From positions 62,001-126,000 of the forward strand of contig CM017451.1 in assembly GCA_007674295.1 (NCBI GenBank): a stretch of DNA of 64,000 bases, read 5' to 3'. The stretch is from Antonospora locustae. Taxonomy: Eukaryota; Microsporidia. Numbering within the stretch: the stretch's first letter is position 1; each line of letters begins with the position of its first letter. Positions 1-64,000 of the stretch are shown one piece after another. The position numbers were made by a program, and so were the translations under genes. The notes under the pieces are model-generated. The model was not told the origin of the DNA and searched no databases. It worked only from the letters and a program-made list of their open reading frames with translations.

Positions 1-1560
1 AAGGACATAGCAGACGATACAAACATCACAACAAGAAAAAAGGTCTTCGAGAGGCTGTTTAAGTTTGCGAGCGACACTAAAAAGCTCCCGGACATTGTCA
101 GAATGTATTTCTCACTGCTAAGAGACAAGTGTCATATCGACGTCAAGTTTTCCACAGAGGCACTTGCCGGGCCGTTCTACTTTGAGGTGGAGAAGGACAT
201 CGCAAGATACTTCAACCTAAGCGACACCAGCATTTGCACGCTTGAGAAGGCTGTTTTGGTTAAGCACTATGCAAAATACAAGCCGGAGGAGGTGAGCCTT
301 GACACAGTGGTCTGTGTCTTGGATGACGTGGAGATGGTCAGGGTCAAAAAGAACTCTGAGTACGTGAATACAGTGCTCAAGATTGCAGCCAATCTACTTG
401 CACAAGGCAGCATGGATGCGGCAAAGTACCCTGTGGGGAAAGGTCTGAGAAAAAGGCTGGAGACCTTTTGTAGTCAGTTCATCTTCTATGACGTGTATGT
501 TTCCCAGTGTGCTAAGATTCTTCGCCTTCTAGGGTATAAAAGCTTCAGCGGTAGCGGAGATTATTATACTCTGATAAACGTATGTCTTGGAAACAGAATC
601 GAGACAAGACCCTGCACTGTATATGGAAAAAAAGCTCTGATTGCATTTCTTGACAACTACCCCGAGGAAATTCGTGTCCATCGGAAACAGGTTGCTGATA
701 TGTTCAAGGACACAGAATTACTTCCGGATATCCTGAAGTTGCTACTGGTGCACATTCATGCACCAGATGCCACAGAAGGTCCACAACATGCGCACCTTGA
801 GGTGCAGAGAAGCAGCACCGCGACAGAGCTCTACTTCAACTTTGTCTCAACGCACCAGGAATGCATATTTGAAATAGCCGACGCCGAACATTCCACAAAA
901 GTGCTGGTTTTGGCATACAGACTGCTAGCCCGGGCAACACATGTAGGTGCAGTTCTCTCTCAGCTTTCTGTACCACGCATCCTGAAGATAATATACCGAT
1001 GCGATTCACTGCGTCCAGACCGCATTGTTGCGTTATATGCTAGAGATATTACTAATACGCTTCATGAAACTCTGGAATTTCTTCTCGGCACCGAGTCCAT
1101 CCAGAAGGAGGTCACCGTCCATGCCCAGCACAATTCCATGCAGCAACCCATGGGGACAGAGAGAAGATGCATTCTTGGTGAAATATTTAGCTCGATTAGA
1201 GGTGAAAAAGATAGGTATTTGTTTATGGAAAAGCTTATGTTGCTTGCAAATACAGAAAACGTGTTTCACATATCCAAGGCACTTGTAAGGTTGGACCTGA
1301 ACGCAAAGGAAGTAAAGGTCCTCGACATGTGCATGAAAGAGGCAATGCAATCCATGCTACTTACCGAGTCTGCAGAAATGCAGAACCTGCACAATGTTGT
1401 GGTTGCATATGTACTTGGCGGCTACAGAAAAATGCTAAGAACACGCAAACAGATATCCAACTTGGAGGAAGCAGAGAGACTAGCAGGCATCGATAAGTAT
1501 ACAGATCGCGATATGCAATTTATTCTTGAGCTTGGCAGCCCATATCAGTTTTTTGAATGA
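1..1560 (+). CDS. Hypothetical protein, 5' end outside window
   Basis: The reading frame is open from the first base of the window, so the N terminus is missing; the first ATG inside the window (103) is probably internal. At least 519 residues are visible. The sequence is a run of amphipathic helices with no transmembrane segment, signal peptide or catalytic motif that I recognise, and the spacing of leucines and aromatics suggests a helical-repeat (HEAT/ARM-like) scaffold. That is inference from composition only. The C terminus ends in a short charged segment before the stop at 1558-1560. It converges with the gene at 1632 (about 70 bases apart). I do not recognise the family. Confidence 0.75.
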   Translation, partial: KDIADDTNITTRKKVFERLFKFASDTKKLPDIVRMYFSLLRDKCHIDVKFSTEALAGPFYFEVEKDIARYFNLSDTSICTLEKAVLVKHYAKYKPEEVSLDTVVCVLDDVEMVRVKKNSEYVNTVLKIAANLLAQGSMDAAKYPVGKGLRKRLETFCSQFIFYDVYVSQCAKILRLLGYKSFSGSGDYYTLINVCLGNRIETRPCTVYGKKALIAFLDNYPEEIRVHRKQVADMFKDTELLPDILKLLLVHIHAPDATEGPQHAHLEVQRSSTATELYFNFVSTHQECIFEIADAEHSTKVLVLAYRLLARATHVGAVLSQLSVPRILKIIYRCDSLRPDRIVALYARDITNTLHETLEFLLGTESIQKEVTVHAQHNSMQQPMGTERRCILGEIFSSIRGEKDRYLFMEKLMLLANTENVFHISKALVRLDLNAKEVKVLDMCMKEAMQSMLLTESAEMQNLHNVVVAYVLGGYRKMLRTRKQISNLEEAERLAGIDKYTDRDMQFILELGSPYQFFE

Positions 1561-1631
1561 GAAAAGAGCGTCTCCTTGACACAAAACCTGAAATTGTACC
1601 AAATGAGCTACTTAAAGGCAGTGCCGCTGCA

Positions 1632-3251
1632 CTAATACTTGCTGTTTGCTATGAGCACAAGCTCACCCGTGGAGGTAAAGCAGTACTTTCTTGAGATAAG
1701 CTGTGATACATTCCGTGCAACCTCAAGCGGAGAGCCCTCTTTCATGTGCTCACTGCAGCTCTTCTCTATGGACACGAGTTCTCTCCCTGTGTCGGTGTTC
1801 CTCAGAACCAAGATTTTCTCTTCAGAAACTACAAAGTCCACAATTCCTGTGACTGCAACTCTATGTACGACTTTCCACTCCGAATTCAGCACTGTGATTC
1901 CTTTTTCAGTTTTCAAGTATACGAAGTTCTCTATGACTCTTACTCGCTCTATCCCTGTCTCTAGATGGACATGTCTTTCGTCTCGTGCAATGCCCTCTGA
2001 GTCTACTCTGTATACCGCGCCTGCAAAGACAAACAGATCATGGACGCCCCTGAAAAGCGGCTTCAGAAACCCTGTAAACTCACTTACTCTATACACGCAT
2101 TGGCTAGACAGTAGGAGAGCATCGTTGCATCTGAGCACTGCAGCGTCTATTTGACCAACTGCACCTGCCTTCAGCTCGACACGCTTGACCAAGCAAAATT
2201 CACGGGGTCCGAGATGATAGATCAGAAAGTGCGTCTTTGTCGCAATATATAGGAGACTCCTGTCTGCAAAGAAACTGCGGATTTCCACTCCAAGAGACAG
2301 AACCTTCAGTGCCCTGCCATTTAAGGCGTCACAGTAAACAACAAGACCGTCATTTGCAAAGACAAATGTGGACTCCGACAGATCATTCTTGACAAGGTCC
2401 TCTGCGGCCTCAAGTGCCTCCGCGCGGAAACTCTCGCTTGTGCTACGTTGATCCAGCACAATGTGCTTGTCTACGTGAGTGAACAGGTAGATCTTTTGCA
2501 AAACTCTGTCGTACTTCAGACTATATGCCACAAGAGAGGCCTTACTTTCAAGAACCAGCACTCCATCAAATACACGCAGACTCAGAAACGTGCCAACAAA
2601 GTCAAACAGAATTCTGTATCTCTGCGTTCCCAGCGAGTATCGGTGGACAACCTTTTTGGTAGAAACAGAGTAAACCTCATTGCATGTTGCAGAGAGCTGA
2701 AGAGCCTGCACAGCCGTGTTGTGCCAATGAAAGTGAATGTCACGGGCATACACCTTTCCTGACCTAAGCCCCAGTGCCACTGACCCGTTTTTTACAGAAA
2801 AGGACATGATCTTTCTGGCCTCCGCTACTATGCTAACAATCAAAGTCGCAAGGTCAAGCTTTTTCAGTTGCGCCGACGTCAGAAAATAGAGCTTGTTGTC
2901 TTCAAATTGATATGCATGCACATCTTTAGAACTGAATATAGTGCTTCCATCTCTGTGCACACTTATATCATTTCCGGCCCTCGAAACAAAGAATGCACTC
3001 TCGCCATGCATATGGATGTACTCGGTGTCTTCTGGGACGTTTGCAAGACGTACCTCTCTGTTACCAACCAGGTGCCTTCCCTCAGCCACTGCATCATTTA
3101 TGATGTACAACACTCCGCTACACAGCACTGCTCTTCCAGACAGCTTTGCATGGCTCAGTATGTCTCCATTCTCCAAGGAGTACTGTGCAAGAAAGTTATC
3201 TTTTAGATGGTACAAAAACGTGCCCTCGGCAACAAATGTCGAGCCGCACAT
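1632..3251 (-). CDS. Beta-propeller protein, WDR75/UTP17 (Nan1)-like
   Basis: A 539-residue protein made throughout of short beta-strand repeats, as in a divergent WD40 propeller. Around residues 170-185 it has a segment with the core HFHWH followed by a repeat beginning VQALQLS, which resembles the HWHxxxVxxL signature of WDR75/Nan1. WDR75/Nan1 is a t-UTP subunit of the SSU processome that supports rDNA transcription and early 18S pre-rRNA processing in the nucleolus. The GH and WD dipeptides of typical WD40 repeats are largely lost, so the assignment rests on this one signature and on overall fold. The start ATG at 3251 follows a GAGCCCTG box, and an AAATTTT tract lies about 35 bases further upstream, fitting the promoter pattern elsewhere in the window. 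Other large propellers of the processome cannot be excluded. Confidence 0.55.
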   Translation of the reverse strand: MCGSTFVAEGTFLYHLKDNFLAQYSLENGDILSHAKLSGRAVLCSGVLYIINDAVAEGRHLVGNREVRLANVPEDTEYIHMHGESAFFVSRAGNDISVHRDGSTIFSSKDVHAYQFEDNKLYFLTSAQLKKLDLATLIVSIVAEARKIMSFSVKNGSVALGLRSGKVYARDIHFHWHNTAVQALQLSATCNEVYSVSTKKVVHRYSLGTQRYRILFDFVGTFLSLRVFDGVLVLESKASLVAYSLKYDRVLQKIYLFTHVDKHIVLDQRSTSESFRAEALEAAEDLVKNDLSESTFVFANDGLVVYCDALNGRALKVLSLGVEIRSFFADRSLLYIATKTHFLIYHLGPREFCLVKRVELKAGAVGQIDAAVLRCNDALLLSSQCVYRVSEFTGFLKPLFRGVHDLFVFAGAVYRVDSEGIARDERHVHLETGIERVRVIENFVYLKTEKGITVLNSEWKVVHRVAVTGIVDFVVSEEKILVLRNTDTGRELVSIEKSCSEHMKEGSPLEVARNVSQLISRKYCFTSTGELVLIANSKY

Positions 3252-3288
3252 CAGGGCTCCGAATGAGGCAGCTTAACAAGAAAAAATT

Positions 3289-4518
3289 TTATGTCATTTC
3301 CGAAAGACCATGGACCTGCCCAGCGCCATTATTATCCACTGCATCTGTACAGAGAAGAAGGACAGTGCATTCTCTTTTCAGTCTCAGTATGTCGTATACG
3401 TACTTCCGTGCCAAGTTAAACAGGACGCTAAGACGCAGAAAGTCGTTGTTTTCCAGGTTCTCAAATCGTGCAACCGTGTCTCCGAGAATGCCCAGAAAAC
3501 GTTCGTCATCTCTGACTGTGCCCTGCGACAGAACTTCAGCAAGCAGTGCGCGCGCCGCATCGCATGCTTGCCTCTCTTGTCTTTTTATGTTTCTATAGAG
3601 CGTTTCGATTGCATGTCTCACCTGATGTTCCTTTTCAGAGCTTTTGCCACAATCCTTGCGTCCCTTTCCAGACACTTCGCTGTCTCGTGGTTGCTGCACC
3701 GTATCTTGTGAATTCGCATGGTGCAAAAGCAGTGCATTACAGAGAAACACCATTCTGCAATCTATGTTACGAAAGAGCCTGCCATGGGCATGCTTTATTC
3801 TACGTTGGACACGGATGCTGCTTTTCGGCTGTTCGTGTGCTGTGCAAGAGGAGCGCTCATCGCCTGAACATGTCTCGTTATCCTGAGAATGCTTTCTAGC
3901 AGGCGTTATATAGCCAGCCGTGTTATCGTTTTCCACTGTCCTTTGTTTGTCGAGTGTCTGTAGTTGCTGTGGTGCATGTTGCTTCGACACAATTCTTGTG
4001 CACAATATCACAGGCTTCTCTGCGATGCTTTTTGCAAATGCAACAAGCGAGCCCAGAGCCAAGAATTCAGCATTGCTCAGCGATATGCAAGGTTTGTCGC
4101 CCTGAAAACCCGAAGCCACTGAATGCCTGCTTGTGTTGTCATAGATGCAGCCTTCGTGCTGCAAAAGAAATCGCTCAATAAAACACCCTTGTGTGTGGAT
4201 TATGTTTCTGTAGAGACGCTTGAGCGTGCTTTCGAGCATTCTCTCTGTGTTGGCAACTGCTTCGTGAGCCTTGCATCGGATGGTCACTGTGTATATTCGC
4301 AGCCTTTCAAGCGAACGGACTATTTGAATCATGCACTCCATGCTTGCCTCCCATGCCTGCCTCTCGCGCATAAGCCTTTCGTTCTCCATGTCCAACAGTA
4401 TGTCATTCACCTTTTCCACAAGTGACGACATTTCACACTGTAGTCTGCTTCTCATTAGGCTTCTGTAAAACACTCGGCCTACCAATGGGCTTTGAAAGAA
4501 CCACACAAATTGTGCCAT
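3289..4518 (-). CDS. Hypothetical helical protein
   Basis: About 409 residues, rich in Arg, Glu, Gln and Leu. Helix-forming segments lie near residues 20-110 and 300-395, separated by a polar, Ser/Gln/Lys-rich middle of low predicted order. No signal peptide, membrane segment or known motif is visible. The frame stays open upstream into the neighbouring Ran-binding-domain gene (stop at 4598), so the start must be internal. I chose the ATG at 4518, which lies between the two genes; ATGs at 4455 and 4431 are alternatives, and an AATTT plus GCCC pair lies upstream of 4455. It is transcribed in the same direction as its neighbours on both sides. Function unknown. Confidence 0.6.
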   Translation of the reverse strand: MAQFVWFFQSPLVGRVFYRSLMRSRLQCEMSSLVEKVNDILLDMENERLMRERQAWEASMECMIQIVRSLERLRIYTVTIRCKAHEAVANTERMLESTLKRLYRNIIHTQGCFIERFLLQHEGCIYDNTSRHSVASGFQGDKPCISLSNAEFLALGSLVAFAKSIAEKPVILCTRIVSKQHAPQQLQTLDKQRTVENDNTAGYITPARKHSQDNETCSGDERSSCTAHEQPKSSIRVQRRIKHAHGRLFRNIDCRMVFLCNALLLHHANSQDTVQQPRDSEVSGKGRKDCGKSSEKEHQVRHAIETLYRNIKRQERQACDAARALLAEVLSQGTVRDDERFLGILGDTVARFENLENNDFLRLSVLFNLARKYVYDILRLKRECTVLLLCTDAVDNNGAGQVHGLSEMT

Positions 4519-4597
4519 GCAAGACTGCGACGAGTCCACAGAACGCAGTCTGGGCAAGAGAAAAACCTTTGATAGACAGCAGTACGCTATATGTGGT

Positions 4598-5320
4598 TTA
4601 CTTAGAAGCAAGGATTCTGCCGTTTTCATTGCGGCCCTCGTCGTATATCTTTTTGAAGTTTGCAGACTCCTTGTCATCTGCAAACCGCACAACATAGAAC
4701 TGGCATTTTGAGTCATTCTTGCCCGTGTGACAGTCGTCACTCGATGCAAACCAGGACCAGGCCCTTGTGTAGCTTCGGACGGACACACAGTCAAAACGCG
4801 GGTCTATGAAGTGATTGCATCCCAGTGTCTTTATCTGGTCACGGACCATGGACACCTTGTACAAGCTAGATTCGCAGCAGCGTGCTATGAACATGTCGCC
4901 CTCGCCCCGGTCCTCAAACTTCTTGGTCTCCATGTTCTTACGAAACAGCTTGCATCGTGCACGAAACAGAATGTCGCCCTTCGTGTTGTTGCTTTCGTAC
5001 TGGTCCTGTATTCTCTTGACCTCGTTCATGTCTATTTCGTCTACAATCGTCTTTCCTGCGCCTTCGCTTGCCGGCACATCAGTCTCCTTTTCCGCGCTCT
5101 CATTGTGCAGCTTCTGAAACGGTATTCTCGACGAGCCCTCAGAGACAACCTCCTTCCGAGTGAAAATCGTCTTCTTCTCTGTCACCAAGATATTCTTGTT
5201 GTCAGCACTCTGATCTTTCTTCGTCGCAATCACTTTCTCCTCTATGTTGACTTCGTCTGCTCTGTTGCCCTCAGCGTCCTCTGCAGGCCTTTTGGTACCT
5301 TCACCGTCCAGCCCGTGCAT
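4598..5320 (-). CDS. Ran-binding-domain protein (Yrb2/Nup2/Nup50-like)
   Basis: A 240-residue protein with a C-terminal RanBP1-type domain (about residues 115-240). The family landmarks are visible in order: a segment like LFRxRCKLFRxxxExxxFxxRGEGD, a conserved NHFIDP-like turn, a W-W aromatic pair (RAWSWFAS), and a final FKKIYDE-like helix. Such domains bind RanGTP and work in nuclear export or at the nuclear pore. The N-terminal half is charged and probably disordered, and starts with a KRP-containing stretch like those of Yrb2 and Nup50, so a RanBP3/Yrb2 or Nup2 homologue is more likely than a minimal RanBP1. The start at 5320 was chosen because it directly follows an AAATTTTTAGCCCCG promoter box; an upstream in-frame ATG exists but would run through that box. 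Confidence 0.85.
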   Translation of the reverse strand: MHGLDGEGTKRPAEDAEGNRADEVNIEEKVIATKKDQSADNKNILVTEKKTIFTRKEVVSEGSSRIPFQKLHNESAEKETDVPASEGAGKTIVDEIDMNEVKRIQDQYESNNTKGDILFRARCKLFRKNMETKKFEDRGEGDMFIARCCESSLYKVSMVRDQIKTLGCNHFIDPRFDCVSVRSYTRAWSWFASSDDCHTGKNDSKCQFYVVRFADDKESANFKKIYDEGRNENGRILASK

Positions 5321-5336
5321 CGGGGCTAAAAATTTT
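5321..5336 (-). promoter_or_regulatory. AAATTTTTA-GCCCC start-proximal promoter box
   Basis: Read on the minus strand, an AAAATTTTTAG tract runs directly into a CCCCG box that touches the start codon at 5320. The same arrangement precedes alpha-tubulin at 50661. AAATTT-like and CCC-like signals just upstream of starts are known promoter elements in microsporidia. The box also lies about 75 bases from the divergent gene at 5411 and may serve both. Confidence 0.7.
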
Positions 5337-5410
5337 GTGGCTGATCTGCGACAAAACATGTTTGAAGCTGAAACAGTAAACATCTTAATAGCAGGACAAG
5401 CTGCAGAAAC

Positions 5411-6079
5411 ATGAACGGGATTATTCTTAGCGTGTATTTTGTCCTTCTAATCCAGCAAGTGTTTTCCATCAGAACGGCAGCGACAAAGGTTGTCAACTTC
5501 AAGCTGTACATCTCGCCTGACGGCAGAGATGCCTTTCTAAGGAAGGGAAGAACAATCGAGGAGTCTGTTGAAGGTGCAATAAGCAAGCTAGAGGAAACGC
5601 TCGACACCTTCATGTTGCACTTTGGTGATCCGATCAAGGTGAAGTTCAAGCCAACGTACGCGACGGAACTGCCTGTGGGTGTGGACCTCGACAAGTGCGA
5701 CAGGGACATCATCAGCATCTCAGACATGCTCAACAACTTCAACAGAGATGACTCTCTAAGCTCCAGCATCATCATCATGTCGTGTAACGCGTATCCGTAC
5801 AACGACGCGTTTAGAGTCGTCGGCCAGAAAGTACCGTACATAACACATTCGATATCTGCATTGTGCACAACACGCACAGTGATATTTCTGGAGACCGAGG
5901 AGGCAAAGTTCCTTTCTGTGTTCACAACTGCGCTTGTGAGGGCTGCTGGTATAAACATTACAAACCCTCTGCTTTATGAAGAGGTGATAGAGGGCGACCG
6001 CGGAGTGCACTACGAGATACGAGTGAGCAGCGACACCATCGAGTCCTTCAAGGACAACCGCTGCTTCTACTCTGCTTAG
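5411..6079 (+). CDS. Secreted protein, paralogue-like partner of the 6141-7355 gene
   Basis: A 222-residue protein with a clear N-terminal signal peptide (hydrophobic residues about 4-18, likely cleavage after the FS pair). The mature part is an alpha/beta fold with alternating strands and helices. The order of elements (a VKFKP strand, an SSIIIMSC strand, a cysteine-containing edge strand CTTRTVIFLE, then a helix ALVRAAGI) parallels the adjacent divergent gene ending at 6141. That topology recalls a metzincin-like domain, but no HExxH zinc motif is present, so any peptidase relation is speculative. The first in-frame ATG is used; no CCC box is adjacent to it. The stop at 6077-6079 is about 60 bases from the stop of the convergent neighbour. 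Confidence 0.7.
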   Translation: MNGIILSVYFVLLIQQVFSIRTAATKVVNFKLYISPDGRDAFLRKGRTIEESVEGAISKLEETLDTFMLHFGDPIKVKFKPTYATELPVGVDLDKCDRDIISISDMLNNFNRDDSLSSSIIIMSCNAYPYNDAFRVVGQKVPYITHSISALCTTRTVIFLETEEAKFLSVFTTALVRAAGINITNPLLYEEVIEGDRGVHYEIRVSSDTIESFKDNRCFYSA

Positions 6080-6140
6080 TTGTGTGGGTGTTTAATAAAA
6101 TATCTGATCTTTATTCTGCATCTGCCGCGATCGGCTGCTT

Positions 6141-7355
6141 TCAGAACCTCCTCTTGCCGCGGGCCAGCACCGCATAATCCACTCTTCCGTCTTTTTCTGT
6201 GTTGCCGTCTGCACTCGTGTCCTGCAGCCCCAGGCGCCCTGTTGAACCCCCGTTTCGCACAGGCCTGGCCCTGTTGAACGGCCTTCGGTGGCTTCGTCCC
6301 ATCAAATCTGCATGCAAAGGAGGAACCAGAAAATCAGGTGACCCTTCCGTTGCATGCTGCTTCTGTACAACATTGGAGAGCTTGGCAATCTCTGCCAGAA
6401 TCTCTGTGTTGGCCCTTGCAAGGTCTGCGTAGGCAGACGCATCATCGCTGTAGCCGAGTATTCCTGCCGTTCTGCTTTTCTTGTTTGCGCCCTCTGGCGT
6501 AGGTGGTGTGTCCTTCCCAGTGCTGCGTGTGCGGTGTGGAGCGTCTGTCTCCTTCGTCCTGCTCATGCCAAGCACATCTCTCGGAGACTGTGCGGTGGAA
6601 CTTATGTCTGACACTGAGGAACTGCAGTCTCGGGTGCTCTCGTTGTGATACAGCATATCGTAGACGTCGAGTATTCTCTTCACCTCCCGTGCAACCCCCG
6701 CGCCTCCATGTGTGCTTTCCTGCACTCCACAGTCATCCATGATGCCTAGCTTTGGCGAGGAGTATATGTTGTCCCAAGAGCATCCGGGCATGTTCTGCAG
6801 AACATCCGACCTCTTCAGCCTCTCCACAAAAGCTCGTGCAAGAGACTTGTAGCTCTTGTCGGAAAAGTCGGGAAACTCAATGGAAAACACACGAGACAGA
6901 AGCTCGACCGTTGCCTTGGAGAGGTTTATGGGAAGGTCCTTGTCTACGGTGACTCTTGAGTTCAGATTGAACACGTATATGCCCTTGCACGGCGTCACAG
7001 CCCTGTACCTCACCTCAGGCTCCTCGATAAGTGTAGATGCACCCAGTATGTAGTGCCAATCAGAGACCTTTTCCAGCTCATCCACTCGCTTGTCCAGGCT
7101 ATCTGTTCCTGCCAGCGAGGCAAGTTCCGCAAACCTGTCCACATTCACGTAGTCGTTGAAGGAGAGAACGTCCATCAACTCGATGCGCATGTTTTCGGGC
7201 ACAAGAAATCGGTTGTATCTGTCAACAAGCTCGCCGATTTGTGTCTTGTAGTACACTGGCGTGTCCCTGCTGCTCTCCTTCTCGTACATTATGGTGATTC
7301 TGATGGACCTTGCACACACTTCACACGTAAGAAGAAAACATGCTACAAAGTTCAT
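6141..7355 (-). CDS. Secreted protein with basic, disordered C-terminal tail
   Basis: About 404 residues beginning with a short signal peptide (MNFVACFLLTC..., cleavage near ARS). Residues about 20-180 form an alpha/beta domain with MRIELMD, DWHYILGAS and CKGIYVFN strands, laid out like those of the neighbouring 5411 gene, which suggests the two are old paralogues. No zinc-binding HExxH is seen. Residues about 230-404 are Ser/Thr/Pro-rich and low in order, contain a KKSR basic patch and end in RGKRRF, so they could act as a nuclear-targeting or RNA-binding tail if the protein is exported into the host. That is inference. An in-frame ATG nine codons upstream (7382) is possible; 7355 gives the cleaner signal peptide. 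Confidence 0.7.
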   Translation of the reverse strand: MNFVACFLLTCEVCARSIRITIMYEKESSRDTPVYYKTQIGELVDRYNRFLVPENMRIELMDVLSFNDYVNVDRFAELASLAGTDSLDKRVDELEKVSDWHYILGASTLIEEPEVRYRAVTPCKGIYVFNLNSRVTVDKDLPINLSKATVELLSRVFSIEFPDFSDKSYKSLARAFVERLKRSDVLQNMPGCSWDNIYSSPKLGIMDDCGVQESTHGGAGVAREVKRILDVYDMLYHNESTRDCSSSVSDISSTAQSPRDVLGMSRTKETDAPHRTRSTGKDTPPTPEGANKKSRTAGILGYSDDASAYADLARANTEILAEIAKLSNVVQKQHATEGSPDFLVPPLHADLMGRSHRRPFNRARPVRNGGSTGRLGLQDTSADGNTEKDGRVDYAVLARGKRRF

Positions 7356-7429
7356 TGTTTTTGGCAGTAGATCTGCTTTCATTTACACATCTGAAACACA
7401 AAGTACCAGCAGCAGATGCTGAAAAGACA

Positions 7430-9223
7430 TCACTTCAGACCAAAGATGCTGTCTGGAAACTTCCAAAACGCTGCGTCCGTAAACTGGTTGTCAAAATTCA
7501 CAATGATTCCTGAGTTCAGGTTCGGAAACATGGAGTCTACAAAACTGTTCAGAGACTGGTGTGTTGCAGTAAGCGCCTTTGTAAGCTCCAGAATAACATT
7601 GCCCTGCGGGTTTATCGTGAATATCTTTGATGTTGGAATTCCAAGTGCCTTGTATGTTATCACGTCAGACTGCTTGTTTCCAAAGCCAGAGACGAATGGA
7701 AAGTCACCGTTGAACAGCGACTCGATTTTCTTCAAACACGATATCTTGAAGCTTTGTGGGTTTCTTGAGATGATCTCTCTGTAAAGCGCAGCAAACAGCC
7801 CGTCAGGGCTGTGCAGAATAGGCCCCTCGGGAAGCCGCCCACCGTCCTGTTCCACGTTTTTTAGATATAACCTGGTCATGGCGGACTGTCCAAGTGGTCT
7901 CGTTGTGAGGTACAAAAGCCTGTACCCATTTCTGGCGATCTTTGTATACAGATGGGCTACTCCCTTGTGCGTCCAGTCCTTGCCAACAAAGCTGTATATG
8001 TGCCCCCGCACATCACTCTTCGTAATGGTTCCATCTACGTCGGAAATTATGATCTTTTCGTCTTGATTCCACAGAAAGATCTTCGCCTCGAGCTTCTGGT
8101 TTATTCCGCTTAGCTTGAAGACTATGTCGTTTGCACCGTATCTTAAGTTCAGGCTCCTCAACTGCTCAGACGTCAGCTCCAGAGACCATGTGATTTTTTT
8201 CTCAGGCCTGCTACGTGTAAACAACGACCATCCCTTTCTAGTTTCTCTCTTCTTCTCGAAGAAATCCCTGAGAAAACCCTCATGCTCTCTTTTGTGCAGG
8301 AAAATACGAACTAGAAAGTGAAGCTCCACAAAAAGACCAAGGCTGAAGTAGAACTTTGTTCTGCACCGCTTGCAGCCGGAGATCTGGACTATCAGCCTGT
8401 CGTGATCTCTTATTCTCTGCACCTCGCACCCGTCAAACGCAGAATCGAGACCTCTCCCCGTTTTTTCTGCACCGCAGAGGGAAAAGCGAACACAGGCCTC
8501 CCGGCACGCTTCTTCAAGGACGCCTGTGCACCTTACATCCGCCTTGACGGGATGCATCCACAGCCCCCTCATAATGTGCAGAATCATCTTGGAGCTCGAA
8601 AAAGAGAAATCCAGGTACTCAAACGAGTTTACAAGTTTCTCAAATGTGTTGTACATGGAGCACAGGCGCTGGTAAGGATCGAGAGTCGCTGCTGCTTTTC
8701 CTATGATGAACCTTCTCTTCTCAAAGTTGACAGCTCTCTCATGTTCCACGTACTTCCTCGTGTACAGGCCGGTGTTCTGTGGCCTCTGCACACAGTTTTC
8801 CGTGCTTTCTGCATGGAATGTCTGTCCGCGAATGCACGTTCTTCTTGCTGCAGACAGATTGAGGACAACGTCCAGGTCACTTAGGCTGCACTGTGTCTCA
8901 GGAGTATCCTCCGCATACTTGATGCTGAAGTTTACACGACTTTCAGTGTCACTGTACGTATCGTCCTCCTCAAAGTATAGTTCTCCCTGCTTTCCTATCA
9001 CCATAACGATGTCAGACATCACCCCATTCACGTATAGATGGACAATTCTGCTTGTAATCCGGAACATCTGCATCTTGCCAAACCTTACGTGAAACGGCGA
9101 GCATCTGAGCACACCGTCACGCCCCTTGACCACGATAATATCGTTCACCCCACTGAGAGTCGACGGGTTTATGTCCTTGTACAGGCCAAACATCGTGCTG
9201 ACAAACCCGGTAGCTATATCCAT
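7430..9223 (-). CDS. Lipin / phosphatidate phosphatase (Mg2+-dependent PAP)
   Basis: A 597-residue lipin. The N-LIP domain lies at residues 1-100, including the amphipathic start and the segment SGVNDIIVV followed by CSPFHVRFGK, both typical of Pah1/lipin. The C-terminal LNS2 HAD-type catalytic domain begins near residue 390, with the DxDxT nucleophile motif DVDGT at 395-399 and a conserved YLTTRP segment near 438-444. The enzyme dephosphorylates phosphatidic acid to diacylglycerol at the ER/nuclear membrane, feeding phospholipid and triglyceride synthesis. The middle is basic and much shorter than in yeast Pah1. The start at 9223 follows an ATAAGCCCTCG box. It lies divergent from a 370-base gene-free stretch. 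Confidence 0.93.
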   Translation of the reverse strand: MDIATGFVSTMFGLYKDINPSTLSGVNDIIVVKGRDGVLRCSPFHVRFGKMQMFRITSRIVHLYVNGVMSDIVMVIGKQGELYFEEDDTYSDTESRVNFSIKYAEDTPETQCSLSDLDVVLNLSAARRTCIRGQTFHAESTENCVQRPQNTGLYTRKYVEHERAVNFEKRRFIIGKAAATLDPYQRLCSMYNTFEKLVNSFEYLDFSFSSSKMILHIMRGLWMHPVKADVRCTGVLEEACREACVRFSLCGAEKTGRGLDSAFDGCEVQRIRDHDRLIVQISGCKRCRTKFYFSLGLFVELHFLVRIFLHKREHEGFLRDFFEKKRETRKGWSLFTRSRPEKKITWSLELTSEQLRSLNLRYGANDIVFKLSGINQKLEAKIFLWNQDEKIIISDVDGTITKSDVRGHIYSFVGKDWTHKGVAHLYTKIARNGYRLLYLTTRPLGQSAMTRLYLKNVEQDGGRLPEGPILHSPDGLFAALYREIISRNPQSFKISCLKKIESLFNGDFPFVSGFGNKQSDVITYKALGIPTSKIFTINPQGNVILELTKALTATHQSLNSFVDSMFPNLNSGIIVNFDNQFTDAAFWKFPDSIFGLK

Positions 9224-9591
9224 CGAGGGCTTATTTTAGATGCCACTTTCGTATGTTATAGCTGTTGCTTGGGTTGGCAGCCTTTCATTTGTGAATGATA
9301 GTGGTACAAACAAGCTGCATGTGTCATTGGGCAAAATTTCTGAAACCTAGCGCTCACATATGGTCTCTGCACACAAAAAACATGCACACATGTAGGTTGC
9401 ACTCATGCTGATTCAATCATACGTTATTGTACGTCTTTTTCCGGCGCAGCTTAGCTGTGCACAAAGACATGCCAACTGAAAACGATGGGCTCGTTAGCAT
9501 GTCTCTACTATAGTTTCTGCAGTTATCTTAGCAACGCAAATATTTCAGACTACATATAAGACGTCTTTGCTTTCAGCATTTTATTCTCTCT
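9224..9591. other. Intergenic stretch, nothing recognised
   Basis: About 370 bases between the promoter of the lipin gene and the stop of the next minus-strand gene. The lipin promoter box is at its left edge. No open frame of useful length, tRNA-like fold or repeat was seen. Confidence 0.5.
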
Positions 9592-10509
9592 TTAGACTCG
9601 AGTCTCCTTCCAAAAACTACTCTGTGCAGATGTAACTGTCTCTGTGTCTTGACTGGTGTTTTCTGCACCAGGGCTCTCTGCATTGTGCATACTGCTCTCT
9701 TTTTTGGGATTTTCTTCTTTGTTATTGCGGTGGTTAGCCAGAACGACGCTCGCACTAGCACCGAGACCAGAGCCAGAAGTCGCACCAACGCACGCACCAA
9801 TACCGGCACCCGCAACTACTGCGCCTGTAGCAGCTACAGCAGCAGGTCCAAGAGTTGAGCCAATGATAGCCCCATAGACAGCGCCAAAACCTATTCCGAC
9901 ACAGACTGTGCAAACATCTGCATCGCAGCATGCACAAACACAGGTACCGCACATAATACATGTGCCAAGAATGGCACCAAGATATGGACTGGTTGATGCT
10001 CCGACAATAGCCCCACAACAGGCACCAGATCCAGCACCAACTGCAGCACCAACTGCAGTGGCTCCGACACAAACAGCACATGCTTTACAGAAAAACACAC
10101 AATCTTCTCTGTTAAAGTGCGGAGAGCGCATCTCTGTGCATCTTTGATTGTTTCCGTACACATCCCCACTGCAAACTTTCCTTTTCAAATTCTCTATCAC
10201 CTTCTCTGCATAGCCATCTTCATTTGCTTCGTTGTACGCTCGAGCATCCAACTTACTCTCCTCGTCTTCTCTTGGAACATAGATGTTCATCTTCACGCCA
10301 TAAATCTCGTCTACATATCTTCCGACAAGAGTATTTGCCTCTTCAACGGTCATTCTCTTTCGAAGATGCCATGGTCGCGAGCGCCGCGCGTTGTTGTAGA
10401 GCTCAGCAAACACAAGTGCTCTGCTAAGTCCCGTTATGTCCACTGTAGTCGCCTCGTGCTCGATACTTGCTACCCAGTGAAGCATAAAAGAAAAAAGAGC
10501 TGCTACCAT
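9592..10509 (-). CDS. Secreted/membrane Gly-Ala-Cys-rich protein with glycine zippers
   Basis: A 305-residue protein. A hydrophobic N terminus (about residues 2-15) looks like a signal peptide. Residues about 20-135 form a polar helical domain. From about 137 to 255 the chain is almost only Gly, Ala, Val, Ile and Cys, with many GxxxG and AxxxG steps (for example VGAAVGAGSG and GAVYGAIIG) and a cysteine-dense turn CDADVCTVC. The last 50 residues are polar. Long glycine zippers of this kind pack membrane helices in channels and inserted proteins, so a membrane-active or exported factor is possible; no family is recognised. The start at 10509 follows an AATTTTATTATACCCGCA box; the in-frame ATG at 10608 would put the box inside the gene. 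A broken copy of its 5' end lies at 13540-13710. Confidence 0.75.
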   Translation of the reverse strand: MVAALFSFMLHWVASIEHEATTVDITGLSRALVFAELYNNARRSRPWHLRKRMTVEEANTLVGRYVDEIYGVKMNIYVPREDEESKLDARAYNEANEDGYAEKVIENLKRKVCSGDVYGNNQRCTEMRSPHFNREDCVFFCKACAVCVGATAVGAAVGAGSGACCGAIVGASTSPYLGAILGTCIMCGTCVCACCDADVCTVCVGIGFGAVYGAIIGSTLGPAAVAATGAVVAGAGIGACVGATSGSGLGASASVVLANHRNNKEENPKKESSMHNAESPGAENTSQDTETVTSAQSSFWKETRV

Positions 10510-10704
10510 TGCGGGTATAATAAAATTGCTTGTCTTGTTGTTTTCGAACAGAGCCGTTGGCCGCAGCAAGCTGTATGTACATATGCAATCGGCCGCAGAT
10601 GGATGCATAAGACAAAATGCAGCTTTAGCAGCAGCTGCGTTGCATGCGACAAAGGCATTCTCATCGGTAAAGACGAATCGTCTTTTAGAGTTCCGTATGC
10701 AAAC

Positions 10705-11034
10705 CTACTTTTGTTGCTGAACAGCGCTAATCAGCGCATCAACCTCACTAAGCTCTTTGCAAAGATGTCTGTATCTCTTGTATTTGCGCCAGTAATCGGG
10801 AACGACCCGCTCTTCCTTTAGAATGGGTGTTTCTACCTCTGCAATGACCTTTACGAGCCTCTCATTTCTGCGCCTTAGAAGCTCAACGTTTTTGCTCAAA
10901 TATCTGACGCAATACGCGACTTTATCCCGGTCGCTGAAGTCGAGGTTTTGCAAAACGGAAAAGTCAAGCCTTGTCTCGTGGTCTCTGTCTATGAGTCCCG
11001 TGATTTTTGCTGCAGATGATTGGCCTTTCTTCAT
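10705..11034 (-). CDS. Small hypothetical coiled-coil-like protein
   Basis: A 109-residue charged protein, mostly helical. Residues about 25-75 carry heptad-like leucines and a run of arginines (LLRRRNERL), and a second helix spans about 80-107. It has no membrane or signal segment and is probably a small subunit of a larger complex. The start at 11034 is set by a GCCCCA box directly before the ATG, with GAATTTGG a few bases further up; the in-frame ATG six codons upstream (11052) lies beyond that box. Family not recognised. Confidence 0.65.
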   Translation of the reverse strand: MKKGQSSAAKITGLIDRDHETRLDFSVLQNLDFSDRDKVAYCVRYLSKNVELLRRRNERLVKVIAEVETPILKEERVVPDYWRKYKRYRHLCKELSEVDALISAVQQQK

Positions 11035-11147
11035 TGGGGCAGCCAAATTCAAAGCCGTGGCAGCAAGAATGGAAGTGAAAAGAACCTATGGAGTGCCACA
11101 CACCCTTTTGGCAATACTAATAATGGTGCTTAAGGGAGACACGGTGA

Positions 11148-11438
11148 ATGCAGAGTGCATACATTGAGTTTGACATGAAGATAATGGGACAGAAGACGTC
11201 GTTCAGAATTTTTGAAACAAGAACCCACCTTTTTCTATACATCTCGCAGGATGCTCCCGATGCGAAATACTTCAACAAGATGCTTGAGAAGTCTGTTTCG
11301 AAGAAGAGCATCGCATCGAGAAAGAAACACCTCGTGTTTTGCCGCCTGAAGGGGCAGGAGTACTTGAAAACAGTGTCGCATATCATCCTGGATGTGCTTC
11401 AGGGAAAGGCGGTGGACAAAATTACGGGCGGCAGATGA
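11148..11438 (+). CDS. Small basic hypothetical protein
   Basis: A 96-residue protein with alternating strand and helix character, rich in Lys and Phe (FRIFETRTHLFLYIS, then SVSKKSIASRKKH). No CCC box precedes the ATG at 11148, so the internal ATG at 11175 could be the true start. A second open frame (11071-11167), beginning with an ATG and a hydrophobic stretch, overlaps its 5' end, which leaves open a frameshift or a misread start. It ends about 65 bases before the ERG28-like gene on the same strand. Function unknown. Confidence 0.5.
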   Translation: MQSAYIEFDMKIMGQKTSFRIFETRTHLFLYISQDAPDAKYFNKMLEKSVSKKSIASRKKHLVFCRLKGQEYLKTVSHIILDVLQGKAVDKITGGR

Positions 11439-11503
11439 GAGCGATCTCACTGTAGAAGCAAGATCGAGGACAAGGTCAATTTGTTTTTTGAAAATTGCCC
11501 CCA

Positions 11504-11878
11504 ATGCCAAGAAAAACAGGGCTGCTTCCCAAATGGCTGCTCCTGAGCACGATTATTAGAATGGCCTGTATAATGTTTGAGCACAGAATGAAAGTCCCGC
11601 CGATTGAGACGTGCCGCAAGGTTTTTGTGTACGTTAGCTTCTTTCTTACCTGTGTAAGGCTGCTTGGCGTCGCAAAGATAAATCCAGCCCTGTACACGCT
11701 TGTTGCGCTCTCATACATAGTGGAAGTGTGCTGGTTCGCTGTTGCGCTGTACTTCAAATGCTTTTCTGCCCTCAGAATCACTTTTGAGATCGTTATGACG
11801 CTCTTTTCGCTGAGCTGGATGGTTTTTTTATATCCGTACTACCTGGTTAAGCCTGAGGACCAGAAAAAGGACAAGTAA
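11504..11878 (+). CDS. ERG28-like membrane protein
   Basis: A 124-residue protein with about four hydrophobic segments. It begins LLPKWLLLSTIIRM, which matches the LPKWLL opening of ERG28. Later it has an arginine-glycine membrane segment (VRLLGVAKINPALYTL) and an LSWMVFLYPYY ending, in the positions where ERG28 has R-FG-W, an aromatic segment ending in a Tyr-containing motif, and SLVWML..Y. ERG28 is an ER membrane scaffold for the sterol C-4 demethylation enzymes. Length is close to the family norm of about 140. The start is set by AAATTGCCCCCA directly before the ATG. Microsporidia are generally thought to scavenge sterols, so the role could differ. The match is visual and needs a profile search. 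Confidence 0.5.
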   Translation: MPRKTGLLPKWLLLSTIIRMACIMFEHRMKVPPIETCRKVFVYVSFFLTCVRLLGVAKINPALYTLVALSYIVEVCWFAVALYFKCFSALRITFEIVMTLFSLSWMVFLYPYYLVKPEDQKKDK

Positions 11879-11918
11879 CGCCCTCACGCGCTATTTCAAT
11901 TGCAGTTGTGCTGTAAGA

Positions 11919-12275
11919 CTAAAATAGCTCAAGTGTGTACACACAGATTCTTCCATACGGGTCATATCCCTCTAAAAAGACGATGCGCAAATGCTCAAGG
12001 TGTTTCTGTATGTGGAGAACCGCAACGGACTCCTCGGGCTGCATGTGATGGATTGCTGCGAACCCACCCGAAGTTATGTGAATAATCCGCGGATGAAATC
12101 CAGGTTGGAAAACTAGTCTTATGCATCTAACGAACAAATTAAACGTGATCTCTATGTGTTGGCTCTTTCCGTGCGAAGACACCCAGCACGTGTCTGCACG
12201 TCCGTCCACCAAGTGTGTCTTTGATGCACTTGACGAGCTCACCACAATTTCTCTTATTTTGTCATTTTGGTTCAT
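11919..12275 (-). CDS. NR2C2AP-like (discoidin-fold) protein
   Basis: A 118-residue protein that covers one F5/8C-like jelly-roll domain. The family pattern of NR2C2AP (TRA16) is plain: a K-H-L-D-x-x-x-D-T-C-W start (KTHLVDGRADTCW), an S..G.SQ-I.I.F strand, an I.LVFQPGF strand, and a closing FLEGYDPYGRICVYTLEL that parallels the DxxDFFGRVxIYxLxV ending. The human protein is 139 residues and binds nuclear receptor TR4; the role of its many protist and fungal homologues is not known. The start codon at 12275 is 12 bases downstream of the stop of the SDR gene on the same strand, so the two are tightly spaced. Confidence 0.72.
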   Translation of the reverse strand: MNQNDKIREIVVSSSSASKTHLVDGRADTCWVSSHGKSQHIEITFNLFVRCIRLVFQPGFHPRIIHITSGGFAAIHHMQPEESVAVLHIQKHLEHLRIVFLEGYDPYGRICVYTLELF

Positions 12276-12287
12276 CTCGTCGCAGGA

Positions 12288-13373
12288 TCAATTTGAAAGC
12301 GTTTTGGCACAGGATGTTTTTCGTGAGACTGCATGCTGAGGCTTCGCAATGCGATGCCGTACTGCACAGCATGGTGCGTCTGAAGGTACTTTGCAACGTG
12401 GCACCAACACTCCGAGCTTGTACAGGGCTCTGCATGTTCTCTTGTATAACTCTGCCGCATTTGCTGTGTTGATGCTCTGGGGACACTTGGCTACGCGAGA
12501 GCCGACAAAGAAGTCGTATCGTCTCGACCGTAGGGAGACTCCTGAGTGCAGCGCTGCATTCAACACGTTTAGCGCTGCTTTTTCAGAAGGTGTCAGGAAA
12601 ACCCGGACTACAGACAAGAAAACGCGAAAGAGACGGGCAGCCCACCCGCCAGTGAAGAGCGTTGTTTGCACAACACCTGGGTGCACAGAGACACACGGTA
12701 TGCGGTATCTCTGCTTTATGTGCAGCGCAAGTAGAAGATTGCAGTACTTGCTTGCGCTGTAATTGTGAGTGCAGCTGAACGTGCTCAGGTTCTTTGCGCA
12801 CGTGTTGTCTGTGCTGAACACAACGCTGCTGGATGTGAACACAATTCTGGCGCGCTTGGGCGACATGTGCCGAATCAGCGAGTGTGATAATACAAAGTGT
12901 CCATAGTAGTTGGTTACCATATTAATGTCCATTCCGCCTACGTCTTTGTTCTCAAGATGGCATATGCCTGCGTTGTTGATCAGAATGTCAATCTTCCGAT
13001 GCAAGAACGCTGTATTCACTGCAGTCTCGATGCTGCCGATGTTGCACAGGTCCAGCTTGGTGTATCTGTATTCGTTGCCATATGCGGACATAACTCTGAT
13101 AGTCTCCAGCACTTCATCTTCGTTCCTCGAGAGTATGTGCACGTCGTAGTTCAACTGTGCAAGCTTTACACAGACCTCCCTTCCGATTCCCCTCGAGCCA
13201 CCTGTCACAACAACAAGTTTTCTCTTTCCGGTCTTTTTCAGGGTTATTGGCGTCTCCAGACACAAGAGCACACGTGCTGCATTGGTGGCAAGCTCTGCGA
13301 GCAGTATCAGTACGACTTTAGCCGTGTGTGGCAGATGTAACCTCGACACAGTGTGTAGCAGGTTCTCTAACAT
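12288..13373 (-). CDS. Short-chain dehydrogenase/reductase, membrane anchored
   Basis: A 361-residue classical SDR. A hydrophobic segment at about residues 18-38 should anchor it in the ER membrane. The Rossmann fold shows TGGSRGIG at 57-64 (NADP(H) binding), NNAG at 133-136, the catalytic Ser in FTSSS near 181-183, and the YSASK catalytic pair at 205-209. The PGVVQT segment after the active site is as in retinol-dehydrogenase/WWOX-like SDRs. Substrate is unknown; lipid, sterol or 3-ketosphinganine substrates are possible. About 60 residues at the C terminus are basic and cysteine-rich without counterpart that I recognise. The start at 13373 follows a GCGCCCCC box; the ATG at 13520 would extend through it. 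Confidence 0.88.
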   Translation of the reverse strand: MLENLLHTVSRLHLPHTAKVVLILLAELATNAARVLLCLETPITLKKTGKRKLVVVTGGSRGIGREVCVKLAQLNYDVHILSRNEDEVLETIRVMSAYGNEYRYTKLDLCNIGSIETAVNTAFLHRKIDILINNAGICHLENKDVGGMDINMVTNYYGHFVLSHSLIRHMSPKRARIVFTSSSVVFSTDNTCAKNLSTFSCTHNYSASKYCNLLLALHIKQRYRIPCVSVHPGVVQTTLFTGGWAARLFRVFLSVVRVFLTPSEKAALNVLNAALHSGVSLRSRRYDFFVGSRVAKCPQSINTANAAELYKRTCRALYKLGVLVPRCKVPSDAPCCAVRHRIAKPQHAVSRKTSCAKTLSN

Positions 13374-13539
13374 GGGGGCGCACGTCTGGTGTGTATTTTC
13401 ATGTTGCGAAGTTTGTTGTAGCATATACGAGCTTTTGTTATCTGCACAAGGACAAATGATGTCGAAAGACAGAACGCTCTGCCGCATTGGCCAGATGCGC
13501 TTTATAATCATCTTGGACAACCAGAATCAGCAGTGTATC

Positions 13540-13710
13540 CATCAAAAGTTTTCTTGCCGCACGCAGCTTGCTGTGACCAACGGCTCTGTTCAAAAACAAC
13601 GAGATAAGCAATTTTATTATCCCACAATATTTTATTTCTTTGGAGCTTCTGTGGGCAGCGAGTATCGAGCACGAAACAGCGCAGTGGACATCACAGGACT
13701 CAGCTGATCT
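13540..13710 (+). pseudogene. Decayed copy of the 5' end of the 9592-10509 gene
   Basis: Read on the plus strand this stretch parallels the minus strand of the glycine-zipper gene from its upstream region into its first 30 or so codons. Shared blocks include GCTTGCTG(T/C)G(A/G)CCAACGGC, GACAAGCAATTTTATTAT with GATAAG... here, GAGTATCGAGCACGA against AAGTATCGAGCACGA, and GTGGACAT(C/A)AC(A/G)GGACT. The AATTTTATTATCCCACA promoter box is kept, but the position of the start codon reads AAT ATT instead of AAT GG. A small deletion in the signal-peptide part breaks the frame. It lies in the 535-base gap between the SDR gene and BUD23. Confidence 0.75.
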
Positions 13711-13908
13711 CTACGAGAAAGTGAGCTCCAACATGTACAACTAGAAACAAGAGGTGCTACAAGATGCTGCTGAAGAACACGACGCTAATAAACCTTTCCG
13801 CTTGAACAGAGTAAGTGTTGCATTGCAACGTCACATATGCTCAGGTTCGTTGAACTGTGCACTCTTTTGCTACTTTGCAGAACATCACAGGGCAATAGAG
13901 ATCCCTTG

Positions 13909-14586
13909 ATGGGTATTCCAGAGCTTGATACTGCACCAGAGTTGTATTACAACGAGAAGGAAGCTGCAAAATACTCGCAGAGCACTCGAATAATACATGC
14001 ACAACAGGCAATGACAGAAAGGTGTCTTGAACTTAGTGGAAAAGAAACTGGCTTTGCACTGGACGTGGGCTGTGGCACCGGTATTAGTGGAGGTGTTCTT
14101 GAAGAAAACGGGTTTGTCTGGGTTGGTGTGGACGTGAGCTACCATATGCTAAAGTTGTGCAGAGGAGGCTGCGTCCATGCTGACGTGGGCGAGGGCATTC
14201 CGTTCCGGCCAGGAACCTTCGATCTTATCGTGAGTGTAAGCTGTGTCCAGTGGTTGTTTTATTCGTATAGGTCAAGCCATGTCCCTCTCAGGCGTATACG
14301 GCGGTTCTTCAGCGGGCTGTTTGTGGTGCTCCGGGAGGACGGTGTGTGTGTAATTCAGTTCTACTGTAACAAGAAGCAGACGGAGATTCTCAAGCGGGAG
14401 GCGGTGCATGCAGGCTTTGATGGAAATCTTGTTGTGGACAGCCCGAACACCAGAAACGAGAAACAGTTTCTTGTGATGCGATGCGGACACGTGAGAAGAG
14501 AGACAGAAAATCGTGGTTTTACAAAGAGAAAGCACAGAAGAGAAAGGTCTTGTGTCAGAACGAGGATGGCGCGTCTACCACGATGA
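13909..14586 (+). CDS. BUD23: 18S rRNA (guanine-N7)-methyltransferase BUD23
   Basis: A 225-residue SAM-dependent methyltransferase. It opens with PELDTAPELYYNEKEAAKY, the signature of Bud23/WBSCR22 (APPELFY then E-A-x-K-Y). Motif I is LDVGCGTGISG near 51-61, followed by WVGVDVSYHML, and the family segment GIPFRPGTFDLIVSVSCVQWL is intact. The basic tail (RKHRRERS) resembles the C-terminal nuclear/nucleolar signal of Bud23. The enzyme methylates a guanine of 18S rRNA during 40S maturation, in partnership with Trm112. The start at 13909 directly follows an ATCCCTTG box; an upstream in-frame ATG at 13837 would add 24 unrelated residues. Confidence 0.93.
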   Translation: MGIPELDTAPELYYNEKEAAKYSQSTRIIHAQQAMTERCLELSGKETGFALDVGCGTGISGGVLEENGFVWVGVDVSYHMLKLCRGGCVHADVGEGIPFRPGTFDLIVSVSCVQWLFYSYRSSHVPLRRIRRFFSGLFVVLREDGVCVIQFYCNKKQTEILKREAVHAGFDGNLVVDSPNTRNEKQFLVMRCGHVRRETENRGFTKRKHRRERSCVRTRMARLPR

Positions 14587-14746
14587 AAAGATTCCTGAAG
14601 CTCATATCGCACCCGTCTCGCTGAACAGGAGATGTACAACACTTTGTGAACAGGTGGTGAACACTGAACCGGTGTCCTCGCGCAAGTTGCTTTTGAAGAC
14701 GTCGTTCAGATGTCCCAGTCGTGGCGGAAGCCAAGAGTTTGCATAC

Positions 14747-16399
14747 TCAGCCAAGCATTGTGCTTTGCACGCCAAGCGTTTCTACGATGGTTTTCTTCGC
14801 TTTCTCAAACATCGCTTCATCCATGAAGATTTCGTCGTGGTATCTCAGCATGCACTTCGCTGCCCCGATGCAGCTTTCAGAGACAATTATCGCAGTAACA
14901 ACGTCCTCGAAGTCAACTTCCACTTTCATGAGCAGCTTAGCGTGGGCCTCCGCCATTCTCGCAAGGCCTTCGAACGTCCTCATCGTGAAGTACTCGCTTG
15001 CTGCGCCTGCAGCCTTCTTCTTGTGCTTGTAGTACCTCACAAGCACACTTTGCATGCTACTTGGCATTTCCACTCGCTTGCCTCTAACCGTTTGCAAATA
15101 CTGCATTGTTGCATCCATGTTCCACTTTCCCGCATTCTCTTTCGTCCTCGTTTGTACCTGCCTGCTCAGCACGGCATCAGCGATCTCTGCGTCTCGAGTG
15201 TTGCTGTCAAACATTCCAAAGACCATATCAAAGCGGCTGATCAGCGGTGTCCCCAGATTAGTGCTTTTCGCAAGCTCGTCGATGGTCGTGTACCTGAATC
15301 TCGAGCTGCATGACCCGATGATTGAACAGCGTACGTTGAGTGTGGAGACTATCCCCGCCTTTGCGATGCTAAGTGTCTGCTGCTCCATTGCTTCCAGAAG
15401 TCCAGCGCGGTCGCTCGTGCGGAGGCTTTCGATCTCGTCGATGCAACACACACCCATGTCTGCAAGAACGAGGGCACCCGCTTCTAGTGTCCAGTCTCGT
15501 CCCTGTCTCACTGCACAGCTCGTAAGACCTGCTTCCGTAGTGCAGACACCGTTGACCCAAACAGATGGCGATGAGTGCCTCGCACAGATTGCCATCAACT
15601 GGCTCTTTCCCGTTCCTGTGTCGCCTACAAGTAGAACGTGCATGTTTTCTCTTCTTTCTGTGGCAGAGGCTCTGGAAAGCGCTAGCAGAAGCCCAAGCTT
15701 GACGTTCGTCCAGCCTTCTATTTCGGATGCAAAGGATGACAGCAGAAACAGTCTTCTCTGAAAGCCTCTGTAGCTGCAAATCTGCGTCATAAAACCGGTG
15801 TCCATATCGGTGCGCCTTTCCCTGGCTTCAAGGGACACGTGCACCGCGTCGATGTACATGGACGGCCTCATTGTTTCATGAATTCTGGGCTGGTTTAGGC
15901 GTATTCGGACGATTCCTGTGACAACTACTCGATCGCCAGGAAAGAATTTTCCTGTGTGAAGACCACCCAGCACAACTTCCATTGTTTCTGCCATGCTTCG
16001 CACGCGTCCGATGTCTTGGATTCGTATTGTCTGCGTTGTGGTTGCACCTGTGAAAACAGGCCGCTCCATCACCTCTGTGCTGCTGCAGCTTTCGCAAAAC
16101 GACTTTTCGAAACACGATCTTCCGCATCGGAGACACGTAAACGACACCTTTACGTTGCTCAGCAGCACAGGACCCTGCTTGGCCACAGTTCCTGCTATGG
16201 AAATCAGTTTGTTTGCGTGTAAAGTGGAAGGAAATACGTGGAGAAGCAACGACCGAGGAACAAACACGAGGCGCTTTCGCAGTAACTGGGTGTATAAGCA
16301 CGCATTTTCGACCAGCTTGTGGACGAACTCAGGATATGTGTGGCAGATGTCCATCAGATTCACTTCATCGGAGGAGAAGACGCTACGAGGTATTTCCAT
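14747..16399 (-). CDS. MCM-family helicase, MCM9-like
   Basis: A 550-residue MCM protein. An OB fold with a Cys4 zinc finger (Cys 89, 92, 102, 105) is followed by the AAA+ core: Walker A GDTGTGKSQ at 259-267, the EAGALVLAD helix near 306-314, Walker B CCIDE at 318-322, EAMEQQT near 336-342, and the arginine finger SRFD at 388-391. CCIDExxSL, LAEAHAKL and VSESCI match MCM9 better than MCM2-7. The position of the sensor-1 Asn (AAxNP in the family) reads GSCSS, so it appears lost. MCM8-MCM9 works in homologous recombination and interstrand-crosslink repair. The start at 16399 follows AACCCTGATT; it converges with BUD23. Confidence 0.85.
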   Translation of the reverse strand: MEIPRSVFSSDEVNLMDICHTYPEFVHKLVENACLYTQLLRKRLVFVPRSLLLHVFPSTLHANKLISIAGTVAKQGPVLLSNVKVSFTCLRCGRSCFEKSFCESCSSTEVMERPVFTGATTTQTIRIQDIGRVRSMAETMEVVLGGLHTGKFFPGDRVVVTGIVRIRLNQPRIHETMRPSMYIDAVHVSLEARERRTDMDTGFMTQICSYRGFQRRLFLLSSFASEIEGWTNVKLGLLLALSRASATERRENMHVLLVGDTGTGKSQLMAICARHSSPSVWVNGVCTTEAGLTSCAVRQGRDWTLEAGALVLADMGVCCIDEIESLRTSDRAGLLEAMEQQTLSIAKAGIVSTLNVRCSIIGSCSSRFRYTTIDELAKSTNLGTPLISRFDMVFGMFDSNTRDAEIADAVLSRQVQTRTKENAGKWNMDATMQYLQTVRGKRVEMPSSMQSVLVRYYKHKKKAAGAASEYFTMRTFEGLARMAEAHAKLLMKVEVDFEDVVTAIIVSESCIGAAKCMLRYHDEIFMDEAMFEKAKKTIVETLGVQSTMLG

Positions 16400-17489
16400 A
16401 ATCAGGGTTACTTGCCAAATGTGGAACCATCTAGCGGTGTATTCGAGAAAGCACAGTACGACGATGCTTTTGCTAGGATAAGGAAACAGCAGGTCTATAG
16501 CGATTGAAAGATGTGGGAAAGCAGAACTCAAGAACCTATATGGGCCTTGGTGCGTGTAGAACGTTTTATCTGGATGCGAAGTCTCAATTGTAACGAAATC
16601 ATATTTGGAGAGAGCGGAATGCAGAACATGGCAAACAAAGCTCTGGAGACGTATTTTCGCATGCTGCGCTGAAAGCGAGAGTTCATATTTTCATCCATTC
16701 ACTTGTGTCATGATAACTGCGCAATAAAAAAGCGAAGACCATCCGATGGATAACTACTCGTTCTATCTGGTGATGGTTAATGAGAGTAACGAAATTGTGA
16801 GGTTTATGAGGGCACCTAAAGTCTGCAAGAACGCCATCCTGACTTTTCAACTAGCATTTTTCGTTTTCCTTTTTAACACACAAAATCGACTTCTCCTTTC
16901 TGAAGTGCACAAGAATAAAGCTCGTTTACTCAGGTCAGTGGACAAAAACACGTGTTGTTTACATTAAGTTCGTATCACTGTTGTCTTTCCAGGATACATC
17001 AACGATGCCAGAGGGACAGCCGTAGAGCGTCTCATAGAGATGTGCGTTTTGAAGAAGATTCTGCCTGTGGAACTTGTTTGTGTGAACCGAACGCTCTACA
17101 AGGCACGCAGATCGTGCACAAGTGGCGCCTCATCGGAAAAAGTGTTTTGAATGCGTGAAGAATGGAAATATGGTGCTCGATGACCACTGCTTGAATGATT
17201 TTTCAGAGCAAGAGATTGACTACACTTTTACTGTGCAGAGGAACGTGACAGTAAGAATAAATACCAGCGAGGTTTCAGAATGTTTGTGTACAAATATTCC
17301 TTTGATGATTTTTTAGAAAGAAGCCCGATGTATCAATAAGTGGAGTTGATAAAAAAACGTAGTTGTATTTTCGTTTTCTAAGTAGGCGCTGATGTTTTTT
17401 CACGAGAAACTAACGTCTTATGTTAAATCAGCTATTGCATATCGCACTACTTCAAGCGAAGATCTTCATCACACTTAAAGTTGCATAAG
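16400..17489. other. Gene-poor stretch with small or broken coding-like frames
   Basis: About 1.1 kb without a convincing gene. Two short plus-strand frames have protein-like composition: 16511-16672 (53 codons, start just beyond the MCM9-like promoter) and 16746-16967 (73 codons, beginning MDNYSFYLVMVNESNE, then a hydrophobic stretch). A third, 16992-17147, is open without an ATG and ends near where another frame takes over (17122-17316). Together they could be a decayed gene or one with introns; a possible GT...CCAG pair lies between 16934 and 16991 but the 5' site is weak. I cannot name a family. Confidence 0.35.
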
Positions 17490-18488
17490 TTACAAATTTT
17501 TCAGTATTTTCACGTTGTCATGCGCTGCTCGGAATTCGATGTCCATTTTGACACAGTTCGCGTTTAATCCGATGCTCTGAAGCTCGTGGTCCTCAATCTT
17601 GCTGTCTCGTCTCCAGAAGTAGAAGAGATAACGTCCCTTTGGACACGTCTCTGTGCTGTCGTCCAAGCCGATTCCCCACATCGTCCTTGGCAGGTCAAAT
17701 GTAGCAAAAAATGTTCGACAAAAGAGCGGATTTTCAGCCAGCAGCACTCTGAAACAGTATGGCTTCTCGATAACCTCTCTGCAATACTCCTTTGCGTATA
17801 TGTTTCCATAATCGCTTCTTATCATAAAATTGTACTCCGCTACGTCTGCACATTCCACTTTCAGGTTGGAATTCACGTAGTATCCGACATTGTTCAGCGC
17901 ATTGAGCCTGGAGAGCGCTTCAGAAACCTCCCGGTGTCCGTGCCTCGGATACACAAATGGTGGCTTGCCAAAGTTCCTCAAGTAGTTCTGAAAAACAGAA
18001 GCGCTGAACGTTGCATCTTCTGCACAGGTCTTTCCAATAATTCGTTTGAAACCCGGAGAGAGATGTTGCATTGCCTCTTCTAGCGTGACTTCCCCTCGAA
18101 ATGCTTTTACAAGGTAGCGCTTGTCAATCAGGCTCATAATTTCGGAGTCCACGACCTGAGTCATGTTGTGGGGGACATCAAATGCAACAAGGTTTTCGCT
18201 ATAATAGAAGTGGCGATCGATCTCTGCGAACTCCACGATGTCCAAGCGACGTGCAGTGTTGGCAAAAACCCCAGGAACACACTCAATAAGCACTCTTTCG
18301 GACGTGTTTTTTCTGATGCAAAGGTCCTCAATATGCCTGGAACTATGCAGTTGGTGCGTATCAAGAGTGGTTCCGTACTCATCCTGTGCATCAACAACGA
18401 GTGTTTTTCCCGATAGTAGTCGGACTTCTTCGCTTCTTCTCACGGATGTCCCTTCAAAGAACGTATCAAAGCAGTTTTCTTCGTCCAT
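17490..18488 (-). CDS. Rab GDI / Rab escort protein family
   Basis: A 332-residue member of the GDI/REP (CHM) superfamily. It opens MDEE like GDI. The later segment PPFVYPRHGHREVSEALSRL, followed by a G-Y-Y-V-N strand, matches the family signature PF-YP-x-G-x-x-E-x-x-x-x-x-x-RL-x-x-x-x-GG-x-Y. GDI extracts prenylated Rab GTPases from membranes and REP presents new Rabs to geranylgeranyl transferase. The N-terminal dinucleotide motif (DxxxxGTGL in the family) is unrecognisable here (FDTFFEGTSVRRSE), which favours REP-like degeneration, but GDI versus REP cannot be decided by eye. Yeast GDI has 451 residues, so this copy is short. The start follows GTGAGCCC directly. Confidence 0.8.
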   Translation of the reverse strand: MDEENCFDTFFEGTSVRRSEEVRLLSGKTLVVDAQDEYGTTLDTHQLHSSRHIEDLCIRKNTSERVLIECVPGVFANTARRLDIVEFAEIDRHFYYSENLVAFDVPHNMTQVVDSEIMSLIDKRYLVKAFRGEVTLEEAMQHLSPGFKRIIGKTCAEDATFSASVFQNYLRNFGKPPFVYPRHGHREVSEALSRLNALNNVGYYVNSNLKVECADVAEYNFMIRSDYGNIYAKEYCREVIEKPYCFRVLLAENPLFCRTFFATFDLPRTMWGIGLDDSTETCPKGRYLFYFWRRDSKIEDHELQSIGLNANCVKMDIEFRAAHDNVKILKNL

Positions 18489-18757
18489 GGGCTCACAGCA
18501 AAAAGGTTTGGAAGTGCACTGAAAAGGCTATTTCTCTGTACAATACTTTCGACAGAATGAAGGTGTTATTTTTATAAGGTCCGAATCGTTTCTTTTGGGA
18601 TACAAATTTCCATACAAAGCATTACAAGGTGCTTAAAATGCAGTAATGGTACGTCATCGTCTTCAGAGTGCTGAAAATGTTGCCTGTATGCGGAGAGCAA
18701 ATGAACATAGGGGCGGCCACTTCTTTCAAGGTAGGCAGTGGCCATTAAAAAGAGAAG

Positions 18758-19042
18758 ATGTCACAAAAGCCACATAAAAAAATAACGATATTTGAGAGAA
18801 CTACAAAATATTCGAAAAAACGAAGGCTGCCAAGAAAGGAGATGATCACAAAAGATATAAACGCGCGAATTGTGGAGGAAACAATTGAAAAATACGGAAG
18901 CAAGGCAAAGATGCAGGCTGCAAATCGAAAAAAAAAACAAATGATGATTGTGCTAAACACGATACTTGTATGGACGATGCAAGGCCCTTCAAATGAGTTT
19001 GAAAGAGGAGCTGGCTGCGCACTGCAGCAGCATTGTGATTGA
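18758..19042 (+). CDS. Small lysine-rich hypothetical protein
   Basis: A 94-residue frame, very basic in its first 65 residues (KKRRLPRKEM, ANRKKKQ) and ending in a more neutral tail. The composition suits a small nucleolar or RNA-binding protein, but there is no recognisable motif. It lies 270 bases from the divergent GDI/REP gene. Its last 50 bases overlap the next gene in another frame; that gene has its own promoter box inside this frame, so the C terminus of this protein may be longer than the functional part. Could also be a chance frame. Confidence 0.45.
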   Translation: MSQKPHKKITIFERTTKYSKKRRLPRKEMITKDINARIVEETIEKYGSKAKMQAANRKKKQMMIVLNTILVWTMQGPSNEFERGAGCALQQHCD

Positions 19043-20030
19043 GTATTTGGATGAACATGCCTTAGAAAGGAGCGCCATGGCGCTCGATGCTGCTGATCTT
19101 GTGTCCGTGAATGCAGAGAGGCCAGTGTGTCTGAAAGACAAAGACGAGGTACTTTTCATGATGTATCATTTGTATTCGAAGGGACACAGCTATTACTACA
19201 CGCTTGGCCTGTGCGATGCCATGCATTACGAGCAGTCTGATACCGCTAAAATGTACAGGCAGCTCGCATCTGAGTATTTTTTAGATTCATACGCGATAAC
19301 GAGGGACAGGACGCAATTCACCTGTCCCTTGGTGAAGAAGAGTAACGTCACAGTAGCACATCCCTTGTCTAAGATTCAACTGAGCATTCGTCTCTTTTTC
19401 GATAAGCAAACTAATAGTGTAGCGGCTGTGAACAGCATATTAAGGAATGTTATCGCACTGAAAAAAAAATACAAAGGCTCTCGTGCTGATTTATCAGGAT
19501 TTTCGGCTTCAAACGCCCTGCACATAAATATCGGATACATTCCAATAAAGATGCCGCGTACAAGTGTCTTCAACGCTCTCTGCGAAATCGAAGCAAATCT
19601 TTCTGTGCTGAAAGGCGTTTTGGAGTCAGAAAACGTTGCAAACCACTGCTACACTTACCTGGAGAGAATTTACACGCTTCCTGTGATATATCGATCATTT
19701 CTGTACACGATGTTCGAGAAGTGCTCTTTTAACTGCGCATTCATGGACTTTGGACCCTTTGGAGATACTGTGTTTGGCAAACTATTGCGGTTTCCGTCTG
19801 ATGACTACCAGAGACTCAAGTTCTACGTGAAATGTATAAAAATGCGCCAAATGTTCCACGAAAACGAGGACAAAGTGCTTGATTTGCTATTGAACGCACT
19901 CGCCTTCAAACTCGGGCTTTCTGCGAGCAAGCTTTCTGAAGAAGACGTCCAAAAAATACGAATAACATGTCAGAAAAACACAGTTGCAGCGAAACTAATT
20001 CGAAAATTTTGCAACGCCTACGAAATTTAA
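18993..20030 (+). CDS. Hypothetical soluble helical protein
   Basis: A 345-residue protein with mostly helical character and scattered cysteines and aromatics; no signal, membrane segment or catalytic motif. Residues about 40-90 (MMYHLYSKGHSYYYTLGLCDAMHYEQ) and 220-290 look like paired helices of a repeat scaffold. The start at 18993 is chosen because AAGGCCCTTCAA stands directly before it; the ATG at 18966 lies upstream of that box. No assignment made. Confidence 0.7.
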   Translation: MSLKEELAAHCSSIVIEYLDEHALERSAMALDAADLVSVNAERPVCLKDKDEVLFMMYHLYSKGHSYYYTLGLCDAMHYEQSDTAKMYRQLASEYFLDSYAITRDRTQFTCPLVKKSNVTVAHPLSKIQLSIRLFFDKQTNSVAAVNSILRNVIALKKKYKGSRADLSGFSASNALHINIGYIPIKMPRTSVFNALCEIEANLSVLKGVLESENVANHCYTYLERIYTLPVIYRSFLYTMFEKCSFNCAFMDFGPFGDTVFGKLLRFPSDDYQRLKFYVKCIKMRQMFHENEDKVLDLLLNALAFKLGLSASKLSEEDVQKIRITCQKNTVAAKLIRKFCNAYEI

Positions 20031-20739
20031 TCGTCTTGCTTGATGCACTTTATCACTATTGCGGAGAGAACTGGCAGATGGTTTCAAAAAGACAGAGATA
20101 AGTAAAAACGTATCCCTTCAAGTTTGTAATTTTGTTACTTAAGAATCTGATTATCTCCTTCGAAGCGATAACCGTAAGGTGTTTCACAGAGGAATATGTG
20201 CGCAATGAAACATGATACGGAACTTCTCGCGACAAAATGCTTTCTATGAAATGTGAAAATTAAAAAAGCAAGCACCTTCAAAGCAGTGCTGAAAGGTCGC
20301 AAGTACTTGAAAGCAACAAAGACATGCCGTTTCTCAATAAAACATACTATGCTTTCATGCTTTCTCGCTTGACAACAAACAAATTCGTCTACACATCGTG
20401 TACACAAACGACTTTTTATGCAGTTTTGATTAATTGCAGGCTCTACGAATGCTTCTTGCAATGGCTTTTGAACACGCAGACTCATGAGATGGAAGCAATT
20501 ATCGTGTCAGATAACTGAAGATACGATAGACAACACTCTCGTCAATATCTGTTTTAAATCTAATTTATTCCTTTGTGTCTTCCGTTTTATGTGTGTGCTT
20601 GCTGTTTCCGATTTCTGTGCCTTTTTTCCAGTGACTGACAAGGTAATCATCGGTAAGGAAAAAGTGTAGCATACCCTTTCTTGCACATGTGCCATACTTC
20701 TCAAAAATACAAATTTATAAACACTCGTTGTAATGCTTC
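20031..20739. other. Intergenic stretch, nothing recognised
   Basis: About 700 bases between a plus-strand stop and the stop of SOF1. AT content rises here compared with the left arm. Only short, compositionally poor frames are present on either strand; no tRNA or repeat seen. Confidence 0.5.
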
Positions 20740-21978
20740 TTAATATGTGGAATTATTTTCTTTAGCCTTAGCCTTCTCCTTTTTTCTCTGCAGAGCCTTC
20801 TTCTGTGCGATGGAAATCTTGATTTGATTTCTCAGGCGCTTTGGCAGAAACCTGTGGTTTTTTATTCGCTGAATCTCCCTCACATCTCCAAACTTATCCT
20901 TAAGCGCACTTGAAAAGTTCAGTGCATCTCGTTCTCTCTTCGAAAGTGGGCCCAGTTTTCTCGAGCTCTCGCTCTTCCAGATACGAAGACTTCCATCGTC
21001 AGACCCAGAAACAATAAATTGTGAATCGTTTGTGTACCTCACCGCATTCACATTGTACATTCTTTGATTGTAATACACATCCTCGCACCTTCTCTCGTCA
21101 ATGTTGAAAATTCTTACAGTTTTGTCGTAGGACCCTGTTGCGATACACGATCCAAGAGGACTGAAATCCAGTGATACAACAGAGTTTACATGATGACTGA
21201 ATGTAGCCATTGGCCTATTTGTATAACGAATATCGTGCACGTAAAGATTGCTGTCCTCGTCTCCTGATGCCAAAACATGACCGTGGCGCGGACTGAACTG
21301 AATGCAATTCGCCTTGATACCGGTCTTGATCCTTAGAAACTCGTGCCCAACCCTGTGATCCACAAGAACTATACTTTTCCCTTCTCCAAATCCTAGAACA
21401 TACTCCAAAACAGCGTTAAAGGCGATAGAAAACGTGTTTTCTGTGCCGTATAAGCTTTTAACCGTTTTCTTGTTCATGTCGAAGACATGCGTGCCACCTG
21501 TTGTGCCTACTGCAAGGTCCTTGTGAAAGCACAGGCAGTTTATTCTGCCTTCTGCTTCGTATTTTTCTGCTACACATGTGAACTTTTCATCGTAATGAAG
21601 CACAGTGTTATTTGTCGCCAATAACAGTCCCTTCTCTGAGAAGCACAAACCGCCAGGACAACATTCCGTATTGATTTCTGAAATCCATCTATTTGACTTA
21701 AGATCCCATACGAACGTTTGTCCGTTAAACGATGAGCTTGCGAAGAGATCCACAGCGTGATTCTTCGTCACATGCACAATTCCCTCTTTGTGGTACGTAA
21801 GGGCTGAGACGAACGGTTTTGCGAGGAGTCTCTCGATTTTCACTGCATTGAGAGCCTTCATGTACTCACGTTCTAGTAAAAACGGATGGTAACCCTTTTC
21901 CTTGCAGTGTCTCGCTCTTGGCACATCGTTTTTTCTTTCCTTTTGCATTTCCTTGTGTGAAATTGTGTGAATTTTCAT
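20740..21978 (-). CDS. SOF1: SOF1/DCAF13, WD40 SSU-processome factor
   Basis: A 412-residue WD40 protein with full-length similarity to Sof1/DCAF13. The N terminus carries REYMKALNAVKIERLLAKPFVSAL, matching the diagnostic REYxRALNAxKLERxFAKPF. Seven propeller blades follow (for example ATGSYDKTVRIF and VSGSDDGSLRIW). The C-terminal tail has the Sof1-specific order KLGPLSKRERDA, LKDKFGDVREIQRIKNHRFLPK and a lysine-rich end. Sof1 belongs to the SSU processome and is needed for U3-dependent 18S rRNA processing. The start at 21978 follows TTACCCCT directly. It is divergent from the secreted-protein gene at 22194. Confidence 0.95.
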   Translation of the reverse strand: MKIHTISHKEMQKERKNDVPRARHCKEKGYHPFLLEREYMKALNAVKIERLLAKPFVSALTYHKEGIVHVTKNHAVDLFASSSFNGQTFVWDLKSNRWISEINTECCPGGLCFSEKGLLLATNNTVLHYDEKFTCVAEKYEAEGRINCLCFHKDLAVGTTGGTHVFDMNKKTVKSLYGTENTFSIAFNAVLEYVLGFGEGKSIVLVDHRVGHEFLRIKTGIKANCIQFSPRHGHVLASGDEDSNLYVHDIRYTNRPMATFSHHVNSVVSLDFSPLGSCIATGSYDKTVRIFNIDERRCEDVYYNQRMYNVNAVRYTNDSQFIVSGSDDGSLRIWKSESSRKLGPLSKRERDALNFSSALKDKFGDVREIQRIKNHRFLPKRLRNQIKISIAQKKALQRKKEKAKAKENNSTY

Positions 21979-22193
21979 AGGGGTAACACATTAATTTTCC
22001 CAATGCTTTTCTGCTTTTCAATGGAGTGCATGGTTTCGTTAACAAATATCACAGCGGTTACAGATTCACCCGTGTAAAATGCATTAGGGTTAGGGTGTAT
22101 AAATTCGTCGTTGTATTTGTGGCCTTCTGAGCCGAATAAACACCATGAAACATTCTGTTCCCGATATAAAAATAAACAATTAACATTTGTCAA

Positions 22194-22862
22194 ATGAACG
22201 TCTGTTTTCTGGTTTTTCTTGGAATAAGCATAGGAAAGTATTGCATTCCAGAAAGAGGAGAACTTGGTCTTAGTGAATCGTTTGCACCTGGTTTGTACTT
22301 TCCGAATAGTGAGAATGCGAGACCCCCGCCTTCACCTCCGATGTTCCAAGTTGCTATGCCACAAGGACCACAAGCTGTCTCTTATGCGAGACCTCCACCT
22401 GTTCAGTTTGTGCCAAGCATTCAACCCATTCAACCGAATACGCCACCACCATCGCCTATATCCCCTGCATACTTGCAAGCCCCAGAAAGCCGTTCGTTTA
22501 CTGCACCCACATGTGATAATTCGCTTGAGAGAAAGCAGTTCGCACAGTGTGTTAAAGACGCACTTTCTACTTTCAAGAACGTCATAGAGAACTGCAAGAG
22601 GGTTCTTGGAGAGGATGCAAAGGAATGTTGCGTAGATGACAGATGCTTAGACAGTTTGAAGAAAAAGAAAGAGCGTTGTATGTCTGAGGCAATAGAGCAA
22701 GCTCTTTCCAGAAGAAAGGACACATTGAGTGAGTTTCTTGATTTTCTGAAAAAGGAAATTGAAACTCGTAATGGTGGCAACAGAAACAACAGTGGGAACA
22801 ATTATAGTGGTGGTTCCTCTGGAGAAGTGTTCCAGTCACAATGCAAAGGGCCCTGTGATTAA
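22194..22862 (+). CDS. Secreted proline-rich, cysteine-containing protein (spore wall/polar tube candidate)
   Basis: A 222-residue protein with an N-terminal signal peptide (residues 1-15). Residues about 40-100 are Pro/Ser/Gln-rich (RPPPSPP, TPPPSPISP). Residues about 105-190 are helical and charged with paired cysteines (CCVDDRC) and lysine runs (LKKKKERC). The tail is Gly/Asn/Ser-rich and ends in CKGPCD. Proline-rich and lysine-rich secreted proteins with conserved cysteines include microsporidian polar tube and spore wall proteins, but no family match is claimed. It is the last gene before the AT island. No CCC box is close to the ATG; one lies about 35 bases upstream. Confidence 0.65.
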   Translation: MNVCFLVFLGISIGKYCIPERGELGLSESFAPGLYFPNSENARPPPSPPMFQVAMPQGPQAVSYARPPPVQFVPSIQPIQPNTPPPSPISPAYLQAPESRSFTAPTCDNSLERKQFAQCVKDALSTFKNVIENCKRVLGEDAKECCVDDRCLDSLKKKKERCMSEAIEQALSRRKDTLSEFLDFLKKEIETRNGGNRNNSGNNYSGGSSGEVFQSQCKGPCD

Positions 22863-25800
22863 GATTTTGTTTTCAAAAACAGTTGATTGAAATAGAAATA
22901 TTTTACGACATATCTTTAATTCTTAAAGGGGTACACTGCGACATATATTTTTATGGAAATGATTAATGATTTTTCTCATGTTGTATTGAACATTGTATTT
23001 ATACTCAAAATGTGTGGCTGTTAAATTGTTTTATTTTTCAGGGTTTTTATTGTTTTATTAAATTTGTTTCCTCAGAAAGTATTTTATTCATATTACAATA
23101 TAATCTCCAAGTATTTCAAAGAATACGTAATTCTATCTATTCACCCTAACCATAAAGTATAAATAAATAATGTCGAATAAAAAACCAGATGCTTGCTTTT
23201 GTTAAGATAAATTAAAATTATATAATTTGTTTATTTTTTAATATTATTTTGTTAGTTATCCCACCAATAAGGTCTAATTAGAGTGAATGAAATCATATTT
23301 ATAATACTTACAATGAGATTGAAGATCAAAATTGTAAGAAGGAAATCAGTAAATCGACGTACATGAGCAGATAATGTGATGCAATTTTTTCTTGAATGGA
23401 CGCCCTTTTGTTAAATGTTTAAAATGTAAATATAACACTAAAAAATTGGTAAATTATAAAACATGTAAATGATGTAATTATTAATAAAACACTGCGTCTG
23501 TAAACTCTCGTTCAATTATACCATTTTGCATGAAAAGTAATTAGATGGCTTTAAGAGAATGTTTATTAAAATTCCTAACGGGAAACCTTTCTAAGTTGCA
23601 GCTTACCTGTGTCCATTGCACTCGATTTTGTGGAGTATCTCTTGCACAACACCTACTTAAAAGTACATTACTACTCTTTAGGGAACAACTGCATTCTGCA
23701 TCATCATAGATACAAAAATAATTAGGGTTAATTACTCATATAATTATACATAATATCCTGCGTAACGTGACAAATTTATAATAAGCACAATTCAATTGTT
23801 TCTATAATTTATAGTATTTACAGTCCTGTTTTATTTTTAATTTATCTTTATTAATTTTTATAAGCTTTCCGTTCTTGATAATTTGTTTTTATTAATTACA
23901 CATTTAAAAAGCTTAACAATCAAAATCACAAAGTTACTTACCTTTTTATTAATTAAAAACATATATATGTTTAATAACAATTTTTTCAATAAATATTCTT
24001 TAAAGTCAACAAACACATTATTAAACATATAGTACACTTTGGACGTTTTCTAAGAAGTGCTTATTGTTTATTTAAAATATCTTCAATTCATATTAAAATT
24101 ATATTACTTGTAAAAATATTAATATAAACTGTGATCCAGTTACATAATACTCTCAACTTATTTTTGAAACGATTTTTATCTGCAAAATTTCTTTACATGA
24201 AATTTTTATATAAGAAGTAATTCATACATTTGTATTTATGGAATTTGTATTATGAAAGTTTTATGTTTAATTTATCTTAAAATATAAGTTTTAATAGCTA
24301 GTCATCTACTTATTTCTTAATAATATTTCAAGTTGCATGTGTGTTAAAAGTTCATGTATGTTTATCAGTTCTCATATTATTTTGACATCTTTTCAAAAGA
24401 CAGATATTACTTCATATAAATATTTATTATCTCTTCTTCATCTTTTGATATATCATCGAATTTAATTGCTCTGTTCTTAATCTAATGAAATGAATTGTAA
24501 TTTTTGCAAGTGTATGGTTTATTTATAATTGATAACATAAAAAGAAATTATTTTGCAAAAGAATCAATGTTTGTAACTTACCTTTTCTATAACAGTAAGT
24601 TAAAAGAATAACATTTCAAGTTAAATCCTATAATACACATTCTATGTAGAGAACATTTGAGACCATATTCTTTGAGCACCACTACAGTATTGAGGATAGA
24701 ATCAGGACGAATATAGTGGAAGAGATATGATCTGATTCATATGTGTAGCCAATTAAGACAAGTCTAGATGTTTCGCAAGGAATGAAGGTGTCTTGCCTAA
24801 AAATAACCAGGTTGAGCCCAATAGGATGAACTACTCTCTTCCATTAATAAAATCCATCATGCTTCTATAAAAACATTATAAGTTAATATACTTATAATAA
24901 AATTAGTTTAAAAAACAAATCCTAGTATAAAGAATTCCATCAGAGAAAAAGCAATGACATAAAATGGATTTGTGTAGAAGATGATGCGTCCTGCTTGATG
25001 AATGTGACGATCTTGTCCAAGCATAACCTAAATGGAGTTTGATAGAACTGTTAATTAAAAAGTTTAAGCAAGAAAAATATAAGCGATTATGTTTTTTTTT
25101 CTTTTATAGTGTCAATATAACTTGAATAAATAAAATGAGTAAATAATTTTATTTGTATCGAATGTTAGGTAGAAACATTATTATGAAAATGAAGTCTCGC
25201 CATACATGGAAATATATTTTGTAACAGTTTTTTATTTAACCTATTAAGAGTCCTAAAGTATATTTTTAAGTTGAGATAAGCTATATACATTGTGTATTTT
25301 GCCGTAAGGAAAGTTCATCTTATGATGATAGTGCTCATAAAGATAGAGTTACCACAAGCGTCAGCATTAATAGACGTTGCCTCCTCTTGCTGTATTTTAT
25401 TTTATATTTGATATCTATTAATTATCATTTTGATTGTTAGTATGATTAATGAATTTTTAGTGTTATAATATAATTTATTTAAATATTATGTTTTATTCAC
25501 ATATCAAACAATAACGCCAAAAATGACCAGTTTTATATATTTATTTTGGTTTTAACCCGATATTGTCGTTTGATTGATTAAAAATTAAATATAATTTTTA
25601 GTAATAAATTTACTTATATAAAAATATTAATTAATTGTTCAAATCTATTCTACAACATTAAAACATATCTATCAATCAAAATAACTTTTCAAAATAAAAT
25701 AAGTGATAAAAATCAACATTATAAAAATATAAAAAAACGATTATATGTTAAATAATGAAATAAATCGGTCTTATCTTATTTACATGTACTCTGTGTTTTT

Positions 25801-26018
25801 TAAACTTTGTACAAAAAGATGTTTTATTTTAATTAATAAGAGAGAAAAAGTTTGCTGGTGATGAAATATATTTTTAGTTTATAATATAACAAATTGGTTC
25901 TTTTAGATATACTTCTATATACACAAAATATAAATAAAACTTAATAGTCAAATACAAAAAGGAAAAATAGCAAAAAACCCACCAAGATATTTTGTTCCAA
26001 AATTTTGTATTTAATATT

Positions 26019-26045
26019 GGAGAACCAAAGTGCAACAGGTACTAC
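26019..26045 (+). repeat. Repeat family A, short fragment
   Basis: The core GAGAACCAAAGTGCAACA is shared, on the opposite strand, with the copies at 32.0, 38.1 and 46.1 kb. Only this end of the repeat is recognisable here. Confidence 0.55.
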
Positions 26046-26654
26046 AATTGTGAAATGCTATAAGAAAGTTTCTAAACAGGAATATAAATGAAATTCTTAC
26101 TTTAAAAAGTTTTTATTTAATAATTATGTTAAAAAAGAAGTAAAAAATTTATATTTTTTGTAATATTTATGTATATTTTTTACTGGAAGACAAATAATTA
26201 AATTTATAACAATTTAATAGTTTTTTTGCAGTAAAAGTTTTGTTGACAAAATTTTCATTTTAAGGGATTCCAAAACAAAATGTTATGGTAGGTTTCGTCC
26301 TACGGTAGTATGTTTTATACCTTGATTCACTGGTTTTTTCTAGTAACATTACTAACGTTGTTTAATTATTAATAACACCATACTAGTTAAATAAAAATAA
26401 CTGTCATAAAAATAAATATCATAGCTAGTTTTTGTTTATCAATCTTTGAGATAATCTTTTTGCAGCTAATAGTATAAAAACTAATCTAGCTATAATTGTC
26501 ATAAAAAATAAAATAATCTTTAGAATATAACCTATATTATACTGGCTTGAATTCAGACACTAGCGTTAAGAGAACATTTACAAGCATAGTTCTGAACTAA
26601 AAAAAATGTAAGTGCAAGTAAGCTTCTTTGGAAATAACTGAATACGATAGTTGT

Positions 26655-26735
26655 AAGGTTTATTGAGTCTGATGCTAGATGTGTCTCCAGTAGGCTGTTT
26701 TACAATAATCATTTGGGTGTAATGAGAATGTCCTT
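26655..26735 (+). repeat. Repeat family B, degenerate copy
   Basis: Contains TTTATTGAGTCTGATGCTAG, then CCAGTAGGCTGTTTTACA and TGTAATGAGAATGTCC. It parallels 48105-48170 block by block, and most differences are transitions (C to T or G to A relative to that copy). Confidence 0.55.
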
Positions 26736-29710
26736 TTTACACGAATAAGACACATTATACCATAATACTTATCAGGTTATCTTGTGATGTAATATGATTT
26801 CCTTGATTTAATACAAACAATCCTTATATTTTTATCAAGGAAGATTTTATTTAGAGGAAAACTTATGAAAAATATCCATACAATGTTTTAATTATATTAA
26901 AAAAATTCAGTAAGTATTACTTTTAAACTATAAAGCAAAAGGTAATAAAATAATAATATCTTATTATAACAATTATATTTATTATTAAGTTTTTGTTTTA
27001 ATAATTACAATTTCTTTTTGCAGATAAAAATATTTCTAGATTTTTTTATTGAGTAAAATATTATATGTAAGTTATGAGTATACATTCTTCTGAGTTCATA
27101 AAAATATATTAAGTTATACTAAAAAATATTCTTTAAGATATTGTTTACCATTAAACCCTACATTTTAATAAGATTGGCTAGGAATCTTGTAGTTAGTCAT
27201 ATTCCACAAACATTGTGCATTTTGATTTTAATATAATCTTTTTTAATAAAAATTTGTCATTATATTTTTAGTTTACTTTAGAGCCATACTAGCATCATAT
27301 TTTTATTTATTAATACATCTTCATTTAAACCTAGTAGCCTATGTAAAACTATATTTAAATTTGTTTATCTATGATGTAAATTAAAGCTTTATATAATTTT
27401 TTAGTACAAAATACGAATTCATTGTATCTCTCCGAAAGTTAACTTTGTTTTATTATAATTTTATCTATTTTATGTATGATTTATATGTTTATATTTTCGA
27501 AAATGACATATTAATTATTTAATAACATGTATGTTTATATAGTTTTTTACAATTTACAATAAATTTCTATTGATTTGATACTTGATAGTAAATTAAGGTA
27601 ATACAAAATGAAACTTTTAAAAGAAAACTTTTACAGTCAATCATCAGAGGTTATTTTTCATTTTAAAAGTAATATTGAAGACTTAAAATATCTCTTTTTC
27701 ATAAAAAATAAGACGCTAATGTTTATAACATTAGTTTATCTTGAATAAAACCATCATAAATAAAGTTACAATAAATTCAATCTAAAATACCAGAATTTAA
27801 AATCATCTATAATTTATATCAAAACTTCTATTTAAACCTTATGTTCTGTTTTATAATCCAAATATAAAACAATTAAAAACTTATTGTTTAAGAATTTAAG
27901 AATAAAATGCTATTTCTATTAAAAAATAAATATTATTATTTTTGCATCACTTTATTGAAATCTGTTTGTATTATCATTGAAGAATATATTATTACATTAA
28001 GAACGATATTTCTCCCTGTTTTGATTAATTTTAAAACCAGTTATGATAATTAGTCAAAGAAAAAATTGCGTACAGATGAAGTAAAAAAATGAATATAATA
28101 AATATTAAAATATAAAGCTATGTATATTATAATAAGGATTGTAAAAAAATAATATATATTTTATCTAGCTATGATTATGGTTAACGCCAGTTTGACAATA
28201 CTTTAGTAAGATTATAAACTATAATTCCAAAGTTAACCAGCGATAATATAACATCACAAGAATACAAAAATGAGAAGCTTTTATAAAAGACTGAAGAAAT
28301 ATTTTATGAATAAGTTTTAAAAAATTAAATGTCATGATATTATAAAAAACAAAGATGAAAAATTAACAAATAAAAAGTAATGAACAGTTATCATTACATA
28401 AAATTAATACAATTAATTTAATGATAAAAAATGAAGAAAAGGTAATAAAATAATAAATTGTACGTAAATTACACATGATTTTAAAAAGAATTCATATATA
28501 TTTTATAAAAATTTGAGGCGAAATTGTATTTTTAATTATTAGTAAAAGGATGGTCAAGTATGAAAAAAAAATGTTTTTGAGAAAATATAAAAATAATATG
28601 AGTATTTACTTAGAATGAATAAAAAGTGAAAATGAAGTAACAATACAATCTCATACAAAAATATATCCTTATTTAATAAGGAATTATGTGTAGAAAATAA
28701 ACAATTATTTACGATATAATTACAGTTTTAATAACAATAGTAAAACTAGTAATATTATTTAATAGGACAAAGCTGCAAGTTAAAACACTATATGAAAAAC
28801 GTTATTCTATTAATGCTGGCTTTGGACACATTATGTAACAATGATACATTTACATTTCTAGACCTTTATGTTCTGTTTTAATATAAATTTTTTAGTACGT
28901 AAAATATTGTTAAAATATCATATTTTTATAAAAACAAAAGTTAGGGTTTATTATTAGGGCAAAATATAATATATAAACTGGAGAAGTTGTTTTTTAATTT
29001 CATTTTAAACTATAATTTTCACTATGATTTTCAGTATGTATTTTATATATTTATGATTTTCTACGCTAGACAAATATTAGAAATCTAACTTATATAACCC
29101 GGTGTGTTGTATGCTATATAAAAAAGACTTATTTCAATGGGTATATTGAACTTAAAAGTAAATAAATAAAACATAACAATATCATCTTAAATTAACATTT
29201 TAAAATGAAATAACAAATGTCATTAGGATACTAAAATAAATGTTAAGCAAGATAATCAATTAATATTTCTATGAATAAAAATATTATATACACAGTGAAG
29301 TTCAATCAGCTTATATCTTTGTTCAGAATTTTATAATGCGAAAATTTTGTTAATAAAAGTGTTAAAAAATAACAAAACAAATTGTTAATTTATTCTTATG
29401 ATTATTACAAATTTGAACAAAAAATTATTTATTGATATTATGTAATCTAATATTAAATAGCAATAAAAAATAAAAGTGTATTTGTAAATTAAAAACTAGT
29501 TTTTAATTATTATAATTAATTTAGAAACTTAATAAGGTCATAAATAATGTTGTACTAGTTGATTGTATATTGTGTCATTATACATTTTATTAATCTAAAG
29601 TATATTAATTTATAAATATAATATAACTTATTTATATTCTTGCCACTAAACATTTTTAAAAGAGACATAGATGACTTGTAAGAATCTCGAACATTCTAAA
29701 GAAAAGAAAT

Positions 29711-30576
29711 TTACTTGTCCTTTTTTGATAGTTGATAAATTACAACAGCAAGAACAACACCTAAAGCAGCAGCACCAATCACTAATCTTTTCCGTGGAAT
29801 CAATGGTGGGTTATCCACCTGATTTTCTATTCGTAAAAACTCGTGTTCTAAAGCAACAAGGTGCTTGTACAAGTTACCATCCACGTTTTTTATTTTCGAA
29901 CCTGATTCAATAATTTTAAAGTAGTAAACAAGCATCAAAAAAGACATGCTAGTTGGGCAGGAGATCAATATTGCAAATATCTTGTATATATCGTCTATGT
30001 TCTCAATTGAGCGTGAGAACCAAGACAAAGTTGTATTCATGTACGAACCGCAAACTTCTGGCGCAAGACGTACTCCTCTCTTTTCCATCATTTTCATGAA
30101 TACATGATTGTATCGATTATATATCACAAAATCATTTTCAACAAGAGGAATGTATTTTTCCTGTAGTACGTTTGTGACAACCACACTGCATTTTTCGTAT
30201 ATCTCCTCATCAATAAACTGCAGCATGTTGTCAGTATCATGTTCAATGTTTTCCGAACCTGCTGAAGAAAAGTCGTCTCTGTTAAGCTCTTCTACAATTT
30301 TTTTGTACTTTTCGGATGCCGATTCTTTGAAATAAAATAAGACAAAGTAAGAAGAAACCTCACACATACCTTGATAGTACTCAACTGTTGTTTCCAACAT
30401 GATTTTCTTGGTTATGTATTTGTATAGGTTTTTGCACCACTTTTCCTGGTCAGTAGTCGGCTTTAAGAAAATGAAGGCTCGCTCTGCATCGTTTACAACT
30501 GTATATTCATAAGAATTTCTGCCCTGTCTTTTGTACACTCTGCCTTCTCTAGATATCTCAAAAGGTCTTACTGCAT
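29711..30576 (-). CDS. TBC-domain Rab GAP, TBC1D20/Gyp8-like, tail anchored
   Basis: The only intact gene in the AT island; about 277 residues if spliced as proposed. The TBC domain shows VEYYQGMCEVSSYF, matching the YYQGYHDI core of TBC1D20/Gyp8 with its catalytic glutamine, then a TTLSWFSRSIENIDDIYKIF segment that fits ALSWLITWF...RLYDFF. A C-terminal hydrophobic helix (LVIGAAALGVVLAVVIY) followed by SKKDK anchors it in the membrane, as in TBC1D20/Gyp8, which act on Rab1/Ypt1 at the ER. The frame has no ATG at its 5' end. An ATG at 30576 followed by GTAAGACC, and an AG at 30541-30540, would restore one through a 32-nt intron. The TBC arginine finger (IxxDxxR) is not clear (VVNDAERAF). Confidence 0.75.
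30540..30571 (-). other. Putative 32-nt spliceosomal intron
   Basis: On the minus strand ATGCA is followed by GTAAGACC and the stretch ends in GGCAG; removing it joins ATG CA to A GTG TAC in the open TBC frame. Microsporidian introns are few, very short and often lie just after the start codon. A shorter alternative uses the TCTAG acceptor (22 nt). No classical branch site is visible. Confidence 0.45.
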
Positions 30577-31934
30577 AGTCAAAACTGAATGTTTTATATA
30601 ACTATTAAATTAAAATATAATATTTTAAAGACTTATATTTTCTTAAAGGGGATAAAATAATGGAATTATCTTTGTTAAAAATTTTTATAATATTGATAAA
30701 TTACAATATTTAATATGGTATGTTACTAAAATAATTTAAAGAAAAGATAAAACTTATAGCTAATTTTAAATCATTACACTGTTAATAAAATAACTTATCA
30801 GTAAATATTAACTAGTATTTATAATAAGTACAATTTTATAATTAATAATTTTCTGGAGCTTTTAATTAATTGTAGACTTAATACATATCTATACTTTTAA
30901 GTTATACGTTTAAAGCACACCTTCTGTATGAAAACATGTATTTAAAGTATTGTAATGTGTTTAAGATTATTTCATAAAATCTTTCATGATAAAAGCATTT
31001 TTAAGTGAAAATTCTTAAAATTATATTTTGTTTATCTGTAGACTATAAAAATAAAACAAAGACACACTGCATAATAATATTGTTAGATACGTATATTACT
31101 TACTCTATATTATTCTTTTATATTATAAATCAATATATTTGTAATCTGTTTTTGATATTTTTAATAAATAATAATATTATTTATAATTAAAATGAAAAGT
31201 TATAATTAAAAATTTTAATACTTATTGAAGTAATATAATGTTTTAATTTTTTCATAATTAATGATTGCTTTTATTCAAAATTCTATACTTTTTTTAACAA
31301 AATCTGGTATCTAAACAAGCTTTTCTGTAATTAAAACCCAATACACAATGAAATCATAGTTTATATTTATTTATGATCACTTTTTTAAGAAATAAGAACT
31401 ATTTTTTAAAAACTTATAACGAAGAAATTAAATTTTACTTACAAAACTAGCTAATATGTATTTTTAAGAAGACATACCCTTTATTAAAGAAAAAACTAAT
31501 GTAAAATAAAAAGTTATTAACAAGTTGTAGTATAGTATGTATTTGTATTCTATTCTTGGTTATCATATCATAATTAAAACTAGGAAAAATAAATTTAATG
31601 TTAATAATTCTAAACATAAATCATGTAATTTTTAATTTATGTCGAGTATTTGTGTAAAATGTACTTTTCGTAAATATAATCAAATATATCTTAAAAAATA
31701 ATATTTGTTCATTGTTTTCAATTATATGTATATGTAAATGTGAATTAATTTTTTAGTGAATGAATTTTCATAATGTATTTAAAAAAAAATTATTAACAAA
31801 TTTTTAAATGGAAAAATTTAAGCCAAAACATTCCATAATATTATGGTCTTACGATTTTTTTACATAGCTATTTTATTAAGTTTCCAGATTGTAGAATATC
31901 CTTAAAGTCTCATCTCCATGCTAGTTGGGCACAG

Positions 31935-32095
31935 AATTTATTTGTCTGTTGCACTTTGGTTTGTAAATCATTTTGAACAGTAGCAATGCCCTCCCTAGAG
32001 AACGTTACCTGTCAAGAGATCAGGCAAAAAGGTTGCTGTTGCCATCAATTTATGTAGCGGATCAGCTGCATCCTACACTCGCTTGGGAGCAGAAT
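31935..32095 (-). repeat. Repeat family A, long degenerate copy
   Basis: On the plus strand it has TTGCACTTTGGTTTGT at one end, then GTTGCTGTTGCCATCA, and TTGGGAGCAGAA at the other end. The same three blocks, in the same order and similar spacing, occur at 45980-46160; the first and last occur at 37980-38155. Read on the minus strand it has coding-like stretches broken by stops. Confidence 0.7.
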
Positions 32096-32992
32096 ACAGG
32101 ATTATATTTTATTATTATATTAGTATGAATCAATCATAATATTAATAACTTTGTCCATTTTTATAAAATAAATCATAAAACACGTGACAAAGAATATTTT
32201 GTGTTAATTTTTATTTAAATAATCTTAAAAGATTAGTAAGTACTTTTAACTTTTGATTTATGAAAAATTATAATATATTGTTATATAGTTTTTAATATTC
32301 AAATTTTATCTCTAAACAATTGTAAACAGATATATGCTATATAGAAAAGAAATTTAATTACATATATTTGTAAATATTATTAAACATAATTTAAAAAACA
32401 GTTACCAACTGTTCAAGCATTACGTTATTGAAAATAATAATAAATATATTACTAAATAATACTAGAAAAACTTAAATCGTATATTTGTTAAAACATCATA
32501 TACGCAAATAGAATTAAGTTGTTTTTTTAAATATATAACTTTTTGTATTAAAAATCTTTAAACAAATTTTTATTAATTTTATTTAATATTTTTATAATAT
32601 ATATTATCGTAAATTTAAACAAAGCATAAGTCAAACTATATAATAATATATGTAATACATTTTATTTTTTAATTTCCTTTTCTAACCTTATTAGTTTATA
32701 TTAATTAAGCAGAACATAAAAATTGCTAAGGAATTTTTGTGTTTTTGAAAGTACAATCATGAATTATATTAGCTTTCTGTGTTTGTACAATTAGGTTTTT
32801 TACTACATAACAATTGCAAATGTTGTTGTACTGTAGAGATTATAACACTCTTATAAAGTTATTGATATTTATAAAATAGAATTACAACTTCTTCATACTG
32901 TAACTATTATATAAAGTCATTAATTAAAAGTTATTTTATATCATTGAACTTTAAGTAATTTTGTAATATTTTAAATACTAACTTAATATGAC

Positions 32993-33020
32993 CCGTGGAA
33001 CAAAGTGCAATTGACACATA
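32993..33020 (+). repeat. Repeat family A, short fragment
   Basis: GTGGAACAAAGTGCAATTGACAC resembles the GAGAACCAAAGTGCAACA end of family A in the same orientation as the 26.02 kb fragment. Weak, one-block match. Confidence 0.4.
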
Positions 33021-33244
33021 ATGTGCCGTAATTTAGAGAAAATTTATAAGGTTACTGTAGAATAATTTTAATAAAGTGTTATTTTAAAAATGTAAATAGA
33101 TTTACATTATTAGTCCTTTTATGATTAGTTAATTGTTCATGTTTAGTTATTATTTTACTCGGAATGATAGTAGGTTGTAAACCAAGGAAGAATTTGACAC
33201 ATGTGGACTATTATAGTAAGGGGCTATGAACGAAAGTAACGATC

Positions 33245-33300
33245 TTTGTTGAGTGTGATACGTAATGGTCATCATTATTCAGTAGGTTGTTTCTAATAAT
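33245..33300 (+). repeat. Repeat family B, degenerate copy
   Basis: TTTGTTGAGTGTGATAC followed after about 17 bases by TTCAGTAGGTTGTTTC matches the two main blocks of the copies at 26.66 and 48.11 kb. Confidence 0.5.
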
Positions 33301-34858
33301 TACTTATGTGTATAAATTTACCTTTTCTTAATAAAATATAGAAAAAATGTTAATTATCTTATTTAAAAAGATACTGACATATTGTTTATTTTAATCTACA
33401 TAAATTAGTATGTTTATATATATATTCTTACTAGAAATAGCTCTGGAATTTCAGTCTCCAGCTGGCTTTCAAAAAGCAACGAAGAAAAATAAAAACTTAC
33501 TTCTTTAATAAATCTTTAATAATACGAATTTTATATAATAATACATCAACATTCGCATTAAGTAACATTAAAATCAATATGTTTCATAAAATATCAAATA
33601 TTATCTCAAACTATTTGAAAAATTACATATTATTAAATATTATATTCCTTATCAAAAAATTCTTTGTAGATTAATAGTATTGGGCATTTATATTTTTTAT
33701 AATAAACAATAACATGTTTTTTTAATCACAACTTATTGTAAATTCTCATATATGTGATCTTCTACACTTCCATAATCTTATTTATTTTTTGAATTATTCT
33801 TGATTCCAAATATCAAACTTATATTGCTCCTAAGCTTCAGATCATTAAATACTTACGTTGTAGTTAATACAGACACGAAAACTTTTAGTAGCGTTTCCGA
33901 TGGTATGAGAACCTTTAGAGAGATATTTAATAACATCAAACTTATTTTAATATAAAATTTAAATGCATTCCGCCATCATGTTGTAACATTTCACGTAGAC
34001 GTTATCTCTGTGCTTTTTCATTAAGTAGTTATATATTCTAACATATTCTTCACCTTTATCTCAACATTAACATACATTGAGCTCTACTAGGCAAAGAAAT
34101 ATATTGCAGTCATAAACGTAGCTGAATACAAATTTCAATTACAAACACTGATACCCGTACGTTCATTATATATTTGCAACAACTATGTGTATTTAAAGCA
34201 TTAAAGTGTCTTCTGTAACATATTTAGAGCATCAACATTCTCATAAATTCTACTTTTTTGTTTCTTAGCCAACATATTCATCTCTATCAGACACAGACTT
34301 ACTTTCTTTAGTACTCTTTTATTGTTGTCACTAAAAAACTTATAATGAGAGTACTTTACAGTAGATTGCATATTAAAAAAATATGGCAACAATATATTAG
34401 TTACCATAGTACAATTTTTAGAGTTAGATAAATATTTTTGATGTCTACATGACTTTTGAAACATTTATAAGTTGTTAAAGTTCTAAGGCGCAGAAATATA
34501 TATGATTTATGAGTTTATATAGAATTTATAGACTTAACAAGAAAGCGATACATTCATTGTAACTACATGTTACATAATAGTCTAATCTTCTTCAGTAAAC
34601 ACTATAGTGATTTTAAGAACAGAATTAAAATGGAGATTTATTTTATATTTAAAAAGAGATCTTTTATAATATGAATGTTAAAAAATACGGAATAGTTCTA
34701 AAGCTATATCATTGTTTGAAGATTAAAATGCTGCTAATATCTTATATCTGAGTTTTTTAGTAAATAAAAAAAAAAACAAAAGATATTTCATTCATTAAAT
34801 ACCTCTTTTATAATTCTTTTTTTTTTGCACTTAGTTGAACTTTATTATATCTAATAGC

Positions 34859-34922
34859 TTTATTTATATATTTTAATAAATTTTTTTATTTATATATTTT
34901 AGTAAATGTTTTTATTTATAAT
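34859..34922 (+). repeat. 26-bp tandem repeat, about 2.5 copies
   Basis: The unit begins TTTATTTATATATTTTA and recurs at 34859, 34885 and 34911 with one or two changes per copy. Confidence 0.75.
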
Positions 34923-36313
34923 ATATCAAATTTAGCTATATTTTAATTATATCTATGATTAATAAAATAAATAATATTATAATTAAGTTATAATAATTGA
35001 TGTCTATAAATATCTAAAAGAAGTAGTATATTTATTAATAAATCAGGGCAACATTATTAATTGTATTGTAAAGTAATAAAGTAAAACTGTTCAAACCTGA
35101 TAAAAGAACATTTACTAAATACTTTAATTACATAAAAGCGTTTATGCATAGTTTAAATGATAATTTTTATGAAATTATTTATCTATCAATATTATTTTTT
35201 GTGCTATAATTGTAACACTACAACCCTTAACATGAAAATAACATATACGGTAGTTGTATATTATAATAAAAAACATTAAATTATACTCAAATATATAGTA
35301 AATTTACATTATTTTTTTGAATGTCCTTTTAAAATATGTAATGTTAGAAAGAATAAATAAAGCGTATTAGTTATATTTCAATTTACGTATGCATATATAT
35401 TTCTTTACTTGCATATGGTTTATATCATTTTTTTATAATTTAACAAAAATATTATACAAACTTAGATATATTATATTTTTACGTAATACAATAATTTGTA
35501 TACAATAAAATTTTACGCTTTTAATTTAATATGTTTTTATAACTTAAATTTATGTTAACAACTAAGATTTTAAGTAGCATTATTAAATTTAAATATGCCT
35601 TAATTTACTAAAAACAATAACTATAGTAAAAATTTTAACATAACATAAATGTCTTCATATATTATAAGAATTACATGTAACTTGAAAATCCAGTACACAT
35701 AACACTTTACTATTATATATATGGTATATTAAATATCTTATTTAGAATAATCATTGTGATTGAAAGTGAATATTTATATACACGAATAAAACACAGTATT
35801 CAATTTATAAAATGACATAATACCTATAACTTTTAAGCAAAAATGATATATTAAAAATTTATATTTAAAAACCATTCGTATAATATTATATGTTATTTAA
35901 AGGTTTATAACTTTGAATACTTAATACGTTTTATTGTTTTTATTTAATTTTAAATCTATTATAAACTTACTTAAAATATTTTTAATGTTATGGTTATTAT
36001 AGTTATTTTAATATAATAACTCTAAAATTAAATACATTAGCAAAAAAATACCAAACAAAATTATTAACATATTAAAATTATACTATATTTTATCGTATTT
36101 TAACATCTTTTACACTTTTCGTGAAAAATTGTATTTGTTGTAAATTATTATTTAATAAAAGACTAAATACAAATATGTAAATTTTTAATATAAAAAATGA
36201 TATTAAAACTTTTATAACAACTCAATGTTTATATTAATACTAAAAGCTAAGAGTATTTTCTTAAAAATATAGAATATGGTTAATATAGTTTTATTTTTTA
36301 CAAAAAGATAAAT

Positions 36314-36434
36314 AGTTATAATTTTTATTTATATATATACTAGTTATTAAGTTATAATTTTTATTTATATATATATACTAGTTATTAAGTTATAATTTTT
36401 ATTTATATACATATACTAGTTATTAAGTTATAAT
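36314..36434 (+). repeat. 36-38-bp tandem repeat, about 3.2 copies
   Basis: The unit AGTTATAATTTTTATTTATA... ending ACTAGTTATTA starts at 36314, 36350, 36388 and (partial) 36426. Copies differ only in the length and one base of the internal TA run, so this is a recent duplication inside otherwise diverged DNA. Confidence 0.9.
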
Positions 36435-37979
36435 GTTTAAAAGATTTCAGATAAATATTAAAAATAGCTTAAATGAAAATTAATAGTATCAAAAAAATTC
36501 TAAGCAATTTTTTATTTACTGTATAATGTTCATTTACAGATTATTGCTTAATTAAGAAAAAATTATATAACATTTGATTTAAATACCATAATACACTTTT
36601 ATTTAAAAACAAAATTGTAATACTAAGAAGTTGTAATAGCAAGTAATATTTTTAATTTACAACTGATCATATTTACATATTTTAACAAGATAACTGAATA
36701 TTCAATTTGTATAATAAAGTAATAAAACAATTTAAACTTTAAAAATTCTATTTTCATTATTATCACACTTTGATGAAAAAATTTCTAATATATGTCTAAA
36801 TTGCAAAAAAATTGTTTATATAATAATTCTGTGTTATTTTTTAAACTTAGTAGTTATATTGAAGAACATATCACAATAATATATTGTTTATTTTTTAAAG
36901 GTAATGATTTTATTAACAAATTTTTTTGAAAGATCATATACTAAATATGATGTCTACTCGTAATCCAATGTACCATGCTAATTTTAATTAATAGACTATT
37001 TTTTAAAAATAGTTTTATAATGCTTTTTAAATCGATTTTTAAATTATATATTTTTTTGAAAGATATTAAGTATAGATTTATTTTAATAAATCTTATTAGT
37101 CATAGTTATGTAGTAAACAAAGTAAAGCTGATCAATAGATTTTATTACATATATTTAAATTTCTTTTAAATGAAATTATCACATAAATAATATGAAAATA
37201 ACATCTAAAATTTTTAAGTTACTATGAATTGAAAATGGTGTTTTTGAAATATTCATACAGTAGTATATAAATATGTATAACTTTTCAATTTAATTTAATA
37301 CTTAGTAAATGTATTTAATATATATAACTTACATAAAGAATTTAACTTAATATTAGAGTAGTATGAGCATATTATTAAGTAAAATTATAGAATTCAATTA
37401 TCACAAAACATAAGTTAAACATATTAAAACAATAGGAATAAAGATTGTTTTGCTAGGAAAATTACTATATATTTTTAAAGCTCTTGAAAATTAAACTAAG
37501 TTTAGAATTAAATATACAATTAACATAAAAGTTAATTTATAAAATATACGTACAGATATTTAATATAGAGTTAATTATATATTTTGACATTATAAATAAT
37601 ACCTAATTAATTTACATTTATAATATCTATAAATTGCACATAATATTCATTTATAAAATTATATATTATTTTTATAAAGATAATGACAACAAATAAAGAT
37701 ATATGTTAATACTATAATAACGAGAGCTAAATTTGTAATTCTATTTAATTATGATTTTTTCATAACATATTTATTTTTTATCTAAAATATATTTAAAGTA
37801 AGATTATTTTTAAATCTATATAGATTATTATATTTTATTTAAATTACCATATGTTAATACTTATAACTATTAATGTTAGTACTCTAGTTAGTTTAAGTTG
37901 GAATGTTCGTCATAAAAGTTCTTCAATTTTTTTATATAATAGATTTATTTCCCTTATTGAGAACCTACCTAGAGTATTT

Positions 37980-38155
37980 CATGATTGCGGACTATCACGT
38001 GCCAGTGTTGTTGCACTTTGGTTCTCTGAGAATTTTACATAAGGACCATTTATCAGAGCATTGTTTACCGTCAAGAACATACACAAGAAGATGGCTAATG
38101 TTACTAAATGTGTGCTGAGAAGTTATAATTGTATTTTACTCTCTTCTAGGAGCAA
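37980..38155 (-). repeat. Repeat family A, long degenerate copy
   Basis: Plus-strand blocks GTTGTTGCACTTTGGTTC and CTCTTCTAGGAGCAATT lie about 140 bases apart, as in the 45980-46160 copy. The middle is more eroded. Confidence 0.65.
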
Positions 38156-41100
38156 TTGTATTTATAGAATATTTTTTTGTGAAAATGCTTAACCTCGTAT
38201 GTGATATAATAAATAATGTTCGTTTTTGTATGTCTTTATATTAATGTAAGTTTTATTATTAACTTTTTATGTAATATCAAAGACATAAATTTTTTATAAC
38301 TACATAAATATTACATCATCATTACAACTACATTTTAAAAAAAGGTTTTCTCATGTTTTATTATGAATGTTTAAGTAATTTGTATTTTTACTAATTTCAA
38401 CTACTTAAAAGGCGTAGTTTAAACTAAAAAATTATTTGTAATTAATACAATGTCATTTAGAAAGTAATTATATTGATTCAGATAATTTATAACTTATTTT
38501 ATTTTAATAAAATGTACATTATTACTAAACACTTTATGTATCAATTATTAAACATTTGATAGCTACTAATCTATAATATAATTTTATTTGTTCCTTATTT
38601 AAATTAATTTATATTTTAATATGGTATTATTTAAAATTACAAATAAATATTTTGAAACTAAACTCGATAAAAACTCCTTTTTAAATATTTTATTTAGGCT
38701 TTATTGACAAAAGTTATTAAACAAAACATTGCATGCTAAAAATTCAAAATAGTTGCTTCTCTACTTATGCATTGTAATTTATAGTATTGGTTTTCATTTA
38801 TTTATAACACAACATAGTTTATTTAAGTTAATACATATCTTATATTTATGTTTGATATTATAATAATATCGTTTTATTTAAAAATTAAAATGTGAAAGAA
38901 CCATGTTTTAATAAGAATAGTTTTTCATTAATGGGAACTCGTTGGTAGAAATGTTATTTTTTAAAAAATAACATATTTATAAAATAATTTTTTAGGTAAA
39001 AACTTTATTAACTATTTGAACTAGTATATAAGTCTTGCAACTAAAATCTAATATTTATTAAATGGTCATTTTTAGAACAGGTGACTATAGTATTTAAAAA
39101 TTTTACTTTATGCCATAATAATTTCTTAAAAAATATACTTGATTTTATACAAGTATCATTACAACATACATTTATTAGTATTAAATTTTGTTCTTATTTA
39201 TTTTTTATATTTCTATAATGTTATTTGATAAAAAATATAAGTAAATTATTCATTAAATTTAGAGAAGATGTAAGATATAGCTATTATTGAAATTTATTAT
39301 GAAATTTAATGTTTAATAACTGTATTTTTAATACAAGTATATTTTAACAATTTATATTAAGTAAAATTCTCCATTAAACACATCTATAAAAAACTCATTA
39401 CAATCTAATAATTATTGGTTAATTCTAACTTTAGGTTTATGATGTTATAAAAAACATAATTCAATTTTTTTGTTTAATATGTAAGCTCATATATTTGTAA
39501 ATCATTAACTTTATTATGCAAACAAATTTTAAGGTGTGTTATAAATTAAAATATAGTTTTTTTTGTAAGTTTATTTATATTAAAACAATTTTTTTGATTA
39601 TATTGTTTTCTAATTTTGCTCATAGACAAGGTACATTTATTTTTATAAGCTCGAAATAATTAAAAAAACATTTACTTATAAATTAAGACAAAATAAAATA
39701 CTATTTTATTTATAAATTTTACTAACATATATTACATAAATATTTTTTGTTAAATATTCATAAAAAACCCCTGGCAAATTAATTAAAAAATTATAAAAAT
39801 ATTTTTTAGAATATAATAACATTAACTGTGGTAACTATACAATTTAATTATTTAAATTTTTAATGTAATAAACTATATTGGGTAAAATTATCAACACACT
39901 GATTTAAATAATAATTCAAGTGTTATGTTATTCTAGATAATGTTTTCAGTTTAGAATATTTGTGTGAATATGAGAAAGTTTCATAATAGTATACATTATT
40001 TTTTCCATTTAGTGCGAGAAACATAAGTTTTAAAAACATTTTCGTATGTTATTTCAAAATTTGATTTATATATCAATCTTAAAACAATAATATTTCATAT
40101 TAACAATTTTAAACATACACCCTAATACATAATTAATTATTATTTCTAGTTTAAGTTTTGTTGGGTTATTAAAAGGTGAAATATCTTATATTGGATAATT
40201 AAATAATTTATTCTTTCAAAACTCTTTTTCATATTGTATAGTCTCTGCTCTTGTCATAACAGATACATTTTCGTTAGTAGCACATAATGTAGCAGATCAC
40301 TTACTTTACTAAATTCATTATCCCAATATACTTGATACTCTAGTGTTATTTGAAATAAATAGTTTCAAATATCTCTTTGAATACATATCATCTTCACATA
40401 CACTTATAAAGACTTGATCTCAAATTTACAGAAATATACAATCATCATTCTTTGCTACAGCCACCTTATCAAGAAAAGACAAAATAAAAATCTTTTATTT
40501 GTAAATAGCTGCAAGTTATTTAGTTAGAAAGTCGGACATCCGTATCTTATCAAATACAACAGGTGTTTTTTAAGCAGTTAGAAATATTTTTATATGCAAT
40601 ATTACTTTCTTTTATTAATATTTGTCACTCTGTTGTTATGTCTTTTTATGTTATTAAGTTATTTGGGTTTTTTGTTTTTTATAATAATAATTGATTTATG
40701 ACTTTTATGTTGTGTTGTCTAATATATATTAAATTATTTTAAAGTTTACTACTCTATTGAATATCTCTTATTTTTGTTTATATTGTTGTATAAAGAACAA
40801 CTCTCATACGAAAAGGCAAGCTATAGTAGAAAATACAACTGCAGGCGACAATTGAATTCATGTGTTTACAATTCATTGTTTGTATGGGTTGAACTGTTAT
40901 TGAAATGACAGATAGATACTCTTTGAACTAAGTATCATGCACATGATAATTTGCAACTGTTGAGAGGTTTGACTAGGATATCATCTGTGAATTTTGTTTA
41001 TAAAACTGTTTACATGAAAGTTGTAGAAAATATGTTAAAAAAATAGCCTAAATTATGGTTATTTTATAATAATAAGTCTTGAAAATTAAAAAAAACTAGT

Positions 41101-44100
41101 AATCTTATAAAAACAGTTCAATTTTTTATGTAATAACTTTTTAAGATTATGAAATTATGAATTTCTCTAATGTTTCTTATCTGGTTACAGATTACTACTG
41201 TGTGCCTGTTGCAGTTTTGTTCGAAGATGTCTTTCAATTTTTAGATTTTTTATTCATTATTTATATACAATTCTTTTACAAAAATGTTTTTAATTAGTGA
41301 ATGTTTCCTTCTGAAATTTTACTTTATGCAATGAAATAGATTTATAATATCTCAAACTCTTATTTTTAAGAAATCTCACTAAAAAAATAAAATTCTTAGT
41401 CAATATTTTAGCTCTGTACACTTTTGTTCTTGTATTATATAATGTGTATAATCATTAATAATAGTTAGTGATGCTGCTATAATGTTTATACAAGTACAAT
41501 TTTAATAATAAAATAGTGTTAATAAAATTAATAACAAATCTGCAAATAAATTTTATATTACAATAAAAAAATATTTGAGATATTAATAATAGCAAATGTT
41601 TTAAAAACAACATGTAAATTATAACTAAAAAATTTAATATAAGTACACTACAGTGATTCTAAGGATTAAAATATTTTTAAAATGTTTAACCAGATCTCGA
41701 TAAACACTAAACATAGTCATTTAAAAAATAAAAATTATACGAATTCTAATACCTAATTAATTATTTAATCCTAATTTTATGAATATAAACATGTAATAAA
41801 TTTATAAATATTTGAAATTTACAAAACTTTTATATAAACTTAGTAGAAAAAAAACATGATGTTATGTATAAATTTATTATAAATTAATTTACGATAACTA
41901 AAACAATCATTATGACAAATGTTATTATAGTAAAAGTAATTTATTAAGATGTTTTTGGTAATTATATATATAGATAAATTAAAAAAATCGCTAATAGACA
42001 ATAAATCAAAAGCATTTTATTTGGTTTAACTAATTTTTAGTCATGATTTTTCATTCTTATAGTAATAAAAACTCATTAAAAAATTATAATTATCAAAGTC
42101 TCATATTAAATTAGTTGTATAAATTAAAAAGATAAAATTAAAGATAAGTACATTAAATGTATAATTATTTTATGCAATAAACGGATAGGTAATATTTATA
42201 TTATGTATAAAATAAATATGTAAGTATTGCTTATCTTGTCTTAAAATACTTAATTGGGAAATAAAAACATTTAAAAAGTTTCATAAATAATAGATAATAT
42301 TATAAAAAATATTTTTAAATACTACTTATGATGTTATTTTACTTACAATTATCAATAATATTAGTAAAAGTATTCGAATTTATTATTAAAAATTTTATTA
42401 TTGAATCTATATTTATAAAATACAATAAATACAAAAAGCTCAAATGAAGTATACAAAATTTAAAATTAGATTGTTTCTAATTTTATTACTAACTAAAAAA
42501 TTCTCATATAATATATAAAATTTTATGAAAAATATAATAATAAAAAAATGCTGTCAAATTTATTTTGATAACAATTAATAAAACTTACATTTTAAGTAAC
42601 CTAATTTAATTTTTTTTTCAAAATCTATCATAATTATAAGATATCAGAAAAAATTCTTTTTATAAATAAAACATTCCATGATTGCTTTAATTTAAATAAA
42701 TTTATTAATTTTATAAATTTAAACCAGTTATAGGAAATTTAAACATGTTTATAACTTGTATAAATAACTTATAATTATTTAAATATCTTAAATAATAATT
42801 AAATAAAGTTATTATATAGTTATACATTCTATTACTAGCCCGAAAAAATATTTTTGAGTAGAATTTATCGCATTTTTTATGTTATGATTTTTATATACGA
42901 AAATAATATTTTTGTTGTATTACATACATCCCTTCTCGAGGTTTCTAAATAAAATATTACTAGCTATATAAATTATTAAGACAAAATTAAGAAAACATAG
43001 CAAAATGTATAACTAATATCTAATATAACAGTTTAAAAACATGATCTTATTTTTTGTTTATGTCCTTATTAAAAAATTCAGATAAATAAAAAATAGATCA
43101 ACAAGTTATGAAATGCATAGAATATGACTAATGTCCACTACTTTTTACAACACAATTTTATAATGAATAAATATACTTCAAAATACGTGACTGTGGATAT
43201 CTAAGAAAAAAATAACAAGTTGTTAGCTAAATTATTCTCTCTCTATAAAATATATTTTAAACTTACATACTTGTTCTATTTTTGGAAATATTGTTTTATT
43301 TTTATATTATAAAATACAAATTAAAAAAATAACATTATGTCGTTATATTTAAACAAGATTATTGTTAAAAGGGTAATTTGATAAATAAATTTTAAAACAC
43401 AAAAAACTTACTTGATTTAAATAAAATTAACGCTTGCTTAATTAAGTAAAATATACAATTAATGAAAAATATTGAATATATGTTTATTACAATAATAAAA
43501 ACTACATTTTTAAATTTAAAAGTTAAATATACTATATACATCTTAATGATATAATAATAACATTTGTTATTTTACAAACTTTTTATTACTATTATAAGAT
43601 TTTTTAATAGATGATGACGTTAAATTTATAAGTGTTGTATTTTTTGTTTAAATTATAAGAATCGTTATTTACTTAAAATTTCATTTTATAATTAAAATAT
43701 AATAACACTTAAGCTGTGATATAAGAATAGAGAGTATTAAAGTTAAAATATTATAGAAAGTACTGATGGAGAAAAACAATTAAAAATCAAATCTAAAACA
43801 TTAGTATGGTTTACACGTTTTGATTAGATAGTTACCTTATAAACTAAACTAAATAGTTAAATTAAAGAAATTTATTTTAATAACAGACACTACATAAAGA
43901 TAAATATGAAATTATTTATTTATATTATTATTTACTTTTAGCTATATAGTTATAACTTATTAACATAATTAAAGTTATAAAAAGTTATCTTAATTTATAT
44001 CTTTAAAAGTACTAAAAGTAATTTATAAGTTCTACTTATAAATATTTGATTTACATTTCTAGAGCTTATTTATGCTAATTTAATTTGTTATATTAATCTC

Positions 44101-45979
44101 GGTTATGAAAAATCCCTAAAATTTTTATGAAATTTAAACAATTATTTTATAACTATATGCATTTCTATTAGATATACATAACTATCTATTATTATTTAGG
44201 AATCATGGTTTTGGAACATATAATTAAGAATTTATTAACTTTATTTTTTATAAAAATAATAGTTTTACTAATTATTGTACAAACAAAGGAATTTTATATA
44301 AGAGATATTGTTATTATAAAAGCTTATATTTTTTAGATTAAACTTTATTAACTCTCTAACTTATGAAATTCTAAACAAAATATTTCAGTTGTTTTGTTCC
44401 ACAATTTTTTGTGTAATTGTCTTTGCATTTTTTATCTAATTCTTATTAAAACTTCCAAATTAAAAAACCTTCCTAAAGCGTCACAACAGCAATTTTAAGA
44501 TAGCAACATTATTCACAGTTCTATTAGAAAAACACTAAAAAAAGTTGCTACCTATAATATTTACATTACCTTTATTTGTATTCAAGTTTGTACAAATATA
44601 TTATACTTTTTTATTTATAATTGTAATCTATAAATTCCAGAATAAATTATGTGTCATTAAATCTATAATAATAATCTTTAGTTTTAATATCCTTTTTAGT
44701 ATCAAAATATCAGTTTAAACTTAGTTTGTTATTTTTATTATAATGTGGTATTAACTACATTTTTTATCTTCAATAAACATAAATACAAAAATTTCTTACC
44801 TCATTATTTTATCATCATCATACTTTTTGAAGTTAAAAAATATTTTTCCTTCTAATGACACCATCATTTGTTAAGAAAACTACAAAGACAAATTTATTTA
44901 AAAGTGCTTTTTTCATATAACCAAACATTACTGTAAAACAACTTTCCAGAGATAGTTTCAATATAAAACTCAATAAATATCTCTACCTTTGTGCTCAACA
45001 CCTCCTCGCAGCAGCCTACTTGCGCAGATAGAAAACTGTTTATAAATAATCTGAACTAAAAATATTGACATGTAAGAGAGATAAGTCTTCTAATATTGAT
45101 AAAATCCTCATAAAAGACATTTTGTCAATAAAATTATTAAAAAATCGGTTTTGGTATATATTATTAATATTAATAAAAATTTGGGAGTAAATAGATGATA
45201 TTTTTTGATATATCAAGGAAAACACTTGTCGTTGTATTCTTCTATTATATATTATGTTTATTTTATTCTTAATATACATTTATATTAATAGGTTTATGAA
45301 AGCTTCTTGACAAGTTGTTACCTTACTTGTTCATGTTTCATTTTGGTTTTCAGCCATATATTACAGATGATTATATTTATTTTATTCTTAATGTAGGTTT
45401 CTTATTCTTGATACAATTTTTGTTTTTACGTTTAAGCATAATTTGATTACACTTCAGAATACTGAATTCTAAGTAGATGAATAACTAGATGAAATATATA
45501 ATGAAGTTGCTGTAGGTGACGGTGACAATTGTTGTGATATTAACACCATAATTCGCAAATAAAAGCATTGATGCTATTCAGAATGAAAAATTAAATATTT
45601 TGTTGATCTCAATCTGTATGCACATACATATATATAGTCTGTGACTGGTCAAGATATTTTTTATCCATAATTTCCTTAATGTAAGAAAATACATAATTAT
45701 ATAAAAATGGATCTTATTAGTAAAATTATATTAAAGACTAAATAATATTAGTGAATTGATAAAAAACTATACAAATGATAACAAATAATAAAATAAATTT
45801 CTAAGAAACTATAATTAGTTAGTTATAAAATGTATAGTAATATTTCAGTGTTTATAATACGTTATCAAAAACAAATTAAACAGATAAATGAAGAAAAATC
45901 TATTTTTATTCAGCATTTTTTAAGATAAAGGATTTATTGATTTTCATATTGTGAAAACCTTTTAAAGTGTCACAATCAG

Positions 45980-46160
45980 TTGCATTCCAATGTGCGTTGT
46001 ACTTTGGTTCACAAAAAGGTTACTATACGGCGGCCATTCCCTAAAGCATAGTTGCTCATCGGATAATGATTGCGCACATAAGAAAGAATATGTGCTGTTG
46101 CCATCAGTTTCTACAGCAGACCAGATATAACATCTCTCTCTTTCTAGGAGCAATTCAACA
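45980..46160 (-). repeat. Repeat family A, best-preserved copy
   Basis: Plus-strand blocks GTTGTACTTTGGTTC, GTGCTGTTGCCATCAG, TTCTACAGCAGACCAG and CTTTCTAGGAGCAATTC. The minus strand is open for about 60 codons (45962-46153), which suggests the repeat came from a coding sequence; the protein is not recognised. Confidence 0.7.
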
Positions 46161-46573
46161 CATAACTAGAAAAATTTTAAAATTAGTGGAATTTGGTTAT
46201 TTAAATACAGTAGATTTAAAAATTTTGAATATTATTAAAAACTTTTTTGTTCGTTTTCTAATTTTAATAAATTAAAAAGGCGAAATAAATTGTTAATTTA
46301 AATTCTAGAATTTGAACATTGTTGTGAAACTATTATTTTATTTAAATTTAATAAATAAAAAAAACAAAATATATTATAAATTAATTAATATGACAAAGCA
46401 TATTTTTTTAAATACATAAAAGTAACAATTAATAATATTATAACTTTTTTTTACTAAAAATATAAAGGTAACATAAGTAGTAATAGATTAATTGTTTTTT
46501 AATTATATCCAATTTTATTTTAGAGAAACATTAAGAATAATCAAAAAAACGTTTTTGTTTTTATTTTTAATAA

Positions 46574-46850
46574 TTAAACAATATATATTATAAATGTTAA
46601 TATTTTATTCAATAACCACTTTTTAAAGTGGTAGTAAGAGATTTTGAGATTGTGAAGTGTATTATTGCGTATTTCTGTCAAGTAAGACGGAAGATGTAAA
46701 ACTTGATGTTTTTGTGATTGTGTGAGATTGCATTGTGGTATACCAAAGAAAATCAAAAGCTTTGCGTTAAAACAATGGTTTTGAGGGTGATATTTAGCTA
46801 GGAGATGTATTTCTACTGTATGTGTATTTGTGTGGTAAATCTTTTTTTAT
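46574..46850 (-). pseudogene. Open coding-like relic without a start codon
   Basis: A minus-strand frame of about 90 codons has unusually balanced composition for this AT-rich DNA (for example FFGIPQCNLTQSQKH and LPSYLTEIRNNTLHNL). It has no ATG in a useful place, and the last 15 residues run into AT-rich filler. It could be the remains of a gene or a diverged mobile-element part. Family not recognised. Confidence 0.3.
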
Positions 46851-47999
46851 CACGAATTCAAATGTGCAAGCGCATGGCGGGCTACAATATTCAAACGTTT
46901 GATTCAAAATTTTCTAAAGTGAGAATTTTGTCGCTAAAATTGTTACTATAAAAAATCTCCACAGAGTTTTGTGTTAGTTATTTTCTAGTATCAACACATA
47001 CATGCCCAGGATCTCCTTAGTTGAAATAATCAAAGTGATTATAAGATGGTAGTTGGTGTAAAGTGTTTAAATAAAGGACTAAGTAACTATCATCATTTAG
47101 TTTTACTTAAATAGAACACAAATGCTAAATTTCCGAGATTACAGAAGTATTAAATGGCTAATAACTAAAGTAATTTAACTCCAAAATATTTTCTAAATTT
47201 AGAGTAAAACCTATCTTCTTTTGAATTTATAAAATATAAAACATTTTCTTTGTAGTAACCTAAATTTCTAACTAAATGAAAAATTAGTTTTGCATTATAT
47301 CATTTTAAATTTAAACTTCTAATAAAGTGCTTCTTACCTATAGATTTTTTACGAAAGTTAGTTTCTTGTAACATTCACATTATTCTTGTTATGTAGAATA
47401 TGAATCAAAAGAAGAAACTTTGTATATAGTAATTTGTAATGTTTTTTCCAGATATTGTTTAACCCTAAAATAGGTTGTAAAGTCTTGTCACTTTATTGAT
47501 ATACTACAATTAAATAAAGTTCTTTTTATAATTATTAAATATTTTGGGTAGATTAATTAAACATTTTTCTTCTTAATCATTTGAATATGTTTAGTAAAAT
47601 GTTATAAAATCGTACTCATTGTTTAAGTTTTTCTTGACTTAATAATTAGGAATATTATTTTATTAAACCTAAATTACCATATATCTTGTATCTTCGAATA
47701 AAAAAGTATTCAATAAAATTCGTGCTACTTGAAAATATATGTTTTATTGATCTTACATTTGTTTTTATTTTATTATATAATAAAATAAAAACACAACTTT
47801 TATAAAGGTAGCATGAAAAATCATTTAAATCTACTCTGAAATAAGTTGTAGTAGTTTAAATCTATATATGGTTTTATTGTTTACTCTGCTGAAAAGCAGT
47901 TAATATTTATGCAAGTATTTTTTTATGAAGACATTGATTTATAATTAATTTCATTACACAGTTTTAATTTTAACTTAACATATCTTTTACTTTTTACTT

Positions 48000-48190
48000 C
48001 GTGTCACAAGAAGTGCCGGAAGGAGATCTGAGATGTTGGAGGCCCAGATTCAGATGGTGACACTATTGAGAACTTTCTGCATTTGGTTGGGTGCCGAGGC
48101 TTATTGAGTGTGGTGCTGGAAACGGTCTTCAGTGGATTGTTTCACACTCGAATGCAACGAGAACATCATTTCTGATTATACAGAATGTCT
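48000..48190 (+). pseudogene. Repeat family B, best-preserved copy (decayed gene fragment)
   Basis: A sharply GC-richer islet near the right edge of the island. In one frame it reads LIECGAGNGLQW, like motif I of a SAM-dependent methyltransferase, followed by about 20 more codons, but two stops interrupt the same frame upstream. The copies at 26.66 and 33.25 kb keep the start of this frame (FIESDA, FVECDT). No intact version lies in the window. Confidence 0.45.
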
Positions 48191-48479
48191 ATGTTATTTA
48201 AGATATTTTTTTTATTTAAATTTACATAATTGAGAATCAAAGAACCTTTTCTTCTCATGTGTTTATTTTACATAATGTAATTGATGTGCGGATCAAAAAG
48301 TGCTTCAAAACACAAATTTATCTCAACATGCCAATCGCTAGTAAATAAGAAGTGCGCGATAAAAATTACCAGGCATATGTACTCTTTATCAATCAATAAA
48401 AAATTTATGTTTAAGTTGTGATATTATTAATGTTTTGAAACGCATAAAGTGTATTTTAAAAAAAGTTAAAACAAATTTA

Positions 48480-48890
48480 TCAGGAACGCATGCTTTCATA
48501 GTGTCTTCTCAAAATACGTATCGCTTCATGCATATTTTGAAGAAAGTTAAAATCATCTTGGCTTTCACGAAACAGAGTAATGTATTCATTAAGAGTGTGT
48601 ATTTCTCGCTCTATGTTTTGACGGACATCCTCGGGACGAAACTCGTAGCCTTCTTTGAACGCTTCACAGTTTGTGACACTTTGGTCAAAAAGATTGCGAA
48701 GAGTGTCCAAGCCAAGAATGTTAATCTTGGAAATTACTGAGGAAAAGTCGGTGATGGGATAACATGGAGATGGGGAAAGAGACATCGTTCTTCGAGTCAA
48801 TGCAACAATACGCATTTTGATTTCGTCGGGAATATCCTTAAATTTCATGTCTTTCGACAACTGGTTGTTCATCGTTTGGTGGTTGTTCAT
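48480..48890 (-). CDS. Small hypothetical protein
   Basis: A 136-residue protein, polar and mostly helical, with an Asn/Gln-rich start and a final charged helix (QNIEREIHTLNEYITLFRESQDD). No signal or membrane segment. The start at 48890 follows CCCCCCTTTGACA directly, a strong form of the start-proximal CCC box, which supports that this is a real gene. It is co-directional with the membrane-protein gene at 48942, about 50 bases apart. The family is not recognised. Confidence 0.65.
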   Translation of the reverse strand: MNNHQTMNNQLSKDMKFKDIPDEIKMRIVALTRRTMSLSPSPCYPITDFSSVISKINILGLDTLRNLFDQSVTNCEAFKEGYEFRPEDVRQNIEREIHTLNEYITLFRESQDDFNFLQNMHEAIRILRRHYESMRS

Positions 48891-48941
48891 TGTCAAAGGG
48901 GGGTGTCATGGTGGAGAAAAGAAACCATCGTCACTTTTTAT

Positions 48942-50348
48942 TCAGCGATTGCTATGCTTTGATAACCTATAAACCGAGTTAATGTAGAGAAAGAAGAGAA
49001 GCGTTATTAAGCGAACGAAGCTTGCAAGCCTGAAACTTTCTTCATAGCAACTCATTGAAATACGATACGACAGAAGTACTATGTTGATTCCCTCAGTGCG
49101 AACAAATATGGGAACGTTGAAGAGCGTATCGAATTCGTTGAAGTACCTCACTGAAATGAGCAGAAGTCCTGAAAAAAGGACGTAGTTAATCACGTTTCCC
49201 AGGTAGTGTGAAAGAGTGACAACTAGCATGATGATTGTAACAAACGGTATCAGAAGGTAGTAGCAGCGGAACAGAATAAGTATAAAGAAATACGGAATAA
49301 TCAGAGAGAGGACGAGATATCCGTAGCAGTACAAAAGAAAGCTTGTTGGGGAGAACACCAAATGAATATGCCTTTTCATGAATTCGTATTCAAGCTTTAG
49401 AATGTCCAGTGACTGAATGTATACGTGATAGAACATTGAAATGAAAAGAAAAGCGTATTCTGTAGTATGGTCGCTGACAGGTGTTCTCGCAATCGTAAGA
49501 AGTTTGTGAATGTTCAAAAAGGTCTCTACAATACACAGGAAAACGAAATTGAAAAAGTATCCAGAAATGCTTGTTGAAAATGCACAGGGAAGAATTGAGA
49601 TAATTTTCTTGAGACAGATGCTGGTCTCCACATTTCTCAGCACGAAGTAGGATGGGATGAGAAAGTAGAATATGAGTGTGGCCTTTTTGAAGATAAGTTT
49701 TTTTGATTTGAACTGATTGTGGAGGAGCTTCGAAATAACGAACAAGTCTGGAATGTAGAAATCGTGATTGAGAAGTCTTTTTGAACGTGAGTAGCTGAGA
49801 AGCGGGAGTGGATATGGGATCAGCACATCGAGAATTGTTCTTTCTCTGTCTCTTTCCCTTCTTGCATAGAATAAATCCTCACTTTCATTGTAAATAAAAA
49901 GGGTCACGTATCTCTTGATTGCCTTTAGAAAGTTTCGCCTGTTGAAGAACATAAAGAAAAGATCAGAAAAGAACGAAAAAACATTACGTCTAATGGAAAT
50001 TGTCCACATAATCATTGCTTCCCTAAATGCTTCCTTATTGCGTGTGTCCTCTTTTGACGTAAGATTAAACTCATTCAGAGTAGTCAGCTTCTGTTCCTGC
50101 TCTTCCTTCGGCTTTTCCGGTTCTTTTGGCTTTCTTCGAATAATCTGAATGTTAGGCGGAATGTTTTCGTTGTTTCTTAGCGAGCCTCCGTATAGACCGT
50201 TTTGTGCAAATCGCCTACCTGTATTAATACCTGAAGAAATTCGCATGATATCCCCTCCGTTTCCATAAAAATGTCTCGCTCTTCGTTCCGTAAATATATA
50301 ATCATTGACTTCCGTCGTTGCATCGTCCGCATTAGTGCTATCGTCCAT
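48942..50348 (-). CDS. Multi-pass membrane protein, unknown family
   Basis: A 468-residue protein. Residues 1-110 are polar, with a KEPEKPKEEQEQK charged stretch and no signal peptide, so the N terminus should be cytosolic. From about residue 112 on there are roughly ten hydrophobic segments rich in Phe, Leu, Ile and Tyr (for example FSFFSDLFFMFF, LIIPYFFILILF, LLFFLYINSVY). Strand bias and AT-rich codons (many TTT, ATA) reflect its place at the border of the AT island. The start follows ACCCTTTAAAA directly. It is divergent from alpha-tubulin, with a 330-base shared upstream region. Transporter or organelle membrane roles are possible; no motif decides. Confidence 0.75.
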   Translation of the reverse strand: MDDSTNADDATTEVNDYIFTERRARHFYGNGGDIMRISSGINTGRRFAQNGLYGGSLRNNENIPPNIQIIRRKPKEPEKPKEEQEQKLTTLNEFNLTSKEDTRNKEAFREAMIMWTISIRRNVFSFFSDLFFMFFNRRNFLKAIKRYVTLFIYNESEDLFYARRERDRERTILDVLIPYPLPLLSYSRSKRLLNHDFYIPDLFVISKLLHNQFKSKKLIFKKATLIFYFLIPSYFVLRNVETSICLKKIISILPCAFSTSISGYFFNFVFLCIVETFLNIHKLLTIARTPVSDHTTEYAFLFISMFYHVYIQSLDILKLEYEFMKRHIHLVFSPTSFLLYCYGYLVLSLIIPYFFILILFRCYYLLIPFVTIIMLVVTLSHYLGNVINYVLFSGLLLISVRYFNEFDTLFNVPIFVRTEGINIVLLSYRISMSCYEESFRLASFVRLITLLFFLYINSVYRLSKHSNR

Positions 50349-50660
50349 TTTTAAAGGGTAGATTTTTAGCAGCGCTTCTCAATGAAAACAATTATTTTTT
50401 GAAGCTTCTGCTCTCCAAAATCGTCTTCTCAGAGTGGGTGTGATGCATTCAGTCTAAGGCTACACTGAAATCTACGAGATTTGCGGGTCATCACCATAAA
50501 AAACTACGCTTGCAAAGAAGCTGTGTCTCTAAAGAAGCTGCTATAAATAACCCTTTTAAAAAAATGTACAATATTAAATCAATAAAAACAAGTTACATTA
50601 AAATTGAACTTGTGTTTTAATTTTGTACCTATTTTTTACCTGCTCGTGTGTTTTAACAAC

Positions 50661-50681
50661 AAAAATTTTAGCCCTCACAAA
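50661..50681 (+). promoter_or_regulatory. AAAATTTTA-GCCC promoter box of alpha-tubulin
   Basis: AAAAATTTTA is followed directly by GCCCTCACAAA and the start codon at 50682. The spacing matches the box of the Ran-binding-domain gene. It sets the tubulin start at MREII and excludes the 26 upstream in-frame codons. Confidence 0.75.
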
Positions 50682-51989
50682 ATGCGAGAAATAATTTCAT
50701 TGCACATCGGACAGGCGGGGATTCAAATAGGAAACGCCTGCTGGGAACTCTATTGTAAGGAACATAACATTAGACCCGATGGTACAACAGGTGGTGTGGA
50801 CGACAGCTGCTCCTCCTTCTTTATCGAGACATCTGCAGGAACGTACGTGCCAAGGACTTTGATGGTCGATCTTGAGCCGGGAGTTATCGAATCCATCAAA
50901 AACTCTGAATATCGTGCGCTTTACCATCCGTCTTCGCTGATAAACGGGAAGGAGGACGCTGCAAATAACTATGCAAGGGGCCACTACACGGTCGGAAAGG
51001 AGATCATAGAGCCGGTGATGGAACAGATTAGGCGAATGGCGGATTGTTGCGATGGGCTTCAAGGATTTCTGATTTTCCACTCATTTGGCGGAGGCACCGG
51101 GTCTGGATTCGGCGGGTTGCTCATGGACAGGCTCAGCCAGGAATTTGGAAAGAAGTCAAAGCTAGAATTTTCAGTTTATCCGGCACCGCGCATTGCAACA
51201 GCAGTTGTAGAGCCTTATAACTCGATTTTGACAACTCACACAACGCTCGACCATTCTGACTGCTCGTTTCTCGTCGACAACGAGGCGATTTACGACATGT
51301 GCAGAAACCTGGGCATCGAAAGACCAAAATACAAAGAAATCAACCGAGTACTTGCACAGGTAGTCTCGTCAATAACTGCTTCTTTGCGGTTTCCAGGCAG
51401 TTTGAATGTGGATTTGACAGAATTTCAGACAAACTTGGTGCCTTATCCACGCATTCACTTCCCTCTAGTTGCATACGCCCCGATGCTTTCTCGAAACAAG
51501 GCGTCGCACGAGCAGCTTTCAGTCTCTGAAATAACAAGCGCATGCTTCAACCCCGAAAGCCAGATGGTCAAGTGCGATCCCAAAAAGGGGAAGTACATGG
51601 CATGTTGCTTACTTTTTAGAGGAGACGTACAACCAAAGGACGTTAACCAAGCGATGGCTTTCGTAAAGGCAAAAAGAGCGGCGCAGTTCGTCGAATGGTG
51701 TCCTACAGGCTTCAAGATCGGAATGAATTCTCGAAAGCCAACAATTTTAGACGATGATGCAATGGCACCTGTTTCAAGAGCGGTGTGTCTTCTTTCAAAC
51801 ACAACAGCAATTGCAGAAGCCTGGCAACGTCTCAACCAGAAGTTCGACTTGATGTTTTCTAAAAGAGCATTTGTGCACTGGTATGTTGGGGAAGGCATGG
51901 AGGAAGGTGAGTTTACCGAGGCACGGGAGGACTTGGCAGCTCTTGAGATGGATTACGAAGAAGTCACGAGAAACGAGGTAGTTGGGTGA
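50682..51989 (+). CDS. Alpha-tubulin
   Basis: A 435-residue alpha-tubulin. It begins [23 protein letters not shown] and has the GTP-binding [10 protein letters not shown] signature and the alpha-specific [19 protein letters not shown] segment with the catalytic glutamate. It is the alpha subunit of microtubules (spindle and interphase arrays in these centriole-free cells). Two departures are visible: the acetylatable Lys40 loop reads DGTTGGVDD, so the lysine is absent, and the C terminus ends EVTRNEVVG, without the usual glutamate-rich tail and final Tyr. The start is fixed by homology and by the promoter box just upstream. Confidence 0.98.
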
Positions 51990-52237
51990 ATAAAAGTTCG
52001 CTATTTTTTCGCTTCGGCTTATGTGCACAGCATAGAAAAATTATTTCGAAGACTTCTACGAGAAAGAAGCGCGACTATAAAAAAATGGGTTTTTTTTATT
52101 ACAAGACACCTGAACATGTTCAATAGTTCAATTCTTTTATAACAATTGCTTTATTTATAGAGAATCTTGCTTTGAGATGGAAGGTTCAACTACTTTACTT
52201 TTCTCAACAGAAAATTGGTTTCTAGATGAAAGCATAT

Positions 52238-52255
52238 AAAAATTTTGTGCAGCCC
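52238..52255 (+). promoter_or_regulatory. AAAATTTT-GCCC promoter box
   Basis: AAAAATTTTGTGCAGCCC lies seven to eight bases before the ATG at 52262. It supports that the downstream membrane-protein gene is or was expressed and that the in-frame ATG at 52226 is not the start. Confidence 0.6.
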
Positions 52256-52261
52256 AGAAGC

Positions 52262-52672
52262 ATGAAAAAGAACAACAACGCTACGCTCATCCTCTGCCTG
52301 AAAAGGTCGTTTACGTTCAAAGGCCTAAATGCAGTAAAAAAATTGTCGTGCTGGAGACTCTTTGCCGAATCGTTTATGTTCTTTGCGCTTGAAAACTTCT
52401 TTCTTTCGTTACCTAACGTGGGAATCCTGAAGAGGCTCTGCCCATCAAGCAGCGTGTCCTTAGAAATTCTGTCTCTGTTGATTTATACGTTCTTCACAAA
52501 ACTTGCGATCTTTCTTGTTCTCTTCGTTGCGGGCCTCGCAAACGCTGTGATTCTCTTCCTGGTTCAAAGGCGTTACAGATTCCTTGAAATAACAAAACTC
52601 TTGTTTTCTCATGTTCCTATACGCTTCTTTATCCTGGAAGCACAATGCTTGCACTTTCGATCTTTGGTGTAG
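52262..52672 (+). CDS. Membrane protein, 5' part of a split gene
   Basis: A 136-residue frame with two or three hydrophobic segments (about residues 40-55 and 80-105) behind a good promoter box. Its last 25 codons (beyond about 52588) overlap another frame that carries on with two more strong membrane helices to 52866. The simplest reading is one membrane protein of roughly 195 residues interrupted by a single-base frameshift (a -1 type change). A sequencing error, a true mutation or two overlapping genes would look alike here. Family not recognised. Confidence 0.55.
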   Translation: MKKNNNATLILCLKRSFTFKGLNAVKKLSCWRLFAESFMFFALENFFLSLPNVGILKRLCPSSSVSLEILSLLIYTFFTKLAIFLVLFVAGLANAVILFLVQRRYRFLEITKLLFSHVPIRFFILEAQCLHFRSLV

Positions 52673-52866
52673 TCCCTTGCTGCGATCAAACTCAGCAATG
52701 TCCAAGAATGCTTATTTATGTCCGAATTATGTTTTATTCAAGTCTCTCTATCTTCATTGTGCTTACTACCACAATGTTACTGTTTGTTGTGACTCTTATC
52801 ACAGACCTCGTCTTTTATATTCAGAATATATTGCTTTATAGAAGACAGTTCGCCGTATGTAGGTGA
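52588..52866 (+). CDS. Membrane protein, 3' part in shifted frame
   Basis: This frame is open from 52588 (stop at 52585-52587), with its first ATG at 52645. It encodes MLALSIFGVVPCC, then two hydrophobic helices (FIVLTTTMLLFVVTLI and a VFYIQNILLY segment). It has no promoter box of its own before the ATG, so I take it as the continuation of the 52262 gene. Confidence 0.45.
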   Translation, partial: NNKTLVFSCSYTLLYPGSTMLALSIFGVVPCCDQTQQCPRMLIYVRIMFYSSLSIFIVLTTTMLLFVVTLITDLVFYIQNILLYRRQFAVCR

Positions 52867-53411
52867 GAGTGAGCTTTCTTTCTCACACAAATCAAACAAA
52901 TTTCATTTGCAAGGCCACAGAAAATAACGAGAAAGTAACTTTTAACGAGATTTTTGACATGCATCACACATTTAGAAAAACAGAACACCTCAAAAACATG
53001 AAAGATGATGGACTGGCTCTCTTTGAGGACTTTTCTTAGTTAGCCTTTGTCAACTTTATGTTTGAACTTCTGTTGATGGCCGACATCTGCAAAAAGTATC
53101 CGGTTGCATGGTTGGTCTCATTTGCTCTCGTTTTTCCACATCTTCAACTTTAATTTTACAAGCAGATTCAGGATTTGTGTCTGTGTGCCTAGCTCTTTAT
53201 GCTTGCCGTCATTATCTTAATGACTTGTTGTATACTTGGCGTTCGCAAGACAGGTGTAATAATGATACATCGCATTTAGATTAAAACATTCGTTTCACAG
53301 GTCTCCTCGAAGTGAAAAAGGTTCGATTCTTTTATAAATCAGGACGAGACAGACGAGAACATTTAATGAGAGAATGCAGACATTGAAATGACTTGCTTGT
53401 GCAGAAAAGCA
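52867..53411. other. Intergenic stretch, nothing recognised
   Basis: About 545 bases between the split membrane-protein gene and the Arp gene stop. No convincing frame, tRNA or repeat. Confidence 0.5.
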
Positions 53412-54299
53412 TCAGCGTCTGGTGGAAAAGGACGCCCTTCCCTCAGCATGGGTAGACGGGTCACACAAGCTCTTTCGGCTGAGAATCGCCTCCCCGTGTT
53501 CCCTGTAGTCCTGACTGCACACAAAGAGCGCCCGCGACTGCGATATCGACCCGAGCACGCTTGCGCCAAAAAACGTGTGAAAGCGCGACTCGTGCACAAT
53601 TTTGTTTCGAAAGCCTTTCAGATCCTCCTTCATTCGCCGATCGAGACCTGCAGTCTTCGACCCGCCACCCGACATGTAGATGTTGTTACTCAGAACGCTT
53701 TTGCTGTCACTGCTCTCAATCAGCTCCTTCACCGCTTTGCTTACCACGAAGAGCTCTTCTGCATGTTTGTTGATTCTGTCCATTTTGTACGTCCTTCCAC
53801 GGAACTTGGCTACGGCCTCCCCGCCGCCTATCTCGAGATGCTCCTCCTTAAACAACCGTACGGCATCCATGTCGCGCGCGCCGAGGTCCTCCGCAAGAAG
53901 CGCGCTGATGTGAATGCCACCCTCAAATCTCATCTTGTTTTCAACCCGCCCGTCTACCACGCTCGTCACTGTTGTGTATCCGCCGTAGTTCACAACAACT
54001 CCATTCGTCCTACTGTAGGAAAACACGTCGAGCACGCCGCTATCCACAAACAGAAGTGACTCAACGACACCCCGCTCAAACAGAAGCACCAGAAGCTCTC
54101 GCTTGTCGATGTTGTTCTCCGTCACAATCAGGTGCATCGGTTCGTGCACGTTCAGGAGCTCCAATTTGGCGCAGACGCCGTCAGGGTCTGTGCGTGTGTG
54201 CGTGTGCACGACGGGCGATTCCTCACCGCAGTAGCCAAGCTTTGTAAACTCAGCGCCGACGTCACAAATGACAATGTGCGGGAGACCGTAGACATGCAT
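53412..54299 (-). CDS. Actin-related protein (Arp), short and divergent
   Basis: A 295-residue actin-fold protein. The N-terminal strand pair reads IVICDVGAEFTKLGYCGEESP, as in phosphate loop 1 of actins. The central VVNYGGYTTVTSVVDG matches phosphate loop 2, and YMSGGGSKTAGL matches the actin MSGG(T/S) adenosine-binding segment. The C terminus has GASVLGSISQSRALFVCSQDYREHG, the family's GGSILASL...W(I/V)SKxEYxExG region. It is about 80 residues shorter than actin, with losses in subdomains 2 and 4. The SQDYREHGEAIL ending suggests an Arp4-like chromatin-complex subunit, but other Arps are possible. The start at 54299 follows GCTGAGCCC directly, with an AATTTTT tract upstream. Confidence 0.85.
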   Translation of the reverse strand: MHVYGLPHIVICDVGAEFTKLGYCGEESPVVHTHTRTDPDGVCAKLELLNVHEPMHLIVTENNIDKRELLVLLFERGVVESLLFVDSGVLDVFSYSRTNGVVVNYGGYTTVTSVVDGRVENKMRFEGGIHISALLAEDLGARDMDAVRLFKEEHLEIGGGEAVAKFRGRTYKMDRINKHAEELFVVSKAVKELIESSDSKSVLSNNIYMSGGGSKTAGLDRRMKEDLKGFRNKIVHESRFHTFFGASVLGSISQSRALFVCSQDYREHGEAILSRKSLCDPSTHAEGRASFSTRR

Positions 54300-54351
54300 G
54301 GGCTCAGCTTCTACAGAAAAATTCGCTGCAGCAGGGCCCGCAGCAGTACGC

Positions 54352-54870
54352 TTATTTGTTCGCAATAAGCATCCAGATGAAGAATACAGCACCAGCGACG
54401 GCTCCAAGAACTGCAATGCTCAGAACAACGTACGAAATCACACACATCATTTTGCTCTTGATTGGCTTTCTTGCAATCTTCTTAGTTCCACTCATCGCAA
54501 GAAGGCGTCTCTTTGCCTCCTCCAGCGTCTCCCCTGCCTCGTTTCTCATTGTGTCGACGTCCTCATCCGTAAACGACCTTGTGCGTCTCTGCTTGGGCGT
54601 AGCCTGGCGTTCTTCCGCGTCTTCCATGCTCACCGTCCGAAACACACCGGCCTTTCTCGGCTTCTCGCCTGTTGAGGCCAACCTATTCGCAAGCTCGTCA
54701 AATGCTCTCTGCAGTTGCGGAATCTCTCGTGCTACCAACTGCTCCGAGGGCAGACTTTCTCCATTTGAAACCTCTTCAGCTTGTTCTTGCTGCGAGACAG
54801 ACTCCGCTTTACTCGTACGAAGGCCAAACAAATCAAAAACGGCTGCAAGCATCCACATTACGCCCCTCAT
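54352..54870 (-). CDS. Small membrane protein with signal-like N terminus
   Basis: A 172-residue protein. Residues 3-15 are hydrophobic (VMWMLAAVFDLFG) and could be a signal peptide. The middle is acidic and helical with a Thr/Arg-rich patch (TPKQRRTRSFTDED). The C terminus is one strong membrane helix (YVVLSIAVLGAVAGAVFFIWML) with a tail of only four residues. It may be a type I or tail-anchored protein of the secretory system. The start at 54870 follows CATTTCCCCAAGG; the in-frame ATG at 54945 lies upstream of that box. It lies 50 bases from the start of the Arp gene, on the same strand. Confidence 0.65.
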   Translation of the reverse strand: MRGVMWMLAAVFDLFGLRTSKAESVSQQEQAEEVSNGESLPSEQLVAREIPQLQRAFDELANRLASTGEKPRKAGVFRTVSMEDAEERQATPKQRRTRSFTDEDVDTMRNEAGETLEEAKRRLLAMSGTKKIARKPIKSKMMCVISYVVLSIAVLGAVAGAVFFIWMLIANK

Positions 54871-55868
54871 CCTTGGGGAAATGCGTCTTCTTTCTTTTAT
54901 TCCGATACTCCTTTTTTCTCTAAATGAGATGTCATTTACACCCAAAGGAAAGTGTACAGCAAAGCCACTTCCCCTTTTTGTTTAATTTAGATGCACTGCC
55001 TTTATGAGTGACTGCACTGTCCGCAAATGAAAGCAGTCATCTCTCGATTAACGGCAGAAGTGTTTTACCCCTGTTTTGGAAGGACACCGCTTGCGTTCAA
55101 GATCAGACAGAAGAATCAAAGAGACGTCCTGTGACGATTCACCTCGCCGCAGCGCACTATCTGTGTTTCTATTTCTAAAGTATTTTGGCATTCAAAAATC
55201 AGCCGTTAGTCGATTTATTTAGAAGCACATTCAAAATCTGCCGATCGAATTTGGTTTTTGAGCGATTCTTTTTTCCCGCTCTTTCCGTAGAACGGCATTT
55301 CTCTGCGCTTGGTTTCTTCACAAGGGCGCACTTTTAAAAATAATAACCTCTTAACGTGATACATCTGTGCCAGGTCTTTAAATAAAACGGCGGCAGTCCT
55401 AACTTTCCCGTACCACTTTTTACAGAGCTTCGATCGCCCTCTCAGCAAGATCCTTCGCATCTGCTCGCCACACTTTCTGGATTCCACCTTGCTCTACTCA
55501 TATTCACACCTTCAATCTTCTCATATCTCTTTTCTTTCGAAGAAGCTACAGCACCAACGGATCTGCGTTCTCGTAGAGCTTGGCAAATGCTGTGATCCTT
55601 TCAAGGCCTGGAATGTCAATCGACGAGCATGTAGTGCGTGCGAACAGCAATTGCATTTCTTAAAGCGGTTGGTGCAATCGGCATTTCTGCTTGCCATAAC
55701 AGAGATTCGTAACCGCACCAGTTGATTAAATAGCTTTTAGAGCAATGTAGAGGCTAATGGCTGAGTCTACTGCATCACACAATGTTCTCTTTTGCAGAAT
55801 CAATCAATCTTGCAAAAAATGGAACAACACTGGGTTTCGTGTTTTTGTTTCGTCTGCTCAAAAAATAC
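54871..55868. other. Intergenic stretch, no supported gene
   Basis: About 1 kb. A minus-strand frame at 55215-55487 is rich in Lys and Arg but lacks a good start and promoter box and is not supported. Nothing else recognised. Confidence 0.45.
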
Positions 55869-55941
55869 CGCCCGGAATGGGGCTCGAACCCACGACCGTT
55901 AGGTTAAGAGCCTAACGCTCTACCGACTGAGCTACCCGGGC
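55869..55941 (-). tRNA. tRNA-Lys (CTT)
   Basis: A 73-nt cloverleaf on the minus strand. The acceptor stem GCCCGGG pairs with TCCGGGC and the discriminator is G. The D arm is GCTC...GAGC. The anticodon stem TTAGG/CCTAA holds the loop CTCTTAA, giving anticodon CTT (lysine, AAG codons). The T arm is GTGGG TTCGAGC CCCAT. There is no intron. All stems pair with only G-T wobbles. Confidence 0.95.
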
Positions 55942-55981
55942 TGTTCTAAGAACAGCCTGTGCTAATGATGTGATTTTCCAG

Positions 55982-56341
55982 ATGTATGGTTGGTGCATAT
56001 CTGCGAGCACCCCATCGATGATTCGGCACAGAGCTTCGCACTTTGGAAGAATCGTCCAGGTGCGCAAGCCGTGTACTCTCCTTAGGTCGGTCTCTGCAGT
56101 TGTCATCCAGACACACGGAATCAGACAGGAGGGCGCTCTTACGTGCACAACGCCAGAGCAGCTGAGGTCAAGGCTTCTGGAGAATCTGGATGCGCAGACT
56201 TTCGTGGTGAACACAATATGCACATTGCACGTCGACAGAAGTCTTGTTGTTCTCTTCAGAAGCCTTGCTGCGATGGGAAAGACGCTGTACCTGCTCACAT
56301 ACAACAGAGACCGGCTTTGGTACGTAGACGAGATCGAGTAG
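55982..56341 (+). CDS. Hypothetical protein
   Basis: A 119-residue frame with balanced composition and a strand/helix C-terminal half (TFVVNTICTLHVDRSLVVLF, then TLYLLTYNRDRLWYVDEIE). No signal peptide or known motif. It starts 40 bases beyond the tRNA gene, which is on the other strand. A GTG four codons upstream is also in frame. Opposing minus-strand frames over this region have worse composition, so I favour this one. Function unknown. Confidence 0.45.
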   Translation: MYGWCISASTPSMIRHRASHFGRIVQVRKPCTLLRSVSAVVIQTHGIRQEGALTCTTPEQLRSRLLENLDAQTFVVNTICTLHVDRSLVVLFRSLAAMGKTLYLLTYNRDRLWYVDEIE

Positions 56342-56425
56342 ACGGTAACGTGTTCTTCTGCAGAACGCACGCGTTTCCCTCGCAATTTCCCGCTTTGTGC
56401 CCAAAAGCACGCAACACGCGAGGGA

Positions 56426-56683
56426 ATGGAAAAACCAAAGAGTTGGTGCGCAAAAACGTATCTGAAGAAAGTCAAGTCGACTGAAATCACCGTGAAGAGA
56501 AAGTCTGTAGAGAATGTGTGTGTGCTGCAGCCAGAGGTGCACATGCCCGTTGCCGAGGAAAGCGACCTTCTTGTCGAGACACCGAAGCGCGAAGTGCATG
56601 TTGTCACTCCAGACAGCGCAGTGAGAGTGCTTGGAAGTCCCAAGCGGCGAAGCTACCGTAGTGTGCGTCGAATTGACTTTTAG
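56426..56683 (+). CDS. Small hypothetical protein
   Basis: An 85-residue charged protein (KPKSW start, KRKSVENV middle, SPKRRSYRSVRRIDF end). The basic Ser/Arg-rich tail suggests RNA or nuclear binding, but no family is recognised. TTTGTGCCC lies about 35 bases upstream. It converges with the small gene at 56797. Confidence 0.5.
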   Translation: MEKPKSWCAKTYLKKVKSTEITVKRKSVENVCVLQPEVHMPVAEESDLLVETPKREVHVVTPDSAVRVLGSPKRRSYRSVRRIDF

Positions 56684-56796
56684 GCCGCGAGCAACCACAA
56701 TCCACGGCACAAATCGAAACAGATATTTGAGAAATTTATTGTAAAAGGGGTACGTTTGCACACAATCATGCCGAGCGCTGCTGGCGCGGCACCAGA

Positions 56797-57021
56797 CTAA
56801 ATGCTTTCATTCTCTCGCTTGCACAGCCTCGTTCTCAGATACTTGAGCACCGACTTAAAGGACCTCAGCAGCTTCTCATAGAGGCTTTTGATCGTCATGC
56901 GGACATGCGAAAGCGTCGAGACTCCTCCCTCCTCGCTACTGTGGCTTTCTATTTGAATGTTTGTGGACGTGTGGTTTTCTGCCTGCATGGGGGTCATTTG
57001 CGCTGCCAATATCAGTGCCAT
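56797..57021 (-). CDS. Possible small protein
   Basis: A 74-residue frame with a short hydrophobic start (MALILAAQM) and a basic helical end (KSLYEKLLRSFKSVLKYLRTRLCKRE). It begins only 12 bases after the stop of the EF-hand-like gene on the same strand. It could be a small secreted or tail protein or a chance frame; there is no clear CCC box. Confidence 0.35.
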   Translation of the reverse strand: MALILAAQMTPMQAENHTSTNIQIESHSSEEGGVSTLSHVRMTIKSLYEKLLRSFKSVLKYLRTRLCKRENESI

Positions 57022-57032
57022 GGAGCATCATG

Positions 57033-57410
57033 TCACTTTTTTGTGAGCAGCTCAACAAGACCTTCCAGGCTAATCAGCCCGTTCTCGCAGGGCAGCTGCT
57101 CGCAAAAAGCAGCGTACTCCTCGTCAGTCAGCCTGTCTCCGCTCTGCAGCACACTCTTCAGCTCGTCCTTTGTACAGCAGTCTCCGCCAAAGAGAAGGCG
57201 CAGCTCACTCAACAGGTCCTCCGGCGAGTATCTCTTCTCCACGCTGAGGCACAGCTTCTCCAGCTCCTCAAGCGACTGGGGAACACTGAGGCGTTGCGAC
57301 TCAAGAGGCGCATATCCACAGAGTCTGAGCAGGTTGTGCACGTTTCCCTCGTCCAGCTTGTTGTGCGCAATGAAAGACTCGTACTTTTCCTTCAGCTCTG
57401 TCGTCGTCAT
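57033..57410 (-). CDS. EF-hand-fold protein (calmodulin / myosin light chain-like)
   Basis: A 125-residue helical protein laid out like a calmodulin-family protein: ELKEKYESFI as a first E helix, EEGNVHNLLRLCGYAP as the F helix region, then DLLSELRLLFGGD, KDELKSVLQSGDRLTDEEYAAFCEQL and a final ENGLISLEGLVELL that recalls the last EF-hand (DGxIxxxEFxxLL). Calcium-ligating Asp/Asn positions are mostly lost, as in myosin light chains. The start at 57410 follows GGGACCCACC with AATTTG upstream. It lies 100 bases from the formin stop, in the same direction; a shared role in actomyosin is plausible but inferred. Confidence 0.65.
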   Translation of the reverse strand: MTTTELKEKYESFIAHNKLDEGNVHNLLRLCGYAPLESQRLSVPQSLEELEKLCLSVEKRYSPEDLLSELRLLFGGDCCTKDELKSVLQSGDRLTDEEYAAFCEQLPCENGLISLEGLVELLTKK

Positions 57411-57510
57411 GGTGGGTCCCAAAACAAATTGAAATCCTTTGCAAATGACACCTCTGTGTGCACAGGACACAGCGCCTCGTCCTGTTGCTCTGTGCTGTAG
57501 CTTCATAGAA

Positions 57511-59616
57511 TCAGAGCTCTTTGTATACGTCGCTGAGTGAGGCGTAGAGCTCACTGTTCGCCTTTGTGCCTACAAAGGTCTCGAACTCCCCATGGAGTAT
57601 CTTGAAGTTCTCATACTTTTCTGCAAGGAATGCGTACTCGTCCATGGCAACAGCCACTTTTTCGTTCTCCACGTTACGCACTCTTGAGCGGCAGTTCCGT
57701 ATCTCACACATGTCCTGGTCAACACCGTCAAGACCGATCTGCGATGCAGCACTCAGCAGCTCTAGGTCCTTCCGCAGCTCGTTTCGCAAGGAAAGCTTGC
57801 TGAGCGCCAAGTCAAGAACGCTATCTCTGTTTTTTCCACGCAATCTCGCGAACATTCCCATGTCGCTCAGCGAGAACCCGTCTGCACTTCCTAGAGCGGT
57901 GTTTGAGTTCAGGACGTTTCCCAGAAAAAGGAGAATCCGCAGCAGTTCCAAAAATGCCTTGGACTCCATCACGCTTCTGTAAAACCTCTCGAGCACGCAG
58001 ATGGCGCTGGAAACACTTTGCGAACCAAGAACAGAGATGAAGTGCATGGAGTTCAGTGCGTCTTTGAGCTGGTCAGTGGCACCTATGCACTCCTTAAAGA
58101 ACTCCTCTGCACGGCCAAAGCCCCGCTCCCGTTTTTCTAGGGCCTCCAGCTCCTCATCTGTTGGGAAGTTGTGAAGCAGTTGTCTCACAAGATTCTCATC
58201 CTGAAGCTCCATGCGCAGAATCATATGCTTGAGCTCTGCATCCGTGTGCTTTACTCGACAGAGCACGATGTTCATGGCGTTGTTTTTCTTGGCATCGAAC
58301 ACAGAATGCACCTGCACCGAGGACATGTGCTTTTCTTTTGCGTCTTGCCTGGGCTTCACAAAGGGAAGCAGGTCTTCCGCATCAAAAAGAGCCTCCACAC
58401 CAACTGCCGAGATAAACTTCCACACTGATCTTTCTGCAGATACTTTCTCCCAACGAATAGGCATGTACGACTCCTGAAACTTCGACAAGTCAGGCACTTC
58501 CCTGCGTGTGTCCTTCTTTACACTTCGTCTCTTGGGTGGTCCTCTCGCCACAGTGCGAGAAGCACCTGCACTTCCGACAAATGGCGCCCTGCCTCTCTCC
58601 ACATATCGTGTGTTTTCTGCAGATGTATGTCCCATGTATGTTTTCACACTCTGCATCCCCGGTCTTTGAAAAGTCTGTCCAGTGTCGTTCCCCATGCTTC
58701 TGCACGTACTCGAGTGCTCTTGGCCATCTGCCTTGTTCCGTTTTTCAGAAGACACAGGTCTTATGAACCTCTCCTCTGCGTCTCGCAAAAACTGATCTGG
58801 TTCAAACAGCAAACCCTCTAGTATAAAGACTATAAAGTTGCACAGCCCAAGGGATTCCACAATCTCAAGTATTCCCCTGAGTCTATCGTCAAGTGCTGCA
58901 CTGCTCAGGACAGGTCTGCAATGTGCTGTTCTCCTAATCTCTGCAGCCAGACTCTCTGCACAGTCTGCACGCTTTAAAAAGTCTGTCTTGACCAGGAGAT
59001 ACCTGATAATGATTCTCTGGTCTGGTTTGCTCTTTGCGTTGAGCGCTATCAAAAACACCGCTGCCTGTTTTCCAAGGCCTCTTCTAATAACTTCCCCCAG
59101 AAACCATTCCAGGTATCCACCTTCAAATACAAAGGACAGCGTGGTTCTTTGTGCACAGAGGCAGAGAATCTCAAGCATCTCCGGAGAGAGAAGCCTGCTT
59201 ATACTCCTCGCTAGTTCGCTTACTGGGCCTACATTGTCCTTTGACAGAAACACCGCTGCTATGCTGCAGGCAATTCGTCTTTCCTCTGTGCTCATTCTCT
59301 CAAAAGAGTCTCCGATGGCACGGAAGCCACCGTTCTCCACAAATTGTCTGTACACATCACATTTTCCCAGCTCCAGGTAGCATTTTATGCTGTCCAGACA
59401 CGCTACAGAGGGTTTTGTGCGGAGCTTATTTATCAGCAACTTCAAATGTTCGTGTATTACCTCTTCCGGTTGCTGTCGCACCATCAGGTTCGTATGTATG
59501 GACATTCCAGAGACACTGCAGGCGATATCTTTTTTATCGTGCACCTCCACATCCTTCGTTAGACTTTGGACTATTTCGTCGCTACTCATCACCGGCTCTG
59601 CTCGTCTAATGCACAT
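57511..59616 (-). CDS. Formin (FH2 domain)
   Basis: About 701 residues. The N-terminal 300 residues are armadillo-like helices as in the GBD/FH3 region (QFVENGGFRAIGD). Residues about 300-370 are a basic linker with only a PPKRR patch; no proline-rich FH1 run is present. The FH2 domain spans about 385-690: a W-containing lasso (MPIRWEKVS), FDAKKNNAMNIVLCR (family: LDxKxxxNIxIxL), a GNVLNSNTALGSADGFSL segment (family: GNxxN...xxGFxL), and the final helices. FH2 dimers nucleate and cap actin filaments. Without FH1, profilin-actin delivery would be limited. Start uncertain: ATGs at 59628, 59616 and 59589 are possible; 59616 best fits AATTTAGTATGCCCAAAGTA. Confidence 0.88.
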   Translation of the reverse strand: MCIRRAEPVMSSDEIVQSLTKDVEVHDKKDIACSVSGMSIHTNLMVRQQPEEVIHEHLKLLINKLRTKPSVACLDSIKCYLELGKCDVYRQFVENGGFRAIGDSFERMSTEERRIACSIAAVFLSKDNVGPVSELARSISRLLSPEMLEILCLCAQRTTLSFVFEGGYLEWFLGEVIRRGLGKQAAVFLIALNAKSKPDQRIIIRYLLVKTDFLKRADCAESLAAEIRRTAHCRPVLSSAALDDRLRGILEIVESLGLCNFIVFILEGLLFEPDQFLRDAEERFIRPVSSEKRNKADGQEHSSTCRSMGNDTGQTFQRPGMQSVKTYMGHTSAENTRYVERGRAPFVGSAGASRTVARGPPKRRSVKKDTRREVPDLSKFQESYMPIRWEKVSAERSVWKFISAVGVEALFDAEDLLPFVKPRQDAKEKHMSSVQVHSVFDAKKNNAMNIVLCRVKHTDAELKHMILRMELQDENLVRQLLHNFPTDEELEALEKRERGFGRAEEFFKECIGATDQLKDALNSMHFISVLGSQSVSSAICVLERFYRSVMESKAFLELLRILLFLGNVLNSNTALGSADGFSLSDMGMFARLRGKNRDSVLDLALSKLSLRNELRKDLELLSAASQIGLDGVDQDMCEIRNCRSRVRNVENEKVAVAMDEYAFLAEKYENFKILHGEFETFVGTKANSELYASLSDVYKEL

Positions 59617-59897
59617 TACTTTGGGCATACTAAATTCAAGTTTTTCTAGAATGGCAAATACCAGCATGCGCATCCGTGTCTTTTCAGCTTATCTTTTGCA
59701 AAGGCCAACATTGTCTCAGCGTTGCAAATTTCACACTGTGTCTTTCACTTTGGATTTACGTGCTCTCTGCTATTGCCAGGGCTTGCCTGAATTAATTTTG
59801 GTTGACATGTAAGTTTGCATTTTAACCAGCATGCCTGAGCATTAGTGGTGCATTTTGAAACATTTACAGATTGATATAGCTAAAGCACTTTGGCCAT

Positions 59898-61049
59898 ATG
59901 TTTCTAGTGCTGGTTCTTGCTGGCATTCTGAGTGCCTTCGAGATATTTGACCTAAGGGAGCTCTACGGCACAGAAAATGGATATAGTCATCTCAGATTTT
60001 CCGGCGTCATTGACGCAGGATCAACAGGTACCAGAATTAACATATATGGCTTCAACAAAGAAATGATGCCAGAGTTTTACTACCTGGAGAGAATAGAACC
60101 GGGCATATCCACGCTGCTCGACAAGCAAATACCGCCTTATTTGCACGTTCTACTTGGGAGTGCCGAAAAAAGGCTCAAGCACCTTGGTTTTGACATGAGG
60201 ACAGTCCCGATAGCGTTTATGGCGACTGCAGGCCTGAGGCTTGTGTCCAAAAAGAGATCTGCAAGCATAATGAGTATTGTCAGAGCGATGTTGAAAAAGC
60301 ACAACATAGACACGCGAAACGTAAGTGTGATAACTGGTGCAGAGGAGGGTATGCTTGCATTGAGGTCGCTCATGTTGCTGAAAAAGGCAGAGCGCTGGGC
60401 CGTTTCTAGGCTCGGTTGCGAGTTTCTCAGCAAACACACGAATCTTGACATAGATCTGGACTACTGCAAGGAAATGGCCGCCCACATGAAACACAGCCAC
60501 ACTTACGGAATCATTGACATGGGTGGCGGAAGCGTCCAGATTGCATATGTAAACAAGCAGGAAAACAGCCTCGTCAGCCAGTCTTTTCTTGGCTTTGGAC
60601 TTCGAGAGAGCATACGGCAGATAAAAAGCCACCCAAGCTACAGGAAATGCCGCTCTGAGAAATCAGAGGAGTCTCCGCTGTGCATTCCTATATTCAGGGA
60701 CATATTTGACAAGGTCTCCAAGACAAGGAGGACCAATGGAATTTCCAATGTAAACGAACTCTTTCTTATCTCCTTTTTCTATGACAACTTTTTCACCAAC
60801 AAGAAAACATATAGAAAAAAACTTGACGATGTCAGAAAAGAGTTTAGAGAAAAGTGCGCAACCTTAGAGGGAAAAAACTGCTTGGAGGCTGGGTTTCTGA
60901 TGCTTCTGTTGAAGTACTTCAATTTCAACGAGAACACGTCATTCTTTCTTGTAAACAAGGTGCTTGGCGTTAATCTTAACTGGAGCATGGCAAAGGCATA
61001 TGACCTTTGCCAGGAAGCATACGGAGCCGGAAAATGGCATCAGACTTAG
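59898..61049 (+). CDS. GDA1/CD39-family nucleotide phosphatase (apyrase)
   Basis: A 383-residue NTPDase with a signal peptide (residues 1-14) and no C-terminal membrane segment. All apyrase conserved regions are visible: DAGSTGTR at 39-46 (ACR1), ATAGLR at 109-114 (ACR2), GAEEG at 147-151 (ACR3), DMGGGSVQIA at 207-216 (ACR4) and a late NW pair (ACR5). The family hydrolyses NDPs and NTPs in the secretory lumen or outside the cell. In yeast Gda1 supports glycosylation by turning GDP into GMP; a secreted form could also act on host nucleotides, which is inference. The length is shorter than yeast Gda1 (518). Confidence 0.93.
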   Translation: MFLVLVLAGILSAFEIFDLRELYGTENGYSHLRFSGVIDAGSTGTRINIYGFNKEMMPEFYYLERIEPGISTLLDKQIPPYLHVLLGSAEKRLKHLGFDMRTVPIAFMATAGLRLVSKKRSASIMSIVRAMLKKHNIDTRNVSVITGAEEGMLALRSLMLLKKAERWAVSRLGCEFLSKHTNLDIDLDYCKEMAAHMKHSHTYGIIDMGGGSVQIAYVNKQENSLVSQSFLGFGLRESIRQIKSHPSYRKCRSEKSEESPLCIPIFRDIFDKVSKTRRTNGISNVNELFLISFFYDNFFTNKKTYRKKLDDVRKEFREKCATLEGKNCLEAGFLMLLLKYFNFNENTSFFLVNKVLGVNLNWSMAKAYDLCQEAYGAGKWHQT

Positions 61050-61270
61050 AAAGGCATTTGCTTGCAGACTATGCAGCTTCGTTTGTCTAACTTCTGGTAA
61101 ACTACTACTTTACACCCAGGTTCTTGTATATATCGAATTCTGCAGAAGGAGATTGTGCTCTTGCAAGCAAGGAGACTGTTCTGTGCAAGATATCGCACAA
61201 TAAACTCGTAAACAGGTGTACAGTCCAATGTCCGTATGGTCTTGATCAAAATGAACTATTTAATTCGTAT

Positions 61271-61876
61271 TCAGAGATTTGCAATCGACATTCCCACTGC
61301 GGCAACCGTTGCGTATTGCAGAACAAAGCATGCGATCCAGAACATAAACTGTCTCTTGTGCGACGTGAATTGGTAGTCCTTCAGGAGAGACATAGAGATA
61401 TAGTACTGGGATATCATCACAACGACAAAGAAGAACAAGAAGTTGAGAAATGGAAACAGAGCCTGCAGAAAAATGGCTGCTGGAATGTATATAACTGAGT
61501 ACATGCACGCATACACATAGGAGAGAAAATCATAGTCGACTTCTCTGTTCAGAATGAGCCGATACACCAGTGCGCTCACAAAGCAGAATGTTATCAGCAC
61601 AAAGAATACCGGTAAAAATGCACTCAGTCCAGCATACGAGGTGCTGCCTGTGAACGACGCAAGAATTGCCATAACAATGGTTTCCAGTGATAGGAGTGCA
61701 CAGTAGAAAACAATTGCAATAATGCTTGGCCTCAGCTCTCTCATTTCAAGCGGGTCCAGAGAGTACGCCTTCATCATGCACCTCAGCTCCTGCGAAAAAA
61801 CACCTGGCGAGTGCATTGAAGATGAATCCTGAGAGATGCTCCGCGGTATCACGCCTCGCTTGTCTTCAACAGCCAT
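61271..61876 (-). CDS. Multi-pass membrane protein, YIP1-family-like
   Basis: A 201-residue protein. Residues 1-50 are polar with an acidic-basic stretch (YSLDPLEMRELRP). Five hydrophobic segments follow (about 52-72, 80-103, 118-135, 137-157, 170-197). An N-terminal cytosolic part plus five close membrane spans, with a DP...P entry to the first span, is the YIP1/YIPF layout; these proteins help Rab GTPases and COPII traffic at the ER-Golgi. The sequence match is weak, so the assignment rests mainly on topology. It is divergent from GSK3 (248 bases apart). Confidence 0.5.
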   Translation of the reverse strand: MAVEDKRGVIPRSISQDSSSMHSPGVFSQELRCMMKAYSLDPLEMRELRPSIIAIVFYCALLSLETIVMAILASFTGSTSYAGLSAFLPVFFVLITFCFVSALVYRLILNREVDYDFLSYVYACMYSVIYIPAAIFLQALFPFLNFLFFFVVVMISQYYISMSLLKDYQFTSHKRQFMFWIACFVLQYATVAAVGMSIANL

Positions 61877-62123
61877 GTTTTGTGTTGTTTGCTAAATATA
61901 AACACACTTGTTTGAGCATTGTCATTTCAAACAAATAACAGCAGAGCATGTCATATGTGCAACCGATGACTGATGATTTCGCATGTCCTGATATATTACG
62001 ACAACTATCTGAGCCTTCTTTACATGACAGACTGTGGGTTGTAAGTCCTCTGTGTGTACCTGTGATGCGTGTCTATGTTCAAAGCTTTGTACTCCGTCGA
62101 GAGGGCCATCTACAGCCCTAGGC

Positions 62124-63083
62124 ATGTCATGTTTGAGCAAGGTCAAGCTGATAGAGGCAATCGAAAAAATAAAGCACAATCTCGGTAGAATACACATGGA
62201 GCGTGTGCAAACGCCACATGGCAAAAGCGCCAAAATGAAATACACATATGAGCAGATTATTGGTCGCGGCACGTTTGGCGTCGTTGTGTCAATAAAGGAT
62301 GTGTCAAGCAAGGAGAAGATGGCTCTGAAAAGAGTGTACCAGGACAAGAAGTATTATAACAGAGAGCTTGAGACGCTTCTTCAGCTGAACCATCCCAACA
62401 TAGTCAGCCTGAAATACTTCAGCCTGGATGATAAAACCGACAATGGATGTTATCTGAACCTTTTTTTTGAGCTGGGAGACGTGTCCTTTGAGCAGTTGAT
62501 ATCGCAAAGAAAGAAGTTCGCGGAGAAGGAGGTCCACAACTTCTTTCTGCAGGGTCTTGCTGCGTTGAAGTACCTGGAACCCATGAGCATAGTCCACAGA
62601 GACATAAAGCCTGCAAATATTCTTCTTGTTGGCGGAAAAACGATAAAAATATGCGACTTTGGAAGTGCAAAGCGTGTCTCTAAAAACGAATACAACTCAA
62701 CGTACATATGCTCTAGATACTACAGAGCACCGGAGAACATACTTGGAATAGGCGACTACGACTGCAAAATAGACGTGTGGTCGATGGGACTCTCATTTCT
62801 TGAGCTGTTTCTCTTCAACCCTGTATTCTCTGGAGAGTCCAACATGGACCAGCTGAACAAGATACTGGAAGTAACAAGCATATCTGAGAAGTGCAGGAGA
62901 GAGTACAACTTGCATACATGCAAGTCAATTGGAATAGAAAATTACCTGAGGCCAATTGTGCAGGATCCAAGTCTGAGGTTTCTCTTCGAGCACTCGATTG
63001 TTTTTGAAAGAGACAGGCGTCTTCGAGCGTCCAAGCTTCTTGAGTACGAGTCTGCTTTTCAAATCGATAAAAATGATATGTAG
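62124..63083 (+). CDS. GSK3/shaggy-family protein kinase
   Basis: A 319-residue Ser/Thr kinase of CMGC type. Gly-rich loop GRGTFG at 47-52, catalytic Lys in ALKR (69), HRD at 158-160, DFGSAK at 178-183, YICSRYYRAPE at 194-204 with the activating Tyr at 194, and DVW(S) in the F helix. The GSK3 marks QDKKYYNREL and ICSRYYRAPE are intact, and Arg80, Arg159 and Lys183 match the three basic residues that bind primed phospho-substrates. Length fits a catalytic domain with little extension. The start at 62124 follows AGCCCTAGGC directly. Confidence 0.93.
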   Translation: MSCLSKVKLIEAIEKIKHNLGRIHMERVQTPHGKSAKMKYTYEQIIGRGTFGVVVSIKDVSSKEKMALKRVYQDKKYYNRELETLLQLNHPNIVSLKYFSLDDKTDNGCYLNLFFELGDVSFEQLISQRKKFAEKEVHNFFLQGLAALKYLEPMSIVHRDIKPANILLVGGKTIKICDFGSAKRVSKNEYNSTYICSRYYRAPENILGIGDYDCKIDVWSMGLSFLELFLFNPVFSGESNMDQLNKILEVTSISEKCRREYNLHTCKSIGIENYLRPIVQDPSLRFLFEHSIVFERDRRLRASKLLEYESAFQIDKNDM

Positions 63084-63275
63084 ACTCAGCAAGCACATAT
63101 TAAAACTGAGAAAGCAGCAGCCCATAAGAAACGAACTTCCAAATGTGCATAACACAAGTCTTGAGACTTTGCAGCAGATCTCTTTATTGAGCAGTGTGTG
63201 ATGTGAGTGTCTCAATATGCACGTCTATGTATCTGCTTTGTCTAAAATACACCGAGACTTTTACATACATCGTCT

Positions 63276-63998
63276 CTACTCAACAGTGACCGACTTCGCT
63301 AAGTTTCTTGGACAGTCTACGTCGTATCCCTTGGCCACCGATATGTGATACGCGAGAAGCTGCATGGGAATGACTGACAGAAGACCCTGGAGACAATCAA
63401 CTGTCGAGGGAACGCCTATGCAGGGCAGGCTCTCGTATTCCTTCATCAGATCCATTGCACAGACAATAATCAGCTTGCCTTTTCTTGAGAGAATCTGCTG
63501 CACTGCGTTATGTGCCTTTGTAACGTCTCTGTCGTTTGAGACGACAAATATCACTCTGCTTGTCTCGTCTATAAGCGCAATTGGCCCGTGCTTCAACTCA
63601 CCAGACAGAATCCCTTCTGTTGGAATGTATGTGAGCTCCTTGATTTTGAGGGCGCCCTCTAGACACGTCGCATGCTGGTATCCTCTTCCCAGAATTATCA
63701 GGTTCTTCTCGTTCTTCAACTCCTCCTTGGACAGTCTCTCTATGGCGCTGTTGAGCTTCAATGTCTGCCTCACCATGTCTCCGATGTTCTGCAGCCCCTT
63801 TATGATCTCCTCTCTTCTCTTCCCTTGAGACAGATTGTCCTGGCTCAGCATTAGTGCTATGAGAATCAGCGATACATACTGGCTTGTGTATGCCTTTGTG
63901 CTCGCAACTCCAATTTCAGGCCCCGCATTTATATTGACACCGCAGCTTGTCTCTCTGCTGATTGTACTCCCCACAGTGTTGGTTATTCCTATACACAG
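63276..63998 (-). CDS. GFA1: Glutamine:fructose-6-phosphate aminotransferase, C-terminal part
   Basis: The frame is open to the edge of the window, so the N-terminal glutaminase and first SIS domain are outside. The visible 240 residues contain the end of the isomerase part, with GVNINAGPEIGVASTKAYTSQ, then the second SIS domain (LIILGRGYQHATCLEGALKIKELTY, EGILSGELKHGPIALID) and the invariant ending DCPRNLAKSVTVE. The enzyme makes glucosamine-6-phosphate from fructose-6-phosphate and glutamine, the first committed step to UDP-GlcNAc, chitin of the spore wall and glycans. Confidence 0.97.
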   Translation of the reverse strand: MCIGITNTVGSTISRETSCGVNINAGPEIGVASTKAYTSQYVSLILIALMLSQDNLSQGKRREEIIKGLQNIGDMVRQTLKLNSAIERLSKEELKNEKNLIILGRGYQHATCLEGALKIKELTYIPTEGILSGELKHGPIALIDETSRVIFVVSNDRDVTKAHNAVQQILSRKGKLIIVCAMDLMKEYESLPCIGVPSTVDCLQGLLSVIPMQLLAYHISVAKGYDVDCPRNLAKSVTVE

Positions 63999-64000
63999 AG

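Follow-up and report, generated by a model that had tools for sequence, protein, structure and literature searches.

The window analysed here, that is the whole stretch of 64,000 nucleotides, corresponds to C5:62001-126000 of Antonospora locustae, a microsporidian parasite of locusts (GCA_007674295.1, CM017451.1; C5 and similar names denote contigs). A two-break maximum-likelihood model delimits within it an AT-rich, gene-empty island at 22,858-47,996 (25,139 bp), with a GC content of 0.210 between a left flank of 0.466 and a right flank of 0.452, and a log-likelihood gain of 2163 over a model with one rate. The features of the locus are the following, F1, F2 and F3 being repeat families:

22194..22862, + strand: last ORF of the left flank, 222 aa, whose stop is the left edge of the gene-free stretch
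22858..47996, no strand assigned: AT-rich, gene-empty island, candidate regional centromere of C5 (two-break maximum-likelihood fit, GC profile, counterparts on 15 further contigs)
25029..25187, no strand assigned: segment of 159 bp, 99% identical to C1:167003-167161
26604..26749, - strand: diverged F1 copy, partly matching C1:147562-147648, which falls in the interval containing the start of the C1 island
29598..30596, - strand: copy of C9:35091-36089, 99.8% identical over 999 bp
31902..32167, + strand: relic of family F2
33021..33109, + strand: relic of family F3, also found in the C8 island (C8:79196-79249, 87%)
33196..33337, - strand: diverged F1 copy, 39.9 bits, not a model seed
37941..38200, + strand: relic of family F2
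44886..45031, + strand: diverged F1 copy
45938..46210, + strand: relic of family F2
46864..46954, + strand: relic of family F3
47760..47793, no strand assigned: perfect palindrome of 34 bp, inside the island some 200 bp short of its right border
47998..48182, + strand: border element E1, ~180 bp, 46% GC
48480..48890, - strand: first ORF of the right flank, 136 aa, at which the gene-free stretch ends on the right

The AT-rich, gene-poor island described in an earlier note is real, and the shift from flank to island spans a few hundred bases in the 200-bp profile; "almost only A and T" needs correcting, however: A+T amounts to 79%, and in small pockets GC reaches 36-38%. Since GC is still low (24%) from 48,183 to 48,479, the gene-free stretch is bounded by the ORFs ending at 22,862 and 48,480. 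The 222-aa ORF on the left is proline-rich with a hydrophobic N-terminus, and no Pfam match at 0.001 was found for it. The share of sequence taken up by ORFs of 80 aa or more is 88% in the left flank and 81% in the right one, as against 4% in the island. Outside these ORFs the GC content is 41% and 40% in the flanks and 20.5% in the island, which is thus not merely ordinary non-coding DNA of the genome, whose arm spacers have 40-41% GC.

The ORF coverage of the island consists of the truncated copy of the C9 gene and one 87-aa ORF, a size also reached in Markov copies. With the copied gene removed, the island holds 10 ORFs of 50 aa or more beginning with ATG, the mean in 100 Markov copies being 6.7; as 10 are reached in 17% of these copies, there is no clear coding excess. 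RNA genes of known kind were not detected inside the island at gathering scores. What had been taken for one intact gene (29,598-30,596) is the copy from C9, which lacks a start codon: it begins just past it, and the longest ATG ORF left is of 229 aa compared with 295 aa in the source gene. The 295-aa protein has a C-terminal hydrophobic segment and a TBC/RabGAP-like match below threshold only. The copy is a recent insertion and is not intact; a retrocopy origin was rejected, there being no poly(A) beside it. On C1 the counterpart of the 159-bp segment falls within the interval containing the end of that contig's island, and a histone H3 ORF lies about 225 bp away.

Repeats, motifs and the border element

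Three genome searches covering 22,900-48,480 returned few matches, and the C5 island sequence appears nearly unique, although this is not proven, since the DNA search was loose and its match counts are lower bounds. None of the matches was common to all contigs, which tells against a shared centromere motif of the length that such searches recover. A point centromere would call for a short conserved motif on every chromosome; E1 was found at 99% on four contigs, one of them C5, and at 75% on one more. Compared with 39 low-GC pieces of the genome (27,000 bases), the island gave 6 matches (null mean 2.55, maximum 6), the best of them scoring 61.7 bits where the null 95th percentile was 51, and compared with 150 high-GC pieces it gave 1 (null mean 0.10, maximum 1); both sets left out L002, which lies inside the 10-kb C8 stretch L022, and the C9 loci L001, L080, L082 and L174 if present.

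Neither long inverted-repeat arms of the kind known from some Candida (those listed, 25 of 49, are diverged and no longer than 59 nt) nor a tandem satellite (best array 38 bp, 3.4 copies) were found in the island. The AT-richness of Neurospora centromeres stems from RIP; such a cause was rejected here, with TpA/ApT of 1.03 and (CA+TG)/(AC+GT) of 1.01, and the C8 island is likewise without a RIP-like shift (1.03 and 1.00). As regards a retroelement-rich centromere of the Cryptococcus or Microsporidia sp. MB type, the repeats recognised are short diverged relics and no long ORF was found, but relics of greater age may no longer be recognisable at 20% GC. Another copy of F3 is present in the C7 island sample L179. 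The search with repeat models covered 97 of the 203 sampled sequences and gave 9 matches, among which only 33196-33337 and L011:7369-7480 are not seeds, the F1 and F2 models scoring high for their own seeds by construction.

E1, a member of family F1, is 99% identical to C1:145278-145456, C8:72908-73091 and C13:44136-44316, and 75% identical to C7:115738-115863. Each of these matches lies within the 9.5-13.5-kb interval where the island of that contig begins, the placement test being a post hoc one, set up once the matches were known. Apart from the islands, copies of F1 occur, at higher GC, near two contig starts (2.3 kb on C5 and 4.4 kb on C15). E1 was rejected as a known RNA, since its two matches scored far under the gathering thresholds, as was F1 as a structured RNA (no consensus pairs), and terminal inverted repeats were not seen in E1 by eye.

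Counterparts on the other contigs

The genome was sampled approximately every 20 kb (177 samples, plus 20 stretches of 10 kb). One AT-rich, gene-empty block was found on each of 15 other contigs, which together with C5 makes 16 of the 17. The earlier note took one such island per chromosome as support for a centromere, and this pattern is seen at ~20-kb resolution with the exception of C9. The 166 samples from outside C9 fall into 37 with GC below 30%, 3 at 30-36% and 126 at 36% or more, and on each of the 15 contigs besides C5 and C9 the low samples (the C8 stretch L022 included) adjoin with no high sample between them. The probability that 16 blocks placed at random would land one on each of 16 contigs is 3.9e-7, C9 being left out. 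The blocks sit at internal contig positions (~20-kb resolution), and their sizes, bracketed at 10-60 kb, leave room for a length of about 25 kb; at this spacing, blocks smaller than about 19 kb could escape detection on other contigs, and the sampling stopped 27 kb before the end of C12 and, for most contigs, short of the right-hand end. An open frame longer than in shuffled copies occurs in 1 of the 37 low-GC samples versus 87 of the 126 high-GC ones; C3:220001-220500, with 32% GC, has no long frame.

C9, whose 11 samples are listed apart from the 166, is low in GC yet coding: nine of them have 25-39% GC and ten show an excess of open frames, the sole one without it being C9:70001-70500 (25% GC), and no block of this type is seen there at ~20-kb resolution. 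Over the first 10 kb of each of the 17 contigs, 500-bp steps mostly have 42-58% GC, and only C9 dips below 30%. The A. locustae islands have probably already been noted in print; the abstract of the 2020 genome paper reportedly mentions that 16 of the 17 chromosomes have an ultra-low-GC region of ~25 kb, and a 2026 paper touches on regions of this type.

A candidate regional centromere and its alternatives

Centromeres pull chromosomes apart at cell division, and the island is most probably the regional centromere of the C5 chromosome, one of a set with about one member per chromosome. It is this distribution that supports the regional AT-rich centromere proposed in the earlier note. The genome also encodes candidate components of the machinery. 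A CENP-A-like H3 is encoded on C14, at 98 kb, with a loop 1 longer by 5 residues than that of H3; the part of it that was read, which falls short of the start suggested by its relatives (MARTAF...), contains no ARTKQTARK stretch, whereas both H3s have it, and one relative is named centromeric by its source. A CENP-C domain matches PF11699 with a modest 33.5 bits versus a cut-off of 29 (in the control, 8 of 14 prokaryote genomes gave matches below the cut-off), and an Ndc80 domain matches PF03801 with E 1e-39. The chromodomain, SET and Argonaute domains of this genome likewise fit a centromere.

CENP-A nucleosomes would then occupy the block wholly or in part, the kinetochore would be assembled on it by CENP-C and Ndc80, and its position would be maintained epigenetically and not by a sequence motif. 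Little selection combined with little GC-restoring recombination could allow AT-biased mutation to bring the block down to about 20% GC, arm spacers remaining near 40%. Broken chromosomes may have been patched with stray DNA, such as the C9 gene copy and the C1 fragment, and old repeats would decay in place. More tentatively, the near-identical elements at the island edges may have spread or been homogenised between islands, and may mark the start of gene-bearing chromatin.

Alternatively, the island could be silenced heterochromatin without kinetochore function, a graveyard of repeats and stray DNA, with the true centromere elsewhere or the chromosomes holocentric. In the parts of a 2025 survey considered here, no centromeric regions are recognised by GC or repeats in other microsporidia, and holocentry or an epigenetic definition is mentioned (PMC12449221). 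Diverged relics of three short families of dispersed repeats are indeed present in the island, as the earlier note had allowed, and chromodomain, SET and Argonaute domains are encoded in the genome; a graveyard alone, however, gives no reason to expect a single block on each chromosome, contig starts, two of which carry F1 copies, are not AT-rich, and CENP-A-like H3 and CENP-C are encoded, all of which makes this explanation unlikely. It is very improbable that the islands form a compartment in which genes or transcripts evolve fast or act on the host: the 2020 genome paper reportedly ties the low-GC regions to host defence, but open frames are not clearly in excess in the C5 island, 36 of the 37 low-GC samples show no excess at all, and the only longer ORF is the truncated gene copy. 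A former subtelomere or chromosome fusion point, now internal, is suggested by the F1 copies shared between islands and contig starts, but fits poorly with the GC of those starts and with the open frames in three of the three places looked at there, and a fusion relic is not expected once on 16 of 17 contigs, which leaves it hardly credible. Equally hard to credit is misassembly, or foreign AT-rich DNA (host, organelle) placed by the assembler, since, with the joins between island and flanks taken as assembled, the blocks lie on 16 separate contigs and share elements among several islands and with contig starts.

Comparison with other centromeres and significance

As candidate regional centromeres, the A. 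locustae islands most resemble the GC-poor, ORF-free and largely unique centromeres described in the sections used of the work on Candida auris and its relatives (PMC8262905) and on C. lusitaniae (PMC6107279): one per chromosome, a GC trough, unique sequence and no shared motif found. The CENP-A regions of C. auris are of 2.5-2.9 kb, as against about 25 kb for the island (PMC8262905); in those sections the centromeres of both yeasts are without repeats and their CENP-A occupancy is demonstrated, while the A. locustae island has decayed repeats and shared edge elements and is a candidate by its sequence (PMC8262905, PMC6107279). The centromeres of Neurospora crassa are likewise AT-rich with repeat relics but, in the portion of the source drawn on, 150-300 kb long and H3K9me3-rich (PMC4589918), and the island lacks the RIP-like ratio shift.

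Within the phylum, the candidate centromeres of Microsporidia sp. MB, as far as the text consulted describes them, are mostly one central gene-poor region per chromosome with little synteny between regions; unlike the islands, they measure 30-82 kb, contain many Ty3 and L1 elements and exceed the arms in GC, and similar A. locustae regions are noted there in passing as lower in GC (PMC13174016). As in A. locustae, the CENP-A-like H3 gene of Encephalitozoon lies apart from the H3-H4 pair; according to the passages concerned, its chromosome cores are gene-dense with little deviation, an epigenetic centromere is proposed, and a (sub)telomeric position is favoured by the authors (PMC10158259). Near relatives of A. 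locustae have proteins of 87-93% identity.

It is also conceivable, though rather doubtful, that E1 and the rest of family F1 function as borders of microsporidian centromeres, where they stop the spread of CENP-A or heterochromatin into adjacent genes, and that exchange among centromeres lying together in the nucleus keeps them near-identical; if true, no centromere edge in the phylum would have been defined by sequence before. In the relevant parts of the literature, the location of microsporidian centromeres, and whether localised ones exist, are treated as open (PMC12449221, PMC10158259, PMC13174016). A. locustae offers here 16 precise candidate centromeres, a CENP-A-like gene for raising an antibody and a clear prediction for ChIP and Hi-C.

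The AT-rich island of contig C5

The assembly of Antonospora locustae, a microsporidian with locusts as hosts (according to the title of a reference), consists of 17 contigs (C1–C17) and 3,170,203 bases. The window corresponds to C5:62001-126000, and the protein translated from its positions 29711-30400 matches a segment of an A. locustae protein (source label jgi/Antlo1) at full identity. The AT-rich island claimed in the earlier note was borne out by a two-break fit, which places it at 22,858-47,996 of the window, with a GC fraction of 0.210 vs. 0.466 in the left and 0.452 in the right flank; the right limit of the gene-free stretch is an ORF ending at 48,480. ORFs of at least 80 aa cover 88% of the left flank, 81% of the right flank and 4% of the island, where the number of small ORFs is close to the chance expectation. 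Outside the ORFs of this length the GC content is 20.5% in the island vs. 41% and 40% in the flanks, so the island is unlike ordinary spacers too. Neither tRNA nor other known RNA genes were found within it at the thresholds used, and it contains no satellite arrays of note and no RIP-like ratio. Across the whole window a single tRNA gene was detected, tRNA-Lys (CTT) at 55869-55941, ~7.4 kb from the right border of the island.

The one gene described earlier as intact within the island turned out to be incomplete. The stretch 29,598-30,596 is 99.8% identical to C9:35091-36089 across 999 bp, and because the similarity begins at codon 2 of the C9 gene it lacks its own start codon. The ATG-initiated ORF left in it encodes 229 aa vs. 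295 aa in the full protein, which is TBC/RabGAP-like below threshold only. There is no poly(A) at the 3' side of the copy, which looks like a recent DNA patch rather than a resident gene.

Repeat relics and the border element

Searches of the genome with 22,900-48,480 matched few other places, and these counts are lower bounds of a loose DNA search; for example, it missed copies near contig starts that are related to the one at 44.9 kb and that another search found. The GC-richer pockets of the island are relics of dispersed short repeats belonging to three families (F1, F2, and F3).

Matches of the C5 island in the genome search, and F1-like copies
C9: the gene copy, island match
C8 island: 54 bp, island match
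C1: 159 bp, 99%, island match adjoining a C1 histone H3 gene
C1:147.6 kb: 87 bp, 78%, island match; F1-like copy where the C1 island begins
C5 and C15, near contig starts: F1-like copies
C14 and C15 islands: F1-like copies
C9:102 kb: F1-like copy
C9:38.1 kb and C9:7.4 kb: F1-like copies at GC changes of C9

An element of the F1 family, E1 (47,998-48,182), marks the right border of the island. Its GC content is 46%, and that of the stretches adjoining it is 21% and 24%.

Copies of E1
C1:145278-145456, 99%
C8:72908-73091, 99%
C13:44136-44316, 99%
C7:115738-115863, 75%
C9, partial match, 38-bp piece

The copies on C1, C8, C13, and C7, in mixed orientations, each lie left of the island of their own contig, in the gap that separates the last sample of the arm from the first within the island, a position resolved to sample intervals of 9.5-13.5 kb. 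Such arm-to-island intervals account for 10.8% of the genome and hold 4/4 copies (p = 1.3e-4), or four of the five matches when the C9 piece is counted (p = 6e-4), in a test designed after the matches were known. A mobile element with a preference for island edges would fit, and so would exchange among centromeres or a border element that has been kept.

One block per chromosome

The analysis read the initial 10 kb of each of the 17 contigs plus three other stretches of the same length, and then 177 short samples spaced at ~20 kb, denser near the islands. Among the 166 samples from contigs other than C9, 37 had less than 30% GC (low), three had 30-36%, and 126 had at least 36% (high). With C5 and C9 set aside, the low samples are adjacent on every one of the remaining 15 contigs, with no high sample between them (the stretch read on C8 included).

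Low-GC blocks located by the samples (C8: samples and the C8 stretch)
C1: 150-160 kb
C2: 50-70 kb
C3: 60-80 kb
C4: 150-160 kb
C6: 80-100 kb
C7: 120-130 kb
C8: 74-90 kb
C10: 40-60 kb
C11: 70-80 kb
C12: 60-80 kb
C13: 50-60 kb
C14: 60-80 kb
C15: 20-40 kb
C16: 50-70 kb
C17: 20-30 kb

The count of islands per chromosome, proposed in the earlier note as a check, is thus a single block on 16 of the 17 contigs, C9 being the exception, at a ~20-kb sampling that could overlook a second block below ~19 kb and that stops 27 kb before the end of C12 and short of the right-hand end of most contigs. If 16 blocks are placed at random, with contigs weighted by length and C9 excluded, the probability that each of the 16 contigs receives one is p = 3.9e-7. 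An excess of open frames was present in 1/37 low vs. 87/126 high samples; one outlier, C3:220 kb, has 32% GC and no long frame. The size brackets of 10-60 kb are compatible with ~25 kb, the exact size being that of C5 only.

On C9, 9 of the 11 samples are at 25-39% GC and 10 show an open-frame excess (5% line), the one lacking it being C9:70 kb (25% GC); as a guess, the C9 centromere, if of the same kind as the islands, may lie near ~70 kb. A large part of C9 is coding at 27-39% GC, other arms being mostly near 40-50%; recombination could be scarce on this chromosome. C9 also has a low-GC block at ~7.4-38.3 kb, its 10-26 kb part covered by a single sample, with oppositely oriented F1 copies at either end.

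Centromere machinery and interpretation

Two H3 genes with canonical tails are present on C1; near one of them, on the opposite strand, is a weak histone match below the cut-off, which could be H4. The canonical gene at C1:167386-167823, with a weak histone match nearby on the opposite strand, lies within the interval that contains the end of the C1 island. A third, CENP-A-like H3 gene (C14:98073-98420) has a loop 1 longer by five residues, and ARTKQTARK is absent from the part read, which stops short of the start suggested by its relatives. These number 15 (43-89% identity) and include a Hamiltosporidium protein labelled centromeric by its source. A small unrooted tree separates the pair of C1 H3s from the C14 protein (support for the H3 pair, 99), with the Hamiltosporidium protein and two others between and one weak node (53). 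A CENP-C domain is present at a modest 33.5 bits vs. a cut-off of 29, with below-cut-off matches also in 8 of 14 control genomes, and an Ndc80 domain matches at C11:91661-92002. The Ndc80 match and the CENP-A-like gene each lie at most ~20 kb from the island of their own contig. Three of the four chromo-domain matches exceed the cut-off, and two SET-domain matches were found. RNAi may be active in A. locustae, since an Argonaute-type gene (C14:106790-107665) has a strong Piwi match (E 2e-84).

A 2020 genome paper reportedly describes an ultra-low-GC region of ~25 kb on 16 of the 17 chromosomes. Since a local GC drop in A. locustae is also noted in a 2026 paper on Microsporidia sp. MB (PMC13174016), the islands have probably been published before; among the literature matches listed, none tests the centromere reading for this species. 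Encephalitozoon subtelomeres are reported to be AT-rich (PMC10158259), whereas several of the contig starts read in A. locustae (10 kb each) are rich in GC, with values up to 65%.

Gene-free sequence with little exchange and little selection would drift towards the AT-rich composition that the mutation bias favours; repeat relics would decay within it, and breaks would be patched with stray DNA. In our reading the islands are probably regional centromeres, which would be held by CENP-A chromatin; the steps leading from sequence to kinetochore are those that we infer.
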